In this document: in pieces, positions 1 to 62,554 of the stretch
Layout of the letters: every line of letters starts with the position of its first letter
Position numbering within the stretch: position 1 is the first letter of the stretch
Assembly (NCBI GenBank): GCA_017937405.1
Contig: JAGBDS010000046.1
Span: 1-62,554, forward strand
Source of the DNA: Oscillibacter sp.
GTDB taxonomy: Bacteria > Bacillota > Clostridia > Oscillospirales > Oscillospiraceae
Reading direction: 5' to 3'
Length of the DNA stretch: 62,554 nucleotides
Notes under the pieces: generated by a model
What the model saw: only the letters and a program-made list of their open reading frames with translations
The model's database searches: none
Told to the model about the DNA's origin: nothing
Program-made: the position numbers and the translations under genes

Positions 1-1329
1 ACCATTGCAGAACTGCAAGAGCAGTTGAAGAAGAACTCCCGAAATAGTTCCATGCCGCCATCATCGGACGGATACAAGAAGCCTGCGCCAAAAAGTCTGC
101 GACAGACATCTGGCAAGAAGGTCGGTGGGCAAAAGGGCCATAAGGGGCAGACTTTGAAGATTACCACGAAGCCGGATACGGTCATTCCGCATTTCCCCTC
201 CGCTTGCTCAGGCTGTCCCCAGTACGAGCAGTGCTGTAAAGCAGCTCATAAGGTTGAGACACGCCGTGTGGCGGATGCTTCTGTAGAGATCCGCGTTACA
301 GCGCATGAAGCGATGGAAGTATGCTGCCCACTTTGTGGGGCATCGCTGCGAGGCACGTTTCCGAAAGACGTTAAAGCGCCCATCCAATATGGCAAGACCC
401 TGCAGGCGCTTGTTGTGGCATTCAATACGGTCGGCGCTGTCAGCGTCAGCCGGATTCACGACCTGTTTGGCAATGTTTTCGGGATTCCACTGTCCACTGG
501 TACCATCCACAACATGATCCATCAATGCGCAGAAAAGCTCTCCGACACAATGGATGCTATCTGTGGTCATATCAAAGGCTTGGACGTTGCGCACTTCGAT
601 GAGACAGGATGCCGCGTCAATGGCCGTCTGCATTGGGTGCATGTTGCATCGAACCAAGATAGCACCTATCTGTATTTGAGCGGTAAGCGTGGGCAGCGTG
701 GGATGGAAGAAGGAAAAGTACTTCCCAATTTTCACGGAATTGCCATCCATGACTGCTGGCCGGCTTACTGGAAATATGACATGAAGCACGGCGTTTGCTG
801 TGCCCATTTGCTGCGGGAGCTGAATGGTGCGGAGGAAAACCATCCTACTCAAAAGTGGCCAAAAGCATTCCGGAATTTGCTGCTGAAAATGAAAGCAGCA
901 AAAGACGAGGCCATTCTTGCGGGATTGGATCAACTTGAGGCTGATGTTATCGAGAAATTCGATCGGGCCTATGATCGAATCATCAAAAAGGCATACAGGG
1001 AAAATCCTGTGCAAGAGAATGCTTCAGGCAGACGCGGGCGGCCAAAACGGGGGAAGATTCTTTCCCTGATTGACCGACTGCGCGACTATAAGAAGTCAGT
1101 ATGCCTGTTTGTGAAGAACTTCGCTGTTCCGTTTGACAACAATCAAGCTGAACGCGATCTTCGCATGATCAAGGTGAAGGCCAAGGTCTCCGGTTGTTTC
1201 CGAACGGAAGAAGGAGCCACTGACTTCTTGAAGATCATGTCCTATACAGGGACGGCGAAGAAGCAAGGAGTCAATCCCTTCCACGCCATCCTATTGGCTC
1301 TCTCCGGTCAGGCGAGGGCCTGTTGGTAG
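1..1329 (+). CDS. IS66 family transposase (TnpC), 5' end cut by window edge
   Basis: The reading frame is open from base 1, so the true start lies outside the window. The protein has the usual IS66 layout: an N-terminal helical segment ending in NSRNSSMPPSSDG, a basic linker, an IS66 zinc-binding region with CxxC pairs (ACSGCPQYEQCC and CCPLC), and a DDE catalytic domain. Likely catalytic acidic residues are in DETGC, HDCWPAYW and NNQAERDLR. The C-terminal IS66 tail follows DFLKIMSYTGTAKKQG. The family mobilises DNA by a DDE mechanism and normally needs TnpA and TnpB, which would be upstream. No frameshift is seen, so the copy may be intact. I could not place the terminal inverted repeat with confidence. 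Confidence 0.93.
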   Translation, partial: TIAELQEQLKKNSRNSSMPPSSDGYKKPAPKSLRQTSGKKVGGQKGHKGQTLKITTKPDTVIPHFPSACSGCPQYEQCCKAAHKVETRRVADASVEIRVTAHEAMEVCCPLCGASLRGTFPKDVKAPIQYGKTLQALVVAFNTVGAVSVSRIHDLFGNVFGIPLSTGTIHNMIHQCAEKLSDTMDAICGHIKGLDVAHFDETGCRVNGRLHWVHVASNQDSTYLYLSGKRGQRGMEEGKVLPNFHGIAIHDCWPAYWKYDMKHGVCCAHLLRELNGAEENHPTQKWPKAFRNLLLKMKAAKDEAILAGLDQLEADVIEKFDRAYDRIIKKAYRENPVQENASGRRGRPKRGKILSLIDRLRDYKKSVCLFVKNFAVPFDNNQAERDLRMIKVKAKVSGCFRTEEGATDFLKIMSYTGTAKKQGVNPFHAILLALSGQARACW

Positions 1330-1475
1330 TGCTTCTGGGACCGGGGGTCCTGAACAGTTACGTTCCAACTTTATTTTACCACTTGGTGCTGGCCGCTTTC
1401 TATATCTTTTGGAGTGATTCTGGTTTTCAGCCATGTCCGGAATCCATTGGTATTACTTGCTTTTTCGAGTTTTGC

Positions 1476-1860
1476 TCATGGCTGTTGGTTTCCAATGAAG
1501 GGGGTGATGAAGGGCTTGGTTCCGGGATGCTCTATGAAGCGAATTGGCCGCATTTCGTTCAGGACATCCTGAATGGAATGGTATTTGTCGGCCAGTTTTT
1601 CTTTCCGAACATTGGCCAGGTAACAACCCATGATTTGCGCGACGAACAGCACAAAAAGGCGGCCTTCCTTGCCAAGTTCAGAGGAGTTTCGCTGCCTGTC
1701 TGCACCGAGAATACCCTTCATCATAGAAAAGTATTTCTCCTGCTCATCACGGAGCGAATAGTGCCGCTGAGCAGTCATAGCATCAATGTCAAGGCCATGT
1801 GTTGTGTTTGCAAAGAAGCCGGCTTCTTTTCTTGCTTTCTCGACCTTTACGCTTGCACCA
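1476..1860 (-). pseudogene. C-terminal fragment of an IS4/IS1634-type DDE transposase
   Basis: Reading on the minus strand from about 1860 gives EKARKEAGFFANTTHGLDID and then MTAQRHYSLRDEQEKYF, ending at a TGA at 1476. The phrase around RHYSLRDEQEKYFSMMK matches the C-terminal part of IS4/IS1634-type transposases; this identification is from memory of the family. The N-terminal part and catalytic domain are missing. The fragment is joined, in a different frame, to the IS110 remnant immediately upstream on the same strand, so neither element can be active. Non-functional remnant. Confidence 0.7.
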
Positions 1861-2475
1861 TTTCTGGTAGCGCTTGGTAAATGCTTTCTCGCTGACGCGG
1901 CAGATGCAGCCGCAGTGCCAGAAAGTCATGACAAAGTCCACCCATTTCTGGTGACCGTCAGCACGCTCCGGGCTGGAGAACAGTTCGTTCACGCCGGGGA
2001 ATGTTTTGTCGGCCAGGGAAATGAGATTGTTTTGCAGAGATACCACTGTTTTCATATAGTGATTATACTGGTGGCTGCACAGCTTCAGTTGCTGTCTGAT
2101 TGCATCCATGGGCGTATATTCCCGTAGTTCTACCCAGTTGTCAAGGCCGTACTTGGCGATCTTCATGGCATCGACCTTGTCGGTCTTGACCTTGCGAATG
2201 GAACCGCCTCCGCTCTGCTTGATGTACAGCGAATTCAAGACGCAGACATAGATGCCGTACTCATGCAGTGCCGCAGCAACCGCTTCATGGTAGCGACCGG
2301 TGGCCTCTATGACAGCGCGAGTGTCTTCCCCCAACGCAAGGATGGCGTAAGCCATCTGCTCCAGACCGACCCCGGTGTGGAGAAATTCCTGTGGTAGCAA
2401 TGCCACTTCACCCATTGGCCGCAGGGCTGCCACCATGCTTTTCCCTTTGGAAACATCGATCCCTACTGCGTTCAT
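1789..2475 (-). pseudogene. Truncated IS110 family transposase (N-terminal DEDD domain)
   Basis: The first about 205 residues are a clear IS110 family RuvC-like domain: it opens with MNAVGIDVSKGKSMVA, followed by VIEATGRYHE, a KTDKVDAMKIAKYG motif and the helical linker region. The family uses a DEDD N-terminal domain plus a C-terminal domain with a catalytic serine; here the C-terminal half is absent. After about KWCKRKG the frame runs into unrelated sequence shared with the adjacent IS4/IS1634-type fragment and stops at 1789. The start is ATG at 2475 with AGGAGGAACAAA just upstream. Non-functional remnant. Confidence 0.85.
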
Positions 2476-2824
2476 TTTGTTCCTCCTTCTGATTGGATAT
2501 GGCTTCCCGCTTTACTCATTGCTTGTTCAATCTCCTGAGTGACACGAACGCACCGGAAAGCGGTGGAACTACCTGCGAAAATCGAATGCTGCGAATGAGA
2601 GAGGCGGCTGACTGACTACTCGACGGGCGTGTTAGCGCCAGGAAGGGCCACGTCAGGCCATTTACTCTCACATTCTAACAGCTTCAGCTTTGAGATGGAA
2701 AAAGACACGGCTGGCTGCCGTGCCTTCAACCGTAACTATACTGTAGGAGACATTAAGATTAGATATGGATTAATCAACAGATATGCCTGTGGAAGCCGAC
2801 TTGGATTTCTCCGCTATTTAAAAA
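2476..2824. other. Intergenic, probable non-coding end of the IS110 remnant
   Basis: No supportable gene. This stretch lies upstream of the truncated IS110 gene. In intact IS110 elements this side carries the non-coding end that encodes the bridge RNA, so remains of that end may be here; no structure could be proven by eye. The downstream side borders the stop codon of the polysaccharide cluster at 2825. Confidence 0.4.
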
Positions 2825-5800
2825 TCAGTACAATGCCCGGGATAGGAATTCCAACGAGGACTCACGGACTTTTTCCAGGCGGGCGTCTACTTCCGCCCAG
2901 GAAATGGGTGTGTCTGCAAGCTGCTCTGTAACATGACGCTCCGGTAGACCCACAATTTCCAGCAGGTTTTCAATTCGGGTGTTTCCACCTGCTGGGTATA
3001 CACAGTAAAAGGGCGTGTGGAATAGCAGCGAGAACACCGTGCCGTGGAAGGAGTTGGTCAGGACGCAGGCCGCATGCTGGATATACCACAGGAACTTCTC
3101 CGGACCTGCCTCCGCGTCCTGCTTTTTCTGGACATCCGTCCGCAGCATCCCCCGCAGAACGATGACCTCGCAGTGAAGCCGCTCCGCCAGCTCCTCAGCC
3201 AGAGCGACCATGTGGTCGTCTTCTAACACGGCATAGACGAACACAAAGGGCCGGTCAGGAGCCTCGCCAGAGATCAGCCCGTGGTAATCCTCAGCTGTCA
3301 GTAGTAGTGTGGGATTCAGGGTAACGGGCGGCACGGGCACGCCGAAGATGGCATGTAGGTATTCCGCCAGATACGGTTCCCGAGCGCTGAGGAAATCAAA
3401 CTTTTTGATCCATTCGCAGATGGTGGGGTGCATCTCCGGCGGGAAGGTCCTATTGCCGATGCTGGGCGCGTAGGCAATGCGGCGGGCCGTGGTTTCAAAG
3501 GCCGCGTAATAAGGTGGGTCCTGCGTGACCCAGATCTGGTCGCTGCCGCAGATGATCGCATCACACTGTACCGTATCCAGCTGCTGTTTTCCCGCGCCGT
3601 ATACCCCCAGGCGCCGCCGCAGGAATGCCTGGAAATTCCGCCGTCTGCGCCACCAGACCGGGAAAGCGGGCCAGACCTGCCGGTACACCGTCAGATAGGC
3701 TTTCAGGGACGCCCGGATCTGTCCCGGCGCGTAAAAATCCTTCCAGCGGGGCGTGATCTGCCAGGGCCAAAATTCATAGGAATGTTCGATCCTGCCACAG
3801 CGGTAATCGATGATCCTGGCGTCGTATCCGGCGTTGTCCAGCACCCGCATCAGCGCCCAGGCCTGGAGCATGGCGCCGTAATTGTGGGCACGGTGGAAGG
3901 TCAGGATGCCAACGCTCCGGATGGGCGGAACCGACGGCACCGGAGGCACTTCTCCATATACATACTTTTTGACGCACGCATCCGGACCGCAGCGCAGGGT
4001 ATCCTGCCAAAACGCGTCGTACTGATCACCTTTTGGGGATGGCCCGGTCAGATTGGGCTGCCGGGTGGCTTCCTTATCCACGGGCTGGACGGTCAGCTGG
4101 TCCTGCACAGCGCGGAACAGGGCCTCGCCCCTGGCCGTGTGAGGCATCACCAGAGAGACGCCCTTGTCGTCTTCAAATTCCGGCAGGGCCTTTTCAATGC
4201 CCCAGAAATCGGCAATGGTGAGATCGGACACCCGCTCATAGCAGCTGTACGGGCACTGGTAGCAGGCCTCCCGGAACATGGTGTGCTGGTAAAACAGGCT
4301 TGCAAGCGTATCGGACGTCACTGTTTTGACCGCGCCGTCTTCCAGGAAGGCCATGCTCTCCCGGTGGGCTCTCCAGCCGGCCGCCTTGTCCCGGAAATCA
4401 AAGGCGATCAGGTTGTTTCGGCGCTGCCGCTCCACATAATCACAGTACTCCCGGTAGATCTTGGGACTGGGTGTGCCATGGCAGACGATATCCAGCAGAC
4501 AGAGCCGTTCCCGGTCCGTCCCCCGCATGTCCAGATAGCGGGCCAGGCCGTCTGCCTGGCAGGGAGTGCCGGAGAACAGCACCGCCCTGCCCCGGGCCAG
4601 ATCCTGCTCCACCTGCGCGAAGGCGTCTCCCAGGGCGCTCTGCACGTATTTGGAGCCCTGCAGCCGGGGGAGGTCCTCCTCCCTGTCCACACGGATGTGC
4701 CTGACAGTCAGGTCTTCGTCAAAGGCGGCGCCATAGACGGTGCCGCCCTGCCGGATCACCTGGGACGCCAGGGCCATGAACACCCCGCCGGAGCGGGAGC
4801 GCCGGCGAATGGCGTCGTCCCGGTGCTTCACGGCGAAATATCCGGCAGGCTCCAGCGGCTGACTGCCCTTGCCCTGCATGGGACAGACTGCCTGACACCG
4901 GCCGCACTGGACGCACAGCTCCGCCTGAATGACCGGATATAAAAAGCCCTTTTCGCTCTCCCGCATGGAGATGGCGTTCTGTGGGCAGATGTTTTGGCAG
5001 GCCGTGCAGCCGCAGCACTGGTTCTCGTCTGCCGCCAGCTGGACCGGCGCGTTGCAGCCGGGCCTCCACAGCTGATCCTCCGGGAAAAAGCGCAGCTTAC
5101 TTTTGGCAAAATACCACGGGATATCCTTGCGCTCCGCCCACTCCTTCAAAATGGAATAGGCGGGCTCGGAGATCCCCAGGGACACGTCGTTGGTAGCCAT
5201 GCGATAACCAATCAGATTTTCATAATAACGGCAGCACAACGCGTCCCGCTCCACCTGGGTAAAACGGCCGCAGTAGGGGAAGAACTCAAACTCGGCAATG
5301 CGCAGAAATTCAACCTTCAGTGCTAGCGCGGAGGCGCTGAGCGTGCCACCCGCCGGGTTCGCAACGCCGCCGGCGCGGTGGCGGCAGGCGATGAAATCCG
5401 CCCCGTGGATATGCTGGCCCAGGCGGGTGATATGGGGAAAGAAATAGCCGTCCTGGCACAGGCGCACATAAGGCGCCTGGAAACCGCCGCACAGGTCGAA
5501 CAGCTCCCGACGGTAGGCTGTGCTGGAGGGAATCGGCCAGAAATCCTGATACATTTTGCGGTACTGCGCTTCCGCAGTCAGGCAGTTTTCTTCCGCAAAT
5601 TTTTCCGGGGCGAGGCACAACTGCAGAGGATTCAGCTCCATGTCGCAGTAATACCCGTTGGCGCTGACCACCCGCTCCTCTGGCGGGAGGGCGGTAAATT
5701 CCTTCGCAAACCGGGTTAGGACATCGGGCGTGTTTAGCGTATCATCGCCGTCCAGGAACAGGATATAGTCGCCCCGGCAGTAGGCCAGCGCCGCGTCACA

Positions 5801-6067
5801 GTTGGCAGCCGTGCCGCCGTTGACCGCACTGGAACGAACCGCTACATCCTCAATATTTTGCTTCTGATGGTCGCGGATGTACGTTTCCACCAGACGCTTG
5901 GGGAACCCCGGCGTTCCGTCATCAGATATAATCAGTTGAATACGGGGATAGTCTTGGTTTAGAACCGATTGCACGGTTTCCTGCCAATAGGCCCGCTGTC
6001 GGTATTGGAGAATGACCACGGAAAACAGCGGCTGTGCGGACCGTTTGAACTTTCTGTTGAATGTCAT
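2825..6067 (-). CDS. Three-domain fusion: GT2 glycosyltransferase, FrhB-like Fe-S domain, polysaccharide pyruvyl transferase
   Basis: A 1080-residue protein with three recognisable parts. Residues about 15-300 are a GT2 glycosyltransferase (FSVVILQYRQ, ISDDGTPGFPK around 48-58, LDGDDTLN near 105). Residues about 350-400 hold two 4Fe-4S motifs (CCGCTACQNICP and CVQCGRCQAVCP), followed to about 690 by an F420 hydrogenase/dehydrogenase beta-subunit-like domain (SRSGGVFMALA, FSGTPCQADGL, DIVCHGTPSP, plus a further Cys cluster near CYQCPYSC). Residues about 720-1035 form a polysaccharide pyruvyl transferase (GILTFHRAHNYGAMLQAW, ICGSDQIW, TNSFHGTVFSLLF). FrhB-like and pyruvyl-transferase genes are often neighbours in exopolysaccharide loci; here they are joined to a sugar transferase. 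It probably adds a sugar carrying a ketal pyruvate; the redox role is unknown. ATG at 6067 follows GGAGAGATCTG. Last gene of the minus-strand run. Confidence 0.88.
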   Translation of the reverse strand: MTFNRKFKRSAQPLFSVVILQYRQRAYWQETVQSVLNQDYPRIQLIISDDGTPGFPKRLVETYIRDHQKQNIEDVAVRSSAVNGGTAANCDAALAYCRGDYILFLDGDDTLNTPDVLTRFAKEFTALPPEERVVSANGYYCDMELNPLQLCLAPEKFAEENCLTAEAQYRKMYQDFWPIPSSTAYRRELFDLCGGFQAPYVRLCQDGYFFPHITRLGQHIHGADFIACRHRAGGVANPAGGTLSASALALKVEFLRIAEFEFFPYCGRFTQVERDALCCRYYENLIGYRMATNDVSLGISEPAYSILKEWAERKDIPWYFAKSKLRFFPEDQLWRPGCNAPVQLAADENQCCGCTACQNICPQNAISMRESEKGFLYPVIQAELCVQCGRCQAVCPMQGKGSQPLEPAGYFAVKHRDDAIRRRSRSGGVFMALASQVIRQGGTVYGAAFDEDLTVRHIRVDREEDLPRLQGSKYVQSALGDAFAQVEQDLARGRAVLFSGTPCQADGLARYLDMRGTDRERLCLLDIVCHGTPSPKIYREYCDYVERQRRNNLIAFDFRDKAAGWRAHRESMAFLEDGAVKTVTSDTLASLFYQHTMFREACYQCPYSCYERVSDLTIADFWGIEKALPEFEDDKGVSLVMPHTARGEALFRAVQDQLTVQPVDKEATRQPNLTGPSPKGDQYDAFWQDTLRCGPDACVKKYVYGEVPPVPSVPPIRSVGILTFHRAHNYGAMLQAWALMRVLDNAGYDARIIDYRCGRIEHSYEFWPWQITPRWKDFYAPGQIRASLKAYLTVYRQVWPAFPVWWRRRRNFQAFLRRRLGVYGAGKQQLDTVQCDAIICGSDQIWVTQDPPYYAAFETTARRIAYAPSIGNRTFPPEMHPTICEWIKKFDFLSAREPYLAEYLHAIFGVPVPPVTLNPTLLLTAEDYHGLISGEAPDRPFVFVYAVLEDDHMVALAEELAERLHCEVIVLRGMLRTDVQKKQDAEAGPEKFLWYIQHAACVLTNSFHGTVFSLLFHTPFYCVYPAGGNTRIENLLEIVGLPERHVTEQLADTPISWAEVDARLEKVRESSLEFLSRALY

Positions 6068-6127
6068 CAGATCTCTCCATAATTACGGGACCAGCCGTGA
6101 CCGGGCCCTCTCCTGCTCTTCTGTCGC

Positions 6128-6859
6128 TTACTGCTGGGCGGCGTATGCCGCGCAAATCTCCTGGGTGGGGCCAGCCATGCGGATATGACCGCTGTCAAGC
6201 CAGACTACCCGGCTGCACATTTTCCGAATCTGATCCAAGTTATGGGAGACGAACAGCACGGTGGTGCCGCCGCTCATCAGTTCCTGCATCCGGGCGAAGC
6301 TCTTCTTCTGGAAGAACTCGTCACCCACCGCCAGGATCTCGTCCACAATCAGGATCTCCGGATTCACCACGGTGGCCACGGAAAAGGCCAGCCGCATCAT
6401 CATGCCGGAGGAATAGGTCTTGATGGGCATATTGATGAAATCCCCCAGCTCGGAAAAGGCGATGATGTCATCCAGCTTTTCCCGGAGGTACTTCTCCGTA
6501 TAGCCCAGGATGGCACCGTTCAAAAAGATGTTCTCGTAACCGGTTAATTCCTGGTCAAAGCCGCTGCCCAGCTCCAGCATGGGGACCACGTTGCCTCCCA
6601 AGGTCACGGAGCCGCCGGTGGACTTGTAAATGCCGGAGATGATTTTCAGGAGGGTGCTCTTGCCGGAGCCGTTCCGGCCGATGATGCCGATGACCTCCCC
6701 CTTTTCCACGGTGAAGGAGACACCGGACAGGGCCCGGAATTCCCGGATGTCCCGCTTTCCCGTGGCGAAGTTCACCACCCAGTCCTTCAGGCCGCTGGGG
6801 CGGTTGATGTCCATTCGGAACGCCATGGAGACGTTGTTTACTTCGATCATTGTACCCAT
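6128..6859 (-). CDS. ABC transporter ATP-binding protein for polysaccharide or teichoic acid export (Wzt/TagH type)
   Basis: A 243-residue ATPase. Walker A is GRNGSGKST at residues 61-69, the ABC signature YSSGMMMRL at 149-157, and Walker B with catalytic Glu is ILIVDEILAVGD at about 169-180. A switch His follows in LFVSHNLDQIRK. The motif LELGSGFDQELTGYENIFLNG is typical of the Wzt/RfbB/TagH group exporting polysaccharides on an undecaprenyl carrier. It has no C-terminal carbohydrate-binding domain, unlike the longer Wzt proteins. The start ATG has AAGGAG six bases upstream. It lies 10 bases downstream of the cognate permease gene and is almost certainly translated with it. Confidence 0.95.
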   Translation of the reverse strand: MGTMIEVNNVSMAFRMDINRPSGLKDWVVNFATGKRDIREFRALSGVSFTVEKGEVIGIIGRNGSGKSTLLKIISGIYKSTGGSVTLGGNVVPMLELGSGFDQELTGYENIFLNGAILGYTEKYLREKLDDIIAFSELGDFINMPIKTYSSGMMMRLAFSVATVVNPEILIVDEILAVGDEFFQKKSFARMQELMSGGTTVLFVSHNLDQIRKMCSRVVWLDSGHIRMAGPTQEICAAYAAQQ

Positions 6860-6869
6860 GTCGGTCTCC

Positions 6870-8324
6870 TTACAGGTAGAATACGAAACGGTCCTGGGTC
6901 TTGCGGAACACCCACAATCCCAGAAGCAGGGGCACCACCGCGCACAGCCCGCAGTACAGGAACGTATAGGGCCCCGGCGCTGTGCCGTCGATGGTGATAG
7001 TGCGCAGGAAATAGATGAACTGATACATCGGATTCATGTGGTACAGCCGCAGGAACTGCTGGGGGATGATGCTCTCGGGGTAGAAAATGGGGGTCATGTA
7101 CATCCAGAGCATGGACAGAATACCCCACAGAAACTGGGTGTCCCGGAAGAACACCATGGAGCTGGACAGCAGCAGGCTCATGCCGGTGCAGAACAGCATG
7201 GTGCAGAACAGCACCAGCGGGAACAGCAGCATGGACTTGCGCAGGGGTAGCCCGGAGAAGAGAATCATGCAGCAAAGAGGGATCATGGAGATCAGCACGT
7301 TCACCGTGGAGGAGAGCACCCGGCTGACGGGATAGATATACTTGGGAACGTAAACCTTGGTGATTAGTGGGGCATTCATCACGATGGAGGTCAGGCCCAG
7401 ACCCACGGACTCCGTGAAGAAATTGAAGATGATGCCGCCGGTCATCAGGTACACGGCGAAGTTGGGAATGGTGGATTTGAACAGGGACGAGAAGATCAGA
7501 TACTGCACGCTCATGGTGAGCAGCGGGTTCAGAAAGCTCCACAGCACGCCCAGGACGGATCGCTTGTACTTGGTCTTGAAGTCCCGGGAGACCAGCTGTT
7601 TCATGAGGAAGGTGTACCGGCTCAGGCCGTGGACGGTGGAGAACAGGCCCGCCCTCCCCTGCCGGTAGCGCCGGTATCCATACCAGTAGGCAAAGGACAG
7701 CAACAGACCGAGAACCACGATGGCCGGCCAGTACAGCCGCTTTGCCGCGATCAGGTCTCGACCGATCAGGGACAGGCACAGCATCCCGTTGACGGCCTCG
7801 CCGTTGATCCGCAGGGGCTCGTCCACCCGGACGGCCACCTCCATCCTGCTGGCGGAGACCGTGTTTCCGTAATAAAAGGTGATGGCCTGGTCGCCGGGCA
7901 CGTCTTGGGTGAGGATGCGGAGCAGCAGCTGCTTGCCCTTGACGCCCTGGAGCGGCTCGTCCAGCATAAAGGCGTTGACCGCCATGTTTTTCAGCCCATC
8001 CACCGGATATTCCTGCTCCCACAGGAGCTGGCCGTCCTCCAAAATCTGCAACCGGACGGTACTGTGGTTGCTACGGCCGAAGGTGCCTGTGTACAGCAGC
8101 AGCTGGTCCAAGGTGTCCGTCCCCACCGTGAAGGGCTGCTCCAGAACGTTGGAGCCCACCAAGCCGCCGTCATTGGCCATGGGCGAGACCGTGGAGGTCT
8201 GGGATTTGACAGCTTCCAGCTGGTCGCCGCAGATCCAGTACAGAGCGCTCGCCAGCACCAGATAGGCCGCCAGCAGAACGAGGAACAGCTTGGTATACTT
8301 TTTTTCGCCTTGCAAGATATTCAT
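6870..8324 (-). CDS. ABC-2 type polysaccharide export permease with an extra N-terminal extracytoplasmic domain (Wzm/TagG type)
   Basis: The C-terminal half, from about residue 225 (RYTFLMKQLVSRDFKTKYKRS), is a normal Wzm/TagG permease with about six membrane segments (LGVLWSFLNPLLTM, FLWGILSMLWMYMTPIFYP). The N-terminal 200 residues are not part of the usual family: one membrane helix (LFLVLLAAYLVLASALYWI), then about 160 residues rich in predicted beta strands outside the cell, then a second helix (WPAIVVLGLLLSFAYWY). This added domain may recognise or hold the exported glycan; that is inference. A TTG 18 bases upstream extends the frame, but the ATG at 8324 is preceded by GGAG and is preferred. 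Partner of the ATPase at 6128-6859. Confidence 0.88.
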   Translation of the reverse strand: MNILQGEKKYTKLFLVLLAAYLVLASALYWICGDQLEAVKSQTSTVSPMANDGGLVGSNVLEQPFTVGTDTLDQLLLYTGTFGRSNHSTVRLQILEDGQLLWEQEYPVDGLKNMAVNAFMLDEPLQGVKGKQLLLRILTQDVPGDQAITFYYGNTVSASRMEVAVRVDEPLRINGEAVNGMLCLSLIGRDLIAAKRLYWPAIVVLGLLLSFAYWYGYRRYRQGRAGLFSTVHGLSRYTFLMKQLVSRDFKTKYKRSVLGVLWSFLNPLLTMSVQYLIFSSLFKSTIPNFAVYLMTGGIIFNFFTESVGLGLTSIVMNAPLITKVYVPKYIYPVSRVLSSTVNVLISMIPLCCMILFSGLPLRKSMLLFPLVLFCTMLFCTGMSLLLSSSMVFFRDTQFLWGILSMLWMYMTPIFYPESIIPQQFLRLYHMNPMYQFIYFLRTITIDGTAPGPYTFLYCGLCAVVPLLLGLWVFRKTQDRFVFYL

Positions 8325-8354
8325 ACGTAAACGTATCTCCAATTGAAAGGAAGT

Positions 8355-9548
8355 TCAGCCTACCCGGAGGGTCTCGCCGGGGAACCGCCGGATGGCCAGG
8401 AATAGCTTTTCCAGTCCCATGACCAGAATACACAGCAACCACAGGGTAAAGGCCATCCTTGCCAGCACCAGGAGCACGGCCGCCGCTCCGTAAGCGGAAA
8501 GGGTCGTCGCCGTTTCAAACATCCCGGCGATCACCGGAGTGAAGAGCCAGAGGCTCAAAAAGAGGGCCAGCAGGGCCTTGTGGCACCGGGACGCCCAGCG
8601 GCTCAGCCGCTCTAGCAAGATGGTGAGGACGTCCCCCGGCTGCTTGAGCGCCAGCAGGAACATTTTCAGATAGTTTCGGTCCGACCGGGCCATTTGGTAC
8701 TGGATCCAGTGGAGTTCCCGCTTCCGTTGGCGGATGACCTTCGTCCGCTCCGCCCTGTCCAGCAGGGCCGTGTTTTTCAGCAGCAGATCTTCGATCATGC
8801 GCTGGCTGTCGCGGAAGTAGAGGACGGTGGAGTGGGAGAGGGTGTCCTTCTGCCCGTGGCTGATGCCGCCGCTGCGGTGCTTGATAGCCACGAAGTTCTC
8901 GTAGTGGATGATCCAACCCTCCTCTGCCAGCCGGACGTGCATGGGATAGTCCTCCACCAGAGCGTAATCCTCGTTGAACCCGTGGAACCGCTCAAAAAAG
9001 CCCTTTTTGAAACAGGTGCTGGTGGAGGGCAGACAGGCACCCTGGCTGACCAGGAGTCTGCGCAGATCGGAGGAGTCCGTCTCCGTCTTTTCCAGGGCGG
9101 CCTGAACCTGGGGCTTCAGATAGAAGCCTTGCCATACCTCCAGGTTTTCGTCGTACATGGCCGTCTGGGCCATTTCGATCCAGCAGTTCTCCGGCGCGTG
9201 GGAGAAGCCCGCAGCGTAGGAGGTGAGGACGTGGGCGTCGTACAGCACGTCGTCTCCCGCCAGCAGGGCGATGTAGTCGCCGGCGCACAGGGGAACGGCG
9301 TGGTTCAGATGCCGCACGGTGCCGCAGTTGGCTTCCTCCTGGTGAAGAATAACGTTGGTGACGTTGGGACCCTTCCGGGCGGCGATATAGGCCTCCAGAT
9401 CCTCTTTAGGGAAGTTGGGCGAGCCGTCATCGGAGATGATGAGCTCGATGTTGGGATAATCCTGGGCTAGGACGGAGTCGATGGCCGAGGGGAGATACTC
9501 AAAATGCCGGTAGCAGAGGATGATGATGGAAAAACGTGGTTTGTTCAT
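8355..9548 (-). CDS. GT2 family glycosyltransferase with C-terminal membrane segments
   Basis: A 397-residue protein. The N-terminal GT-A domain has FSIIILCYRHFEYLPSAIDS, the nucleotide-binding ISDDGSPNFPKE (residues about 39-50) and a metal-binding LAGDDVLYD near 97-105. The last about 80 residues contain two or three hydrophobic helices (ALLALFLSLWLFTPVIAGMF and AAAVLLVLARMAFTLWLLCI) that probably tether it to the inner membrane. It presumably transfers a sugar from a nucleotide donor to the lipid-linked repeat unit; donor and acceptor cannot be read from sequence. It is a close paralogue of its neighbour at 9552-10751, of 29614-30459, and of the first domain of the 2825-6067 protein. GGAGG precedes the ATG. 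Confidence 0.9.
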   Translation of the reverse strand: MNKPRFSIIILCYRHFEYLPSAIDSVLAQDYPNIELIISDDGSPNFPKEDLEAYIAARKGPNVTNVILHQEEANCGTVRHLNHAVPLCAGDYIALLAGDDVLYDAHVLTSYAAGFSHAPENCWIEMAQTAMYDENLEVWQGFYLKPQVQAALEKTETDSSDLRRLLVSQGACLPSTSTCFKKGFFERFHGFNEDYALVEDYPMHVRLAEEGWIIHYENFVAIKHRSGGISHGQKDTLSHSTVLYFRDSQRMIEDLLLKNTALLDRAERTKVIRQRKRELHWIQYQMARSDRNYLKMFLLALKQPGDVLTILLERLSRWASRCHKALLALFLSLWLFTPVIAGMFETATTLSAYGAAAVLLVLARMAFTLWLLCILVMGLEKLFLAIRRFPGETLRVG

Positions 9549-9551
9549 GCC

Positions 9552-10751
9552 TTATCCCCTCCTTCCCCGGGCGGACAGAACCGCCCGCATCAACTTCAGG
9601 CAGCACACGCCCGCGATTTTCAGCAAAAGCCACAGCGCCATGGCGAAAAACAAGACCGACCACAAAAAGGTGGAGGAGCGCCCCGGGATCAGCTCCACAC
9701 CGAAGATGTAAAACACTATGCACAGCGCCATCACTAGCACCGGGCCCTTCACATGGGTGAGGGCCGCCCCCTGCTGCCGCTTCCGGTACAGCCAGGAGAG
9801 CAGAAGGAAGTCCAGATTCTTCACCCGCCAGAGGAACTGCTGCCAGACTGTCCAACTGCCCCAGTCGCTTTCCGCCACAATGCGGTTTTCCAGGCAGCGG
9901 ATGGCCTGCTTACAGCGGATGATCTTTTTCCGGTCACCGGCGGCCTCAAAGGGGGTCAGGCCGTATTGCCGGAGCATCCGGACACACTCCCGGTAATACT
10001 CGTTTTTCAGGGACTGGTCCGCCGGGTCACCGCTGGTAAACGGGCCACCGTAACGGAAGATGGCAGCGATATCATCCACCGTGGTGATGCGCTGGCCGGA
10101 GGCAGTGGCCTTCAGCAGCAGATGCCAGTCGGCCTCATAGCGGTAATTCGGGTCAAAGCCCCCCAGGGCGTCAAAAAAGCTCCGCTTCCAGAACATGGCG
10201 GGAGCGTGGAAGTAATCCTGCCAGCCCTGGGTGGCCAGCAGGTTGAACTGTGTCCGGGCGTCGGCATCCAGCACGCAGTTGCGCGCGTATTCCACAGGAT
10301 AGTAGTGCTCCGTCATGGCGCCGTCGTACTGGCAGGCGACGGCGCGGGCGGCAAGAACCTTGACGGCAGGAGCAGAGAAATGATAGGACGCTTTTCTCAG
10401 GACGGTTTCGTCATAGAGCAGGTCATCGCCGGCATGGAGCTTGAAAAAGGCGCCCGTGGACAGTTCCACGCCCGCCTGGGCGTTTTGGGTGATGCCCATG
10501 TTATTGGGCTGTTTATGAACCACTACCCGGCGGATATTCTCCCCCTTGTGGGCGTCAATATAAGCTCGGACCTCCTCCTCGTCAAAGTCGGCGCTGCAAT
10601 CATCGCAGACTACCAGCTCGATATTGGGATAGGTCTGGGCAAAGATGGAGTCCAGACAGTCGTCCAGCAGATGCCGCTGCAAATAGGTCAGAACGATGAC
10701 GGAGAACAGAGGGGCTGTGTCAGAGCTGCCCCGGATATCCGGTTTATTCAT
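9552..10751 (-). CDS. GT2 family glycosyltransferase with C-terminal membrane segments
   Basis: A 399-residue paralogue of the next gene downstream on the strand. GT-A motifs: FSVIVLTYLQRHLLDDCLDS, VVCDDCSADFDEEE around 47-60 and LHAGDDLLYDETVL near 105-118. GGFDPNYRYEADWHL corresponds to the acceptor and base region. The C-terminal about 80 residues have two membrane helices (VLVMALCIVFYIFGVEL and TFLWSVLFFAMALWLLLKI). It is three bases from the next coding start, so the two are likely translationally coupled and may add successive sugars of one repeat unit. GGGAGG lies ten bases before the ATG. Sugar specificity is unknown. Confidence 0.9.
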   Translation of the reverse strand: MNKPDIRGSSDTAPLFSVIVLTYLQRHLLDDCLDSIFAQTYPNIELVVCDDCSADFDEEEVRAYIDAHKGENIRRVVVHKQPNNMGITQNAQAGVELSTGAFFKLHAGDDLLYDETVLRKASYHFSAPAVKVLAARAVACQYDGAMTEHYYPVEYARNCVLDADARTQFNLLATQGWQDYFHAPAMFWKRSFFDALGGFDPNYRYEADWHLLLKATASGQRITTVDDIAAIFRYGGPFTSGDPADQSLKNEYYRECVRMLRQYGLTPFEAAGDRKKIIRCKQAIRCLENRIVAESDWGSWTVWQQFLWRVKNLDFLLLSWLYRKRQQGAALTHVKGPVLVMALCIVFYIFGVELIPGRSSTFLWSVLFFAMALWLLLKIAGVCCLKLMRAVLSARGRRG

Positions 10752-10795
10752 GAGGCAGATACCTCCCGTTTGAATGAGATTTGATTATTACGCAC

Positions 10796-11974
10796 TTATG
10801 AGAGCGCCTGTTTTTTCAGCAGCCTTTGGCATGCTGTGTCAAATAAATAAAGCGCAAGGGTCACTACAGCACAGAGCAAGCTGGCGAGGAGAAACGTTTT
10901 CCAGTTTCCGTGGACCGCAAACCACTGGGGACGAGCGGAGACCAACTTCCGTATGGGAGACCAGAGGAAGAATTGTGCCATAAATATTGGATAAGCGAAG
11001 CCGCTAAGTGTTTTCAAAGCGACACCCCACCGGGGAGCGGAGCTCCGGCCAAGTTCCGCTTGAACTGCGCCCGTCAATAAAAGGAGAAAAAGCGGAAAGG
11101 TCAAAAAGCCGTAAGGCACATAATGGCCCAGGCAGTATTCCTGCCTGACGAACCAACTTACCACGCCGACCAGAGCGGCGGCACTACCAAGGGCGAGCAC
11201 GCCCCAGGAAAACGGAGAAATCTTGGGAACTCGGGAATTGCCCTGAAACACCAGAGCGGCGGTCAGCATCCCAGAGAAGAATTGCAGCATCCGCAACAGA
11301 GGGCTGGAATAGATATTGGGCAGCTCACAGACAATCACCAGATGGGGAGAAACGGCACACAGCAAATAGACAAGGGCCAGGAGCATACAGAGACGCCTCT
11401 TCCCTGCCCGCTCCAATGGAACTTTCAAAAGGGGAAACAGTAAATAGCAGAAAGCCAGACAGGATAAAAACCAAGTTCCGCCATTATGGGAGTATGAAAA
11501 GAGTCCGGAGAACCAGGATTGCAACAGCAAGAGCTGAATGGGAAGCTCCAGAATCTTCTGCGTCAATGACGCGGGATCCATGACTAGCAAAAAGACCAGC
11601 ACGATCACTAGATATAGGGGATAGATGGCGAACAGGCGTTTTCGATAGAAACCTGCCAGCGCTGTGCTGCCTGAAAGGGGGGTATTCAGGTATCCGTAAT
11701 ACAAGGCAAAGCCAGACAACATGAAAAACAGATCCATGACCACTGCGCCTTGGGAAATAAAGGGCGTAAGGGATTTAAACTGTATGCCCAAGTGCATATT
11801 GCAGTGGAACAAGAATATGACCGTTGCGGAGGCAAGCTTTAAAAAATCAATTGCATAAAGCCTGCCCTGAAATGGCAGATTGGTATAAATGTTATTTTGT
11901 GAGATTTCCATAGCCCACATCCTTGTGCTTTTTGTGTCAGGAGGTGTTTCAGACGGAGAGCTTATCCGATTCAT
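10796..11974 (-). CDS. Membrane O-acyltransferase, acyltransferase-3 family (OafA-like)
   Basis: A polytopic protein of up to 392 residues with about ten membrane helices. It shows the family signature near the first helix (YAIDFLKLASATVIFLFHCNMH, with the conserved His) and MDLFFMLSGFALYYGYL in the second to third helix. Such enzymes transfer acetyl or other acyl groups from the cytoplasm to extracytoplasmic sugars. Here it would O-acylate the surface glycan made by this locus. The longest frame overlaps the end of the preceding gene by 26 bases; the ATG at 11920 or 11911 (MEISQNNIYTNLPFQGRL) is an alternative start and would remove a poorly conserved tail. Confidence 0.87.
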   Translation of the reverse strand: MNRISSPSETPPDTKSTRMWAMEISQNNIYTNLPFQGRLYAIDFLKLASATVIFLFHCNMHLGIQFKSLTPFISQGAVVMDLFFMLSGFALYYGYLNTPLSGSTALAGFYRKRLFAIYPLYLVIVLVFLLVMDPASLTQKILELPIQLLLLQSWFSGLFSYSHNGGTWFLSCLAFCYLLFPLLKVPLERAGKRRLCMLLALVYLLCAVSPHLVIVCELPNIYSSPLLRMLQFFSGMLTAALVFQGNSRVPKISPFSWGVLALGSAAALVGVVSWFVRQEYCLGHYVPYGFLTFPLFLLLLTGAVQAELGRSSAPRWGVALKTLSGFAYPIFMAQFFLWSPIRKLVSARPQWFAVHGNWKTFLLASLLCAVVTLALYLFDTACQRLLKKQALS

Positions 11975-13355
11975 CTCTTGCAGCAGTGGCGTAACCGTCC
12001 GCTACGCCTTCCGTGCTCTCTGCTTGAAACAGAATTTTTACTGTGGCAAACAGAAGGGCGATATCCTGGAGGATGGAGGGCTTTGCGATGTACATCAGAT
12101 CCATTTCCAGCTTATCGTAGGGGTTCGTGTTGTACTTGCCGTATACCTGTGCGTAGCCGGTCAAACCTGCCTTCACCTGAAGCCGCAGGCGGAACTCCGG
12201 GATAAGTTCCTCGTACTGGGCCGCGATCTCCGGTCGCTCTGGCCGGGGGCCCACCACCGACATCTCGCCTTTGAGGATGTTGAGAAACTGGGGCAGCTCA
12301 TCCAGACGGTATTTTCGGAGAATATTTCCCACTGGCGTGATGCGGTCGTCGTGCTCGGAGGCCAGCCGGGCTACGCCGTCTTTTTCCGCGTCCACACGCA
12401 TACTTCGGAATTTCAGAATGTCAAAGGTCCTCCCGTTTTCCGTCAGCCGGCGCTGCCGGTAAAATACCGGCCCGCCGTCGCAGCAGCGGATGGCGACGGC
12501 GGAGACCAGCATCACCGGGCTTGCCACCACCAGCGCCAGGCCGGAGATGACCACGTCCATGGCGCGCTTGGCGATGCGGTACCAGTAGGAGCGGTTGTTG
12601 CGGGTGCAGTGCAGGAAGGGCAGGTTCATCAGGTGGACCCGGCTGGCGCTGCTGACCAGGATGTCGCCGATCTTGGGCTGGATATAAGCCTCGATGCCAT
12701 GGGCGATGCAGAATTTCAGAATGGTGTTGCGGGTGCTGGAGCGCAGGCCGCAGAGAAAGACCGCCTCAGAATTCTGAATGGCGGCAAAAATGCCGTCCAG
12801 CCCCTGGTCGATATTCAGACTGCCCGTGACCTTGAATTTCCAGGACAGCTGCTGGATAGCGGACGCCGCCTCGTAGGCGTCCTCGTTGTCGTAGACGATG
12901 CACACCCGCTTAGGAGGGAACAGATGGTCGTTTAGCCGTACGGCCAGCATGGCCCAGAGGGCGGAGAGCAAGGCGGACACCGCCCAGCAGGCCAGCAGCG
13001 GCAGCGGCGAGACAAGCCGGTAGCTCAGCAGGCAGATGACGCAGTAGATGATGAAGTAAGTAATGACGGAGCCGATGGCGAGGGAGTACGCGATCTCCCC
13101 CGCCCGGGCGGTGTTGATCTGCAATCCGCCGTACAACCGGGCAAAGACCAGGTACAGCGTCATGAAAACACCGCACATGACCCAGTTGCCCCAGTAGTAA
13201 TAGGGGTGCAGCATATTGGCCTGATAAAAGCTGAACCAGGGAACCATAAAGAGGACTGTCTGGACGGCTATCAGGAGGACTTTTATCAGATTCAGACAGG
13301 CGACACGCTTGGAGCTCTCCCACTCGCTCATCCGAACAGACTTGGGCTGTTTCAT
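11949..13355 (-). CDS. Polyprenyl glycosylphosphotransferase (initiating sugar transferase, WbaP/CpsE type)
   Basis: A 468-residue enzyme that starts glycan assembly by moving a sugar-1-phosphate onto undecaprenyl phosphate in the membrane. The N-terminal half has about four membrane helices and a cytosolic Rossmann-like region (VCIVYDNEDAYEAASAIQQL). The C-terminal catalytic domain starts at about 265 (KRAMDVVISGLALVVASPVM) with FYRQRRLTENGRTFDILKFRSM, RKYRLDELPQFLNILKGEMS, VGPRPERPE and a terminal KAGLTGYAQVYGKYNT. All signature motifs of the bacterial sugar transferase family are present. It is the first gene of a minus-strand operon running to 2825. ATG at 13355 with GAGG upstream. Confidence 0.95.
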   Translation of the reverse strand: MKQPKSVRMSEWESSKRVACLNLIKVLLIAVQTVLFMVPWFSFYQANMLHPYYYWGNWVMCGVFMTLYLVFARLYGGLQINTARAGEIAYSLAIGSVITYFIIYCVICLLSYRLVSPLPLLACWAVSALLSALWAMLAVRLNDHLFPPKRVCIVYDNEDAYEAASAIQQLSWKFKVTGSLNIDQGLDGIFAAIQNSEAVFLCGLRSSTRNTILKFCIAHGIEAYIQPKIGDILVSSASRVHLMNLPFLHCTRNNRSYWYRIAKRAMDVVISGLALVVASPVMLVSAVAIRCCDGGPVFYRQRRLTENGRTFDILKFRSMRVDAEKDGVARLASEHDDRITPVGNILRKYRLDELPQFLNILKGEMSVVGPRPERPEIAAQYEELIPEFRLRLQVKAGLTGYAQVYGKYNTNPYDKLEMDLMYIAKPSILQDIALLFATVKILFQAESTEGVADGYATAARDESDKLSV

Positions 13356-13679
13356 GCTGTTGTAACCTCATATTGTCGTGTGTAATATCCACTTATGGGG
13401 GGTCTGCGCACAAATCAAAAGGTGTGAACAGGCGCGGTCCACGCATACGGAATTCCGCACATGGGAGCGCACTCCCCTGCTCTACACCAAAATAAACGAA
13501 AAATCGTCATAATTTGTATGATAAGTGTAACATTACAGTCGCTAGAAAGCAAGTCTTTTACTCATTTTATATGTTATATCCCAGTGGTATTTATAAGAAG
13601 GTTTGAATGAACTTCTTGTCCCGGTTCCAAAGCAAAATTCTCCCGCAGGCATTATGCTGAAAAAAACTCGACGGGAGGT
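13356..13679. other. Divergent intergenic region
   Basis: The region separates the minus-strand polysaccharide operon from the plus-strand phage operon, so it should hold two divergent promoters. On the minus strand TTGCTT, 17 bases and TACACT (13536-13564) is a weak candidate. The plus-strand promoter is not obvious, although the region 13490-13610 is AT-rich. No gene is seen. Confidence 0.4.
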
Positions 13680-13685
13680 ATGCTT

Positions 13686-14942
13686 TTGAATCAGGACATC
13701 ATTTGCGCGGGGCCACTGACGGAGGACGCCCTCTCCGACGCCGTGGCCCAATTTCTCCAGAGGATTCGCCCGGAGCGGGAAAGGCTGTTCGACTACTACC
13801 GGGGCGACCAGCCGGTGCCAAAGGGCGAGGCCGTCCGAGGGCGGCCCAACAATCTGCTCCGGGCCCCCTTCCCCCGCTACATCACCGAGGTCCACACCGG
13901 CTATTTTCTGGGGTTGTCCCCTACTCTGGATTTCGAGGACCAGCGGGCGGCCCAAGCTTTTTCCCAGCTGTCCGCTGGTCTGCGGCTGGAACACCTGCTC
14001 TTTGACATCGGCCGGGACATGAGCGTCTGCGGCGCCGGCTTTGTCCTGGTGTGGATGGAGCAGGCGGGGCTCCGGGCCTGCCGGTGCGACCCGCTCTCCT
14101 GCTTTTCTGTCCGGAGCGGTCAGGCGGGGGCGCCTTTGCTGGGCACCGTCCGGCTGTTCCGGGACGGTCAGGGGAATACCTCCGGCGTCCTTTACCGGGC
14201 GGATGCCCTGCGGCCCTTCACATGGGACGGCAGTCACGCCCGAATGGAAGCGCCGGAGGAGAACCTTCTCCGGGCCCTGCCCCTAGTTCCCTTCGCCAAC
14301 AACTGCCAGGGTATGGGCGACTTCGAGATGGTAACAGGGATGGTGGACGCCTACAACCTGCTGCTCTCCGGCGCCATGGACGATATGCAGTCCGTGGCCA
14401 ATGCCTTCCTGGCCCTGTACGGGATGCAGGGAACCACCCAGAGCGACATCGAGGAGGCCAACCGGACCCGGGTGCTGTCTCTGGCCGAGGGAGGCCGGGC
14501 GGAATTCGTGGTGAAGGACCTCGACCACGAGGCCTTGGGTCAGCTGGAAGTCAATTTGCGTCGAAACATTTTACAGCTGTCTATGACCCCGGACTTGTCC
14601 GACGAGCAGTTCGCCGGAAACGCCTCCGGTGTGGCTATGCGGTACAAGCTCTGGGGGATTGAGCAGGTGCGCGCCGCAAAGGAACGTAGCTTTACAGAGG
14701 GACTGACGGTGCTGCTGGCGGCGTTGTCCGGCGGACTGTCCCTTCTGGGAACGGCGGTGGATCTGACGGCAGGTAAGCCTACGTTCTACAAGAACCTGCC
14801 CCAGGACCACACGGAGCTGGCCTCCTCCCTCCTCTCCCTTTCCTCTATCCTGTCCCAGCGGACTATTCTGGAACACCTGCCCTGGGTGGCGGACGTGGAG
14901 GAGGAACTGCGGCGAAAGACGGCGGAACAGAAAAAAGGATAA
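13686..14942 (+). CDS. Phage portal protein, SPP1 gp6-like
   Basis: A protein of about 418 residues matching SPP1-type portals: it opens with a short helical region ending RERLFDYYRGDQPVPKG, followed by NNLLRAPFPRYITEVHTGYFLG, and the body shows AYNLLLSGAMDDMQSVANAFLALYG and FAGNASGVAMRYKLWGIEQ, both typical of the family. The portal is the dodecameric ring at one capsid vertex through which DNA enters. A GGGAGG at 13673-13678 sits one base from an ATG at 13680 and seven bases from a TTG at 13686; the TTG is better spaced. No terminase or capsid follows: the next genes are scaffold and tail fibre. The missing partners are at 46.7-57.7 kb. Confidence 0.9.
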   Translation: MNQDIICAGPLTEDALSDAVAQFLQRIRPERERLFDYYRGDQPVPKGEAVRGRPNNLLRAPFPRYITEVHTGYFLGLSPTLDFEDQRAAQAFSQLSAGLRLEHLLFDIGRDMSVCGAGFVLVWMEQAGLRACRCDPLSCFSVRSGQAGAPLLGTVRLFRDGQGNTSGVLYRADALRPFTWDGSHARMEAPEENLLRALPLVPFANNCQGMGDFEMVTGMVDAYNLLLSGAMDDMQSVANAFLALYGMQGTTQSDIEEANRTRVLSLAEGGRAEFVVKDLDHEALGQLEVNLRRNILQLSMTPDLSDEQFAGNASGVAMRYKLWGIEQVRAAKERSFTEGLTVLLAALSGGLSLLGTAVDLTAGKPTFYKNLPQDHTELASSLLSLSSILSQRTILEHLPWVADVEEELRRKTAEQKKG

Positions 14943-14978
14943 TATATCAAACTAAACTATCAATTAAGGAGCGGTTTT

Positions 14979-15269
14979 ATGACGGAAGACGAGAAAAAAG
15001 AATTGGAGGTTCTGCGCCGGGAGAAGCAGCAGCGCCTCCAGCGGGACCGGGCCAGAGCGGCTCTTGAGACCGCCGGTGTTTCGGTGTCCTTCGCCTCCCT
15101 GCTGGCGGGCAGTGATGACAGCGACACCGACCAGCGGACCCAGGATTTCTGCGCCGCCTATCAGGAGGCTCTGGCGGAGGATGTACGCAAGCGCCTGCCC
15201 CAGCAGCCTCCGGTGGTGACGCCTCCCGCCCCTAAGCGGGCCCGGCGCGGTATCCAGCGTATCAGATAA
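14979..15269 (+). CDS. Probable phage capsid scaffold or head-assembly protein
   Basis: A 96-residue, strongly charged, mostly helical protein with no membrane segment. The N-terminus (DEKKELEVLRREKQQRLQRD) is predicted coiled coil, the middle reads ALETAGVSVSFASLLAGSDD, and the C-terminus is basic and proline-rich (PAPKRARRGIQRIR). Position directly after the portal, small size, helix content and a basic tail all fit a scaffold of the DUF4355/gp20 kind, but it is shorter than usual. The middle phrase resembles the segment after the coiled coil in such scaffolds. Function is therefore inferred from form and position. The ribosome site is AAGGAG upstream of ATG. Confidence 0.65.
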   Translation: MTEDEKKELEVLRREKQQRLQRDRARAALETAGVSVSFASLLAGSDDSDTDQRTQDFCAAYQEALAEDVRKRLPQQPPVVTPPAPKRARRGIQRIR

Positions 15270-15281
15270 GGAGGAAAAGGA

Positions 15282-16361
15282 ATGGATATCCAAGGCTATT
15301 TTACAAAGAAGGGGCTGGCTCTCAGCGCAAAGCTGGCCACCGGGGCGCTCCTGACTATCACCAGAGTGGCGGCTGGTGCGGGGCAGACGGCAGACCACAT
15401 GGCGGCCACTTCCCTGCCCCAGCCGAAACAGACGCTGGCGGTGAACAGCCCTGCCAGAAGTTGGAATACTGCCACGATCCCCGTTACCTTGGCGGCAGCC
15501 CAGGCAGCGGAAGACTATACCTTGACGGAACTGGGCGTCTATGCGCAGGATCCTGATGAAGGGGAAATCCTTTACAAGCTCTACCGGCTGGACACGCCGG
15601 TGAACATCACGGCCGGCTCCCGGATGGTGCTGCGGTTCTATCTGGAGGAGACCGTCAGCCAGGATGTGAACGTGACGGTCAGCTGCTCTCCCGCGGGGCT
15701 GGTCACAGAGGAGGACTTCCTCCCTGTGCGGGAGACCCTGCAAACCTCCCTGTTGCCCCCGGAGTCCGTGACGCTGGCAGCCGGACAGCTGCCGGCCTAT
15801 GTCGCGGCGCTGCCCCGGTTCCTGGCAAAGGATCTCACCATTACGGTCAGTGGACCGCTGACGGAACCCCTGGTTATCCAGAACTTCCACGGAAACGGCA
15901 GCTTGCGGATCGTTGCGGATTCCATGGGCGCGTTTACTGTGCGCAATACGCGGGTGAGCATCCTCAACTGCGACATCAGGGTCGAGTTGTATCAGCTGGC
16001 CTTTGCCACCGACAGCACGGTGGAGACCGCTGGGACGGTGAATCTGCTGGCGGACAGATCCCCCCTTGTTTGGGTCATGGGATGCGCCTTCTCCGGCAAC
16101 GGCGCGGGACAGGCAATCATGTCCGCCAACCGCGCGGCTGTCAGTCTGGAGAATCTGACGGTCAAAAGCTACGAGACCGCCGTGTCCGTATGGAACGGAG
16201 GCACAGCCCTCTTGACGACGGTATCCGGTGAAAGCAATACCTACGGCATCTGCGCTTACAATGGCGGGATCGCTTACCTGACCAACACAGAGCTTTTAGT
16301 GGGCGGCACGTCAAATTACAACAGCAGCGGCTTCATCGTCAGATGCGGCTCGATGGTTTAA
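15282..16361 (+). CDS. Phage tail fibre protein with tail-collar N-terminus and beta-helix body
   Basis: A 359-residue protein. The first about 150 residues resemble the baseplate-attachment domain of tail fibres of contractile phages (FTKKGLALSAKLATGALLTI, TIPVTLAAAQAAEDYTLTELG, GSRMVLRFYLEE). From about 165 to the end it is rich in short beta strands (repeats like VSLENLTVKSYETAVSVWNG, GICAYNGGIAYLTNTEL), consistent with a right-handed beta-helix that contacts the receptor. In PBSX-like order a fibre (xkdV) follows xkdU; here it instead follows the scaffold gene, while an xkdU-like gene at 57103-57687 has no fibre after it. AAGGAGG precedes the ATG. Confidence 0.83.
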   Translation: MDIQGYFTKKGLALSAKLATGALLTITRVAAGAGQTADHMAATSLPQPKQTLAVNSPARSWNTATIPVTLAAAQAAEDYTLTELGVYAQDPDEGEILYKLYRLDTPVNITAGSRMVLRFYLEETVSQDVNVTVSCSPAGLVTEEDFLPVRETLQTSLLPPESVTLAAGQLPAYVAALPRFLAKDLTITVSGPLTEPLVIQNFHGNGSLRIVADSMGAFTVRNTRVSILNCDIRVELYQLAFATDSTVETAGTVNLLADRSPLVWVMGCAFSGNGAGQAIMSANRAAVSLENLTVKSYETAVSVWNGGTALLTTVSGESNTYGICAYNGGIAYLTNTELLVGGTSNYNSSGFIVRCGSMV

Positions 16362-16379
16362 CGGGAGGAAACGAAGAAC

Positions 16380-16640
16380 ATGGACCTTTATTTATACCGC
16401 ATTGGTACGGCGGAGCCTCTGCTCCGCTTTGAAAAGGCGCTGTCCTATACGGACAGCCGGGTGGTGACGGAGGAGGGCGTTTACGAGCCTCTGGCCGAGA
16501 ACTGTGAGCTCTCCTCCCTGCCGGATTGCTCCGAGACTTTGCGGACGGACTGGGCGGCATCCTATCCCTCCCAGGAGACCCGCATCGAACAGATGGAGAG
16601 TTTGATGGCGGAGCTGCTGTTTGGAGGTGATGGCGAATGA
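16380..16640 (+). CDS. Small phage protein in xkdW position
   Basis: An 86-residue acidic protein beginning MDLYLYRIGTAEPLLRFEKAL and ending in a helical EQMESLMAELLFGGDGE. I do not recognise its family by sequence. Its place just after the tail fibre, its size and the C-terminal helix agree with xkdW-like genes of defective PBSX-like phages. No membrane segment or catalytic motif is visible. It overlaps the next small gene by four bases (ATGA), so the two are translationally coupled. It may help fibre folding or attachment; this is inference from position only. Confidence 0.6.
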   Translation: MDLYLYRIGTAEPLLRFEKALSYTDSRVVTEEGVYEPLAENCELSSLPDCSETLRTDWAASYPSQETRIEQMESLMAELLFGGDGE

Positions 16641-16774
16641 CGCTGGCAATGGCACTGCTGCTCCGGGTGGTGCGTCGGAGAATGGACAGGGGCGAAGCCC
16701 TGGACGATGTCTTGAGCGAATACCCGAAGCTGACGGAGGCGGAATGGGCGGAGATTAAAGGCACGCTCGGCTAA
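16637..16774 (+). CDS. Very small phage protein in xkdX position
   Basis: A 45-residue product (MTLAMALLLRVVRRRMDRGE, ending LTEAEWAEIKGTLG) whose ATG overlaps the stop of the upstream gene as ATGA. The C-terminal pattern, a Leu-Thr followed by acidic and aromatic residues and a terminal Gly, resembles xkdX-type peptides that end many tail operons. A strong terminator follows 14 bases after the stop, marking the end of the operon. Too short for secure assignment. Confidence 0.55.
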   Translation: MTLAMALLLRVVRRRMDRGEALDDVLSEYPKLTEAEWAEIKGTLG

Positions 16775-16787
16775 TAAGACAGGAAAA

Positions 16788-16835
16788 GGCCCGCGGGCCG
16801 CGGTGCCTGACAGCGGCCCGCGGGCCATATTTTAG
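16788..16835 (+). terminator. Rho-independent terminator of the portal-fibre operon
   Basis: A 14-base perfect inverted repeat (GGCCCGCGGGCCGC paired with GCGGCCCGCGGGCC) with a loop of about 11 bases, followed by ATATTTT. It lies directly after the last small phage gene. Confidence 0.85.
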
Positions 16836-16887
16836 GTGGAGTGTGGCCTGGAGCCTGATTCCGGGCCAGCGGAGAAGCATGACAACG

Positions 16888-16916
16888 AAAAAAAGAGCCA
16901 GTGCAGGCACCGGCTC
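16888..16916 (-). terminator. Terminator downstream of the Abi-like gene
   Basis: On the minus strand GAGCCGGTGC and GCACTGGCTC form a hairpin followed by seven T residues. It lies about 130 bases after the stop of the 17049-17984 gene and faces the plus-strand terminator. Confidence 0.7.
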
Positions 16917-17048
16917 CCAAAAACTGACGTTTTTCATCACTCTATCTACATTAATTGCCAAATGAGCATAAACTATGATAACAGACTGATTTGCGTTTGT
17001 CAATAAATTTTTTGATTTTTTCTCTGTTTTTTTCTCTGGTTTTACGTT

Positions 17049-17984
17049 TTATTTCTCTGCACTGGGAGACGGGCAGGATCCCGACGAAGCTGCCTGATAT
17101 ATTTCTATGACGCGGCACAAAAAAGCGTGCGTGGATTTCAGCAGAAAGTTGTCTTCAAACAGGGGGGCGGCGTCCATGCAGCGCCCGGACAGGAAGCTCT
17201 GCAGCTCGTGATAGCAGGCCAGCCGCTTTTCAGGAGGCTGTATTAAATGATACAAGTGCAGTAAGGCGCAGTAGTCGTTGACGAATGCCTTCGTCATATT
17301 TGTATGCAGCGTTTTATTCTTTATCCCATTTCTGCTCAGAAAAACTGAGACGTCATGGGTGCGATTTTCGCACTTGACTGGCAGTTGGCTAAGGAGCGCA
17401 ATGTTGTGAGCTGCCATGTTCCGAATGCGCTTCACCGAGACAATGTGGTTCAAAAACGCCGGGCCTTCATAGCCCTCCAGCAGGCCGGGATAGGATTGTC
17501 CGATAAACGACCAGAGATGTGGAAGCGTTCCAAAGTGGATCACGTCCAAAAACTGCGGGAAAGACAACTCCTCTATGCTGGAAACACCGTATTTTTCAGC
17601 TATGATATCCGAATTGTCGGGGGTATAGACCCGCAGCAGGTATTCCCGGTCAGCCCGGATAAAGCCCGCCAAGACCGCGCAGCTCTCCCCGGTGGAATAG
17701 ACCCGATTCACCAGGATCGTTTTTAATGTGTGTTCAAGCTCCAAGCACTGCGTTAAAACGATACAGCGCAGCTTCTCATCCAGCTGCGCAAGGGCATAGA
17801 GCTGGGAAAAATCCAGGGCCACAAACTGGCCCTGCCTGTCGGTTCCCCTGTACCGGTCGAAGAGGGCCCCGTATTCCAGCAGGCTAAAGAAGGAGAATCG
17901 CGTTTCCATGATCTCACTGGCGGCGGCTTCGTCGAGACGCTGAAAGGAAATATTCAGTTCTCTCATCCGCTGGATGTAGTCCAT
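17049..17984 (-). CDS. Abi-like protein with HEPN ribonuclease motif (Abi_2/AbiD-AbiF type)
   Basis: A 311-residue soluble, mainly helical protein. It follows the Abi_2 family pattern: an N-terminal segment around RFSFFSLLEYGALFDRYRG, LDFSQLYALAQLDEKLRCIV, CLELEHTLKTILVNRVYS, and VKRIRNMAAHN. The last motif, R188-x4-H193, is the Rx4-6H active-site motif of HEPN RNases. Abi_2 proteins abort phage infection; the RNase activity here is inferred from the motif. It is the second gene of a two-gene operon, 12 bases after a membrane-anchored sensor-like protein, with AAGGAG overlapping that gene's stop. A dedicated terminator follows. A toxin or antitoxin role of the pair is possible. Confidence 0.8.
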   Translation of the reverse strand: MDYIQRMRELNISFQRLDEAAASEIMETRFSFFSLLEYGALFDRYRGTDRQGQFVALDFSQLYALAQLDEKLRCIVLTQCLELEHTLKTILVNRVYSTGESCAVLAGFIRADREYLLRVYTPDNSDIIAEKYGVSSIEELSFPQFLDVIHFGTLPHLWSFIGQSYPGLLEGYEGPAFLNHIVSVKRIRNMAAHNIALLSQLPVKCENRTHDVSVFLSRNGIKNKTLHTNMTKAFVNDYCALLHLYHLIQPPEKRLACYHELQSFLSGRCMDAAPLFEDNFLLKSTHAFLCRVIEIYQAASSGSCPSPSAEK

Positions 17985-17996
17985 GACAACTCCTTA

Positions 17997-18911
17997 TTAC
18001 TTGAGAATTTGATTGGCGTTTTCAACCTTGTCCGTCAGCAGGGCCAGACTGGAGAACATGCAGAAGTATTTATCGTACAGCTTTTCAAAATCCTCTCTGG
18101 TCGCGGCGAGCTTGGAGTCATCGTAAGCGACGATCTGTAGCAGCGCTACCATCCGGTTCCCCGCACAGGAGATGGGAATGCCGATGTATTGAGAGTATTT
18201 TACACCGTCGGTCTTTTTAAACACAGCGGAGATCTCATCCTGTGTAAACAGGAAGTTCGGCCTGGAGGAGCCCAAATCAAACAAATGCTTGTAATGATAA
18301 TTCATCACTTCCGACTCGGGCATGAAGTCGTTGAACAACCTGGGGGCGTGCGCCTTATAAGCCTTTCGGGACAGCATGGTAAAGCCCGTCACGCCACCCT
18401 GTGTCTTTTTGAAGATAAAATTCACAGAGAAGTGATCCCCACAGTAAGCCAGCTTTCTGACCAGCTCATATAATGTCAGGCAAATCTGATCGCACTTTCC
18501 CTGAACCACGGGCCAGTCCTGGATCTCGCTGTGGCCCTTCTTCCTTTTGATGCTTTGATACAACTCGTTTGCGCAGCTGGAGGACAGCTCGCTTGCCGTG
18601 CTGCACGCATCGCCTAGAGCGGCGATATGCCCCTCCAACAGAGAGATCTGCTGATTCTGTTCGTCGAGCCGCCTCTCCAGTTCCTCGCTTCGCGCATGAT
18701 CCTTCTTCTGCTTTGTCTCCTGCTTTCCATAATACCACAGGAAAAAAACAATCAGGGTGCCCAGGACAAAGACGGCCCATTTTGCAAAGGGCTGGCTGTT
18801 CGTGTTCCCTGAAAAGTACCAGGAGGTCACAAAAGAAAATCCCATCGGCAATCCCGTCAGAATTGCTAATTTAACACCCGTATGGTTAAAAAAACCTTTT
18901 ACTGCTCCCAT
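17997..18911 (-). CDS. Membrane-anchored coiled-coil protein with GAF-like C-terminal domain
   Basis: A 304-residue protein from ATG 18911 (GGAG eight bases upstream; a TTG at 18926 is less likely). Two membrane helices near the N-terminus (AILTGLPMGFSFVTSWYFSG and FAKWAVFVLGTLIVFFLWYYG) are followed by a coiled coil (EELERRLDEQNQQISLLEGH) and a region of about 180 residues whose strand pattern (VNFIFKKTQGGVTGFTMLSR, YSQYIGIPISCAGNRMVALLQIVA) resembles a GAF or related sensor domain. The last sequence looks like the GAF core ending. I do not recognise a named family. It precedes the HEPN/Abi-like gene in one operon, so it may sense a membrane or cytoplasmic signal for that effector. Confidence 0.65.
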   Translation of the reverse strand: MGAVKGFFNHTGVKLAILTGLPMGFSFVTSWYFSGNTNSQPFAKWAVFVLGTLIVFFLWYYGKQETKQKKDHARSEELERRLDEQNQQISLLEGHIAALGDACSTASELSSSCANELYQSIKRKKGHSEIQDWPVVQGKCDQICLTLYELVRKLAYCGDHFSVNFIFKKTQGGVTGFTMLSRKAYKAHAPRLFNDFMPESEVMNYHYKHLFDLGSSRPNFLFTQDEISAVFKKTDGVKYSQYIGIPISCAGNRMVALLQIVAYDDSKLAATREDFEKLYDKYFCMFSSLALLTDKVENANQILK

Positions 18912-19151
18912 AATGCTGATCTCCAACTAGTTATGCAGAATGATCATACTTGTCGAATTTGGGAAAACTATACCTAAATAATACCAAATGGAGGAAATTT
19001 GTCAACACCATATTAAATCCGAGCAGGTATATGCACGGCAAGGGAAAGGCTCTGCCCATTAAGGAACTTTCCGGGAAAAGGCGGCCCCGCCTTTTAGCAG
19101 AGAGACGCCCCGGCCCAAAAGGGTCGGGGCGCTTTACTTTTCATAGGGAGT
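18912..19151. other. Intergenic region with two hairpins
   Basis: No gene. At 19076-19095 AAAAGGCGG pairs with CCGCCTTTT, and at 19106-19131 CGCCCCGGCCC pairs with GGGTCGGGGCG around an AAAA loop. Both lie just downstream of the minus-strand gene ending at 19152, so the first may terminate that transcript. The Abi pair's promoter should lie in the AT-rich part near 18940-19020. Confidence 0.55.
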
Positions 19152-20627
19152 TCACCAGTGGTACAGCATACCGGTTCCCATATCGGACGCGGCACAGATG
19201 GAGCCGAAATAGGCAAGGCAGACGGCGCAGAACACGATCCAGCCCATCACTTCCCAGGGGAACTTGCGGTCCAGCAGGCTCCGAAGGCTCTTCTCTTGCC
19301 GGCATTGGTGGATGCCGCCGGAGACAGTCCCCCACAGCCGAGGCAGGATGGGCCCTGCCAGCGCTACGCCGAACAGCATCGACTGGAGGGAGAGCGTATA
19401 GCGCATTTCCACAGTCATAACAAGGACGGGGATCATGGAGGCCAGAGCCCCCAGCACCAGCCAGAGCTTGGCGCAGAAGAGGTCCCGCAGCCGCTTCAAG
19501 CCTTTAATGGCGGTCACAATCGCGAGATACACCATGGTATAGCACGGCAGCAGAGAACGCAGGGCACAAATTCCGCTGTCGTCGCTGATGGCGATCATCA
19601 GGCGGTTCAGATAGAGCATGATGAAGTCCACGGGATGCTGGAAAAACGCCCGGAAGTACTCGGCAATGGTCCAGCCGTATCCGCCGGCGGCTGCCAATTC
19701 CAGCAGCCGCGTCCCCTCCTCCGCACCGTACAGGCTCATGACGATCTCATGGCCCCGGGCGTCATACAGCTGAGACCCGTAGAAAAGCCGCCCGATATCG
19801 ATCATGAAAATCAGCGCACGGTGCATCCATGCTTCCGCCGGAGCGATATAGACGCCGCTGTCCTGGAAAGGCTGGAGCACAGTGGCCTGAAACGCCAGGT
19901 TGAGGAGCTTGACGCTACCCATGGCCAGACACAGGAGCACGGCCAAAGGTAGGAAACCCGCCAAAAAACGTCGGCCCAGGCGCCGCCCGGCGGGAGCGCT
20001 TTTCCAGATCTGCACACAGGCAAAAACCATGATGCAGGCAGCGGCGATGGAGTACTGCCCGCTGATATTGGCGCACAGTCCGCAGAGAAGGCCTGCAAGG
20101 CAGACCATCACCCACCGCTTCCAGCCGGAATAATGGACGATAGCCACTGCACACTGGATGGACAGCAGGAAGAAGGCACAGCTGGGCAGATCCACCATCA
20201 GATCGCTTAATGCCTTATACCGGCTCCAGAACCAGAACAGGACAACGGCCAACAGAACTTTCTGCCACCATTTCGGCTCGTATCCAGTCAGCTCCTTTAC
20301 CAGCGTGGGGATGCCGAAGGCGATAATATAGCCGAACAGCAGCCCATGGTAGCACATGACAAAGAAGAATTCATTGGTGCCCAGTAGCACCGCCAGCTGA
20401 TAGAGCCAGACATAAGGATAGACGGAGGCAAAGCCCTTGTACAGCACGTAGGAGGGATAGCGGTCAGCTGTGTAATAAGTCGTGATGGTTTTCCAAATAT
20501 CCGCGGCGTCTCCGCTGAGGGAGATCATACTGCCGAAGCGCATACAATATAACAGCACAGCGGCAAAGCAGGCAAGGAACAGGACCGCGGTACCAAGGAC
20601 ACGGCCGTCCGTTTTTTTCAACTCCAT
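19152..20627 (-). CDS. Polytopic membrane glycosyltransferase (GT-C type, GtrC-like)
   Basis: About 491 residues with ten or more hydrophobic helices. The start is ATG at 20627 (MELKKTDGRVLGTAVLFLAC) with AAGGAG eight bases upstream, not the longer frame. The region after helix 1 carries acidic residues (LSGDAADIWKTITTYYTADRYP) at the outer face, as in GT-C enzymes that use polyprenyl-phosphate sugars. It lies directly downstream of two EmrE-like subunits and a GtrB-type transferase, the gene set of three-component glycan side-chain modification. Its role is therefore probably transfer of a flipped sugar to the wall polymer outside the membrane. Sugar and acceptor are unknown. Confidence 0.72.
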   Translation of the reverse strand: MELKKTDGRVLGTAVLFLACFAAVLLYCMRFGSMISLSGDAADIWKTITTYYTADRYPSYVLYKGFASVYPYVWLYQLAVLLGTNEFFFVMCYHGLLFGYIIAFGIPTLVKELTGYEPKWWQKVLLAVVLFWFWSRYKALSDLMVDLPSCAFFLLSIQCAVAIVHYSGWKRWVMVCLAGLLCGLCANISGQYSIAAACIMVFACVQIWKSAPAGRRLGRRFLAGFLPLAVLLCLAMGSVKLLNLAFQATVLQPFQDSGVYIAPAEAWMHRALIFMIDIGRLFYGSQLYDARGHEIVMSLYGAEEGTRLLELAAAGGYGWTIAEYFRAFFQHPVDFIMLYLNRLMIAISDDSGICALRSLLPCYTMVYLAIVTAIKGLKRLRDLFCAKLWLVLGALASMIPVLVMTVEMRYTLSLQSMLFGVALAGPILPRLWGTVSGGIHQCRQEKSLRSLLDRKFPWEVMGWIVFCAVCLAYFGSICAASDMGTGMLYHW

Positions 20628-20640
20628 GGGTGGTCTCTCC

Positions 20641-20988
20641 TTATAATGAGTAAAGCAGCACACCGCACACGATCAGCGCCAACGCCAGGATTTTCTTGCG
20701 GTTCAGCTTCTCATGAAAAATGGTGACGCCAAATATGGTTACATACAGATAACTGGTGGCTTCCAGTACAGGACCGAGGTTCAGGGGGATACCCCGGTAG
20801 GCCAGCATGGTCAGCAGCGTACATCCGAAAAACAAAAAGTATCCTAGCATCACACGCCAGTCGGTGTACTCCGCGATAACGGAGCGGTGGGACCGCAGAG
20901 CGGCCTTTTTCAGCAGGACCTGGGAGACAGCGGCCAGGAACACGCTGCCGAGATACAGCAGCAGATAGGGCAGCTGGACGTCTTTCAT
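20641..20988 (-). CDS. EmrE/ArnF-like small membrane protein, flippase subunit
   Basis: A 115-residue protein with four membrane helices (LLLYLGSVFLAAVSQVLLKK, MLGYFLFFGCTLLTMLAYRG, and a C-terminal LALALIVCGVLLYSL). This is the size and topology of the small multidrug resistance/EamA superfamily. The ATG overlaps the stop of the previous EmrE-like gene (ATGA), so a heterodimer like ArnE-ArnF is likely. In this context it would flip a polyprenyl-phosphate sugar made by the GtrB-type enzyme at 21341-22288. A longer reading frame begins at 21276 but has no suitable start signal. Confidence 0.78.
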   Translation of the reverse strand: MKDVQLPYLLLYLGSVFLAAVSQVLLKKAALRSHRSVIAEYTDWRVMLGYFLFFGCTLLTMLAYRGIPLNLGPVLEATSYLYVTIFGVTIFHEKLNRKKILALALIVCGVLLYSL

Positions 20989-21344
20989 GCCTGCGCCTCC
21001 TCCCCGTCCGCCGCGGTGAACAGCAGCACCCCGGCGATGATGACGGCGGCGCCGGCCAACTGGCGTAGGCTGATATGCTCCTGAAAAAGCAACGCACCCA
21101 GCACCATCCCCCATACCACGGTAACGGCCTTGTTGGCGTAGGCGGTGGTCAGGGGCAGGTGCTTGATGACCTGCTGCCAGCCGATAGCATAGATACCCAA
21201 GCAGAACAGCACACCTCCGTATAGGAGAAAAAACGGAATACTGCCCACGGCGTGGCTGGCGGCCAGCTTGCTGCATACGCTGCTGGCGGCGTAGACCAAC
21301 AAGATACTATGCAGGGCCAGCATCCACTTTCCATTGATCTTCAC
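20985..21344 (-). CDS. EmrE/ArnE-like small membrane protein, flippase subunit
   Basis: A 119-residue, four-helix protein beginning with a GTG codon at 21344 that overlaps the stop of the GtrB-type gene as GTGA. Helices include LALHSILLVYAASSVCSKLA, SIPFFLLYGGVLFCLGIYAI, TAYANKAVTVVWGMVLGALL and LAGAAVIIAGVLLFTA. The longer frame to 21413 begins inside the upstream gene. It forms a translationally coupled pair with the next small protein. Likely partner in flipping the lipid-linked sugar; drug export is a weaker alternative because of the neighbours. Confidence 0.78.
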   Translation of the reverse strand: MKINGKWMLALHSILLVYAASSVCSKLAASHAVGSIPFFLLYGGVLFCLGIYAIGWQQVIKHLPLTTAYANKAVTVVWGMVLGALLFQEHISLRQLAGAAVIIAGVLLFTAADGEEAQA

Positions 21345-22288
21345 GTGATGCTTTCCTGCCTTTCGCTGGTAACGATTTGTCGCACCACATACTGGGGTGC
21401 GGCGTTGACGCACATAAAAATACGACCCACATACTCGCCAATCAAACCCAGCACCAGCAGGATCACACCACCCAACAGCAGCAGGATCGCCATGGTGGAG
21501 CTCCAGCCCATGGGCGCGGTATGGTCTACAAAGTAACGGGCGACGATGTACAGCAGGTATAAAAAACCGCAGCCGGCGGTAACAGCGCCGAAATAGGTGG
21601 CCATCCGCAGGGGCTTGACGGAAAAAGAGGTAAAACCGTTCATCCAGAGGGTCAGCAGCTTCCGCAGGGTGTAGCCGGATGTGCCTACGGCTCTGGCCCG
21701 GTGATGGACCTCCACATTACAGATTTTTTGCGTTGTCCGCAGTACCAGACCGATGACATAGGGATAGCAATGCTCATAGCGCAGCATCTCTGCCATGACA
21801 AAGCGCCGCATGGCAAAGTAGCTGGTGACGGCCAGATCCTTCGGCTTACCCAGCATGACCTCCGTCATTTTGCTGTTGACCCGGCTGCCCCAGTTGCGGA
21901 AGCCGGAATGCTGTTTGTTGGTATAGGAGGCGTAGACCACGTCATAGCCCTGCTGGAGCTTTTCCAGCAGCTTGCCTACCTCATCCGCTGGCGTCTGCCC
22001 GTCGTCATCCAAACAGACGATGATATCCCCCCTGGCCTGGCGGAACCCCGCCATCAGAGCCGCGTGCTGGCCGAAGTTCCGGGCCAGGTCCACGCCCACG
22101 ATGCAGGGAAAGTGCTCCGCCAGCGACTGGATCTCGGAAAAGGTGCCGTCCGGCGAGCAGTCGTTCACCAGAACGATCTCATAGCGATAAGCGGGAAGTC
22201 CCCCCATCGTATCCGCAATCTCCTGTACAACAGAACCCAGCGTCTCCTGAGAGCGATAGCAGGGAATTACAAAAGAAACAGTTTCCAT
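21341..22288 (-). CDS. Polyprenyl-phosphate glycosyltransferase, GT2 (GtrB/ArnC/DPM1-like)
   Basis: A 315-residue enzyme with an N-terminal GT-A domain (VSFVIPCYRSQETLGSVVQE, LVNDCSPDGTFSEI, LARNFGQHAALMAGFRQARG, and the metal motif LDDDGQTPAD) and two C-terminal membrane helices (FGAVTAGCGFLYLLYIVARY and MAILLLLGGVILLVLGLIGE). The end, EYVGRIFMCVNAAPQYVV, matches the GtrB/ArnC family, which makes polyprenyl-phosphate sugars at the cytoplasmic face. The next two genes encode EmrE-like flippase subunits and a GT-C protein, giving a complete Gtr-like module. ATG at 22288 with AGGAGG six bases upstream. Confidence 0.92.
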   Translation of the reverse strand: METVSFVIPCYRSQETLGSVVQEIADTMGGLPAYRYEIVLVNDCSPDGTFSEIQSLAEHFPCIVGVDLARNFGQHAALMAGFRQARGDIIVCLDDDGQTPADEVGKLLEKLQQGYDVVYASYTNKQHSGFRNWGSRVNSKMTEVMLGKPKDLAVTSYFAMRRFVMAEMLRYEHCYPYVIGLVLRTTQKICNVEVHHRARAVGTSGYTLRKLLTLWMNGFTSFSVKPLRMATYFGAVTAGCGFLYLLYIVARYFVDHTAPMGWSSTMAILLLLGGVILLVLGLIGEYVGRIFMCVNAAPQYVVRQIVTSERQESIT

Positions 22289-22303
22289 CAGCGTCCTCCT
22301 GCC

Positions 22304-22840
22304 TCAAACAGATGGCGCCAGAAGCGCCATGAAAATGACGTCCCGGTACGCCCCATCCAGAAAGACCATATCCCTCGCGACGCCTTCCCTCTGGAATCCG
22401 GCGTGCTCGTAGCTCTTATAGGCCTGGTCATTGCCGCTGAGGACCCGCAGGGAAATGCGGTGGAGCCCCAGAGCCCGGATGCCGAAGGCGGTGAACAGGC
22501 GGGCCGTCTCCGAGCCGTAACCCTTTCCCCGGGCGTCGTCCTCACCGATAAAGATCCCGTATTCAGCGCTGGAATTCTCGCGGTCGATGTCCCGGTAATA
22601 GACCGAGCCCACCGGGCGGCCGGTGGCGGCCTCCTCAATGATATACTGCACGACTTCTCCGCCGGCGACCTTGGTGTTCATCCAATTTCGGTGCATCTCC
22701 GGGGTGAAGGTATCACGAAATATAAAGTTTTGCCGGACCGCCGGGTTGTTACGCCACCGAACGATCAGATCCGTGTCCGCCAGCGTAATAGGGCGTAGGG
22801 AAACATTGACGCCCGACAGTACCTCTAAGTCTTTATCCAT
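22304..22840 (-). CDS. GNAT family N-acetyltransferase
   Basis: A 178-residue protein with the RimJ/RimL-like GNAT fold. It opens with SLRPITLADTDLIVRWRNNP, has strand beta 4 EYGIFIGEDDARGKGYGSET (acetyl-CoA pyrophosphate loop ARGKGYG), then LRVLSGNDQAYKSYEHAGFQ and EGVARDMVFLDGAYRDVIFM. The family uses acetyl-CoA to acetylate amines, including the amino groups of dTDP-amino sugars (WecD and PseH types). Given the WecE-like aminotransferase at 24071-25201, it is a candidate for the N-acetyl step to dTDP-Fuc4NAc. ATG has AAGGAG nine bases upstream. It lies 15 bases upstream of the GtrB-type gene. Confidence 0.85.
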   Translation of the reverse strand: MDKDLEVLSGVNVSLRPITLADTDLIVRWRNNPAVRQNFIFRDTFTPEMHRNWMNTKVAGGEVVQYIIEEAATGRPVGSVYYRDIDRENSSAEYGIFIGEDDARGKGYGSETARLFTAFGIRALGLHRISLRVLSGNDQAYKSYEHAGFQREGVARDMVFLDGAYRDVIFMALLAPSV

Positions 22841-22855
22841 TTTGTAAATCTCCTT

Positions 22856-24056
22856 TTATATCTGTGCAAGCAGCAGCGACCAGTTTGTGCATGAGTAAGA
22901 AGCAAACGCATAAACCCCCATCACAAAATGGCCAAAAAACAGGAACTGACCGAAATAATACAAATTTCCTTTAAACAGCGGCTTCATTTTTTCAAAACAA
23001 ATAACAGCGATGCAAAACAAAAGATACTGGGCGCACAAATAACCCCACATAAGATTCAGCGAACCTTCTTCACCATTTTGCACCCAAAGGAAAAATTCCA
23101 ATGCACCGACTATCCAAACGGTAATCCCTATCAAAAGCATACTGCCATTTTTACGGAACACATACCCGGAAACTGCCACAAAGATTACAAATAACAATGA
23201 CTGCGCAATGGCCAGTAAAATAGAGGTGCTATTGTAAATGTGATATCCTTCCAGCGGGGAATAGCGCAGTGAAATTGTGCCATCCATGTTCATGAGTACC
23301 CAGGCGGTGGCAGGTACAAATGCCATCGCCAATTTACAGCAAAACAGGAACACGCGGTTCCCGTAATATAGCCAGCAGATGACCGCAATTAATGCACCGG
23401 CAGGTGCGAAGATCTGATAAAAGTTGGGCTTTGCCAGAACAGAAAGCAGGAAAAGAATCGAGAACATGACCAGCATGCGGTTTTGATTTCTAGCTGTCGC
23501 TTTCGGACAGGGTGTTTGCCCCGGCAGGGAATCTATCAATAAGTAGTAGAGAAAAAAGCAGATAAGCGCAAAAGGCTTTGCAAACAAATATGTAGCATTA
23601 TGAACAGGTGCGGTCGCACCAGACAGCAAATACAACGTAGAAATATCATAACCCAAAAAATTCCATGGCCAAATAAAACTGAGCGCAAAGCCATAGACTG
23701 TGATTTTCCAATTGCAGCAGGTATCCTTTAGAAAGTAGCGGAGAATCCTGATCTGCAAATAACACGTAGTTGCTGCTGAGAGACCAATCACTATGGTTGC
23801 GGCTAACGAGTAATCTTTGAATAGTTCACCCAAACACGCCACAAGTGCATAGAACAATGGGTAGGTATAACAGGCTTGGGGAGCGTTACCGGCAAATAAA
23901 TTTTGGGCAAAAGAAATGTGAGCAATTGTATCGGTATATCCATTAAACTCAATTGTTTGAGGCAGGAAGTTTACAGCATAGATTATAAATGTTAAAACGC
24001 AAGCGCTTCCTGTCAGTATATATATATATATATATGCGATTTTTCCCGCTAATCAT
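22856..24056 (-). CDS. Phase-variable polytopic membrane protein, currently out of frame
   Basis: The frame 22856-24052 is open and encodes a protein of about 400 residues with some ten membrane helices and an extracytoplasmic segment beginning QTIEFNGYTDTIAHISFAQN. This looks like a membrane GT-C or polymerase. No start codon exists at the 5' end of this frame. Just upstream lies ATG at 24054-24056, preceded by GAGGATG, and then MISGKNR and the (TA)9T tract at 24017-24035. With the tract at 19 bases, translation from that ATG runs out of frame and stops in the antisense sense at a TGA. Insertion of one TA would align the two frames and restore the gene. In this copy only an internal TTG at 23857 is possible and it lacks a ribosome site. 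Confidence 0.7.
24017..24035. repeat. TA dinucleotide tract, (TA)9T
   Basis: Nineteen bases of alternating T and A, inside the start region of the membrane protein gene 22856-24056. It separates a well-placed ATG with ribosome site from the main open frame. Slipped-strand mispairing by one unit would switch the gene on. Confidence 0.9.
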
Positions 24057-24070
24057 TTAAAAACATCCTC

Positions 24071-25201
24071 TTATTGATTAAAAAAGTTCATAACCCATTT
24101 GATGGCAGCAACCCGGTCCTCTTCCGTAAGTCCGTAATACATGGGCAGGCGCACCAGGCGGTCGCTTTCTTTCGTGGTATAGACATCCTCCCCGTCAAAG
24201 CGGCCGAATTTCAATCCGGCGGGGGCGCTGTGCAGGGGGACGTAGTGAAATACTGCCAAGACGCCGTGCTCCTTCAAATAGGCGATTAGCGCCGTCCGCT
24301 CCTCCAGGTTCTTACACTTGAGGTAGAACATGTGGGCGTTGTGGGCGCAGCCCTCCGGGATGGTGGGCAGTTCCACCTTGCCGGCGTCGGCCAGGGGCTG
24401 GAAGGCCGCCCGGTAGGCGTTCCAGGTAGCCAGGCGGTCATTGTTGATCTCGTCGGCCTTTTCCAGCTGGGCCCACAGGTAGGAGGCGTTCAGCTCACTG
24501 GGCAGATAGCTGTCGCCAAAATCCACCCAGGTGTATTTGTCCACCTGGCCCCGGAAGAACTTGGCCCGATTGGTGCCCTTCTCCCGCAAAATCTCCGCCC
24601 GCTCGTTGTAGGCCGGGTCGTTGATGACCAGCGCGCCGCCCTCGCCCATGGAATAGTTTTTCGTCTCATGGAAAGAGTAGCACCCCAGATCGCCGATGGT
24701 GCCCAGAGCACGGCCCTTGTAGGTGCTCATGACGCCCTGGGCGGCGTCCTCCACCACCTTCAGGCCATGGCGGCGGGCGATGTCCATGATGGTGTCCATC
24801 TCGCAGGCCACACCGGCGTAATGCATGGCCACGATGACCCGGGTCCGGTCCGTGATGGCAGCCTCGATCTTTGTCTCGTCGATGTTCATAGTGTCGGGGC
24901 GGATGTCCACAAACACCAGCTTGGCTCCTGCCAGTACAGCGGCCGTGGCAGTGCTGGAGAAGGTAAAGCTGGGCAGAATGACCTCATCGCCGGGCTGAAG
25001 ATCGCACAGCAAAAAGGCCATATCCAGGGCCGTGGTACCGCTGGTGGTCAGCAGAACCTTCTGGGCGGAAAAACGCTCCTCCATCCAGGCATTGCACTGC
25101 TTTGTAAACTGGCCATCTCCGCAGATCTTATGGGAGGCAATGGCCTGCTGGATATAATGCATTTCCGTTCCAACGCAGGGAGGGATATTAAACGGGATCA
25201 T
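24071..25201 (-). CDS. wecE: dTDP-4-amino-4,6-dideoxygalactose transaminase-like (WecE/RffA type)
   Basis: A 376-residue PLP enzyme of the DegT/DnrJ/EryC1 family. The start is ATG at 25201 (MIPFNIPPCVGTEMHYIQQA) with AGAAAGGTGG upstream; the longer frame is not credible. Motifs: LTTSGTTALDMAFLL, VILPSFTFSSTATAAVLAG, VVEDAAQGVMSTYKGRALGT, the PLP lysine in FHETKNYSMGEGGALV, and GTNRAKFFRGQVDKYTWVDF, which is characteristic of WecE. The enzyme converts dTDP-4-keto-6-deoxyglucose (made by RmlB) into dTDP-4-amino-4,6-dideoxygalactose. It is a second branch from the same intermediate as the FdtA/FdtB pair. Cytoplasmic. Confidence 0.9.
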   Translation of the reverse strand: MIPFNIPPCVGTEMHYIQQAIASHKICGDGQFTKQCNAWMEERFSAQKVLLTTSGTTALDMAFLLCDLQPGDEVILPSFTFSSTATAAVLAGAKLVFVDIRPDTMNIDETKIEAAITDRTRVIVAMHYAGVACEMDTIMDIARRHGLKVVEDAAQGVMSTYKGRALGTIGDLGCYSFHETKNYSMGEGGALVINDPAYNERAEILREKGTNRAKFFRGQVDKYTWVDFGDSYLPSELNASYLWAQLEKADEINNDRLATWNAYRAAFQPLADAGKVELPTIPEGCAHNAHMFYLKCKNLEERTALIAYLKEHGVLAVFHYVPLHSAPAGLKFGRFDGEDVYTTKESDRLVRLPMYYGLTEEDRVAAIKWVMNFFNQ

Positions 25202-25240
25202 GAGGTTCCACCTTTCTTCTCTATAAATATCAGTCAGAGC

Positions 25241-25285
25241 GCCCCCTGGGTTCCCAGGGGGCAGATCAAGGCGCGCCTTGATCTG
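25241..25285. repeat. Two adjacent perfect palindromes
   Basis: GCCCCCTGGG-TT-CCCAGGGGGC (25241-25262) and a 24-base palindrome with half-site CAGATCAAGGCG (25262-25285) follow each other in the 119-base gap between rmlB and the wecE-like gene. No T-run follows either in the transcribed direction, so they are not simple terminators. They could form RNA stems between two cistrons or be remains of a small mobile repeat. Confidence 0.6.
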
Positions 25286-25320
25286 ATCTCTTTTGTACGC
25301 TTGCGGGAAAAGCGGTTGAT

Positions 25321-26340
25321 TCAGCGGTTTCCGTACATCTTCTCGTAATAGTTCTGGTACTCGCCGGAAATGATGGTCTCCCACCACTCCCGGTTGTCCA
25401 GATACCACTGGATGGTCTTTTTGATGCCCACCGCGAAGGAGGTCTCCGGCAGCCAGCCCAGCTCGTTGTGAATCTTGGTGGGGTCGATGGCGTAGCGCAG
25501 ATCGTGGCCCTTCCGGTCCGTCACGTAGGTGATGAGGCTCTCCGGTTTGCCCAGTTCCTTGCAGATCAGCTTCACGATGTCGATGTTCCGCATCTCGTTG
25601 TGGCCGCCGATGTTGTAGACCTCCCCTTCCCGTCCTTTGCGGATAATGAGGTCGATGGCCTTGCAGTGGTCCTCCACATACAGCCAGTCCCGGACGTTCA
25701 GGCCCTCGCCGTACACCGGCAGGGGCTTATCGTTCAGGGCGTTGGCGATCATCAGGGGGATGAGCTTCTCCGGGAAGTGGTAGGGGCCGTAGTTGTTGGA
25801 GCAGCGGGAGATGGTCACCGGCAGGCCGTATGTCCGGTGATAGGCCAGCACCAGCAGGTCAGCGGAGGCCTTGGAGCTGCTGTAGGGGGAGCTGGTGTGG
25901 ATGGGGGTCTCCTCGGTGAACAGCAGGTCCGGCCGGTCCAGGGGCAGGTCGCCGTAGACCTCGTCGGTGGAGACCTGGTGGTAGCGGCGGATGCCGTATT
26001 TCCGGCAGGCATCCATCATCACCGCCGTGCCCATAATGTTGGTCTGGAGAAAGACGCCGGGGTCCTCGATGGAGCGGTCCACGTGGCTCTCGGCGGCGAA
26101 GTTCACCACCACGTCGGGATGCTCCTCCTCAAAGAGGCCGTACACCGCCTCCCTGTCGCAGATGTCCGCCTTCACAAAGCGGAAGTTGGGCCGGTCCATC
26201 ACCGGCGCCAGGGTGGAGAGGTTGCCGGCATAGGTCAGCTTGTCCAGGCAAACGACGCGGTCCTCCGGGTGCTTGTCCAGCATATAAAAGATGAAGTTGG
26301 CGCCGATAAAACCCGCGCCGCCGGTGACGATGATAGTCAT
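25321..26340 (-). CDS. rmlB: dTDP-glucose 4,6-dehydratase (RmlB)
   Basis: A 339-residue short-chain dehydrogenase of extended type. N-terminal NAD motif GGAGFIGANF (residues about 7-16); NFAAESHVDRSIEDP; STDEVYGDLPLDRP with catalytic Asp-Glu; SPYSSSKASADLLV containing the Tyr-x3-Lys pair; and CSNNYGPYHFPEKLIPLMI, characteristic of RmlB. It converts dTDP-glucose to dTDP-4-keto-6-deoxyglucose, the branch point for both amino-sugar routes here. It lies 20 bases downstream of rmlA. GAGGAGGACCTCCC precedes the ATG. No RmlC or RmlD is seen, so rhamnose is not made from this locus alone. Confidence 0.97.
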   Translation of the reverse strand: MTIIVTGGAGFIGANFIFYMLDKHPEDRVVCLDKLTYAGNLSTLAPVMDRPNFRFVKADICDREAVYGLFEEEHPDVVVNFAAESHVDRSIEDPGVFLQTNIMGTAVMMDACRKYGIRRYHQVSTDEVYGDLPLDRPDLLFTEETPIHTSSPYSSSKASADLLVLAYHRTYGLPVTISRCSNNYGPYHFPEKLIPLMIANALNDKPLPVYGEGLNVRDWLYVEDHCKAIDLIIRKGREGEVYNIGGHNEMRNIDIVKLICKELGKPESLITYVTDRKGHDLRYAIDPTKIHNELGWLPETSFAVGIKKTIQWYLDNREWWETIISGEYQNYYEKMYGNR

Positions 26341-26360
26341 GGGAGGTCCTCCTCTATGTA

Positions 26361-27248
26361 TTACTTATAATAGATTTTATCGTTTGCCACGTTCCGCAGG
26401 TGCTGGCCGTAGGGGGATTTTCCGTAGTGCTCCGCGCTTTCCAAGAGCTGTTCCTCCGTGATCCAGCCGGACTTGTAGGCGATCTCCTCCGGGGCGGAGA
26501 TCTTGATGCCCTGGCGCTTTTCGATGATGCGGACGAAGTCCGCGGCGTCCACCAGGGAGTCCATGGTGCCGGTGTCCAGCCAGGCGTAGCCACGGCCCAT
26601 CAACTTCACGTCCAGGATGCCCTGCCGGAGGTACATCTCGTTGAGGGTGGTGATCTCCAGCTCGCCCCGTGCGCTGGGTCTTACCTCTTTCGCCATGGCG
26701 GAAACGCCCTTGGGGTAGAAATACAATCCCGTCACCGCGTAATTGCTCTTGGGCTGGGCGGGCTTTTCCTCGATGGAGGTGGCATGGCCGTTCTCGTCAA
26801 AGGCCACCACGCCGAACCGCTCCGGGTCCGGCACATAGTAGCCGAACACCGTGGCCCGGCCCTGCTCCGCGTTGGTGACAGCTTCCCGCACCAGACCGCC
26901 CAGACCGGCACCGTAGAAGATGTTGTCACCCAGCACCATGGCACAGCAGTCCTCACCGATGAACTCCTCGCCCAGCAGGAACGCCTGGGCCAGACCATCG
27001 GGAGAGGGCTGCACCTTGTAGGACAGGCGGACACCGAACTGGCTGCCGTCACCCAGCAGCCGTTCAAAGTTGGGCAGGTCCGTGGGGGTGGAGATGATGA
27101 GAATGTCCCGGATGCCCGCCAGCATCAGGGTGGACAGCGGATAGTAGACCATGGGCTTATCATAGATGGGCAGAAGCTGCTTGGATGTCACCATGGTCAG
27201 GGGGTACAGCCGGGTGCCGGCTCCGCCGGCCAGAATAATACCTTTCAT
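26361..27248 (-). CDS. rmlA: Glucose-1-phosphate thymidylyltransferase (RmlA)
   Basis: A 295-residue nucleotidyltransferase that makes dTDP-glucose from dTTP and glucose-1-phosphate. The start is ATG 27248 ([20 protein letters not shown]); a longer frame begins inside untranslated sequence. Motifs: [48 protein letters not shown], and [10 protein letters not shown]. The C-terminal ends in [12 protein letters not shown]. These are diagnostic of RmlA. It is the first enzyme of both dTDP-sugar branches in this locus. Confidence 0.97.
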
Positions 27249-27279
27249 ATCGGTCTCTCCTGTCTGTTTTTGTTGAGGA

Positions 27280-28074
27280 TTACGGGGCCGTTTCTTCCTG
27301 AAGCCGGGACCAGGTCTTATACCCGATCCCCGCCCAGGGCATTCCCCGCTCAAAGGTCTCCCGCCAGGGGTACACCAGCGCTCCGGTGATGTGGTCTTTC
27401 AGCTTGTCGATGGTGGAAATTACCTTTGCCGGATTGCCGCCCACCACGGTCCCGGGCTCCACATTCTTTGTGACAATGGCACCTGCGGCCACCAGAGAAT
27501 CCGAGGCGATCTCCACACCGGGCAGAATCACGCTTCCCGTGGCGATGACAGCGAATTTCCGGACAGTAACGCCTTCCTCCCGCTCAGAGGGCGGGATGGG
27601 GTCGTTGGTCAGGACGGTGTAAGGATAGATCCAGACGTAATCCTCGATCCGGGATGCTTGGGAGATGTGGACGTTGCTGTGGCAGCGGACATAGTTACCC
27701 AAAACACAGTGGCCCTGGAGGTCACAGAGGGTGCCGATGCTGCAATGGTGGCCCAGAACAGCAGCCTCCCGGATGGTAACCTGATGGCCGGACTGGAAAT
27801 GGTCACCGATCGTCACGCCGGCGTACACGATGCTGCCGCTGCGGATCACGGATCCGGCTCCGATGACCGTGGGGGCCGGCTGCCAGGTGTGGTCCCGGTA
27901 CCAGTCCGCCGTATACTCGCCGATGATGCAGTTGGCACCGATGGTGGTGCCCTTCCCGATGGTCACGTTGTCTCGGATGATGCAGTTGTAATCGATATAG
28001 ATGTCATCCTCCAGCACCACGTTCTCTCCAATGTGGCAACCGGACATGATAGTCACATTCTTTCCTTGCTTCAT
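27280..28074 (-). CDS. Hexapeptide-repeat sugar N-acetyltransferase (FdtC/QdtC-like)
   Basis: A 264-residue left-handed beta-helix protein; many hexapeptide turns such as [17 protein letters not shown] and [20 protein letters not shown] are visible from residue 1 to about 220. The terminal [15 protein letters not shown] is the acetyl-CoA site ending of the family. It lies 12 bases downstream of the FdtB-like aminotransferase gene, fitting the final N-acetyl step to dTDP-3-acetamido-3,6-dideoxyhexose. FdtC and QdtC are of this fold, but the protein is somewhat longer and its substrate is inferred from context. ATG has AGGAG seven bases upstream. Confidence 0.8.
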
Positions 28075-28086
28075 AGCCCGCTCCTA

Positions 28087-29184
28087 TTACCGAAACTGGT
28101 TCAGCTTCTCCACCACGTAGCTGATCTCATTCTCCGTTATGCCGTAATACATAGGCAGGCTCAGTTGCGTGGCGCTAATCTCCTCAGCGATGGGCAGGCT
28201 GCCCTTTGGAATGTTCAGCTCTGCGTAGGCCCCCTGTAGGTGCATGGGAATGGGATAGTGTTTGTTGGTGGCGATGCCCGCTGCTTTCAGATACTCCGCC
28301 AACTCGTCCCGGCGGCCGCAACGGACGGCGAAGATGTGCCACACCGGCTCCGTGTCCGGCAGAACGTAGGGCAAGGTCAGCAGCGGGTTGTCGATCTCCG
28401 CCAGATAACGGGCCGCCACACGGCGGCGCTCCCGGTTCATGCGGTCCATGTGGGGCAACTTGGCGGAGAGAAATGCCGCCTGCAGCTCGTCCAGCCTAGA
28501 GTTGTTTCCCTGGTAGATGTGGTGATACTTGTAGTCGGAGCCGTAGTTGCCCAGGGCGCGGATCTTATCCGCCAGAGCCTTGTCATTGGTAATGGCCGCG
28601 CCGGCATCACCCAAGGCGCCCAGGTTCTTGCCGGGGTAGAAGCTGAAGCCTGCGGCATTGCCGAAGGTGCCGATCAGTCTGCCCTTGTAGGCGGCGCCGT
28701 GAGCCTGGGCGCAGTCCTCCACCACGTACAATCCGTGCTTTCGGGCGATGGCCATGATGGGGTCCATGTCGGCGGGCTGGCCGTACAGGTGTACCGGCAT
28801 GATGGCCTTTGTCCGGGGGGTGATGGCCGCCTCTATGCGGCTGGGGTCGATGTTGTAGGTGCGGATGTCCGGCTCTACGAACACGGTGGTTGCCCCGGTG
28901 TAGGTGACGGCCAGGGCGGTGGCGATGAAGGTGTTGGACGGAACGATCACTTCGTCTCCCGCCCCCACGCCCAGGGCCTTCAGGGCCAGCATCAGGGCGT
29001 CCAGGCCGTTGCCGCAGCCGATGCAGTGCTCAACACCGCAATACGCCGCGAAGGCCTTCTCAAAGGCCGCGTCCTCCTCGCCCTCGATATACCAGCTACG
29101 CTCATACACTCGCTCAAAGGCGGCACGCAGTTCCGCGTCCAGTTCCCGCTCCATGGGACGGAAGCTGACAAATGGTACGTTCAT
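28087..29184 (-). CDS. dTDP-3-amino-3,6-dideoxyhexose transaminase (FdtB/QdtB-like)
   Basis: A 365-residue PLP aminotransferase of the DegT family. Motifs: [75 protein letters not shown], the PLP Lys in [15 protein letters not shown], and [13 protein letters not shown]. This pattern resembles FdtB and QdtB, which aminate dTDP-3-keto-6-deoxyhexose. The upstream gene encodes the matching 3,4-ketoisomerase and its stop overlaps this ATG (ATGA), so both are translated together. The product should be dTDP-Fuc3N or dTDP-Qui3N; the stereochemistry depends on the isomerase and cannot be read here. Confidence 0.88.
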
Positions 29185-29597
29185 ACGCTCTCTCCTTTTT
29201 GCCCGGCCAGATAGGCCAGAAACTCGTCATAATTTCGGATATAGTCCGCTTCGTCGTATAACTCCGAGGCCAGCACCACCAGAACGGCGTCCGGGGAGAA
29301 GTCGAACATCTCCCGCCACATGGCGTTGCCCACATACAGTCCCTCATTGGGGCTGTCCAGCGGTACGACGGCTTTGTCTTTACCATCATCCAGCAGAATT
29401 TTGCAGCTGCCGTGCATACAGATCAGGACTTGCTCCAGCTTTTTGTGGGCGTGGAAGCCCCGGCGGATGCCCTCCCCCACGCCGTACATATAGTAGACCC
29501 GGTGAATGGGAAAGGGGATGTCCTTGCCGGTCTCCACAGCGATCAACTGGCCTCGCCCATCGCCATGCTCCGTAAAGCGGTATTTGATGATCTCCAT
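29181..29597 (-). CDS. dTDP-4-oxo-6-deoxyglucose 3,4-ketoisomerase (FdtA/QdtA-like)
   Basis: A 138-residue small cupin. The motif [21 protein letters not shown] carries the metal-free cupin histidines of FdtA/QdtA, and the opening [20 protein letters not shown] is typical of the family. It shifts the keto group from C4 to C3 of dTDP-4-oxo-6-deoxyglucose before transamination. Its stop overlaps the start of the FdtB-like gene by four bases. AAGGAG lies six bases upstream of ATG. The cupin histidines are present, so it should be active. Confidence 0.9.
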
Positions 29598-29613
29598 AGT
29601 TGCTCCTTCTATT

Positions 29614-30459
29614 TCAGCGGCGGAATATCAGGCCGTAGAGCCTACGCACCAGGACAGAGTCCCGCAGCTTCAGCGTCAGCCAGGACCGCAGAACGGTCCC
29701 AGCTCCGACTCTCTTCCAATAGGGCCTGATCTCCCGCGCGAAAGTCCTCTTTTTGTCCGCCAGATAGGCGGGATTCACCCCGGTGGCGGCCCCTACATCG
29801 CAGCGGTATTTGGCGGCGATGAAGTCGCCAAAGCCAATGCGGGCCCCCTCCCTGCTGACACGCAGCCAGGTGGGCCAGTCCTCCAGCAAGCGATAGGATT
29901 CGTCAAAGGGGCCGAACCGGTCAAAAAATGCCCGGGTGAAAAAGACGCCCACACCCACGATCTCATTGTGGACGCACAGCCGCCGGAAAACCTCCTCCGG
30001 GCTCCGCTGGGGCAGTGCCTGTGCGAAGCCGTCCCGGAACAGGGTCTGGGGCGCCAGATCCGGGCCGCACTTCATGACCCGGGTGGTGATGATGCCGTCC
30101 GGGCTGGCCTCCAGCGCCTCTTTCGCTCTGGAGAGCACCTGCCCGTCGTACAGGGCGTCGTCCGCGGCCAGCAGCTTGAGATAGCGGCCCTCCGCCCGCT
30201 CCAGCGCCCGGTTGATGCTGCGGACGGTGCCCAGGTTCTCCGGATTCTGATACACCAGCGCCTGCCGCAGGTTGGGGCCCCGGTGGGCGGCGATATAGGC
30301 TTCTATTCCCGCACCATCAAAGGTGGGCGAGCCGTCGTCCGCCACGATCAGCTCCAGGGCGGGGTAGTCCTGGGCCAGCACCGAATCCACGGCGCAGCGG
30401 AGATATTGTTCATTCCTGTATGCCAGGATGATGACGGAAAACAGTTCAGGCTCCCTCAT
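29614..30459 (-). CDS. GT2 family glycosyltransferase
   Basis: A 281-residue GT-A enzyme: FSVIILAYRNEQYLRCAVDS, VADDGSPTFDGAGIEAYIAA (residues about 38-57), and LLAADDALYDGQVLSRAKE (about 95-113). TGVNPAYLADKKRTF lies near the end. It lacks the C-terminal membrane helices of the paralogues at 8355-9548 and 9552-10751. It overlaps the following GT4 gene by 14 bases, so translation is coupled. GGAGG precedes the ATG. Donor and acceptor sugars are unknown; the neighbouring FdtA-C genes make dTDP-Fuc3NAc or dTDP-Qui3NAc a possible donor. Confidence 0.88.
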   Translation of the reverse strand: MREPELFSVIILAYRNEQYLRCAVDSVLAQDYPALELIVADDGSPTFDGAGIEAYIAAHRGPNLRQALVYQNPENLGTVRSINRALERAEGRYLKLLAADDALYDGQVLSRAKEALEASPDGIITTRVMKCGPDLAPQTLFRDGFAQALPQRSPEEVFRRLCVHNEIVGVGVFFTRAFFDRFGPFDESYRLLEDWPTWLRVSREGARIGFGDFIAAKYRCDVGAATGVNPAYLADKKRTFAREIRPYWKRVGAGTVLRSWLTLKLRDSVLVRRLYGLIFRR

Positions 30460-31576
30460 GCTGTTCCTCCGGGGGACCGATCAGGTCCCGGTAAAGCGCC
30501 AGCAGCTTTCTCTCCTGGGTCTCCCAGTTGAAAGCCTCGTCAATGGCCCGGCGGCCGGCCTGGCCCATGCGGGCGGCCTCCTCCGGGTGATCCGCCAGAT
30601 AGCGGATGGCGTTGGCGATCTGGCCCACATCGGCGGGGTCCACCAGGATGCCGAAGGGGTATTCCTCCATCACCCGGCGGGCATAGGCGGAGTCGCTGAG
30701 GACCACCGGCAGGCCCATGGCCATGTAATCGTACACTTTCATGTTAAAAGTGTCGCATATATTGTACTGTCCTCCATTGGGAATAACGCACAGGCCCATG
30801 GAGGCCTCCTGATATACCGCCGTCACCCGGTCCCGGTCCAGGACGCCCCTGAAATCCACGTTCCCGTATTCCGGCATTTCCCGGACGCGCCGGGCGTAGT
30901 CCTCCGGCTCAAAGTCTCCCACCAAAATCAACCGCACCCCGGCTTTCGCCGCGGCCAGCACCATGTTCTCCGCCCCCCGGTCCGGGGTCATGATCCCCAC
31001 GAAACAGGCGGTGGGCACTTCTTTTGCCGTGGGTACATAGCGGGCGTACAGCTCCTCCCGCAGGGCGTAATTGGCGATCATGACCGTCCGGCGTGAGATC
31101 CCTTCAAAGGGGTCCTTCCCATTCCGGGGCGCCACGAAGATCACGGCGTCGATACGGCTCATTGCATACCGCTCGAATACGCCGTAGCACCAGGCGATCA
31201 GGGGCGCGAAACCCTTCAGGTAATGCTTGGAACGAAGCAGCACCGTGTAAAGCTCATGGCTGTCAAAGATCACCTTTTTGCCCTGCCGCTTCAGCTTCAG
31301 GGCATAGGGCAACAGCTCCGGATCGTGGATATGGTACAGGTCAGCGTCAATGTTCAGCGCCGCCTGACAGATGGTTTTGGAAAAGGTGCGCATCCGCTTC
31401 CAGCGGCTGGCTGGAGGATCTCCCACCCCGATGACGTGAACGCCCCGGTCCTCCCGGCTTTCGCCCTTAGCCACCAGGTATGTCTCATACCCGGCCCTGG
31501 CAAGGGACACACAGGACCGCTGGAACATACAGAGGTCATGGCTCTCCCGGACGCTGGACAGATGGCAGACTTTCAT
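30446..31576 (-). CDS. GT4 family glycosyltransferase
   Basis: A 376-residue GT-B enzyme; ATG at 31576 (MKVCHLSSVRESHDLCMFQR) follows GAGGATGCC, better than the longer frame. The N-terminal domain has GYETYLVAKGESREDRGVHV and LYHIHDPELLPYALKLKRQG; the C-terminal domain has the GT4 nucleotide-binding EASMGLCVIPNGGQYNICDT with the conserved acidic residue, then KVYDYMAMGLPVVLSDSAYA. It probably extends the lipid-linked repeat unit in the cytoplasm. It lies 8 bases downstream of the polymerase gene. Confidence 0.9.
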   Translation of the reverse strand: MKVCHLSSVRESHDLCMFQRSCVSLARAGYETYLVAKGESREDRGVHVIGVGDPPASRWKRMRTFSKTICQAALNIDADLYHIHDPELLPYALKLKRQGKKVIFDSHELYTVLLRSKHYLKGFAPLIAWCYGVFERYAMSRIDAVIFVAPRNGKDPFEGISRRTVMIANYALREELYARYVPTAKEVPTACFVGIMTPDRGAENMVLAAAKAGVRLILVGDFEPEDYARRVREMPEYGNVDFRGVLDRDRVTAVYQEASMGLCVIPNGGQYNICDTFNMKVYDYMAMGLPVVLSDSAYARRVMEEYPFGILVDPADVGQIANAIRYLADHPEEAARMGQAGRRAIDEAFNWETQERKLLALYRDLIGPPEEQHEGA

Positions 31577-31583
31577 GGCATCC

Positions 31584-34055
31584 TCACCCTTCCCGCGTTT
31601 CCGCCGGAGCATACATCTGTGTCAGCATCAAATAGGCGGCCTCATCCGGCAAGCCGTTTTCTCTCACGGAGGCAACGGTGTTCAGAAATGCAGTGTTCTC
31701 CTCTGTCAGCTCGATCTCCTCCAGACGGCCCTGGCTGTATTCCTCCAGATAGGCCTTGGTACCCAGTACGCCGTCCAGGAACACGGAGACATTCTCCTCG
31801 CCAATGGCGGGAAGCACTTCGCAGCGATAGAAATCAAATTGCAGGTTCCAGGCGTCCTTATTAGATGCCTCCTGGGCGATACCCTCCCGGGAACAGGCAA
31901 ACAGCTCCTCCCACTGCCCCTTCGGCAGGTAGTAGTACTGGGCCAGGCCGGAACAGGCGGTATAGGTGCCAGAAGCCTGCAGCTTCTCTTTGTAGATGCG
32001 CATATCCCGGTTATAGCTGCTGTCGTTCAATATGACCGCGTTTCCAACGTAAGTCAGCTGCATCTGCTCGTGGTCGAAAATATCCCGTTTTACAAGGCTT
32101 CTGGTATACGCCATAAATTCCGAAGCACTGGACGCAGGCAACCCCTTTTCCAAATCTTTGACCACCATCCGGTGGCTGAGATACGCGCCGCCAAACACTG
32201 CCAAATACAACCACACGAGACCTGCGGTCAAAAGCCCACCCAGCTTTGCGGCCTTTTCAGACAGCGGCTTTCCATAAAGCACACCGGGAAGTAGCAGAAG
32301 GATATACGCCAGACACTGGTAGGCACGGACGGAAAACGTAATTTCCATCAGGCCGTGGAGATTCATCATGACCAGACAGGCCAACAGCAAAGCCGCCAAG
32401 CGGTCGTGCTCACCACGTAGCCGCTGAAGCAGCAGCCAAGCACCGCCGCCCAACAGCATCAAATACGCGGCCAGACCCAAAAGGCCTGTCTCCTCCATCA
32501 TCTGCAGAAGGTGGCTATGGACGTATTTTGACTCATAGTAGTAGGACTGCACGGAGGTCAGCAGGCCCTCGGTGCTTCCCAGTCCGTGACCAAAGATGGG
32601 GCTGCTGAGAAACAGCGTCCAGCCATCCTTGAAAAACTCCAGCCGCTGGAGGAAGCTGTTGCTGGTCAGCAGGCTATCCTGGAGACGGTTCGCCAGGGAC
32701 GCCGGAAGCAACGGATAATTCAGCTTGACCTCCGTCCCGTCCGAGAACCGCAGCTCCCGCAAGGATTGCCCTGCTTCCCCGCCTATCTGAATGGAAAGGC
32801 GGAATTCCTCGCCGGTAACAGTAAAGGACATTTCCGACAGCGGACCGTTATATAACGACGTACCGCCTCCTGTCCGCCGCAGCACATCCATCTTGCTCTG
32901 GGATAGAATATTCGCATAGGGATTTCCATCCCAATCGCCGGATACGGTATAGGTGCCAGGCGCTAACTCAAAGGCCCGGTCCACATAGCCGCTTTCATCA
33001 AAGGTATACGGCCCCGTCACTATCACCGCGGCTACGGCATATCCCACGCAGAGAACCGCCAGCACGGCTGCCGCGCCCAGCAGCAGCTTCTTATGGCCCT
33101 CCAGCCGAGATGCCAGACGCTTCCCCACAGCCCAATCCAGCGCAAAAATGACAGGTCCTGTGGCCAGATGCAACACATCCACAAGGAAGGAGCCTCCCTT
33201 GAGTGCCGTCGCCGCGGGAATGGACAGTCCAACTACCACGATGGCTGAGAACATCATCAAAAAGAACAGAGGCAGCCGTTCTCCCTTTCCTGCCGCCAGC
33301 AGCCACACCAGCAGAGCAACTGCAAAGCACAAAAGCGCGCCCCGGCTCATAGAGAGAAACAGCCCCATGGCCGATACACCCAGGAGGAAACAGGCCAGCG
33401 CCCGCTTCCACAGCTCTTGGCTGTCATTTGCCAGATACAGGGCCACCAGACTGCCCAAGGCTAAAATACTGCCGGATACATTGGCGTCATTGTAAATGCC
33501 GGATATGCGGTTGCCCAATATATCTTGTTCTACGGTCGAAAAAGAAGAACCCAACACTTCAGCAAGCTGCTCAAAGCCTCCAAATATAAAACCATGGACA
33601 GCCGCATCTACGCATAGCAGCGAGATCATCGCGCAAACAGCGGCAATGCCCCACAGAATACCGCGGATATGCTTCGTTTCAATGCGGGTCAACAGCAGAA
33701 CCGCCAAAGCGAACACCGCCAGAAATTTCGAGTATTCCTGAACCGCGTATTCCCCAAAATGAGAATAGATGGCAGCGAACCCCTGCATGAACGCAAAGCC
33801 AATAAACCCAAGCACCGGCACACAGAACCGCTGACGCAGGTTCCGGAGCGGCGTTCTGCCGATGGACAACGCCAGGGCCAGTACTGCCAGAAGCATCGAC
33901 ATCCGCCCGGTCTGAATCGTCATGGATACAAACAATAATCCCGAGAACAAACAAACCCATACGGTATCCATAGCGGTTTGCTTCGTTTCGGGAGCCTCGG
34001 CAACAGTCTGTTCAATGGAGGCCGGAGCCGGCGTCACGGACTTTTTTCGTTTCAA
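31584..34055 (-). CDS. O-antigen ligase/polymerase-like membrane protein (Wzy/WaaL superfamily)
   Basis: An 823-residue protein. About twelve membrane helices; helices 1-10 span residues about 30-370. A large extracytoplasmic loop (about 355-480) is followed by the family signature GHGLGSTEGLLTSVQSYYYE and KYVHSHLLQMMEETGLLGLA, then further helices to about 630. The last about 190 residues are soluble and helical. Such proteins polymerise or ligate lipid-linked glycan outside the membrane. TTG at 34055 with AGGAGG nine bases upstream is the start. A textbook sigma-A promoter is 60 bases upstream, making this the first gene of the long minus-strand operon. Confidence 0.88.
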   Translation of the reverse strand: MKRKKSVTPAPASIEQTVAEAPETKQTAMDTVWVCLFSGLLFVSMTIQTGRMSMLLAVLALALSIGRTPLRNLRQRFCVPVLGFIGFAFMQGFAAIYSHFGEYAVQEYSKFLAVFALAVLLLTRIETKHIRGILWGIAAVCAMISLLCVDAAVHGFIFGGFEQLAEVLGSSFSTVEQDILGNRISGIYNDANVSGSILALGSLVALYLANDSQELWKRALACFLLGVSAMGLFLSMSRGALLCFAVALLVWLLAAGKGERLPLFFLMMFSAIVVVGLSIPAATALKGGSFLVDVLHLATGPVIFALDWAVGKRLASRLEGHKKLLLGAAAVLAVLCVGYAVAAVIVTGPYTFDESGYVDRAFELAPGTYTVSGDWDGNPYANILSQSKMDVLRRTGGGTSLYNGPLSEMSFTVTGEEFRLSIQIGGEAGQSLRELRFSDGTEVKLNYPLLPASLANRLQDSLLTSNSFLQRLEFFKDGWTLFLSSPIFGHGLGSTEGLLTSVQSYYYESKYVHSHLLQMMEETGLLGLAAYLMLLGGGAWLLLQRLRGEHDRLAALLLACLVMMNLHGLMEITFSVRAYQCLAYILLLLPGVLYGKPLSEKAAKLGGLLTAGLVWLYLAVFGGAYLSHRMVVKDLEKGLPASSASEFMAYTRSLVKRDIFDHEQMQLTYVGNAVILNDSSYNRDMRIYKEKLQASGTYTACSGLAQYYYLPKGQWEELFACSREGIAQEASNKDAWNLQFDFYRCEVLPAIGEENVSVFLDGVLGTKAYLEEYSQGRLEEIELTEENTAFLNTVASVRENGLPDEAAYLMLTQMYAPAETREG

Positions 34056-34114
34056 AATAGGTTCCTCCTGAAAGCGTCTTTCTTAAAAGTAGGCGCACTA
34101 ATCCCAATGTTACG

Positions 34115-34143
34115 ATTATATGACAAATAAGAACAACTTTCAA
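34115..34143 (-). promoter_or_regulatory. Sigma-A promoter of the polysaccharide operon
   Basis: On the minus strand TTGAAA, a 17-base spacer and TATAAT, matching the consensus except one base. It lies about 60 bases upstream of the 34055 start. The genes down to at least 19.2 kb follow on the same strand with short gaps or overlaps, so a single long transcript is likely. Confidence 0.85.
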
Positions 34144-34268
34144 CCCTTTGCCCCACTCTTTTCCACGGCGCTTTTTGCAAAAAAAGGCGCTCTTTGCCGG
34201 AAATCTTTTATACTGTCGTTACCACGAAAATCACTTTTGTGGATATGACTTCCGAAGGAGAGAACACC

Positions 34269-35372
34269 ATGTCTCGAAAAGCACTGCAAAAAAACATTTC
34301 TTATGATGACCGGCGAAATCTGTACTATGTGACGACTGTTGGAAATGGACGAAGGAAAAGCCGTACTTACTCCACTTATGACCAAACTCTGGCGGCACTG
34401 TATCCCGGCGTTTCTCAAAACAACTGGCCGCATGAACGCCCTATTCCTGAGCCATCTGCCACTTTCGGCCAATGGTTGGACTGGTGGCTTACGGAAGATG
34501 TTGCCGCCAGCCGGGCCGTGAGCACCTCTTACGGCTACCGCAATATTGTGCGCCGTCACTTATTGCCCACAATCGGAGACATTCCTTTGGCAGGATTGTC
34601 TTCCTTTCACCTCCAAACATATCTTTCCATGAAGCTGAGCGAAGGACTTTCTCCCAATACAGTCCTCAAGCACTATAACCTGCTCCACACTGCCCTTCAT
34701 CAGGCAGTCCGGCTTGGTTTACTACCTGGGGACCCATCCCGTGGCGTAACCCCTCCCCGTCTGACTCCCTCGCAATATACCTGCTATTCTCCCCAGCAGA
34801 TCCGCATTCTGTTCCAGCTCACTAAAGGAAGCCCCTTGGGTCTGGCTGTGCGACTGGCAGCATATCTGGGCCTTCGCCGCAGTGAGATCACCGGACTGCG
34901 CTGGCAGTGTGTGGATCTGAACGCTAAAGTAGTGCTCATTCAGGAGGTACGCACAGAGGTCGGTGGGCAAGCGATCCTGAAAGAGCCCAAAACCCGGCGG
35001 TCCGTTCGGCGGCTGGGCATCAGCGGCTGTTCGGAACTTATCGCGGAGCTGGAACGGGCCTGGATTGCCCGGAAAAGCGACGACCCGACAGAATTCGTGC
35101 TTCTTCGTACCAACGGAGTACCTCCTTCCCCAGACCTGCTGACCCGCCAAATGGCTCGGCTGACCGAACAGTACCGTCTTCCAAAGATAACCCTCCACGG
35201 ACTGCGGCATTCCTTTGCCTCAATCGCTAACAGCCAGCATATCCCCATGCATGACATCTCCCACATTTTAGGGCACAGTTCCATTGCTGTCACCAGCACT
35301 ATCTATACCCATCTGTTCGATGAAACCGAAAGCACCACTCTGCGGACAGTAGCGGAGGCCATCCAGGGCTGA
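34269..35372 (+). CDS. Tyrosine recombinase/integrase
   Basis: A 367-residue integrase. The N-terminal AP2-like region (YDDRRNLYYVTTVGNGRRKS), then the SAM-like arm-binding region (ATFGQWLDWWLTEDVAASRA), and a C-terminal catalytic domain with all four key residues: Arg in LGLRRSEITGLRW, His-Leu-Arg in LHGLRHSFASIAN, His in HILGHSSIAV and Tyr in TIYTHLF. ATG at 34269 (MSRKALQKNISYDDRRN) has GAAGGAG eight bases upstream and is preferred to the frame start at 34194. It is intact. No excisionase or clear attachment site is seen, and it is not next to phage structural genes; it could act on the adjacent S-layer segment or belong to a lost element. Confidence 0.93.
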   Translation: MSRKALQKNISYDDRRNLYYVTTVGNGRRKSRTYSTYDQTLAALYPGVSQNNWPHERPIPEPSATFGQWLDWWLTEDVAASRAVSTSYGYRNIVRRHLLPTIGDIPLAGLSSFHLQTYLSMKLSEGLSPNTVLKHYNLLHTALHQAVRLGLLPGDPSRGVTPPRLTPSQYTCYSPQQIRILFQLTKGSPLGLAVRLAAYLGLRRSEITGLRWQCVDLNAKVVLIQEVRTEVGGQAILKEPKTRRSVRRLGISGCSELIAELERAWIARKSDDPTEFVLLRTNGVPPSPDLLTRQMARLTEQYRLPKITLHGLRHSFASIANSQHIPMHDISHILGHSSIAVTSTIYTHLFDETESTTLRTVAEAIQG

Positions 35373-35397
35373 CGCTACCAAGAAAACCCGCCAACCA

Positions 35398-35425
35398 TTG
35401 CCACACAGCGAGTTTTAAATATAAC
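35398..35425 (+). promoter_or_regulatory. Promoter of S-layer gene 1
   Basis: TTGCCA, a 16-base spacer and TATAAC, 69 bases upstream of the ATG at 35494. The transcript would begin close to the start of the leader element at 35426. Confidence 0.65.
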
Positions 35426-35493
35426 AGGGGTGTATATCACCTCAGTCAAAAAGGGGCGTCTGGGAGGTAAATTCAAAAGGAGGAAAAACCCCT
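35426..35493 (+). promoter_or_regulatory. S-layer 5' leader 1 with closing stem around the ribosome site
   Basis: AGGGGT at 35426-35431 can pair with ACCCCT at 35488-35493, immediately before the ATG, closing a loop of about 56 bases that contains GGGAGG and the AAAGGAGG ribosome site. The same arrangement is present on the minus strand at 40897-40964 in front of the second S-layer gene, with the last 32 bases identical. Conservation between two genes suggests a functional mRNA leader, for example for stability or translational control. Confidence 0.65.
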
Positions 35494-38322
35494 ATGAAGA
35501 AGTTCCTTTCTCTGGTTCTGGCACTGGTTATGACCATGTCCCTGGTCACTATCAGCGCCGGCGCCAAGGACTTCACCGATGCTGACAAGGTTACCTATAC
35601 CGAAGCAGTTGACGTGCTGTCCGCTGTGAATGTCATCGACGGTTATCCCGACGGTGCTTTCAAGCCCACCAACCAGCTGAACCGTGGTCAGGCTGCCAAG
35701 ATCCTGTGCAACATGATCCTGGGCCCCACCACCGCCAGCGCCCTGAAGGCCGACGCGGCTCCTTTCAAGGATGTTGCCGCTGACAACACCTTCGCCGCAT
35801 ACATCGCCTACTGCGCCAAGGAAGGCATCATCGATGGTTACACCGATGGCACCTTCCGTCCCGCCGCCCCCCTGACCGGCTATGCTTTCATGAAGTTGCT
35901 GCTGGGCGCTCTGGGCTATGATAAGGACCTTGAGGGCTACAACGGCAACAACTGGTCCATCAACGTTGCCAAGCGCGCTCTGGCCATCGGCCTGGACGAC
36001 GGCCTGGTCGAGGACTTCGACGGCACCAAGATCGTCACCCGTGATGAGGCCTGCCTGTTCGCTCTGAACACCCTGAAGGCCACTATGGTCGACTATGACT
36101 CCCGTACCTCCGTTTCCGTCGGCGGCGCTGAAGTCGTAATCTCCGGCTCCAAGGCTTATGAGGTTTACAATGGTGCTGCCACTGAGGGCATCAAGAACGA
36201 TGACAAGATGCAGTTCGCTGAGAAGTACTTCACTAAGCTGACCAAGACCGAGGGCACCGACGACTTCGCTCGTCCCGCCACCACTTGGCGCAACAAGGGC
36301 ACCAAGATCGGCACCTATGCCGATACTGCTGACAAGACCTACAGCGAGAACGTGAAGCTGGGCACCATCTATGCCGACCTGGGCATGACCGAGAAGGATT
36401 CTGCTGCTGAAGTCTTCATCAACGGTGTTGCCGGCGACTCTGTTGCCGTTGCAAAGCAGAACACCGCCAAGATCGCTGACAAGATCGCTTCCACCTACTA
36501 CAACTATGACGGCACCAACACCAACAAGCTGGTCAACACCGGTTCCACTGTTGAGGTCTTCTATGATGACGACACCAACAATGTCCGCATCTGCGTGATT
36601 GACACCTATGTTGGTACCATCCAGAAGAGCGTTGAAGCTACTTCTGCTAAGGACGCTTACATCGTAATCGATGAGGCTTCTGTGAAGTTCCCCGCCGGCT
36701 TCAATGATGAGTTCGAGACCGATGAGAAGTTCGAGGACGACGCCGTCGTTCTGTATACCTACTCCGATAAGACTGGCGAGATTAAGTCCGTGGAGTTGGC
36801 CGAGGCCGTTACCGGCACTCTGACCAAGATTGTCACTGGCGACAAGCTGACTATTGGCGACAAGGAGTACGATTATGCAATCCAGGCTGACTTCGATTCC
36901 TCCATCGGTACCGAGGCTGGTCTGAAGACCAAGAGCGATTACACCGCTTATCTGGATCCCTACGGCAACATCATTTACCTTGTTGAGGAAGAGTATGTTT
37001 CCGGTGATTACGCTCTGATCGTTGCTATCGAGAGCGCTGGCAGCTCTGCCTTCACCACCAACCGCGTGAAGCTGCTGACTGCTGACGGTGTTGTGAAGAT
37101 CTACAACACTGAGAAGAACTATCTGAGCGCCTCTTACGGCTACACTGCCACCGATATTGTCACCTACAAGGTCCGCGATGACGGCACCGTGACCCTGAAG
37201 AAGGTCAGTTCTCCTCTGGACAACATGGTCACTACCGGTACTGATCCTGTTACCATCACTTGGAACGGTGGTTCCAACGACAACGGCAGCGCCACCTTCA
37301 ACCTGACCAAGAACGACGCTGAGGTCACTGTTGTTGCCGGCACCACCAAGTTCTATGCCAACAGCAAGACCGTGTTTGTCGTCCGTGACGGCAACGGCGA
37401 TTACACCGCTTACACCGGCATTGCCAACGTTCCCACCATCACTCCTCTGTCCGGCAAGAAGGTCGGCGTGGCTTGGTACTGCAAGACCACTGACCTGGCT
37501 ACCGTGGTGTTCATCGACGCTGCCAACGCCAGCATCGTGAACAACAGCAAGGACGTCATCTTCCTGGCTGGTAAGTCCGCTTCCAACAAGACCATTGACG
37601 CTGATGACAACGTGTACTACACCTACAACGCTGTGGTGAAGGGCGAGCTGACCACTGTCACCGTCCAGGCTAACGCCAACACCATCGCTGACGGCGTGTT
37701 CGATGCCTCTCACGATGTTACCAAGGCTGACCTGGTGTTCTCTGGCGCCACCTATGACGGCGATGGCATCATCACCGACTTCTCTGCTATCGGCGGTTCT
37801 GTGAGCTCCGCTAATATGGTCTCCGGTACTGTGAAGCTGTCCGGTGAGTATACCATCGGCACTGGCACCGCTGCTGCTCCTGTCCGCTGGACCGTGGCGA
37901 AGGACGCTAAGATCTGGACCATTGACGACAGCGGTAAGATCAAGGCTGCTGAGCTGAAGGACATCAAGACCGATGCCAACAACAAGCTGACCTACACCAA
38001 GGAGGACGGCGAGCTGACCAACATCTTTGTCCGCCTGCCCGCTGACAGCAACACTGTTGCTCCCAGCACTCCCGTTGTGACTAACGTGACCAACATCACT
38101 TATGATGGCAGCGATGTGCTGACTGTCGCCGTGACTTCTGTTCCCGTTGCTACCTCTTACAGCGTTACCATCTATGAGATTAACGGCGGTACTCAGGTCA
38201 AGCTGGGCACCTACACTGTGCCTGTTGCTGCCAGTGCTACCTCCGGTTCTCTGAACATCGGTGCGCTGAATGCTGGCTACACCCACCTGGCCGTCTGCGG
38301 CGATAAGACCTTCGGTATCTGA
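35494..38322 (+). CDS. S-layer protein with SLH domains (copy 1)
   Basis: A 942-residue secreted surface protein. Signal peptide MKKFLSLVLALVMTMSLVTI ends near SAGA. SLH-type repeats follow over residues about 27-200 (FTDADKVTYTEAVDVLSAVN, GYPDGAFKPTNQLNRGQAAK, GYTDGTFRPAAPLTGYAFMK, TRDEACLFALNTLKATMVDY), which anchor the protein to secondary cell-wall polymer. The rest (about 230-942) is acidic, Thr-rich and strand-rich, the likely exposed lattice part. Strong codon bias with few rare codons suggests high expression. It is convergent with the second S-layer gene and shares its leader and signal sequence. Its anchor glycan may be made by the neighbouring polysaccharide locus. Confidence 0.93.
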   Translation: MKKFLSLVLALVMTMSLVTISAGAKDFTDADKVTYTEAVDVLSAVNVIDGYPDGAFKPTNQLNRGQAAKILCNMILGPTTASALKADAAPFKDVAADNTFAAYIAYCAKEGIIDGYTDGTFRPAAPLTGYAFMKLLLGALGYDKDLEGYNGNNWSINVAKRALAIGLDDGLVEDFDGTKIVTRDEACLFALNTLKATMVDYDSRTSVSVGGAEVVISGSKAYEVYNGAATEGIKNDDKMQFAEKYFTKLTKTEGTDDFARPATTWRNKGTKIGTYADTADKTYSENVKLGTIYADLGMTEKDSAAEVFINGVAGDSVAVAKQNTAKIADKIASTYYNYDGTNTNKLVNTGSTVEVFYDDDTNNVRICVIDTYVGTIQKSVEATSAKDAYIVIDEASVKFPAGFNDEFETDEKFEDDAVVLYTYSDKTGEIKSVELAEAVTGTLTKIVTGDKLTIGDKEYDYAIQADFDSSIGTEAGLKTKSDYTAYLDPYGNIIYLVEEEYVSGDYALIVAIESAGSSAFTTNRVKLLTADGVVKIYNTEKNYLSASYGYTATDIVTYKVRDDGTVTLKKVSSPLDNMVTTGTDPVTITWNGGSNDNGSATFNLTKNDAEVTVVAGTTKFYANSKTVFVVRDGNGDYTAYTGIANVPTITPLSGKKVGVAWYCKTTDLATVVFIDAANASIVNNSKDVIFLAGKSASNKTIDADDNVYYTYNAVVKGELTTVTVQANANTIADGVFDASHDVTKADLVFSGATYDGDGIITDFSAIGGSVSSANMVSGTVKLSGEYTIGTGTAAAPVRWTVAKDAKIWTIDDSGKIKAAELKDIKTDANNKLTYTKEDGELTNIFVRLPADSNTVAPSTPVVTNVTNITYDGSDVLTVAVTSVPVATSYSVTIYEINGGTQVKLGTYTVPVAASATSGSLNIGALNAGYTHLAVCGDKTFGI

Positions 38323-38365
38323 TTTCCGCATAACGCAAACTATCGCGATGCTCCGGCATTGAGAT

Positions 38366-38405
38366 AAAACAAGCCCCGCTCCGAATGGAGCGGGGCCTTG
38401 TTTTG
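38366..38405. terminator. Bidirectional terminator between the convergent S-layer genes
   Basis: CCCCGCTCC-GAAT-GGAGCGGGG with flanking AAAACAAG and CTTGTTTT, so a T-run follows on either strand. It serves both S-layer transcripts. Confidence 0.9.
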
Positions 38406-38436
38406 CTTAGACTAGTTCAGTTCTCTGACAAAGCGA

Positions 38437-40896
38437 TTAGGCCTTGGCCAGGACGATCATATCGACCTTGCCATTGTCCAGAGAGAAGGTGATGGTGTCA
38501 TAGGGATCCTTGGTGACACCGTCGTCGTCAGTACGGATATCGCTGATGTCGCCAGCGGTGATCTCGGCGCTGTCAACGAAGAAGACCTTCACGTTGCTGG
38601 TGGTGGCATAGGAGACACCGCCCAGGACCAGAACGTCGTTGCTCTGCTTCTTGCAGTCGGTGACGCGCATAAAGTCGTTACCAACACCCACAACCGCAGC
38701 AGTCATAGGATCGCTGACCTTGTCGGTATCGACGGTCACGTCCTTATAGACGGCGATCTTGGCGGCCTTCTTGATGGCGGAAACGCCGCTGTTGGCATTG
38801 GCAACGATGGTATCGCCATCGGTGTCGTTGACCAGCAGGGTCACGATCTCGCCATCCTGGATAGCCTGGAACTGATAGTAGGTAATGTTGTCGCCCACAT
38901 CGACCTGCTTGGCGTCCTTATCACCTGCGATGAACACCAGGTTGGCGCTGGTGCCGGCCAGCTCGCTCTTCAGGCACTCAATCACGACCAGAGTGGCAAC
39001 GGTCTTGCCGGGCTTGACGTAAGAAGTGACCTTCACATTGGGATTAGCATCGGTAGTCACGCTGGGAGCGGACTTGAAGCCAGTGTAGGAGTAGTAGTCG
39101 CAAGAGGCATTGGCAGCCAGGTTAGCAGCGGTGGTAGCGGTCTTGTAGACAAACACGGTCTTGGAGTCGGTGTTGATGTTGCTGCCGCCAGACACAGTGA
39201 TGGTGGGCTTGCCCTTATCAAAGGTGAACACCTTGTTGCTCTGAGTAGCGGTAGCGGTGTCAGCACGGGTGACCAGCTTGTAAACGCCGTCGTTGTTCTT
39301 GAAGGAGACGATATCGCCGATCTGACCAGTAGCGTCATCCTTCACATCAACGGTCTTGACAGTGCCGTCAGAGAACAGCAGCTTGGCATAGTCGGTGCGG
39401 TCAGCATCGGCATAGAGGACATAAGCCAGGTTGTTGACGCTGATGGCGCCATCAGCCAGGACAACCTTCAGAACATAGCCATAGGGATCGAGATAGAAGT
39501 CAACAGTGTCCTTGACCTCGACATTGCTGTCCCAAACCAGGCCGTAAGCAGCCTCGTACTCCTTACCGTCAATGGTGAACTTGGACAGGCCTTCCTTCTT
39601 GGTCATAACGCCGGTCTGCTTCTCAGCAGCAACCATGCTCTGAATCTTGTCGTCGTTTGCAGCGTCAGCGTCCTTGGTGTACATGACCCACTCGTCCTCG
39701 GCGAACTGGGTGGTGGCATACTTCATGGAGCCGATCTTCACGACCTCGTCCTTCTTGACGTACTCGTCAATCTGGTCGATGTAGGTGTTGATGATGGAGA
39801 TGGTGCGGGTATCGCCAGACTCAGGGCCATAGTAGACCTCAACCAGAACGCCGTTGCCGCCGATCTTGGTGGAAGAGGAGCTACTGGCAGTCAGGGTGCC
39901 GGCACCATGAGCATAACCGTTCAGCAGGTCGTCGTTGGAACCAGAGACGGGCTCACCGTCGATATAGACGTTGAAAGAAGTGTAGCTGCTGTTGACGCTG
40001 ACATCCTTGTACAGATCCTTCATCTTGACGGCCTTGGTGTAGGTGGCGTCAGCAGTCTCGGTGATGTTGCACAGGGTGTCGTTCTTCAGGGTCCACTTCG
40101 CAGAGGGACGGCCAAAGTTGTCGGTGTTGGAAGCCTTCTTCAGGTTGGGGAAGTACTTCTCGGCGAACTGCAGGGTGTGGACGCCCAGGCCATCATTCAT
40201 GTTGTCCTTGTAGCCGGTCTGCGGAACAACCTCGGCCTTGGAAGCACCGGTCTGAATCTCCACGCCGCCAACAATGATGGAGGAACCACGGTCATCATAG
40301 TCGACCATGTCGGCGTCCAGAGTGTTGAAGGCATACAGGCAGGCTTCTTCACGGGTCACAGCCTTGGTGCCGTTGAAGTCGTCGTTACCGTCGACCAGGC
40401 CGGCGCCCAGAGCGGCCTTGGCAACCTGGATGGACCAGTTGTTGCCAACAAAGCCCTCGAGCTGAGCGTCATAGCCCAGAGCACCCAGCAGCATCTTCAG
40501 GAAAGCATAACCGGTCAGGGTGTTGCCGGGCTTGAAGGTGCCGTCAGCGTAGCCGGAGATGATGCCCTGCTTGGCGCAGTAAGCAATGTAGCCGGCGAAG
40601 TTGTTGTTGGCGGGGACATCCTTGAAGGGAGCCGCGTCAGCAGACAGAGCGCTGGCGGTGGTGGGGCCAAGAATCAGGTTGCAGATGATCTTGGCGGCGG
40701 CACCACGGGTCAGGGTGCCCTTAGGATTGAAGGAACCGTCTTCGTAACCGTCGACGACCTTCACGGCGGAAATCACGGCCACAGCATCACTGTAGGTAAT
40801 CTTGCTGCTGTCCGTGAAGTCCTTGGCGCCGGCGCTGATGGTGACCAGGGACATGGTCATAACCAGAGCCAGAACCAGAGAAAGGAACTTCTTCAT
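38437..40896 (-). CDS. S-layer protein with SLH domains (copy 2)
   Basis: An 819-residue paralogue of the 35494-38322 protein. ATG at 40896, identical signal peptide MKKFLSLVLALVMTMSLVTI, then SLH repeats (FTDSSKITYSDAVAVISAVK, GYEDGSFNPKGTLTRGAAAK, GYADGTFKPGNTLTGYAFLK, TREEACLYAFNTLDADMVDY). The exposed part is acidic and Thr-rich and clearly divergent from copy 1 except in the first about 200 residues. Translation ends at a TAA 30 bases from the shared terminator. The longer frame to 41037 reads back through the leader and is not real. A separate promoter and a leader of about 200 bases precede it. Confidence 0.93.
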   Translation of the reverse strand: MKKFLSLVLALVMTMSLVTISAGAKDFTDSSKITYSDAVAVISAVKVVDGYEDGSFNPKGTLTRGAAAKIICNLILGPTTASALSADAAPFKDVPANNNFAGYIAYCAKQGIISGYADGTFKPGNTLTGYAFLKMLLGALGYDAQLEGFVGNNWSIQVAKAALGAGLVDGNDDFNGTKAVTREEACLYAFNTLDADMVDYDDRGSSIIVGGVEIQTGASKAEVVPQTGYKDNMNDGLGVHTLQFAEKYFPNLKKASNTDNFGRPSAKWTLKNDTLCNITETADATYTKAVKMKDLYKDVSVNSSYTSFNVYIDGEPVSGSNDDLLNGYAHGAGTLTASSSSSTKIGGNGVLVEVYYGPESGDTRTISIINTYIDQIDEYVKKDEVVKIGSMKYATTQFAEDEWVMYTKDADAANDDKIQSMVAAEKQTGVMTKKEGLSKFTIDGKEYEAAYGLVWDSNVEVKDTVDFYLDPYGYVLKVVLADGAISVNNLAYVLYADADRTDYAKLLFSDGTVKTVDVKDDATGQIGDIVSFKNNDGVYKLVTRADTATATQSNKVFTFDKGKPTITVSGGSNINTDSKTVFVYKTATTAANLAANASCDYYSYTGFKSAPSVTTDANPNVKVTSYVKPGKTVATLVVIECLKSELAGTSANLVFIAGDKDAKQVDVGDNITYYQFQAIQDGEIVTLLVNDTDGDTIVANANSGVSAIKKAAKIAVYKDVTVDTDKVSDPMTAAVVGVGNDFMRVTDCKKQSNDVLVLGGVSYATTSNVKVFFVDSAEITAGDISDIRTDDDGVTKDPYDTITFSLDNGKVDMIVLAKA

Positions 40897-40964
40897 AGGG
40901 GTTTTTCCTCCTTTTGAATTTACCTCCCGGACTGCCCTTTTTGGCGGAGGAGATATACACCCCT
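40897..40964 (-). promoter_or_regulatory. S-layer 5' leader 2
   Basis: Minus-strand counterpart of the 35426-35493 leader: AGGGGT at 40964-40959 and ACCCCT at 40902-40897 just before the ATG, with AAAGGAGG between them. The 61 bases across the ribosome site and signal-peptide start are identical to copy 1. Confidence 0.65.
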
Positions 40965-41102
40965 GCCCCTTCGGACCGACCGTTCGGCATTTAGATTTTG
41001 CGGAACGCTCCCGGCCGCCGATTCCTCCGGCACACATACCGTGGCTAGCCTAACCCGTATCTGAGCCGGCCTTACCGTCGAACGGTGTTGTTCCACGGTT
41101 GC

Positions 41103-41131
41103 ATCTTAGCAAAAGAAAAAGCGGAGTGCAA
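41103..41131 (-). promoter_or_regulatory. Promoter of S-layer gene 2
   Basis: On the minus strand TTGCAC, 17 bases and TAAGAT. It predicts a long 5' untranslated region of about 200 bases before the ATG at 40896, containing several short hairpins. Confidence 0.6.
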
Positions 41132-41178
41132 TAGATTGTTTTGTTTTGTAATATAACTGTAACATTGCAACAAAGGCG

Positions 41179-41208
41179 AAAAAATGCCCCGCCAGTAACG
41201 GCGGGGCA
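41179..41208 (-). terminator. Terminator of the recombinase-like gene
   Basis: On the minus strand GCCCCGCC and GGCGGGGC form a hairpin followed by ATTTTTT, 14 bases after the 41222 stop. Confidence 0.85.
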
Positions 41209-41221
41209 ACATATTATATCG

Positions 41222-42406
41222 TCACAAACAGCGGTAAACGCCGTGCCTTTCCTTTCGGAGCGTACCACTTGCCAGAGCCTCTTTTATATAGTAAGCCAGC
41301 AGGCCGGGGGCGAAGCCTGTCTCCTGCCGCAGTGCTGCGGTAGTGACGGTACCGCCCTGATGGGCCGCCAGGACGGCCCGGAAGCGGGCACGGTTATCCG
41401 GTGGTATCCGGCCCTGCTCCGTTAATGTCTGAACCATCTCAGCAGCACGGGTTTGGGAAACGCCCAGCTCACGGCGCAGAGACGATACCGTTACCGGAGC
41501 GGATGGAAGATCTTCCAGCAAGCGCTTTTCCCCCGCACGGCCCCGCACAGACGCCAGCGTGACGCTGTCCAGCCCCTCCCGCAGGAAGAACTCGGAGACA
41601 CGGCGGACCAAAAATGCCGGCTCCGGCACCGTTTGGGACGATACGCCCCGCAGGATGGGGCCTGTGCCGCCGTCCGCTCTCCGCCAGCGGCGCAGCAATG
41701 GACACAGCGTTTCGGGTACTTGGCTGGACTTCCCTTGTACAGTCCACTTCCTGAAAGACGGCGAGATGTCCTTCCAGGTCAACGGCAGCATCCCTTTTAC
41801 CGTCAGACCGCCCTGCCAACTGAGCCAGACGGCCCGGGCGGCAAGGGTGTCCCCTTCCTTCTCTAGCGCCGCCAGGAGGTCGGCTTCATCCAGCCGTGCG
41901 GCGGTCCTTCGGGGACGGGTCGGCAAAGGTCCCTTTCGATTACGGTCCCACAAAACACGGAGGCTTCGGACTTCGTAACCTGTGGCGCGGGATACTTCTT
42001 CAATAGGACTGGTTTCCAGCAGTTCCAGGATGCGGAGGGTGCGGAGGGAGGACGCGTCCAGATGGGGGAATCCAGCTCTGTCCAGGGCCTGCCGCACCTG
42101 GCGGGACAGGGCCGCCCGGTTGATTGGCGTTCTGGCGTCTCTCACAGCAGGCAGAACATAGGGGCCCTGCCAAGATATCTCTTTCAAAAGGACAGCTGTT
42201 TCGGAGGAGATGGGCACTTTACGGCCTGAGAGGGACAGCGTTTTGGCATCCAGGTCCACATCCTCCCAACGGAGAGCAGACGCTTCCTCTACAGTTAAAG
42301 CACAATCGCCGATCAGGCGGAGCGGCAGGACGGTTGGGCCAGATACCTGAAATATGCGTTCTTTTTCCGCCGGGGTCAGCGGAGAAAGAATCTCTTTTTG
42401 AGCCAT
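41222..42406 (-). CDS. Degenerate tyrosine-recombinase-like protein with C-terminal winged helix
   Basis: A 394-residue protein. Residues about 20-150 resemble an integrase catalytic domain (ALTVEEASALRWEDVDLDAK, VPISSETAVLLKEI, ASSLRTLRILELLETSPIEE VSRATGY), but key residues are changed: Thr instead of the first Arg, Ser instead of the first His, Tyr instead of the second His, and no terminal Tyr nucleophile. Residues about 160-270 look like a second, weaker copy (LAARAVWLSWQGGLTVKGML PLTWKDI). The C-terminal about 100 residues contain one or two winged-helix segments (VSSLRRELGVSQTRAAEMVQ, VTTAALRQETGFAPGLLAYY). It is probably a DNA-binding regulator, not an enzyme. AAGGAGG precedes ATG; it has its own promoter and a palindromic site upstream. 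Confidence 0.62.
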   Translation of the reverse strand: MAQKEILSPLTPAEKERIFQVSGPTVLPLRLIGDCALTVEEASALRWEDVDLDAKTLSLSGRKVPISSETAVLLKEISWQGPYVLPAVRDARTPINRAALSRQVRQALDRAGFPHLDASSLRTLRILELLETSPIEEVSRATGYEVRSLRVLWDRNRKGPLPTRPRRTAARLDEADLLAALEKEGDTLAARAVWLSWQGGLTVKGMLPLTWKDISPSFRKWTVQGKSSQVPETLCPLLRRWRRADGGTGPILRGVSSQTVPEPAFLVRRVSEFFLREGLDSVTLASVRGRAGEKRLLEDLPSAPVTVSSLRRELGVSQTRAAEMVQTLTEQGRIPPDNRARFRAVLAAHQGGTVTTAALRQETGFAPGLLAYYIKEALASGTLRKERHGVYRCL

Positions 42407-42444
42407 GGGCCGCCCTCCTTTTCATAAAATGGATTTGCTACATA

Positions 42445-42473
42445 AGTATAACCTGATTACATGGGAAGCGCAA
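42445..42473 (-). promoter_or_regulatory. Promoter of the recombinase-like gene
   Basis: On the minus strand TTGCGC, 17 bases and TATACT, about 40 bases upstream of the ATG at 42406. The centre of palindrome copy 1 would lie near position -68 relative to the expected start of transcription, a usual place for an activator. Confidence 0.7.
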
Positions 42474-42493
42474 TGCCCGGCAAACAGTATTTA

Positions 42494-42519
42494 GGACAGG
42501 CCTCACGTGAGTTTTGTCC
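42494..42519. promoter_or_regulatory. Palindromic site copy 1
   Basis: GGACA-GGC-CTCACGTGAG-TTT-TGTCC: the complete 26-base dyad. It lies six bases beyond the stop of the primase-helicase gene and 20 bases upstream of the -35 box of the recombinase-like gene. Confidence 0.8.
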
Positions 42520-42525
42520 GGGTTT

Positions 42526-44382
42526 TCAGCCCTCCATAAAACAGGAGAACGCCGGGTAGTAGCGCAGGGGGATGGGCTGGCCCAAAGCCGCGGAGCGGTT
42601 TTTCAGGATCTTCAGTTCCAACTCCCGGGGGTCCTTCCGTTTCTCCTCATCAATATTAAAGCCCTGGCGGCCCGCGCCCCGGGCCTGGAGGCCCAGAAGC
42701 ACGTCGGCGGAGTAGTCGATGCCGCCGGATTCCTTGAAGGCGTTCATAGAGACTTCCAGATTATAGTTTTCTCGGTTAAAGGAAGAAATTGCGAAAATCG
42801 TTAGCTCATACTGGCGGGACAGCTTCTTCAGAGCGCAGACGATGCGATCCAGATTCTGCTTGTCCGTGAAGTGCACGTCCACCGGGGCGATGATCTGCAA
42901 ATAGTCAATGAGGACCACGGGCTTCACGCCGGTCTCGGCAATGTGGCGGGCAACTTCCTTTCGAATGTAGTCCAGCCCTGTCTCGTGGTCGCCTTCCCGG
43001 AAATAGAGGTGGCCGGCGTAGCTTGCGTAGCTGGTTTGGGCCAGCTCCAGGTGGGCCTTTTCCTGGGTCGTGTAATTGGCCCAGCGTCTGCCATCCAGCA
43101 CGCCTCGGGCGGTCTTTGCCATGTGGCGCCGGGCGGAGGTGTCCATCTGGAAGCTCTCCCGGGAGATGGAGCGGGCCATCAGCTCGTAAGTCATCATTTC
43201 AAGGGAGAATATCAGCACGTCCCTCCCCTGTCTGGCAAGCTGGTCCGCCATCTGCATACAAAAGGCTGTCTTGCCCAGGGAGCTCACCGCACCGATGACA
43301 TACAGACCGTCATATAGGCCGCCGTCCAGGGCTTCATCCAGCTTGGGGAAGCCTGTTTTCAGAGCGGGCCGGCTGGCCTGCTTCTCGATGTAGGCCCGGA
43401 AAGCGTCCATCTGGCCTGCTGCGGAGCTCTCCGTGTACGGAGGCGGCTGGTGGACTTTCCAGTCTGCCACACACTGGGAGAGGAACCGGGCGGCCCCTTC
43501 CCTATCGGCACAGAGATTTTCGTTCAGGTCTTTACCCACGGGCACCGGGGGACAGCGGTACAGCCAGGGAAACTCGTCGGTCAGGGTCTTGGCCCAGCTC
43601 TCCCCTGCCATGTCGTTGTCCGTCAGAATGAGGATAGGTGCGGGCTTGGGAAGCGTCCGCAGGAGTGCCGCGGCCTTCTCCCGGTTGCCTGAACCATTCA
43701 GGGCGCAGGCGGGATAGCCCAGCTCCTCGGCGGAGAGGGCGTCGAAGGTTCCCTCCAGCAGAAAGATAGGGCCTCTCCCCTCTCCTGCTGTCAGCAGTTC
43801 CGGCTGGAACAGAGGCGAGGGCTGGCCTTTTTCATTGAGGTAGCGCTTTTCGGAGACGGAGCGGCGGACACAGCGGCCATCCGCACAAGGCAGGATGACG
43901 CAGTTATGCTTTGGGTCGTAGCCCAGGCGGAAGCGGACAACGGTGTCCGGGGACAGGCCACGCTGGGAAAAATAAGAAGTCTCTTCCCGGTGGGCAAAGC
44001 AGTCGTCCAAATAAGAGGAAGAAATCGTTTCTTCGCTCAAAAACGAGGGGGCGGAGCCCCCCGTGCTCCCCCGCCCCTCCGACTCAGGAGCGGCCCGCTT
44101 TGCGGGACGGTCCGCGGAACCGTCGCCGTAGCGCTTACTGGCGGAGATCAGGGCTTCCAGCGGAGTGGAGAGGTTGTTATCGATGGTCAGGAGGTCAAAG
44201 AGATCGTAGTCTGCACCGCAGGCGAAGCAGTGGACCTTATTCCGTTTTGGGTCGAAGCCCATGGAGGGGTCACGATCGAGATGCGCAGGGTTCAGACAGC
44301 GGAACCGCTTCCGAGGGTCGATGCCCCGTTCATGGAGGTAATCAACGATGTAAGGGCGGAGAGAATCAAAGGTGTCTGGCAT
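42526..44382 (-). CDS. Phage-type primase-helicase (CHC2 zinc finger, TOPRIM, DnaB-like)
   Basis: A 618-residue replication protein. The N-terminal zinc finger is FRCLNPAHL and VHCFACG (C29, H34, C52, C55). A TOPRIM region (about 205-275) has FLLEGTFDALSAEELG and ILILTDNDMAGES. From about 315 it is a DnaB/RecA-fold helicase: Walker A AVSSLGKTAF near 364, IFSLEMMTYELMARSISRES, Walker B VVLIDYLQII near 490, and EVSMNAFKESGGIDYSADVL. The fusion resembles T7 gp4 and phage or plasmid helicase-primases. It unwinds DNA and primes the lagging strand. AAGGAGG precedes the ATG. It lies downstream of a replication initiator and an iteron-like region. Confidence 0.9.
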   Translation of the reverse strand: MPDTFDSLRPYIVDYLHERGIDPRKRFRCLNPAHLDRDPSMGFDPKRNKVHCFACGADYDLFDLLTIDNNLSTPLEALISASKRYGDGSADRPAKRAAPESEGRGSTGGSAPSFLSEETISSSYLDDCFAHREETSYFSQRGLSPDTVVRFRLGYDPKHNCVILPCADGRCVRRSVSEKRYLNEKGQPSPLFQPELLTAGEGRGPIFLLEGTFDALSAEELGYPACALNGSGNREKAAALLRTLPKPAPILILTDNDMAGESWAKTLTDEFPWLYRCPPVPVGKDLNENLCADREGAARFLSQCVADWKVHQPPPYTESSAAGQMDAFRAYIEKQASRPALKTGFPKLDEALDGGLYDGLYVIGAVSSLGKTAFCMQMADQLARQGRDVLIFSLEMMTYELMARSISRESFQMDTSARRHMAKTARGVLDGRRWANYTTQEKAHLELAQTSYASYAGHLYFREGDHETGLDYIRKEVARHIAETGVKPVVLIDYLQIIAPVDVHFTDKQNLDRIVCALKKLSRQYELTIFAISSFNRENYNLEVSMNAFKESGGIDYSADVLLGLQARGAGRQGFNIDEEKRKDPRELELKILKNRSAALGQPIPLRYYPAFSCFMEG

Positions 44383-44748
44383 AGCAGTGCCTCCTTGAGA
44401 CGCCTGTTAAAAGTTTTTCGGTTCTTTTTTTACAAAAAAGGAATAAAAACCCTTCGTAACGCAGTATAACATACCGCCCCGGGCGGAGCGGAGCGACCCG
44501 GGGCAATAAGATATCTTAGTATATCTATAAGGGGATTTCAGGTTAAAAAGGGAGAAGCATGAAAAAGTTTGATTAAATGGGGTATTTGTTTCCTTTTTCA
44601 AAAAAATTCCTAGTATAAAGATTTTGAAAACGGGGAAAACTGCAATGGGCCTTTTTGCCTGTTCCGCACGATGCGGAGTCGTGATTGCACGGGTTGAAGT
44701 CGTCCTGGCACGAGTCGGGGGCGGAATTGGACAGCTTTTTCGGCGCTT
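44383..44748. other. AT-rich gap between initiator and primase genes
   Basis: No gene supported. The part 44505-44635 is clearly AT-rich with AAGATATCTTAGTATATC, which could serve as a DNA unwinding element next to the repeats at 44749-44852. Confidence 0.5.
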
Positions 44749-44852
44749 TGTGGAAAGACTTCTCCACATTTGGGCCGTCTCACCCGGGTTTTTCACAGAA
44801 AACAGGCCGGAACAGGGGCTTTTGTGAAGAATAGCCGCTTCACTTTTTCACA
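44749..44852. other. Iteron or DnaA-box-like cluster, putative replication origin
   Basis: Five 9-base repeats fitting TTYTYCACA within 104 bases: 44749-44757 (minus, CTTTCCACA), 44760-44768 (TTCTCCACA), 44789-44797 (TTTTTCACA), 44823-44831 (minus, TTCTTCACA) and 44844-44852 (TTTTTCACA). They differ from the DnaA box TTATCCACA by one to three bases and could bind DnaA or the initiator encoded next to them. Together with the neighbouring AT-rich stretch this is a good origin candidate. Confidence 0.55.
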
Positions 44853-44916
44853 TAGCCTGAGATACAGCGTTTTTTCAAAGAAGAGTTCTGACGTGGTTTC
44901 GTGCAGAGGGTGGCCG

Positions 44917-46188
44917 TCACGTTTCGCTGTCTGTTTTCTTTTTCCGGGACTTCTTTCCTTCTAGCTGCTTCACCGTCTTGGTCTTTTCGATCTTCTGGAT
45001 GTAGCCCTGCATGGTCTGGTCGATGCCTACGTTCATCCGGCCTGCCAGGAAGGTGTTGATGTCGTCGTAATCGAAGTCCATGTGGATGGAGCCGCCGGAG
45101 ATGTTCTCGATCTCCTCCACCGCCTTGTTGAAGGGGCGGATGATGGCCTCGTCGTAGTTGCGGTTCTTGACCTCCTCCTTGGTGGGCAAGCCGATGTAAT
45201 GGATGATGTCCTCGATCTTCACCCGGAAGGTGCCGTCCTCGTCGATGGGGGCCTTTCTGGCCCGGTAAAAGAGGTAGAAGGCCAGACGGTAGCTGTTTTC
45301 GCTGAGCTGGCCCATCCAGTCCGGGATCAGCTGGTAATACTGGGTCAGGAAGTGGCGGACGTTTTCCGCGAAAGAGATGCGTACCTCGCCGGTGTACTTC
45401 TTGATGGACGCCTCCGTGGCAAGATGGGTGATGTAGAAGGACTCGAAGTATTTTTTGAAGGACTCGGCGGTGATCTTCATGTTGGTGATGGACTGCATGT
45501 CCTTCTTTAACTGGCGGTACGCCGCGTCCCGGCTTTTCAGCCCTGCCCAGGCCATGTACTCCTCGATGGAGAAGGTGGCGGTGTTGTTCCGCCAGTTGTC
45601 CGCGTTGCCCCGCATCAGGGTGTAAATGAGCAGGCGGTGGGCCGTCCAGCTCAGGTTCTTCGTGTACTCCGTCACCGCCTCGAACACCAGCGTCATCTCA
45701 TAGTCTTTGTTGCGGTAGCGGATGTTCTGGTTGCCGTAGGCGTCGGGCTGGTCGTAGGTGACGGTGATGCCGTTGGACGCCGGGTGAAACTCCCGGCCCC
45801 GCTTCATGTTGGCCCATACGCCGCAGATGAAGTAGGTAGCCGGGCTGTTGCCCAGAATGTCGTATTCCTGCACCCGCTCCGCCACGGTGGTCTCAAAGAT
45901 GTTCAGCAGGGTGGACGCAAACACGGTACTCTCCGGTGCGCCCTCCGCGATGACGGCGGCCACGGCCTCCGGCGTAGACAGGTCGTGGGACTGGAGATAG
46001 TCGTCCATCAGGGGGTAGATGTCACCGAAGTCGTAGGTGTTCATCTGGTTTTTGAATTTGCGGGGATGGTCTTTTTCCAGAGGCTTCAGCTTCTGGTAGG
46101 TGGACAGCATTTCCTGGAACTGCTCTGTCTCCAGAAAGCGCAGGGGCGTGTCCTTGAGCTGTTCGATGGGCTCGGGGAGCTGGGCCAT
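44917..46188 (-). CDS. Replication initiator-like protein (winged helix, RepB/Rep_3-like)
   Basis: A 423-residue protein with no membrane segment. Regions NLSWTAHRLLIYTLMRGNAD, FSIEEYMAWAGLKSRDAAYR and LSENSYRLAFYLFYRARKAP have the spacing of two winged-helix domains in plasmid RepB-type initiators. The C-terminus is lysine-rich (KKSRKKKTDSET). It is followed by iteron-like repeats and then a primase-helicase, supporting a role in origin recognition. I am fairly sure of the general class, not of the exact family; the first about 100 residues are unfamiliar. AGGAGG lies ten bases before the ATG; palindrome copy 2 is 117 bases upstream. Confidence 0.68.
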   Translation of the reverse strand: MAQLPEPIEQLKDTPLRFLETEQFQEMLSTYQKLKPLEKDHPRKFKNQMNTYDFGDIYPLMDDYLQSHDLSTPEAVAAVIAEGAPESTVFASTLLNIFETTVAERVQEYDILGNSPATYFICGVWANMKRGREFHPASNGITVTYDQPDAYGNQNIRYRNKDYEMTLVFEAVTEYTKNLSWTAHRLLIYTLMRGNADNWRNNTATFSIEEYMAWAGLKSRDAAYRQLKKDMQSITNMKITAESFKKYFESFYITHLATEASIKKYTGEVRISFAENVRHFLTQYYQLIPDWMGQLSENSYRLAFYLFYRARKAPIDEDGTFRVKIEDIIHYIGLPTKEEVKNRNYDEAIIRPFNKAVEEIENISGGSIHMDFDYDDINTFLAGRMNVGIDQTMQGYIQKIEKTKTVKQLEGKKSRKKKTDSET

Positions 46189-46304
46189 GGTGGGGGTCCC
46201 TCCTTTTTAGAAAAGAGATATTTTTTCAAGGGTAGTGTAGCATAAAAGCGGGAAAAAGAAAAGAAAAAGGATGTATTGTAACAGAGTTGTAAAATTGCGT
46301 AGTC

Positions 46305-46330
46305 GGACAGGCCTCACGTGAGACCTGTCT
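46305..46330. promoter_or_regulatory. Palindromic site copy 2
   Basis: GGACA-GGC-CTCACGTGAG-ACC-TGTCT, one base from the full dyad. It lies between the Mor-like gene and the initiator gene, about 65 bases upstream of an extended -10 candidate TGCTACACT (46234-46242, minus). Confidence 0.8.
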
Positions 46331-46350
46331 GCTTTTTCTGCTTGTGGGGG

Positions 46351-46641
46351 TTATGAGCGGACACCGTTGATGATTTTCCGGATCTGCCGCTCGCTCAGGC
46401 GGAACTGGGCCGCCAGTGCCCGGTAGTTGCCGCCGTCGAACCGGGCCCGGATGTCCCGGTCACGGGCGTTTCGCTCCAGAGATTCCCGCTTGGGGATGTA
46501 CAGGCTCTGGCCGCCGCACAGCAGCGTCAGCTGGGTGAAGGCCTCCATGCCGATGGCCTCGGCAATATCCCGGTACTCCTCCGGGATGTCGCTCATGGGG
46601 ATGGTACGGGTGGTGGTCATGTAAGGGGTTGACATAGACAT
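46351..46641 (-). CDS. Mor transcription activator-like helix-turn-helix protein
   Basis: A 96-residue protein (ATG 46641, AAAGGA just upstream; the longer frame to 46689 reads through a palindrome). It contains PEEYRDIAEAIGMEAFTQLT, LCGGQSLYIPKRESLERNAR and a C-terminal helix-turn-helix YRALAAQFRLSERQIRKIIN. This is the layout of the Mor family, activators of middle genes in Mu-like phages. It is preceded by palindrome copy 3, which overlaps its presumed -35 box, and it may be the protein that binds the palindromes in this block; that link is inference. Confidence 0.8.
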   Translation of the reverse strand: MSMSTPYMTTTRTIPMSDIPEEYRDIAEAIGMEAFTQLTLLCGGQSLYIPKRESLERNARDRDIRARFDGGNYRALAAQFRLSERQIRKIINGVRS

Positions 46642-46676
46642 GCTTCCTTTCTGTGTGTAAATCGTGGAGTGAGTTT

Positions 46677-46702
46677 GAAAAAAACTCACGTGAGACTTGT
46701 CC
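46677..46702. promoter_or_regulatory. Palindromic site copy 3
   Basis: GAAAA-AAA-CTCACGTGAG-ACT-TGTCC; the right half is exact, the left half degenerate. Read on the minus strand it equals copy 5 in its first 24 bases. It lies five bases beyond the terminase stop and 36-61 bases upstream of the Mor-like start. Confidence 0.75.
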
Positions 46703-46707
46703 GAGAG

Positions 46708-48255
46708 TTACAGCTGCAGGCCCGCCAGATTTGCGCTACGGCTCTGCTTCCGGGCCAGGGTGCGGGCACCCTCCAGGGCGTCGGGGCCGTCGTCGTGGGC
46801 ACCCAGGGGGAACTGGGAGAGCTGCTGCAACAGCAATATCTGGTCCTTGCGGAACAGAATGTAGCCGTTTTTCACGTCCGGCTGCAGCGTCTCGATACGC
46901 ATGGTCTTGTCCTCCGTGGCCCGGACCCCCTGAATGGGCAGGTACAGCCGCTGCCGGGCGGATTCCCTCGCCAGCTGCTCCTTCAGGAACCACTGGAACT
47001 GGTTGGTCTCCGCACCGAACAGCGTGTAGCCCCGGCCCGTCTCCCGGCGGAGCTGCCGCTCCTTCTCCAGAATGTCCGCGATGATGCGGTCCGGGTGGCG
47101 GCGCTGGATGTCCGCGTCCCAGACGTAGGCAAGGCCCGTGTCGCGGTCCACTGCCAGCGTGAGGATGGCGGAGTAGTCGCTGGTGGCTGTCCGGCCCAGG
47201 GAGGGGTCGCAGTAGCCGTAGAATCGGAAGGACGGGGTGCGGAAGTCGACTTCGGCTGGGTTAAAATACCGGAACCACTGGGATGAGAATAGGCAGGCGT
47301 TCGGGTCGATGGGCTGGTTCTGCATCTCCGAGTTGAAGGCCGACTCCCCCTCCGTCAGCCGCATCAGCCGCAGGTCGTAGTAGCTGAGCTTTTCGGGCCA
47401 GAGGACTTTGGAACCGTCCAGCATCTCTTTCCGGTGATTGTAGAAGAAGGCGTGGGCGGTCTTTTCCCGGTCTGGGTCGGTGAGGTCGGTGGCGAGGCGC
47501 TCCCAGTCCCCCCACAACGGCGAGGGGGCGTCGGACAGGACGGCCTTGTACTTGCGGCTCTGGAAGCCGGGGTTTTCCAGCAGGTTCGCAAGCAGGGAGT
47601 CGTGGTGCAGGATGGTGCCGATCACCAGAATGTCCGTGTAGCTGTCCCCCGACTTGCAGACCGCCTTCCAGAACCAGTCGGCGGTCTTTTGACGCTGTTC
47701 GGCGGTGCGGACGCCCTCGTCGTTCTCGATGTCGTCGCAGAGGATGAGGTCCGGGCGGCGCTCATAGTTTCTCCGGCCCCGGAGCTTCTGCCCGCTGCCC
47801 ACTGCGTCGATACGGCAGCCGTTGGCCAGGACGATGGAGCCGGTCTTCCAGGTCTTGCCCGGCTGCTCCCCGAAGTCCGCTAAAATGCGCTCGTTGGTCT
47901 CCAGCTCGTTTTTGATGGCGTCCAGAAAGCTCACCGCCTGGGCTTCCGTATCCGATACCAGCAGGATATACCGCTTGTAGCCGTACAGGGCGGCGTGGAG
48001 GACGTTCTGCAGGCTCATCACTGTGCTTTTCGCGTGGCCCCGGGGGGCGGCGATGGCCGACCGGGTGCCCTTCTCCGTCAGCATGGCGGCGCAGTCCGTC
48101 ACTGGGTCCCGGTTTTTCATCACCCGGCGGCGCCACAGGGCCGACAGCTGGCGGTGGAATGGGGGAGAGGGCCGGGTAAAGTAGTGGGAGAGGTAATATT
48201 TACCAAATTCTGCCGGGTCTCGGGCCGCTTTCCGAAATGTTTCCGTGGATGACAA
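46708..48255 (-). CDS. Phage terminase large subunit
   Basis: A 515-residue DNA-packaging motor. The start is TTG 48255 with AAGGAG nine bases upstream; longer frames lack signals. ATPase: Walker A APRGHAKST, Walker B DLILCDDIEN, then VIGTILHHDSLLANLL. Nuclease: GYCDPSLGRTATSDYSAI with the metal-binding Asp and AHDDGPDALEGA near the end. It normally moves DNA through the portal, which is not nearby but at 13.7 kb. It is antisense to the capsid genes, unlike in most phages, and no small subunit is seen. Confidence 0.93.
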   Translation of the reverse strand: MSSTETFRKAARDPAEFGKYYLSHYFTRPSPPFHRQLSALWRRRVMKNRDPVTDCAAMLTEKGTRSAIAAPRGHAKSTVMSLQNVLHAALYGYKRYILLVSDTEAQAVSFLDAIKNELETNERILADFGEQPGKTWKTGSIVLANGCRIDAVGSGQKLRGRRNYERRPDLILCDDIENDEGVRTAEQRQKTADWFWKAVCKSGDSYTDILVIGTILHHDSLLANLLENPGFQSRKYKAVLSDAPSPLWGDWERLATDLTDPDREKTAHAFFYNHRKEMLDGSKVLWPEKLSYYDLRLMRLTEGESAFNSEMQNQPIDPNACLFSSQWFRYFNPAEVDFRTPSFRFYGYCDPSLGRTATSDYSAILTLAVDRDTGLAYVWDADIQRRHPDRIIADILEKERQLRRETGRGYTLFGAETNQFQWFLKEQLARESARQRLYLPIQGVRATEDKTMRIETLQPDVKNGYILFRKDQILLLQQLSQFPLGAHDDGPDALEGARTLARKQSRSANLAGLQL

Positions 48256-48461
48256 GTAAAAACGCTCCTTTCGTAAGGCTGGAAACACCGTACCACCGGC
48301 GGGGGAGGAGGGCCAGTGAAGAAATTCCTGTGGGAAGGGTCTCTGTAAAAGGGGGAGAGGGGCGGTTTGTTGCACGGTTATGTTACACTTGTAAGTAAAT
48401 AAATGAGATTGTTTTGCGCGATGGTGTTACGTTGATTTACATAAAACAATCAGATTACCTG

Positions 48462-48490
48462 TTGCAATGTGGGAGAATCTATGTTATCTT
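48462..48490 (+). promoter_or_regulatory. Promoter of the small membrane protein gene
   Basis: TTGCAA, a 17-base spacer and TATCTT, about 85 bases upstream of the ATG at 48576. The intergenic region 48256-48575 is AT-rich and should also contain the divergent terminase promoter. Confidence 0.65.
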
Positions 48491-48575
48491 TGTACGACAA
48501 ATAACGATTTCTGACACTTTGGGTCAAAATGTCAAAAAAAGAAGCGCCGGGAAACGGCGCGGGAATGGGTCGGAT

Positions 48576-49046
48576 ATGATTTTTGGCGAGAGCGTATTGG
48601 GAAAGCTGGCGATGACGTTCGTCATGGCGATGGTGCCGGTGGTGGAGCTGCGGGGAGCCATTCCCCTGGGTGTGGCCGCCGGACTGCCGCCGGCCGTGGC
48701 CGCTGTGACGGCTATGATCGGGAACATGGTGCCTGTGCCGTTTATTCTGCTGCTGATTCGGAAGATTTTTCGGCTGCTGCGGAAAATATCTTGGCTGGGG
48801 CCGAAAATAGACGCTTTGGAGAAGCGGGCGCATTTAAAAGGGCGGAAGGTGAAGAAGTACCGGACGCTGGGGCTGGTGCTGCTGGTGGCTATTCCACTGC
48901 CGGGGACCGGGGCATGGACTGGGGCCCTGGTGGCGGATGTGTTGGACATCCGCATGAAAACCGCCCTGCCCGCCATAGCGGTGGGCGTTGTCATCGCGGG
49001 ATGCGTCATCACGGCATTGACCTGCGGGGTCGTGAGCCTGTTATGA
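48576..49046 (+). CDS. Small membrane protein of the COG2426 family (putative small multidrug export)
   Basis: A 156-residue protein with four membrane segments. The motif VVELRGAIPLGVAAGLPPAV and LGLVLLVAIPLPGTGAWTGA are the two conserved loops of the COG2426/small multidrug export family. Function of the family is not proven. ATG at 48576 is preferred because the longer frame's upstream part is unconserved. It sits between the divergent terminase and capsid genes with its own promoter and terminator, so it is probably a host gene that became enclosed, or that the phage block was inserted around. Confidence 0.83.
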   Translation: MIFGESVLGKLAMTFVMAMVPVVELRGAIPLGVAAGLPPAVAAVTAMIGNMVPVPFILLLIRKIFRLLRKISWLGPKIDALEKRAHLKGRKVKKYRTLGLVLLVAIPLPGTGAWTGALVADVLDIRMKTALPAIAVGVVIAGCVITALTCGVVSLL

Positions 49047-49064
49047 GGGTACATAAAAATAGGG

Positions 49065-49100
49065 GAGCCTTCTTCCGAAGCTGGGAGAAGGCTCTTTTTT
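49065..49100 (+). terminator. Terminator after the small membrane protein gene
   Basis: GAGCCTTCT and AGAAGGCTC around a short loop, followed by TTTTTT, 18 bases after the stop. Confidence 0.9.
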
Positions 49101-49123
49101 CGCGCCTGCGGGCGAAAATACAG

Positions 49124-49167
49124 TTGCCCCGCTTTTGGGAATCACTTCCCAAGGCGGGGCGGTTTTT
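49124..49167 (+). terminator. Second terminator upstream of the capsid gene
   Basis: GCCCCGC-N2-TTGGGAA-N4-TTCCCAA-GGCGGGGC hairpin followed by GGTTTTTTT. It isolates the capsid operon from upstream transcription. Confidence 0.85.
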
Positions 49168-49229
49168 TTGCGGTATCGTGGGTCTATCGGGTCAAAAAAG
49201 CCGAAAATTCGAATACCGGAGGTATAATA

Positions 49230-50165
49230 ATGGCATTTGATTACGCAAAGGCATACCAGCAGTTCATCGATGAGGAGCTGGCGGCTTCCTCCGCCACCGC
49301 CTGGATGATCCCCGAGGCGGGCAAGGTCCGCTTCACCGGCGGCAGGGACATCGAAATCTCCACCCTGTCCACCACCGGCCTGGGCGACTACGACGCCACC
49401 AAGGCCGACGGCTCCGCCTATCCCCAGGGCACCGTCACCAACAGCTGGAAGAGCTACACCCTGTCTATGGACCGGGGCGTCAAGTTCTCCCTGGACCGCA
49501 CCGACCCCAACGACACAGGCTTCATCGTCACCGCCGAGAACGTCATCCGGGAGTTCGCCCGCAACGCGCTGGTGAAGGAACAGGACACCTACCGCATCCA
49601 CCGCCTGTACGCCCTGGCTGACGGTGACGCCGACCACAAGGCCACCCACATCGTGTCCGCCGCTCTGACCAAGGCCAACGCCATCGCCACCGTCAGCGGC
49701 CTGCTGCAGACCGTCCGGGACGACGCCGAGGAGATGGACGGCTACGTGGCCCTCATCAGCCACAAGCACAAGACCGCCTTCCTGGAGGCCGCCAACGGCA
49801 CCTACCACGACATCTCCTTCGGCAACGCCGTGTCCATCAACGGCATCACCTACGAGAACGTGATGATGCTGGACGACCTGCCCTGTATCTTCGTGCCCCA
49901 GAGCCGCATGAAGACCGCCATCACCGTCCAGAGCGGCGACAGCAACAGCGGCGGCATCGTCTCCGGCGAGGGCGCAAAGGACATCTCCTGCCTGATCACC
50001 CACTGCGAGACCCCCCTGGCGGTCAGCAAGCTGGACGCCATCAAGCAGTTCGGCCCCCAGGAGAACCAGCTCTTCGACGGCACTGCCATCCAGGCCCGCT
50101 ACCTGTATGACCTGTTCGTGCCCTCCAAGCGCCTGGCCTCCATCGGCGCCGTGGTGGCTCCCTGA
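49230..50165 (+). CDS. Phage major capsid protein (XkdG-like)
   Basis: A 311-residue protein with the HK97-like major capsid pattern of PBSX-type phages: FDYAKAYQQFIDEELAASSA, the central beta region KVRFTGGRDIEISTLSTTGL, WKSYTLSMDRGVKFSLDRTD, and NVIREFARNALVKEQDTYRI, the long spine helix. The C-terminal part has FGPQENQLFDGTAIQARYLY DLFV. GGAGG lies seven bases before the ATG. First gene of a plus-strand operon of at least twelve genes; its last base is shared with the next start (TGATG). No portal or scaffold precedes it here. Confidence 0.9.
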   Translation: MAFDYAKAYQQFIDEELAASSATAWMIPEAGKVRFTGGRDIEISTLSTTGLGDYDATKADGSAYPQGTVTNSWKSYTLSMDRGVKFSLDRTDPNDTGFIVTAENVIREFARNALVKEQDTYRIHRLYALADGDADHKATHIVSAALTKANAIATVSGLLQTVRDDAEEMDGYVALISHKHKTAFLEAANGTYHDISFGNAVSINGITYENVMMLDDLPCIFVPQSRMKTAITVQSGDSNSGGIVSGEGAKDISCLITHCETPLAVSKLDAIKQFGPQENQLFDGTAIQARYLYDLFVPSKRLASIGAVVAP

Positions 50166-50488
50166 TGATCGGCGCTGACAAGGTCGCCGCCATCCGGGCG
50201 AAAGCGGAAGCCCTTGCGGGGCATAGCCTTGGGGACAACGGGGATGCCTTGACGGAGATGGCGGCAAGGGCCGCTATGGCCTGGTGCAACCGGGAGGACA
50301 TTCCGGAGGACATGGAGGTGGTGATTGCCGCCCTGACCGTCTCCCTCGCCGAGGGGCGGGAGGCCGTGAAGAGCCTGACAAGGGGCGACACTTCCGTTAC
50401 CTACGACACCAACGCGGGCATGACGGGTCTTGCGTCCCTTGCCGCTCTGGCGCCATGGCGGCGTCTGGGGCAGTTGAAGGAGGGATGA
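50165..50488 (+). CDS. Phage head-tail connector protein (gp6/XkdH-position)
   Basis: A 107-residue, strongly helical protein (AAIRAKAEALAGHSLGDNGD, ALTEMAARAAMAWCNREDIP, MEVVIAALTVSLAEGREAVK). Small helical proteins at this position form the gp6-type ring below the portal. Assignment is by form and place. Its ATG overlaps the capsid stop. Confidence 0.7.
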   Translation: MIGADKVAAIRAKAEALAGHSLGDNGDALTEMAARAAMAWCNREDIPEDMEVVIAALTVSLAEGREAVKSLTRGDTSVTYDTNAGMTGLASLAALAPWRRLGQLKEG

Positions 50489-50491
50489 GCC

Positions 50492-50905
50492 ATGACGAAC
50501 AGCGCTATGGCGGCTATTCTGGCCCGGACGTACTTCCACACTGTCACGGCATGGCGGCCCACCTTGGAGGACGGCGAAGAACGGCTCTGTGAGGCCGCAC
50601 AATGCGCGCTGAGCCGTTCGGCGCATACCAGCGCCCCCACGCCCCCGGACGGCTCCTACGCGCTCCCGGAGGCCCTGTACAGGCTTTCCCTGTACACCCG
50701 CCCGGAGTTGGCTTTCCGCTTGGGCGACAGGGTGGAGATCACCGACGAGGGCGGAAACGTCTGGCACGGGCGGACTTCCGACAGCTTTCGGTATCCCTCT
50801 CACTGTGTAACGGTGGTGGAGATCAGCCATGTGGAGGCCGCTGCGGAAAGCGGTGGACAGGACTCACGTGAGTCAGAAGATACAGCGGGGGAGGGGAGCG
50901 CATGA
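50492..50905 (+). CDS. Phage head closure or minor head protein (XkdI-position)
   Basis: A 137-residue protein with a small beta domain (FHTVTAWRPTLEDGEERLCE, LALRFLGDRVEITDEGG-like middle near residues 75-100, WHGRTSDSFRYPSHCVTVVE) that fits head-closure proteins. The last about 25 residues (GGQDSRESEDTAGEGSA) are acidic and appear to come from palindrome copy 4, which lies in the gene's 3' end. The stop overlaps the next start by four bases. Family not recognised with certainty. Confidence 0.62.
   Translation: MTNSAMAAILARTYFHTVTAWRPTLEDGEERLCEAAQCALSRSAHTSAPTPPDGSYALPEALYRLSLYTRPELAFRLGDRVEITDEGGNVWHGRTSDSFRYPSHCVTVVEISHVEAAAESGGQDSRESEDTAGEGSA
50855..50880. promoter_or_regulatory. Palindromic site copy 4
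   Basis: GGACA-GGA-CTCACGTGAG-TCA-GAAGA: left arm and core exact, right arm lost. It lies within the end of one coding region and 22-47 bases before the next start (50902). Confidence 0.7.
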
Positions 50906-51312
50906 AAGCCATTCAGGACGCCGTGACGGCGTACCTGCAGAAAGTCACGGGTGTACGAACTGTGGCGGACAAAACCAGAGTTGCCGGGGAATACCCCCTG
51001 CTGGCGGTGGCCGTCCGGGAGGACGGCACCGTGCTGGTGGACGGCGGACGGCAGGCGGAGCACACCTACCGGGTGACGGTCACGGCGGCTTCTGACAGAA
51101 ACCGGGACGGAAACACCGCTTTGCTGGCGTCTCTGGCGCCGTATTTGCTCCGGGGGGTGCCGATGGGGGACAGGGTCTTGCACCCTTTGGAGGTCAAGAC
51201 TGAGGGGGAGGAGCTGACCTTTTCCCTGGAGCTGTGCGTGCCGGTGCCGGAGCCGGAGAAGCCCGGTATGGAACCGCCCGGAGTTATGGAGAATCTCCAT
51301 CTGGGCGTTTAA
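50902..51312 (+). CDS. Phage tail completion/neck protein (XkdJ-position)
   Basis: A 136-residue protein of alpha-beta type: VTAYLQKVTGVRTVADKTRV, YPLLAVAVREDGTVLVDGGR, EHTYRVTVTAASDRNRDGNT, and FSLELCVPVPEPEKPG. The pattern agrees with tail-terminator proteins that connect neck and tail tube in contractile phages. Followed 30 bases later by the sheath gene. Function is by position and general fold only. Confidence 0.7.
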   Translation: MKAIQDAVTAYLQKVTGVRTVADKTRVAGEYPLLAVAVREDGTVLVDGGRQAEHTYRVTVTAASDRNRDGNTALLASLAPYLLRGVPMGDRVLHPLEVKTEGEELTFSLELCVPVPEPEKPGMEPPGVMENLHLGV

Positions 51313-51342
51313 CGATAAAATCTTACGAATTTGGAGGTATTT

Positions 51343-52383
51343 ATGGGTCTTCCTGAAATTTTCATCAACTTCCAGACGGCGGCTGTGTCCGCCATCACCC
51401 GCTCCGCCCGGGGCGTGCTGGCGGTGGCGCTGACGGACGCCACCGAGGGCGGCGCGGACGAGGATGTTTACAAGAGCCTGGCGGAGGTGCCCCAGGAGCA
51501 GTTTACCGCCGAGAACTACCGCCTGCTGGAGCTGGCATTCCTGGCGGCCCCCAGCAAGGTCCATGTTCTGCGTGTGGGCGAGGACGCCGAGCTGACCTAT
51601 CAGGCCCTGGAGCGCCTGCGCTTCGACTGGCTGGCGGCTCCCGGTCTGGAGGACGCCACTGTCATTTCCTTTATCAAGATGCTCCGTGCGAGTGGCCGGG
51701 GCGTAAAGGCTGTGGTGGCGAATGCCACCGCCCCCGACTGCGAGGGCATCGTGAACCTGTGCGCCAGCGATCTGGTGCTGGAGGACGGCGCCATCGACGC
51801 GAAGGACTACACCGTCCGTGTGGCGGGCCTGCTGGCATCTCTGCCCCTGACCCGCTCCGCCACCTATGTGTCCCTGCCCGAGGTGGTGGGCTGCGCCGCC
51901 CTGGACGACCCCGACGGCGACGTGGACGCGGGCAAGCTGGTGATGGTCCCCGGACGGGACGGCTACCGCCTGGGCCGGGCCGTCAACTCCCTGACCACCC
52001 TGACCCCGGACAAGGCCGCGCCCTTTCAGAAGATTAAAATTGTCGAGGGCATCGACCTGATTCGCGGCGATATTGCCCGGGCTTTTGAGAGCGGCTATGT
52101 GGGCAAGGTGCTCAACGACTACGACAACAAGCTGCTGCTGGTCACCGCCATCAACGCCTATCTCAAGGGCCTGGAGGGCGATGTGCTGGACAAGACCGCG
52201 GACAACCGCTGCTTCGTGTCCCTGTCCGGCCAGAGAAGCTATCTGGAGAGCCGCGGCACCGACACTTCCGACATGAAGGACGCCGACATCCTGCGGGCCA
52301 ACACCGGCAGCCAGGTGTTTCTGGAGGCCAACCTGACTTTCTGCGACGCCATGGAGGATCTGTCGCTGGTCATTGCGATGTAA
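51343..52383 (+). CDS. Contractile tail sheath protein (XkdK-like)
   Basis: A 346-residue protein. ATG at 51343 follows GGAGG; the TTG at 51331 overlaps that site. Motifs of the sheath family: FQTAAVSAITRSARGVLAVA, YKSLAEVPQEQFTAENYRLL, RAVNSLTTLTPDKAAPFQKI KIVEGIDLI, and KDADILRANTGSQVFLEANL near the end. The sheath surrounds the tube and contracts to drive it into the target cell. This proves the tail type is contractile. Confidence 0.93.
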   Translation: MGLPEIFINFQTAAVSAITRSARGVLAVALTDATEGGADEDVYKSLAEVPQEQFTAENYRLLELAFLAAPSKVHVLRVGEDAELTYQALERLRFDWLAAPGLEDATVISFIKMLRASGRGVKAVVANATAPDCEGIVNLCASDLVLEDGAIDAKDYTVRVAGLLASLPLTRSATYVSLPEVVGCAALDDPDGDVDAGKLVMVPGRDGYRLGRAVNSLTTLTPDKAAPFQKIKIVEGIDLIRGDIARAFESGYVGKVLNDYDNKLLLVTAINAYLKGLEGDVLDKTADNRCFVSLSGQRSYLESRGTDTSDMKDADILRANTGSQVFLEANLTFCDAMEDLSLVIAM

Positions 52384-52400
52384 GTAAGGAGGAATGATAA

Positions 52401-52847
52401 ATGGCAACCAATTTGCAGGCAAACAGAACCCTTTCGGGCTCCTTTTCCGAGGTCTGGGTGGACGGCGCCCGCATCGCGGAACTCAGTCAGCTGACCCTGA
52501 CTGTCAAGGTACAGCGGGAGAAGGTGCAGTTCGGCATGGACGTGGACAGCAAGATCACCGGCTACTCCGGCGAGGGCACCATGACCCTCAAGCAGGTCTA
52601 CACCCGCTTCTATGAGGTGCTGGAGCAGGCCAAGCGCGGCATCGACAAGCGCTGCACCATCACCACCGCCCTCAAGGACCCCGACGCCGCCGACGGCGCC
52701 GAGGAGCGTTACAGCGTGGACAACGTGGCTTTCACCGAGCTGCCCTTCATGAACTACAAGATGGGCGAGGTCAACCAGCAGAAGCTGCCCTTCACCTTCC
52801 GGCCCTCTGATCTTCAGTGCCTGGACAGCATCCAGGCCGCTGACTGA
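52401..52847 (+). CDS. Tail tube protein (XkdM-like)
   Basis: A 148-residue protein. Typical XkdM features: NRTLSGSFSEVWVDGARIAE, LTVKVQREKVQFGMDVDSKI, GEGTMTLKQVYTRFYEVLEQ and FTELPFMNYKMGEVNQQKLP. It builds the inner hollow tube that is expelled. AAGGAGG lies seven bases before the ATG. Overlaps the next start (TGATG). Confidence 0.92.
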   Translation: MATNLQANRTLSGSFSEVWVDGARIAELSQLTLTVKVQREKVQFGMDVDSKITGYSGEGTMTLKQVYTRFYEVLEQAKRGIDKRCTITTALKDPDAADGAEERYSVDNVAFTELPFMNYKMGEVNQQKLPFTFRPSDLQCLDSIQAAD

Positions 52848-54127
52848 TGGCCCTGGCGGACGTCCTGCGGGAGCGTGTCTCCCGCAGGGGCCGCACGGCG
52901 GAGGTCGATTGCGGTGAGCTTGGTACCGTGACCGTGGAGGCCCTGTCCCCCCGGGAGTGCGCCGCCCTGGGTATGGCTGACGGCGGACGGACGCTGCTCT
53001 ACGCCGCCTGCCGGGAATTGCAGATGGCCGGTGAGGCCCTGCGCCGGGAACGGCGGCTGTTCACCCCCGACGAGGTGACGCAGTATGTGTCCGACGGCGA
53101 GGCCCGGACAGCCGCCCGGACGGTGCTGGCGTTGAGCGGCGTGACGCTAAATGAGGCTATGGACGAGGCGGACGGTCCGGATAAATCCGAGGAGACGGAC
53201 ATCCCGGACAACGACGATACCTTCAGAGAAGATGGTGGGCGGTCGGACAAACAGAGAAATAATGTTTACCCCGTCTATCCTGAAGAGGCGGATTTCGGAA
53301 AAGCGACCGTGCCGACAATGGTACCGGAGATTATACCAACAGCGGAACAAGCAATTATACCGACAGCGGTATTATCCACGGCGCCGCAAATCCGACGTGA
53401 AACCGTGCAGATGGAATTGGATTCAGAGGGCGAAGAGTTCGCAGAGCTAGCTGTAGCAAGGGAAAAACGACTTGAGACCGTGCAAGGAACTGTGCAACAA
53501 ATGTCCGAAATCCGACCCGAAAACGTGCAGTTCCCGGAGGACCCTCCTGCGGATGGACAAGTCTCACGTGAGTTTTTTGGAAATGATAAAGTTAATCGGT
53601 CGACACCAAGCGTGGGGGCGGATTTGGATTTTGAACCACTAAATCTTGCGTTGTCCGAGAAAAACGGCGGGTTTATGTTACCTTTGGAACTGTCCGGGGA
53701 AACGCAGAATTTTTCGGCGGAGCAGTCGGCGGTGCACGAAATCAAGCCGGAAGTTCGGGAGGCTGTGCACGAAAACACATCGGAAATTCAAACTTCCGCT
53801 GAAATGGGCCTGCACGAAATCACATCGGATTTCCCGGAGACTCCGCACGAAACTACGTCGGAATTTGGCGGCAAACCGCTGGAGGCCCTGCACGAAACTG
53901 AGTCGGAAGTTCGGGAGACGGTGCACGAAATCAAGTCGGATTTTGCGGCAAACGGGCCGCAGGCTCTGCACGAAACCAAGTCGGATTTTCAGAACACGCC
54001 GCACGAAACCAAGTCGGAATTTGACGAAGACCGCCGGGAAGCCCTGCACGAAACCACATCGGAACTGGCGGAACAGGTGGCCCAGCGCCTTCTGGAGGGC
54101 CTGCGGCGGGCCGCTGCGGTGAGATAG
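52847..54127 (+). CDS. XkdN-like tail assembly chaperone with a long repeat-rich extension
   Basis: A 426-residue protein. Residues 1-about 105 look like an XkdN-type chaperone (LADVLRERVSRRGRTAEVDC, ALSPRECAALGMADGGRTLL, TPDEVTQYVSDGEARTAART). The family's usual length is about 145. Residues about 106-295 are low-complexity and acidic with several ETVQ or ENVQ phrases and lower GC. From V296 come nine units opening (V/L/P)HE-x-x-S-(E/D), spaced alternately 11 and 15 residues apart, then a helical end AEQVAQRLLEGLRR. In PBSX the tape measure xkdO follows xkdN; here there is none, and this extension occupies its place. Its role may be length control or chaperoning; this is a hypothesis. Confidence 0.72.
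   Translation: MALADVLRERVSRRGRTAEVDCGELGTVTVEALSPRECAALGMADGGRTLLYAACRELQMAGEALRRERRLFTPDEVTQYVSDGEARTAARTVLALSGVTLNEAMDEADGPDKSEETDIPDNDDTFREDGGRSDKQRNNVYPVYPEEADFGKATVPTMVPEIIPTAEQAIIPTAVLSTAPQIRRETVQMELDSEGEEFAELAVAREKRLETVQGTVQQMSEIRPENVQFPEDPPADGQVSREFFGNDKVNRSTPSVGADLDFEPLNLALSEKNGGFMLPLELSGETQNFSAEQSAVHEIKPEVREAVHENTSEIQTSAEMGLHEITSDFPETPHETTSEFGGKPLEALHETESEVRETVHEIKSDFAANGPQALHETKSDFQNTPHETKSEFDEDRREALHETTSELAEQVAQRLLEGLRRAAAVR
53555..53580. promoter_or_regulatory. Palindromic site copy 5
   Basis: GGACA-AGT-CTCACGTGAG-TTT-TTTGG inside the extension part of the 52847-54127 gene. Left arm and core exact; nearly identical to the reverse complement of copy 3. Confidence 0.7.
53732..54067 (+). 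repeat. Nine-unit coding repeat with alternating 33/45-base spacing
   Basis: Units begin at 53732, 53765, 53810, 53843, 53888, 53921, 53966, 53999 and 54044 with the DNA core NTGCACGAAAYCAMRTCGG. Spacings are 33, 45, 33, 45, 33, 45, 33, 45 bases, so the true period is 78 bases (26 residues). All spacings keep the reading frame. Confidence 0.92.
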
Positions 54128-54137
54128 GGGGTTTTTC

Positions 54138-54758
54138 ATGAACACCAGAACCGTTTTGCTTTGGCACAACAACGGTGAAGAGCGTATCTACTTTACAGTC
54201 AATCCCGCCCGTCTCACCGTCTCCCGGCCCAACGAGAACCGTGTACGGAGCCTTGCCATGGGCGGGACGGTGAATATCTGGGGCGGACGGGGACTGCGGG
54301 AAGTGAAAATGACCACCTTTCTGCCTGCCTCAAACTCGCCCTTTTTTGGAGGGCAGGAGCCGGAGAGCGTCCTCGCCATGCTGAAAAGCTGGCAGGACTC
54401 CGGAGACCCCGTCCGGCTCATCATCTCCGGCACCGACATCAACGACGCCTTCCTCATCGAGGATGTGTCCGAGACGCTGGCGGAGGGCGACCGGGACGTG
54501 GGGCTGACTTTGACACTGCGGGAGTATAAATTCAAGTCGGCTCTGGCGGCTCTGGCCGGGGGGAGCGGCGGCTCACCCGCCCAAAAGCGGACGGATGAGC
54601 GGGTCACGCCCCAGACCTACACCGTCAAAAAAGGAGACACCCTCTGGGACATCGCCTGCCGCTTTTACGGCGACGGGACAAAGTGGGGGACTATCGCCGC
54701 CAAAAACGGCGTGACAGACCCCCGGAAGCTACAAATCGGAAAGGTGCTGACGCTGTGA
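54138..54758 (+). CDS. LysM-domain tail protein (XkdP-like)
   Basis: A 206-residue protein. The first about 140 residues (TVLLWHNNGEERIYFTVNPA, RSLAMGGTVNIWGGRGLREV, VRLIISGTDINDAFLIEDVS) are XkdP-like and likely bind the tube or hub; the end has a LysM domain (YTVKKGDTLWDIACRFYGDG, KWGTIAAKNGVTDPRKLQIG) that binds peptidoglycan. In PBSX order it follows xkdO. Stop overlaps the next start (GTGA). Confidence 0.9.
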   Translation: MNTRTVLLWHNNGEERIYFTVNPARLTVSRPNENRVRSLAMGGTVNIWGGRGLREVKMTTFLPASNSPFFGGQEPESVLAMLKSWQDSGDPVRLIISGTDINDAFLIEDVSETLAEGDRDVGLTLTLREYKFKSALAALAGGSGGSPAQKRTDERVTPQTYTVKKGDTLWDIACRFYGDGTKWGTIAAKNGVTDPRKLQIGKVLTL

Positions 54759-55645
54759 AGCTGTTTATCGGACAACAGATGGTGCTGCCCGCTCTGGAGT
54801 CCGTCCGGCTGGGCAAGACCCGGAGCGAGGCGGCGGCGACCCTCGCTGCCACCGTGCTGACGGCTCCGGCGGACACCTACTTTCTTAAGCTGTCTATGGG
54901 GGTGGGTGACCCGGTGCGGCTGCTGGACGACGATGGGAAAGAAATTTTCCTTGGCAGTATCCACGAGATCGATCGCACCCCGGAAGCGGTGAACTTGACA
55001 GCCTACGACCGGGGTGTTTACCTGACAAGGAACGAGCTTTACGGCGTGTACGCCGGGATGGGAAAAACCATTGCGGCAAAAATCGCCGAGGAGCTGGGTA
55101 TCCCCCTGGGCACTGTGGAGGACGACGGCCTGCGGCGCACCATTGTCACCGGGGCGGGGCAGTCCGCATTTTCCATCCTGCGCAAAGCGATGGGGGAGGG
55201 GCGGGAAATCGCCATCCGGGACGGGGCGCTGACCGTCACCAAGGGGGGCGGCGAGGCCGTCCTCCTGCGCCCGGAGCGGGTGCTGGAGGTCACCAGCAGG
55301 GCGTCCATCCGGGAGATGGTGAACCGGGCCGTGGTGGTGGGGCGGAACGGAAACCACCTTGCCAGCGCCCGGAACGATCAAGACGCGGCCCTTTACGGGC
55401 AGTTCCAGCAGGTGCTGGGCAAGGACGGCGACCCGGCAAGTCAGGCGAAAGCGGCCCTCAAAGGGCGAACCATGTCCGCCAGGGTGACGCTGCTGGGTGA
55501 TCTGTCGCTGCGGTGCGGCGGCACGGTGGAGGTACACCGACCTCAGTGGGGGCTGGAGGGACTTTACACCGTCACCGCCCATGAGCACCGCTGGGAGAAG
55601 GGCCTTTTCACCACTTCACTGAGTTTGGAGGGTATCAATACATGA
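54755..55645 (+). CDS. Baseplate hub protein (XkdQ-like, gpD-related)
   Basis: A 296-residue protein starting with GTG 54755 that overlaps the XkdP stop; the longer frame reads into it. Features: FIGQQMVLPALESVRLGKTR, SMGVGDPVRLLDDDGKEIFL, VNLTAYDRGVYLTRNELYGV, LEVTSRASIREMVNRAVVVG. This is the pattern of XkdQ, the hub on which the central spike sits. Ends four bases into the next gene. Confidence 0.87.
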   Translation: MKLFIGQQMVLPALESVRLGKTRSEAAATLAATVLTAPADTYFLKLSMGVGDPVRLLDDDGKEIFLGSIHEIDRTPEAVNLTAYDRGVYLTRNELYGVYAGMGKTIAAKIAEELGIPLGTVEDDGLRRTIVTGAGQSAFSILRKAMGEGREIAIRDGALTVTKGGGEAVLLRPERVLEVTSRASIREMVNRAVVVGRNGNHLASARNDQDAALYGQFQQVLGKDGDPASQAKAALKGRTMSARVTLLGDLSLRCGGTVEVHRPQWGLEGLYTVTAHEHRWEKGLFTTSLSLEGINT

Positions 55646-55890
55646 ACGTTTACAGTGAGCTGCTGGAGCTGCTGCTCCGGTCGCCGGAGGTGGCGACAGA
55701 GGGGCTGTTCGGCACCCTGACCAGCATTTCACCCCTGACCGTCACCGTCCGGGGGACGAAGCTGACCGAGGGGTTGTTTTACCCCGCAGGGACTGTGTTC
55801 CGAAAAGAGGACATCGGCCGGGAGGTGGCCCTGCTGCTGTGCGAGGAGGGGTTCTGGATTTTGGGCTTTGTGGGAGGTGGCGGTGCATGA
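55642..55890 (+). CDS. Small baseplate protein (XkdR-position)
   Basis: An 82-residue protein with a compact beta pattern (LFGTLTSISPLTVTVRGTKL, LFYPAGTVFRKEDIGREVAL, LLLCEEGFWILGFVGGGGA), an OB-like shape seen in XkdR/spike-support proteins. Overlaps both neighbours by four bases. Assignment rests on position and size. Confidence 0.7.
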   Translation: MNVYSELLELLLRSPEVATEGLFGTLTSISPLTVTVRGTKLTEGLFYPAGTVFRKEDIGREVALLLCEEGFWILGFVGGGGA

Positions 55891-56327
55891 TTTTTCCTGA
55901 TTGGGGGGAAAACCCCGAAGCTGCTTCCGAAGAAGCGGTTCTGCCCCTGTTCCGGGAGTGGGCCGTGGACTGGGAGAACCAATGCTTTGCCCTGCGGAAT
56001 GGGGAGCCGTACCTTGTCTCAGGAGACGAGGCATTGAAAATCTGGGTGACGAAGGCCCTGCGGCCCGAGAGTGAGCGGTTTCGCTACACCGCCTGGTCGG
56101 CCGACTACGGCAACGAGCTGGCACCGCTGCTGGGCGGCTGCGTAGATCAGGGTATTCTGGAGAGCCAGGTGCGCCAGTATGTACGGGACGCCCTGCTGGT
56201 CTCGCCCTACATCCGGGAGGTGGACGGGTTCACCTTCACCAAGGAGGGCAGCGGGGTGGAGGCCCGGTTCACCGTCCACACCGTCTATGAGGAGTTTACC
56301 CAAACAACGGAGGTTCCAATCACATGA
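55887..56327 (+). CDS. Baseplate wedge protein (XkdS-like, gp25-related)
   Basis: A 146-residue protein (ATG 55887 overlapping the previous stop). LRNGEPYLVSGDEALKIWVT, YGNELAPLLGGCVDQGILES, YVRDALLVSPYIREVDGFTF and RFTVHTVYEEFTQTTEVPIT match XkdS/DUF2634, a wedge component of the baseplate. Overlaps the next start. Confidence 0.85.
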   Translation: MIFPDWGENPEAASEEAVLPLFREWAVDWENQCFALRNGEPYLVSGDEALKIWVTKALRPESERFRYTAWSADYGNELAPLLGGCVDQGILESQVRQYVRDALLVSPYIREVDGFTFTKEGSGVEARFTVHTVYEEFTQTTEVPIT

Positions 56328-57106
56328 CGAAAGAAGAAATGCTGCGGCTGCTTTCAGCCGCTTACACCGGCCCCGGCAGCGCCGGGGAGGGCACCTTCGC
56401 CGGAGATGTGCTCCGGGCGTGCGCCGACGGAATGGCCCAGCTCTGGAGCATGGACATCGACGGCCTGGAGCGCCGGGCCTTTGTGTCCTCCGCTGTGGGG
56501 GACTGGCTGACGGCGGTGTGCGCCGACAGGGGCTGCGTCCGCAAAGAGGGGGAGACAGATGGGGAGCTGCGGGCGCGTACGCTGGCGGCTCTGGCCGCCA
56601 CCCCCGCCTCCGGCAACGGTGACCACTACGCCGCCTGGTGCGGCCAGGTGGAGGGCATCCTGCGGGTGAAGGTGCTGCCTTTGGCACGGGGCAACGGCAC
56701 CGTGGACATCGTGGCGGTGGGACGGGACGGCAAGGCCCCCGCCCAGGCCGTCATCGCGGAAGCGCAGGCCATCGTGGATCGGGAGCGGCCCGTGGGGGCG
56801 GACGCCAAGGTGTTGGCGGCAACGGAGACGGCGGTAAACGTGACCGCTACCGTCACACTGATGGACGGCGGCGATCTGGAAGCCGTGAAGACCGCCTTTG
56901 ACCAGGCGTTGGCGGACTTTTTCCGGGACACCGCCCTGCGGACGAATGTGGTGAGCCACGCCAAGGTGCTGCGGCTGCTGCTGGACTGTGAGGGCGTGGC
57001 GGACGTCGCCGGCTTCACCATGAACGGCAGCGGCGACAGTCTGACGATGGCGGACGGTGCGGTGCCTGTGGCGGGCACGTTGACCCTGACGGAGGTGGGC
57101 GCGTGA
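56324..57106 (+). CDS. Baseplate J-like wedge protein (XkdT)
   Basis: A 260-residue protein of the baseplate J family: YTGPGSAGEGTFAGDVLRAC, AFVSSAVGDWLTAVCADRGC, LRVKVLPLARGNGTVDIVAV and VVSHAKVLRLLLDCEGVADV. It is shorter than many XkdT proteins (about 350) but has the start and end regions. It forms the wedge ring that triggers sheath contraction. Overlaps the next gene by four bases. Confidence 0.88.
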   Translation: MTKEEMLRLLSAAYTGPGSAGEGTFAGDVLRACADGMAQLWSMDIDGLERRAFVSSAVGDWLTAVCADRGCVRKEGETDGELRARTLAALAATPASGNGDHYAAWCGQVEGILRVKVLPLARGNGTVDIVAVGRDGKAPAQAVIAEAQAIVDRERPVGADAKVLAATETAVNVTATVTLMDGGDLEAVKTAFDQALADFFRDTALRTNVVSHAKVLRLLLDCEGVADVAGFTMNGSGDSLTMADGAVPVAGTLTLTEVGA

Positions 57107-57687
57107 GACTTCCCAAATTTGTGACGGAGCTGTCTCCCGTCCGGGAGACGCTGGAGGCTATCGGGGCAGGGGAGACCGCCATGGCGGACGCTGTGGCGGA
57201 GAAAAACGCGCAGGTATGCCTTGCCTCCGCGGACGAGGGCTTGTCCCTGTGGGAGCGGGACTACGGCCTGCCTGTCCGGGAGGGGGCTTCTCTGGAAGAC
57301 CGCCGTGCCGCCGTTCGTGCTGCCATGGCTGGGGGACGGACGCTGACCCCCGCCCTTTTGCGGGAGCTGTGCATCACCCTGGGCGGCGCGGACAGGGGGG
57401 AGGTCACGGAGGAGTTTCCCAACTGGCGGGTGACGGCGGAGGCCGTCAGCCGTGGACGTATTCCGGAGAATACCGCATTGCTGGAGCGGGCGGTGGAAAA
57501 GCTGAAGCCCGCCCATCTGGAGGTCCTTATCACGCCCCGGGGCGAGCTGCCTGCCGGGATGGAGCGGTACGCCGCCCTCACCGGGGGCGTGATGGTGGAG
57601 GTCACCGGAGACGATATCCAGCGAGGGGACCGTGCCCGGTATGCCGCCCTGACGGGGGGCGTGATGGTGGAGATCTGGGGTGCGTAA
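57103..57687 (+). CDS. Baseplate protein XkdU-like (gpI/DUF2313 type)
   Basis: A 194-residue protein with VTELSPVRETLEAIGAGETA, SLWERDYGLPVREGASLEDR and AAVRAAMAGGRTLTPALLRE, the DUF2313/XkdU pattern. It normally holds the tail fibre, and a fibre gene normally follows; here the operon ends instead. The C-terminus has a duplicated phrase RYAALTGGVMVE (from 57565 and 57637, 72 bases apart). Last gene of the operon, 14 bases before a terminator. Confidence 0.87.
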   Translation: MRLPKFVTELSPVRETLEAIGAGETAMADAVAEKNAQVCLASADEGLSLWERDYGLPVREGASLEDRRAAVRAAMAGGRTLTPALLRELCITLGGADRGEVTEEFPNWRVTAEAVSRGRIPENTALLERAVEKLKPAHLEVLITPRGELPAGMERYAALTGGVMVEVTGDDIQRGDRARYAALTGGVMVEIWGA

Positions 57688-57700
57688 ACGCAACACACGC

Positions 57701-57745
57701 AAAAAAGGGGAAGGGGCGCATATTGCGCTCCTTCCCTCAATTTTT
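57701..57745. terminator. Bidirectional terminator
   Basis: GGAAGGGGCGCA-TAT-TGCGCTCCTTCC hairpin followed by CTCAATTTTT on the plus strand and by CCTTTTTT on the minus strand. It ends the tail operon and the converging SLH gene. Confidence 0.85.
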
Positions 57746-57753
57746 ATGGGAAA

Positions 57754-60700
57754 TTATTTCTGGTAATTCCGCATTCTCCAGACGATGGCGGAGACCTGGC
57801 CCCGGGTCAGGGTGTTGTTCGGCTTATAGGTGCTGGTGCCGCCGGAGAAGTAGCCCTCCACGATGCCAGCCGCGTTCAGGGCCTGGACGCTGGCGTCGTC
57901 CGTGTCGGTAAAGGGTTTGACGCTGGAGAGATTGCTGGTATCCAGCTTCATGGCCCCAGCGGCCAGCTGGGCCACCTGCAGGCGGGTGATGGGCTTGGTC
58001 AGGTCCACATTGCTGCGGGTGATGATGCCCTCGGCACGGGCCTTGGTGAGATAGCCGCTGAAGGCGTTGGCGCCGGTGGGCTTCTGCTCGGGATAGCCGG
58101 CGGCCAGCATGATGAGCTTCAGCGCCGCACCGTAGGTGATGGTGTTGTCAGGCTTGAAAGACCCGTTGGCGTAGCCGTCGATGACCTTACCGTCCGCCAG
58201 CTCCGCCACATACTTGTAGCACCAGGTGGAGGAGGTCACGTCGCTGAACTTCTTGACGCCGCTCACCACGCCCAGACAGAACTTTCCGGCGGCCACGGCG
58301 GCGCCGCTGCTGTTGTAGGCCACATAGGGGATCTCCACAGAGCCGGTGTAGCCGGTGGCGGGGACGAACCGCAGCTGGCTGATCTGCTGGGTGCCGCTGG
58401 AATAGCCGTACTTGGTCAGAGCGTTGGCCGCGGTGGAGGTGCCCACATACACGGTGCCTACATTGGAGGCGGGCAGTTTCAGAAGCTGGATGCTGTCCAG
58501 ACTGGCGCCGGTGGCGCTGAACACCGCATTGTAGAGGTAAGAAGCAAAGGAAGAGAAGGGGACAGCCGTGTTCTTGGGTGTCACGCCGTAGACCTCGCCC
58601 ACCGCGCTCCGGCTCACGCTGATGAGAATGGTGCCGGTGGCGCTGACAGCGCCGGTGCCGTAGGCAGTGAAGGGGATGGAGGTGCAGTAATTGGTTCCGC
58701 TGGGCACATACAGCAGCTCTGTCAGGGCGTACTGGCTGGCGGAGGAGGGATTGGCGTAGAAGGTGTACTGCTTGCAGGTGGCGGCATTCAGCAGCAGCTT
58801 GGAGGTGCCGTAGGGGCTGGCACCGTAGTAGTTGTAGTACAGGCTGCCGGTGGCGGGTACGCCGCCCAGCACCACGGACTGCAGCGTGGAAGAGGGATAC
58901 TTGCTCTTGAGGAAGCGGCTGATGTCGCTGGCCTTGACCTGGACCGTGGCACCGGTAGAGCTGTACACGATGTCGCCCAGGTAGCCCAGGTTGATGACAG
59001 GCGCGCTGCCGGGCTGGATGACCAGCTTGCCGCTGACCTTCTGGGTGCTGGAGTACCAGGCGGTGAAGGACAGGGTGATGGGCGCGTTAAAGAGAGAGCC
59101 GGCCACGAAGCTCAGGCTGTCCAGAGCGTAATCGCCGTCGGAGGACTTGCTGTAATAGAACTCGAAATCCTCGATGGTGGTCTTGGTGAAAGACTTCTCT
59201 CCGCTTTTGCCGTAGTTGACGTACAGCAGTCCGGTGGCGGTTTTGTTGAGGGTGTCATCGGTGGAGAAGGTGACGTACTTGATGGTATTTGAGGTGCCTT
59301 TCTTCTTTTGAAAGAAGTCATTGAAATCTTCGCGGTCAAAAGAAACTTCCTTGCTGGGCTCCACGGTGTAGGTGATGTCGCCCTTGGCAGCGGCCGAGGA
59401 CTTGATGACCAGCTTGCCGCTGGCCTTCTTGGAGCTGGAATACCAGGCGGTGAAGGACAGGGTAACGGAGCCGGTGAAATCGTCGGAGGCCACGAAGCTC
59501 AGGCAATCCAGAGCGTAGTCGCCATCGGAGGACTTGCTGTAATAGAAGTCGTAATCCTCGATATTGCTCTTGGTGAAGGATTTCTCTCCGCTCTTGCCGT
59601 GGTCGGTGTACAGCACGCCGTTGGTGGACTTGCTGAGGGTGTCAGTGGTGGAGAAGGTGACGTACTTGATGTCATAGCTGGAATTGGCCTTGTCCTGGAA
59701 GAAATCGTTGAAGTCATCGCTGTCGAAGGAGACTTCCTTGCCAGGGGCCACGGTGTAGGTGACGTCGCCCTTGGTGCTGTCCGAGGACTTGATGACCAGC
59801 TTGCCGTTGGCCTTCTTGGAGCTGGAATACCAGGCGGTGAAGGACAGGGTGACGGAGCCGGTGAAATCGTCAGAGGCCGCAAAGCTCAGACTGTCCAGGG
59901 CGTAGTCGCCGTCGGAGGACTTGCTGTAATAGAAGTCGTAATCCTCGATATTGCTTTTGGTGAAGGACTTCTCGCCGCTCTTGCCGTGATTGGCGTATAG
60001 CACGCCGTTGTTGGACTTGCTGAAGGTGTCGGTGGTGGAGAAGGTAACATACTTGATGTCGTAGCTGGAGCCGGTCTTGTCCTGGAAGAAGTCGTTGAAG
60101 TCCTCGCTGTCGAAGTAGCCTTCCTCGCCGGGAGTGGCCACATAGATGATGTCGCCGTCGTCATCGGTGTCGCCGATGCGGATCTCCACCGTGGCGTCCA
60201 GATAATCGTCGTCGCCGTACAGGCGGCAGTCCAGCGTGACAGTCTTGCCGTCGGCGTCCTCGTCGGCTTCAAAGGTCAGCTCGTCCAGGGGATATTCGCC
60301 GTAGCTGGAGGAGCGGTAGTAGAAGTCGTAATCCTCCAGGTCGCTCTTGGTAAAGGATTCCTCGTCCTTGCCGTCGTAATCATAGTAAAGCACGCCGTTG
60401 GAGGACTTGTAGCTGCTGTCCGGATAGAAGCGCACGAACCGGAAGCTGTCGTTGGGGTATTCGTCGTCGAACAGCTCCTCGAAATCGTCCCGGTCAAAGT
60501 CCACGGTCTCGCCGGCTTCCACCTTGTAGGTCAGGTCGCCGTTTCCGGTGGAGCGGTCATCGTCGATCTCGATTTCCAGAGAGCCGCTGACGAAGCCATC
60601 GTCGCCGTACAGACGGAAATCCAGCGTGACGGTCTTGCCGTCAGCGTCCTTGCCGGCCACGAAGGTCAGAGCGTCCAGGGGATATTCGCCGTAGCTGGAG

Positions 60701-61620
60701 GAGCGGTAGTAGAAATCATAGTCTCCCAGGCCACTCTTGTCGAAGGCCGTCTCGTCGCTGCCCTTATAATCGTAGTAGAGCACGCCGTTGGAGGACTTGT
60801 AGCTGCTGTCCGGATAGAAGCGCACGTACCGGAAGGAGCCGTTCCCGCTGCCGGTGTCAAAGATGTCCTTGAAGTCGTTCCGGTCCAGGGACACCGTGTC
60901 GCCGGGGTCTACCTGATAGGTGATGGTTCCGTCATCGGTCACGGTGTACACGGCGTAGTAGGTGGTGTTGGCGGAGACCGCCTTTGATGCCACCTGAGCG
61001 CTGGTCAGGACGGACTGGCCGTTGTACACAGCGGAGGAGCCGGGATTGGAGGTGGTCCAGCCCTTGAAGGCGTAGACCTTGCCGCTGACGGACTTGGTGG
61101 GCGTGCCCGGGTTGGCGGGAGCGCTGCCCTTGACCACGTTGGTCTGGGTCTTGAAGGTGCTGGTGCCGTTCTGGAAGGTCACGGTCACATAGGGCGTGCC
61201 GGTGCTGTATCCGCAGGTATCGCACTTGCCGTCCAGATTCTTGTCCAGATGGCCGCCCTCATTGGCCCGGTAGCCGCAGGTGGCGCACTGTTCCCAGTGG
61301 CTGGTGGCATCTTTTTGCAGGTCGGTGCGGAAGTTGTGAGCCACATGGTTCTGCTCCGCACCGCAAACCGAGCACTTCTTCCAGTGGTTATTTGCATCGG
61401 TGGAATAGCTGCTTTCCCAGGTGTGGGCGGCAGTCTCCGTAGCGGTGCAGCCGCTGACTAGGCAGGTGCGGACGTGCTTGCTGTCGTCCTGCTTCTGCCA
61501 GGCGCCCCATCTGTGCTGCCCGTCGGCGCAGTTGACGGCCAGAGCGGACGGCATGACACCCGCCACTAAGAGCACGGCCAGCAGGAACGCGGGCAGCTGT
61601 TTCTTCCAGAAGTTTTTCAT
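57754..61620 (-). CDS. Large secreted SLH-anchored protein with tandem 129-130 residue repeats
   Basis: A protein of 1288 residues. ATG at 61620 has GGGAGG seven bases upstream; the longer frame is the ribosome site itself. Signal peptide about 1-33 (AFLLAVLLVAGVMPSALA). Residues about 35-145 hold repeated Cys pairs in zinc-ribbon-like units (KKCSVCGAEQNHVAHNF, QCATCGYRANEGGHLD, GKCDTCGYSTG). Residues about 150-230 form an InlB/Flg_new-like repeat (TFKTQTNVVKGSAPANPGTP). Then come five clear tandem repeats and at least two divergent ones up to about 1100. The last about 190 residues are three SLH units (FSDVTSSTWCYKYVAELADG, GYANGSFKPDNTITYGAALK, LTRGQVSAIVWRMRNYQK) for cell-wall anchoring. 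Probably an adhesin or surface enzyme scaffold. Confidence 0.88.
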   Translation of the reverse strand: MKNFWKKQLPAFLLAVLLVAGVMPSALAVNCADGQHRWGAWQKQDDSKHVRTCLVSGCTATETAAHTWESSYSTDANNHWKKCSVCGAEQNHVAHNFRTDLQKDATSHWEQCATCGYRANEGGHLDKNLDGKCDTCGYSTGTPYVTVTFQNGTSTFKTQTNVVKGSAPANPGTPTKSVSGKVYAFKGWTTSNPGSSAVYNGQSVLTSAQVASKAVSANTTYYAVYTVTDDGTITYQVDPGDTVSLDRNDFKDIFDTGSGNGSFRYVRFYPDSSYKSSNGVLYYDYKGSDETAFDKSGLGDYDFYYRSSSYGEYPLDALTFVAGKDADGKTVTLDFRLYGDDGFVSGSLEIEIDDDRSTGNGDLTYKVEAGETVDFDRDDFEELFDDEYPNDSFRFVRFYPDSSYKSSNGVLYYDYDGKDEESFTKSDLEDYDFYYRSSSYGEYPLDELTFEADEDADGKTVTLDCRLYGDDDYLDATVEIRIGDTDDDGDIIYVATPGEEGYFDSEDFNDFFQDKTGSSYDIKYVTFSTTDTFSKSNNGVLYANHGKSGEKSFTKSNIEDYDFYYSKSSDGDYALDSLSFAASDDFTGSVTLSFTAWYSSSKKANGKLVIKSSDSTKGDVTYTVAPGKEVSFDSDDFNDFFQDKANSSYDIKYVTFSTTDTLSKSTNGVLYTDHGKSGEKSFTKSNIEDYDFYYSKSSDGDYALDCLSFVASDDFTGSVTLSFTAWYSSSKKASGKLVIKSSAAAKGDITYTVEPSKEVSFDREDFNDFFQKKKGTSNTIKYVTFSTDDTLNKTATGLLYVNYGKSGEKSFTKTTIEDFEFYYSKSSDGDYALDSLSFVAGSLFNAPITLSFTAWYSSTQKVSGKLVIQPGSAPVINLGYLGDIVYSSTGATVQVKASDISRFLKSKYPSSTLQSVVLGGVPATGSLYYNYYGASPYGTSKLLLNAATCKQYTFYANPSSASQYALTELLYVPSGTNYCTSIPFTAYGTGAVSATGTILISVSRSAVGEVYGVTPKNTAVPFSSFASYLYNAVFSATGASLDSIQLLKLPASNVGTVYVGTSTAANALTKYGYSSGTQQISQLRFVPATGYTGSVEIPYVAYNSSGAAVAAGKFCLGVVSGVKKFSDVTSSTWCYKYVAELADGKVIDGYANGSFKPDNTITYGAALKLIMLAAGYPEQKPTGANAFSGYLTKARAEGIITRSNVDLTKPITRLQVAQLAAGAMKLDTSNLSSVKPFTDTDDASVQALNAAGIVEGYFSGGTSTYKPNNTLTRGQVSAIVWRMRNYQK
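59010..60930 (-). repeat. Five tandem repeats of 387-390 bases in the SLH protein gene
   Basis: Three units share the phrase beginning at 59141, 59528 and 59915 (387 bases apart). Two further units share GTAGCTGGAGGAGCGG at 60301 and 60691 (390 bases apart). The units encode repeats of 129 and 130 residues with phrases like DYDFYYSKSSDGDYALD and DYDFYYRSSSYGEYPLD. Copy number may vary between strains. Confidence 0.85.
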
Positions 61621-61790
61621 TGGTACCCCTCCCATAAAAGTGACTGTTGGTTACGCTTGTATGACAATATATCTATACACTTGTACCATAACGGAAATAC
61701 ATCTATAAATCATGAACAAACTGTGAACAGGAGAGGATGCGCACCGGATTTCTGGAATTTGGGTTACGAGTGTGAAACGGCTCTGCTTGA

Positions 61791-62081
61791 CAGGGATATC
61801 TCGATTATGTTTCATCTCTTGCCAAGCTGGACTTGCTGGCGATTGATGATTTCGGCCTTATGGATCTCGACTTGGATAAATGCAGTGACCTTTTTGAAGT
61901 TATTGATGGACGCGACGGCCGGAAGCCCACCATTATCGTTTCACAGTTCCCAATCCACACATGATTTGACCTGTTCCAGGAGCACACCTATGCTGATGCC
62001 TGCCTTGCGCGCATCACGGACAAGCGCCACAGCTACCGCCTGGAGATGAATGGCATTAGCATGAGAGACGCAGTCAAGTAA
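61791..62081 (+). pseudogene. C-terminal remnant of an IS21-type IstB helper ATPase
   Basis: Reading from 61794 gives GYLDYVSSLAKLDLLAIDDF (Walker B region), CSDLFEVIDGRDGRKPTIIV, an in-frame TGA at 61962 replacing a Trp-like codon, then FDLFQEHTYADACLARITDK and EMNGISMRDAVK with TAA at 62079. This is the C-terminal third of IstB. The N-terminal part with Walker A is absent. Inactive. Confidence 0.85.
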
Positions 62082-62146
62082 GCTTCCTTGGGTGGCTTTT
62101 TCAGGCGACTAGCGGCCTAAACTCTGTGAGGAATTGTGGCCGCTGG

Positions 62147-62264
62147 CCGTTCAGAACGGATGGGCGGCGCTTCACGCCGTTTGGAATGGAACGGCTACGC
62201 CGTTTGCGTTGGAATGGGCGCACCGTTCCTCCGGAACGGGCACTCCGTTTGACTGGAATTCGCA
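62147..62264. repeat. Degenerate 22-30 base repeats, probable IS21 end
   Basis: Five units beginning CCGTT at 62147, 62177, 62200, 62223 and 62245, most followed by a GGAAnGG-like phrase. They lie just downstream of the istB remnant. IS21 family elements carry repeated transposase sites at their ends, so this is most likely the end of the dead element. Confidence 0.6.
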
Positions 62265-62419
62265 AATCCCTGCACGAGACTGTACATCGCTGCTGCGCTT
62301 TGCATTCGTCCATACTTTGCGTAGGGCCTGCTGAGGGTATTTCTGTCAGGGAAGCTTTCCGGGAATTTTGGCAAAGATATTGCTGTATCGCTCAGCGGCA
62401 AACGAAGATTATGTAATGT

Positions 62420-62554
62420 CTACTGAACAATGGCCCATTTTTCCTTCGGCAAGAAAATAGCCAGCAGATATGTAAGCAGACGCAAAATGGCGCACTGAAT
62501 CTTGCGGAGATTCAGCACCAGAACGGACAAGGCGATCACATGGGCAGCGGTTTC
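62420..62554 (-). CDS. C-terminal piece of a transposase, cut by window edge
   Basis: Minus-strand frame open to the window edge, 44 residues: ETAAHVIALSVLVLNLRKIQ followed by a hydrophobic tail ending KEKWAIVQ. The pattern (short helix, MNLRK-like phrase, hydrophobic end) resembles the C-terminus of IS5/IS1182-type transposases. The rest lies outside the window, so integrity is unknown. Confidence 0.55.
   Translation of the reverse strand, partial: ETAAHVIALSVLVLNLRKIQCAILRLLTYLLAIFLPKEKWAIVQ

Follow-up and report, generated by a model that had tools for sequence, protein, structure and literature searches.

Two separated gene blocks in Oscillibacter that probably encode one domesticated contractile phage-like particle

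Two blocks of phage-derived genes in the window, i.e., the whole 62,554-nt stretch of Oscillibacter sp. DNA analysed here (GCA_017937405.1, contig JAGBDS010000046.1, forward strand, 1 to 62,554), probably specify a single domesticated, headed, contractile particle, with dispersed operons that are kept by selection and presumably co-switched by Mor, and with a terminase that packages DNA. A domesticated particle with split loci had been proposed in a sequence-only reading, and it is now supported by co-occurrence, dN/dS, single copies and a shared promoter type. According to this model, a Mor-type activator would switch on the dispersed operons (terminase-Mor; capsid-tail-baseplate; portal-scaffold-fibre) together via a common site with its centre near -42. 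A headed particle would form from the products, and the terminase would package DNA, most simply that of the host, in a GTA-like manner. Gene content, the conserved split, co-occurrence, purifying selection and the shared promoter architecture are read from the sequences themselves; binding by Mor, particle assembly, the DNA content and its delivery are proposed parts of the explanation. That the separate loci have one type of switch in common and persist as a pair suggests that the particle may still be made, perhaps for moving DNA between cells or for killing rivals.

Table 1. Features of the window discussed in the text
Feature	Position	Strand	Evidence
Portal-operon promoter: right half-site GGTTCC-AAAG, 24 nt, TATGCT (-10)	13617..13658	+	matrix
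Portal (SPP1 gp6-like)	13680..14942	+	phrog_64 E 6e-77; PF05133; PDB chains 9m6k, 8v8b, 2jes
Scaffold, short, 96 aa	14979..15269	+	phrog_172 E 1e-11
Tail fibre	15282..16361	+	phrog_7037 E 7e-21, match to N-terminal part
Small gene, xkdW position	16380..16640	+	position; no convincing family match
45-aa gene, xkdX position	16637..16774	+	phrog_28526 E 2e-5
Integrase-like ORF	41222-42406		family match
Palindrome, core CTCACGTGAG	42493..42520	no strand	sequence search
DnaG/DnaB-type primase-helicase	42526..44382	-	family match
Single iteron-like repeat just behind rep3 stop	44883..44905	-	matrix
Rep3 replication initiator	44917..46188	-	PF01051
Palindrome, core CTCACGTGAG	46304..46331	no strand	sequence search
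Mor-family late transcription activator	46351..46689	-	PF08765 E 4e-19; phrog_532
Palindrome, core CTCACGTGAG	46676..46703	no strand	sequence search
Large terminase	46708..48375	-	phrog_38 E 2e-102
Terminase promoter-like site GGAATTTCTTCA, 24 nt, TACGGT	48287..48328	-	matrix score 11.0
PF06695 (Sm_multidrug_ex; putative small multi-drug export) gene, cellular-type	48414..49046	+	Pfam
Capsid-operon promoter: dyad GGAATCACTTCC, 24 nt, TATCGT	49138..49179	+	matrix
Major capsid	49230..50165	+	phrog_422 E 2e-60
Head-tail connector	50165..50488	+	PHROGs match
Head-tail connector	50492..50905	+	PHROGs match
CTCACGTGAG site, end of connector gene	50854..50872	no strand	sequence search
Neck-position protein, conserved, no clear family	50902..51312	+	position, conservation
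Contractile sheath (XkdK-like)	51331..52383	+	phrog_1480 E 1e-104; structure matches 6gkw, 8v3t
Tail tube	52401..52847	+	PHROGs match
Fusion gene: XkdN-position N-domain, variable repetitive linker, conserved C-terminal segment	52847..54127	+	position
Inverted iteron-like repeats (53387/53388, 53463, 53508) in fusion gene	53387..53530	-	only 53387 above matrix threshold
CTCACGTGAG site in fusion gene, between inverted and direct repeats	53554..53572	no strand	sequence search
Nine direct iteron-like repeats TGCACGAAAnCAnnTCGGAnnTT in fusion gene	53733..54067	+	matrix
XkdP-like (LysM)	54138..54758	+	PHROGs match
XkdQ-like	54683..55645	+	PHROGs match
XkdR-position baseplate protein	55642..55890	+	position; conserved
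XkdS-like (baseplate wedge)	55839..56327	+	PHROGs match
XkdT-like (baseplate wedge)	56324..57106	+	PHROGs match
XkdU-like	57103..57687	+	PHROGs match

PHROGs and Pfam confirmed the portal, scaffold and fibre families in the portal block (13.7-16.8 kb), which, together with two small genes in xkdW and xkdX position, is the content first ascribed to this operon. In block B (46.7-57.7 kb), PHROGs confirmed the terminase, capsid, connector, sheath, tube and baseplate families, with matches for five tail or baseplate genes besides the connectors, sheath and tube. The earlier gene list for this block thus stands by family for these genes, while its XkdN is placed by position only and the terminase proves to be divergent from capsid, on the minus as against the plus strand. 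The neck-position, fusion and XkdR-position genes have no strong family match in PHROGs. Because, in addition, profile comparison of the fusion gene with XkdN of the G006 prophage is weak (probability 8.9), its XkdN assignment rests on position; it occupies the slot expected for XkdN plus tape measure. The Xkd names of tail and baseplate genes are presumptive assignments that follow gene order. The family covering the XkdP-like LysM protein, phrog_380, is named endolysin. Conserved terminase blocks, to which we presumptively give active-site roles, align across nine sequences, one of them a prophage. The listed starts of the terminase, Mor and PF06695 genes are probably too early since similarity to homologues sets in near residues 41, 11 and 36, respectively; the true terminase start probably lies ~42 residues inward. 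The frames are open as had been claimed, and the ribosome sites attributed to all of them were seen by eye at many starts.

The absence of portal and scaffold from block B was borne out, and in the window the PF06695 gene separates terminase and capsid. No second copy that would supply the parts was detected either: in the window's own genome, a MAG that is 89% complete, portal, sheath, terminase and capsid give one match apiece, as far as these portal families reach. Polysaccharide genes sit between the two blocks and also adjoin the fibre operon. On common contigs (G000, which is the window's genome, G093, G066, G021 and G109) portal and capsid starts are ~20-36 kb apart. The terminase-capsid interval contains no portal in G000, G007, G094, G093, G022, G075 or G020, nor in strain MSJ-31, G109, G110 or L146, L148 and L152, the three of seven viral-collection fragments showing both genes. 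Likewise, portal adjoins capsid in no split-particle locus read in the genus. In related phages, portal is beside capsid. Of 60 phage contigs whose terminase is related and is followed by 3 kb or more, 16 had a detectable related portal, always (16/16) within 3 kb downstream; the other 44 gave no portal hit. The split order in the genus is unlike the terminase-portal order of phages by more than chance. A second split particle of another family was considered in G058, where portal and sheath are on different large contigs, and was rejected as an unrelated prophage plus a headless tail region.

Capsid orthologs occur in 9 of 86 genomes of the genus and portal orthologs in 8, all within the capsid-positive nine. 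As expected of blocks that are conserved and co-occur, there is no portal-only genome; portal accompanies capsid in 8/9 cases (that of G020 being a fragment) versus 0/77 without capsid (Fisher p 1.7e-10, kinship ignored). The purifying selection expected of a functional particle was found too, dN/dS of structural genes of both blocks being 0.05-0.38. Of 108 structural matches examined across seven relatives, 103 are unique, lack stops and have a coverage of at least 80%. The set is largely intact in O. valericigenes An890, for example. The G020 and MSJ-31 lineages are decaying: 4 of 14 matches are intact in the former, while in the latter xkdT is frameshifted and the fibre region contains an IS-like ORF. 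Stops are also present in the G075 xkdS and G093 xkdU matches. An ordinary tape measure was not recognised in the portal block or block B. The phrog_991 tape measure, the one family searched, gave no match in eight split-particle genomes (G020 left out) and a match in the control, G006; MSJ-31 has one match, on another contig. No lysis gene was seen by eye among ORFs of the portal-operon region of eight genomes or among the family matches of block B. The decay in these lineages, the stops in two further genes, the missing tape measure and lysis genes and a patchy distribution could mean that rearrangement broke up a prophage whose pieces have lost their function and are decaying. This is quite improbable, however, given dN/dS well below 1, the intact matches in the seven relatives, the pairing of the blocks and the conservation of their promoters.

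The capsid and portal promoters have one architecture, a dyad followed by exactly 24 nt and a -10 box. When derived only from capsid promoters, a matrix still detects sites 63-72 nt upstream of the portal start in 7 of 8 cases (each with p 0.001-0.035), every one exactly 24 nt from a -10-like box; the G020 portal fails this test. The matrix also picks the separate fibre of G093 (18.9) and the terminase of G075 (18.5), and 7 of 9 further capsid upstream regions score at least 13.7. Of the 22 sites scoring at least 14, 8 are located elsewhere. The left half-site of the portal promoter is poor in the window, G066 and G021, and terminase sites lack a proper -10 in G022, MSJ-31 and L148. MSJ-31 carries a different site, GAACGGCGACA, 24 nt and a -10, at both capsid and portal promoters, with no Mor match within the 20.9 kb read. 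G109 combines Mor and a canonical capsid site with a portal site that is MSJ-31-like. Mor/C late promoters combine an activator dyad near -43 with a -10 box. The same layout is seen here, the dyad centre lying, by spacing, at about -42, and a Mor-type activator is probably the binder of this shared site.

A particle of this kind could also be a PBSX- or tailocin-like killer of relatives, its head filled or not and its fibre setting the target. The tail and baseplate are indeed xkd-like, and among solved structures the sheath comes closest to the CD1363 sheath and an XkdK-like protein. Comparison across relatives shows a fibre with ~150 conserved N-terminal amino acids and a variable C-terminus, and polysaccharide genes are its neighbours. 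Moreover, capsid genes tend to be retained in tailocin prophages of Gram-positive bacteria, according to excerpts of a review (PMC10538166). Purifying selection on portal, capsid, connectors and terminase nevertheless goes beyond the needs of a headless killer, and we regard this alternative as possible but doubtful.

Behind the terminase, the minus strand encodes Mor, then Rep3 (dN/dS 0.07-0.11) and then the primase-helicase (0.06-0.12). The conservation of the latter two and of iteron-like repeats near the terminase would suit a mobile phage or phage-plasmid that they replicate and that spreads between species. So would the integrase-like ORF, the patchy distribution (3 changes on the rpoB tree) and the grouping of G093 with G075 in the block B tree but with G007 in the rpoB tree. 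Yet the two trees agree on G021-G066, the integrase-like ORF is reduced to a remnant in G007, polysaccharide genes lie between the blocks, and of the nine capsid-positive genomes in the genus only five gave a Rep3, as did two capsid-negative ones. Mobility of this sort is, in our view, improbable. The block B tree has 8 rows (G020 left out) and the portal tree 7; the window's genome is missing from the rpoB tree because G000 and G094 have no rpoB match. The portals are star-like, 66-81% between all seven, and far more divergent between close species than the other genes. Rep3 was rejected as a core part of the particle, given its distribution, including its presence in MSJ-31.

The variable part of the fusion gene is made up of iteron-like DNA repeats. 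An initiator gene and clustered direct repeats are features of Rep3-type iteron origins; here the cluster is ~7.5 kb from rep3, with one copy adjoining it. Judged from these repeats, the fusion gene may hide a replication origin in the tape-measure slot. Iteron-like repeats are found in the tape-position gene of most lineages, usually with Rep3 nearby, and may add a local origin; the candidate origin is absent in some lineages. We tentatively raise the possibility, which we consider rather unlikely, that Gram-positive gut bacteria have a dispersed GTA with a contractile tail and with its own origin in a particle gene, iterons read by Rep3 and Bartonella-like run-off. The linker of the fusion protein would then be what the inverted and direct iteron arrays, recognised by the nearby-encoded Rep3, translate into. 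Induction would fire the origin and amplify the flanking chromosome, including the polysaccharide locus between the blocks, and the amplified DNA would be fed to the terminase. The origin would be Bartonella-like, but inside a virion gene. The presence of repeat arrays in a tail gene suggests that DNA function can dictate the variable region of a protein.

No published account of this split-particle system was found in the PMC literature, outside which lie preprints and most subscription papers. The contiguous prophages of the genus, G006 and G032, have related terminase (56%), portal (26-27%), capsid (27%), sheath (43%) and Mor (41%), but their terminase, portal, scaffold and capsid genes are contiguous and G006 has an ordinary 832-aa tape measure. 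With its split operons, the system may register as only two broken prophages when contiguous ones are searched for, and the shared promoter offers an alternative route to such systems. In PBSX of Bacillus subtilis, a single contiguous region includes tape measure and lysis genes and encodes a headed contractile particle that kills related strains. The Oscillibacter system, known from its genes, has the xkd-type tail and baseplate genes and would share the headed contractile particle; it differs in being dispersed, in its Mor-type activator and in having no tape measure found, so that the PBSX-type contiguous xkd region is not seen.

Faecalibacterium, also a gut bacterium, presumably belongs to the same order as Oscillibacter. 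The available portions of the FpGTA paper (PMC12946183) describe particle genes likewise in two separated operons: I, present in each of the 12 Faecalibacterium genomes studied, has terminase, portal, scaffold and capsid, and II has baseplate, fibre and lysis genes. The FpGTA particles, which were seen, are probably podovirus-like with 8.4-8.9 kb DNA. By description, the Oscillibacter system, known from genes only, has instead a sheath and tube, portal and scaffold together with fibre, terminase apart and no recognised lysis gene, so that the two-operon layout is not the same. GTA-like packaging has also been reported in Oscillospiraceae, in Onthomonas (3 of 25 events); of the 4 MAGs searched in that study, only one, from Faecalibacterium, yielded a strong candidate operon. 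With a dispersed contractile candidate, a related genus now offers something that such packaging data can test.

GTAs are characterised, according to PMC9662315, by tailed-phage-derived genes forming a virion-like particle and a fully endogenised genome, often at multiple loci. They are mostly inherited vertically and co-diversify with the host, and they deliver to other cells mostly random host DNA, never their whole own genome. The particle genes described here are tailed-phage-derived by homology, the particle being known from genes alone, and are endogenised over multiple loci. RcGTA genes are likewise spread over several loci (PMC9662315, in part), but RcGTA is of another phage lineage, whereas the Oscillibacter system has a contractile tail and a Mor-type gene. 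In the Bartonella GTA, as far as the extracts of PMC6899734 go, particle genes are likewise linked to a phage-derived run-off origin, in a segment that has host-interaction genes as well; the candidate origin in Oscillibacter lies instead inside a particle gene.

Family searches bore out the gene calls that the sequence-only reading had made in the portal operon (block A) and in the terminase, capsid and tail region (block B). They recognised neither a tape measure nor a dedicated lysis gene in either block; the phrog_380 'endolysin' match spans the whole XkdP-like LysM protein.

Features of the window
Feature	Position	Strand	Remark
Sugar transferase gene			immediately 5' of block A
Block A: portal, short scaffold, fibre, two small genes	13.68-16.77 kb
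Abi_2-like (PF07751) abortive-infection gene	17049-17984		adjoins portal operon
Polysaccharide genes: glycosyltransferases, DegT aminotransferases, GDP-mannose dehydratase-like, nucleotidyl transferase, Wzy_C-like	between blocks
Long open frames	35473-38331	both
S-layer-homology proteins	38437-41037; 57754-61635		flank block B region
ORF with integrase-like N-part	41222-42406		phrog_1, E 3e-11; remnant in G007
Block B: Mor-family activator, Rep3 initiator, small variable gene, primase-helicase	behind terminase, in this order
Block B: terminase		-	divergent from capsid, PF06695 gene in between
Block B: capsid to XkdU-like gene	49.23-57.69 kb	+
Sites with core CTCACGTGAG, arms like GGACAAG	42493-42520; 46304-46331; 46676-46703; 50854-50872; 53554-53572		all in block B region

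No portal-like gene lies between terminase and capsid in any genus locus that shows both genes. On shared contigs the distance from portal start to capsid start is about 36 kb in the window's own genome (G000), 32 kb in G093, 23 kb in G066, 21 kb in G021 and 20 kb in G109; in G066, G021 and G093 this interval contains a gene homologous to the sugar transferase of the window. As a control we took the best 80 of 442 terminase relatives from a viral collection (43-61% identity), 60 of which had at least 3 kb behind the terminase. A portal was detectable in 16 of these 60 contigs, in all 16 at most 3 kb downstream of the terminase, and the other 44 gave no portal match at all. The terminase-Mor pair sits on a separate contig in G021 and G066, fibre and portal are on different contigs in G094, and G093 has a second fibre 3' of its XkdU-like gene. 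At locus L097 of G093, scaffold and fibre are separated by roughly 2 kb, in which an XRE-like ORF was recognised by eye. The distant genome G111 (capsid 57%) keeps terminase, portal and scaffold together; behind these genes come what by eye resembles a terminator and, where the contig stops, part of a frame on the opposite strand. Because its capsid lies on another contig, the split may be older than the genus, within the limits that contig ends set to such a reading.

Capsid orthologs occur in 9 of 86 genus genomes (at least 73% identity; next best match 29%) and portal orthologs in 8 of 86 (at least 66%; next best 28%); a capsid alignment search of GTDB r220 returned 12 loci, including Oscillibacter valericigenes An890 and Oscillibacter sp. 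MSJ-31. The sequence-only reading, which took the blocks to complete each other, had named co-occurrence and purifying selection as its checks, and both came out in its favour. All eight portal genomes are among the nine with a capsid (Fisher 1.7e-10, an overstatement since the genomes are related), the match in G020 being 80 residues long. G022, the sole capsid genome lacking a portal, is a MAG of 87% completeness; that of the window is 89% complete. Terminase is present in all nine, in pieces in G020. Four further genomes yielded portal orthologs in MSJ-31 (69%), G109 (63%) and G111 (43%) and none in G110.

Nei-Gojobori dN/dS of the block B structural genes (G000 against G007 and G094) is 0.05-0.38, the exceptions being the fused tape-position gene and orf 44407 (both 0.5-0.7). 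For the portal it ranges from 0.10 (G020 fragment) to 0.32 against seven genomes; fibre values cover the N-terminal 150 codons only, and some portal and fibre ratios are less sure, dS exceeding 1. Among 108 structural matches in seven relatives, 103 are single, stop-free and at least 80% covered; of the other five, three fall short in length only (two fibres, one connector), and stops occur in the last two (G093 xkdU, G075 xkdS). In G020, 4 of 14 structural matches are intact, and the same contig gives Rep3 and helicase matches of almost full length. The xkdT gene of MSJ-31 is frameshifted, and the fibre region of this strain contains an ORF that we take to be IS3-like. The arrangement in G104 looks like a loss footprint, since Rep3, Mor and the PF06695 gene are direct neighbours, the 4.1 kb read contains no terminase and the genome has no capsid ortholog.

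The blocks also share a promoter type. Eight of nine capsid upstreams carry a dyad like GGAA-N4-TTCC, exactly 24 nt and a -10-like box, and that of G093 a weaker variant. A matrix trained on nine capsid sites that were chosen by pattern, and on no portal site, placed the best portal-upstream sites at -63 to -72 in seven of eight cases (p 0.0013-0.0345 per 306-nt window), G020 failing; the test is not fully blind because the motif was first spotted by eye in both sets. With a second matrix, from eight good capsid sites, a scan of 1.16 million positions gave 22 at or above the cut-off of 14: the eight training sites, three portals (G094, G007, G093), eight elsewhere and three others. The 22 include a separate fibre of G093 (18.9), the G075 terminase (18.5) and one capsid dyad read backwards. 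The remaining portals score 2.3-13.8, the background in unrelated loci being 0.15 sites of at least 8.4 per kb. Of nine further capsid upstreams, seven score at least 13.7, those of G111 and MSJ-31 not; by eye, the G111 capsid has CGAAGTGTTTCG, 24 nt and TAGAAT. Terminase sites with a -10 box are present in the window (11.0) and L146 (15.5) and absent upstream of the terminases of G022, MSJ-31 and L148. Among second or separate fibres the G094 site is weak (6.4), and none precedes the G111 fibre or the G093 second fibre.

We infer that Mor binds the dyad. In MSJ-31, GAACGGCGACA stands in both the capsid and the portal promoter, and the 24-nt spacing is kept (the capsid site at an unusual -185). 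No Mor match occurs within the 20.9 kb read; the place of Mor is taken by an ORF on the opposite strand that has a P-loop-like GPNGSGKST motif and is presumably zeta-toxin-like (L145, 6237-7993). G109 counts against a strict link, since it combines Mor and a canonical capsid site with a portal site, AGAACTGCGACG, like that of MSJ-31.

The histories of the blocks differ. Block B is 93% identical between G021 and G066 and between G000 and G007, whereas the portals of these pairs are 74% and 72% identical. The portals are star-like, all seven lying 66-81% from each other, unlike the rest of the particle. Block B and rpoB trees agree on G021-G066, but G093 groups with G075 in the former and with G007 in the latter, which leaves vertical descent unproven. 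Independent diversification or exchange of the portal-scaffold-fibre cassette seems likely, perhaps together with the neighbouring polysaccharide genes.

Between tube and XkdP, the window and all 12 aligned relatives have a single frame of 192-483 aa (52847-54127 in the window), where the contiguous prophage G006 has XkdN and an 832-aa tape measure. It comprises a conserved N-domain of about 100 aa, a variable linker and a C-terminal segment that is conserved in all but G111. The repeats in the linker are elements of the DNA, TGCACGAAAnCAnnTCGGAnnTT, and the window has nine direct copies preceded by inverted ones; another copy of this type lies directly 3' of rep3. In the encoded HExxS units (seven genomes and one viral-collection contig), 58 of the 59 Ser codons are TCG and 58 of the 59 codons for the second residue are GAA, compared with TCG for 4% of 144 Ser and GAA for 20% of 158 Glu codons elsewhere in the window's blocks (nine genes). 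We read the repeats as a putative iteron-type origin inside the tape-position gene; a different protein may bind them instead. Repeats near Rep3 also occur in G086 and G104, both devoid of capsid; no repeats were found in the linkers of G021, G066, G109, L148 and G111, and Rep3 was not found in G021 and G066 nor near the G109 locus. G093 and G022, both incomplete MAGs, do not fit a simple Rep3-repeat model, since they have repeats and no detected Rep3. Besides this candidate origin, the window holds eight CTCACGTGAG matches (0.73 expected), and two of the five tabulated sites are inside coding sequence. Such sites, whose core we take to resemble parS, recur in several repeat-carrying relatives and upstream of the G075 portal; the stretches of G021 and G066 and the two prophages have none.

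The original observation and its main inference hold: the two blocks probably encode a dispersed, functional, domesticated contractile particle with a head. Because it departs from the layout of the Faecalibacterium gene transfer agent (FpGTA) and from that of PBSX, and packaging and delivery are putative, we do not file it with the gene transfer agents or with PBSX. The particle would nonetheless work most like one of these two.
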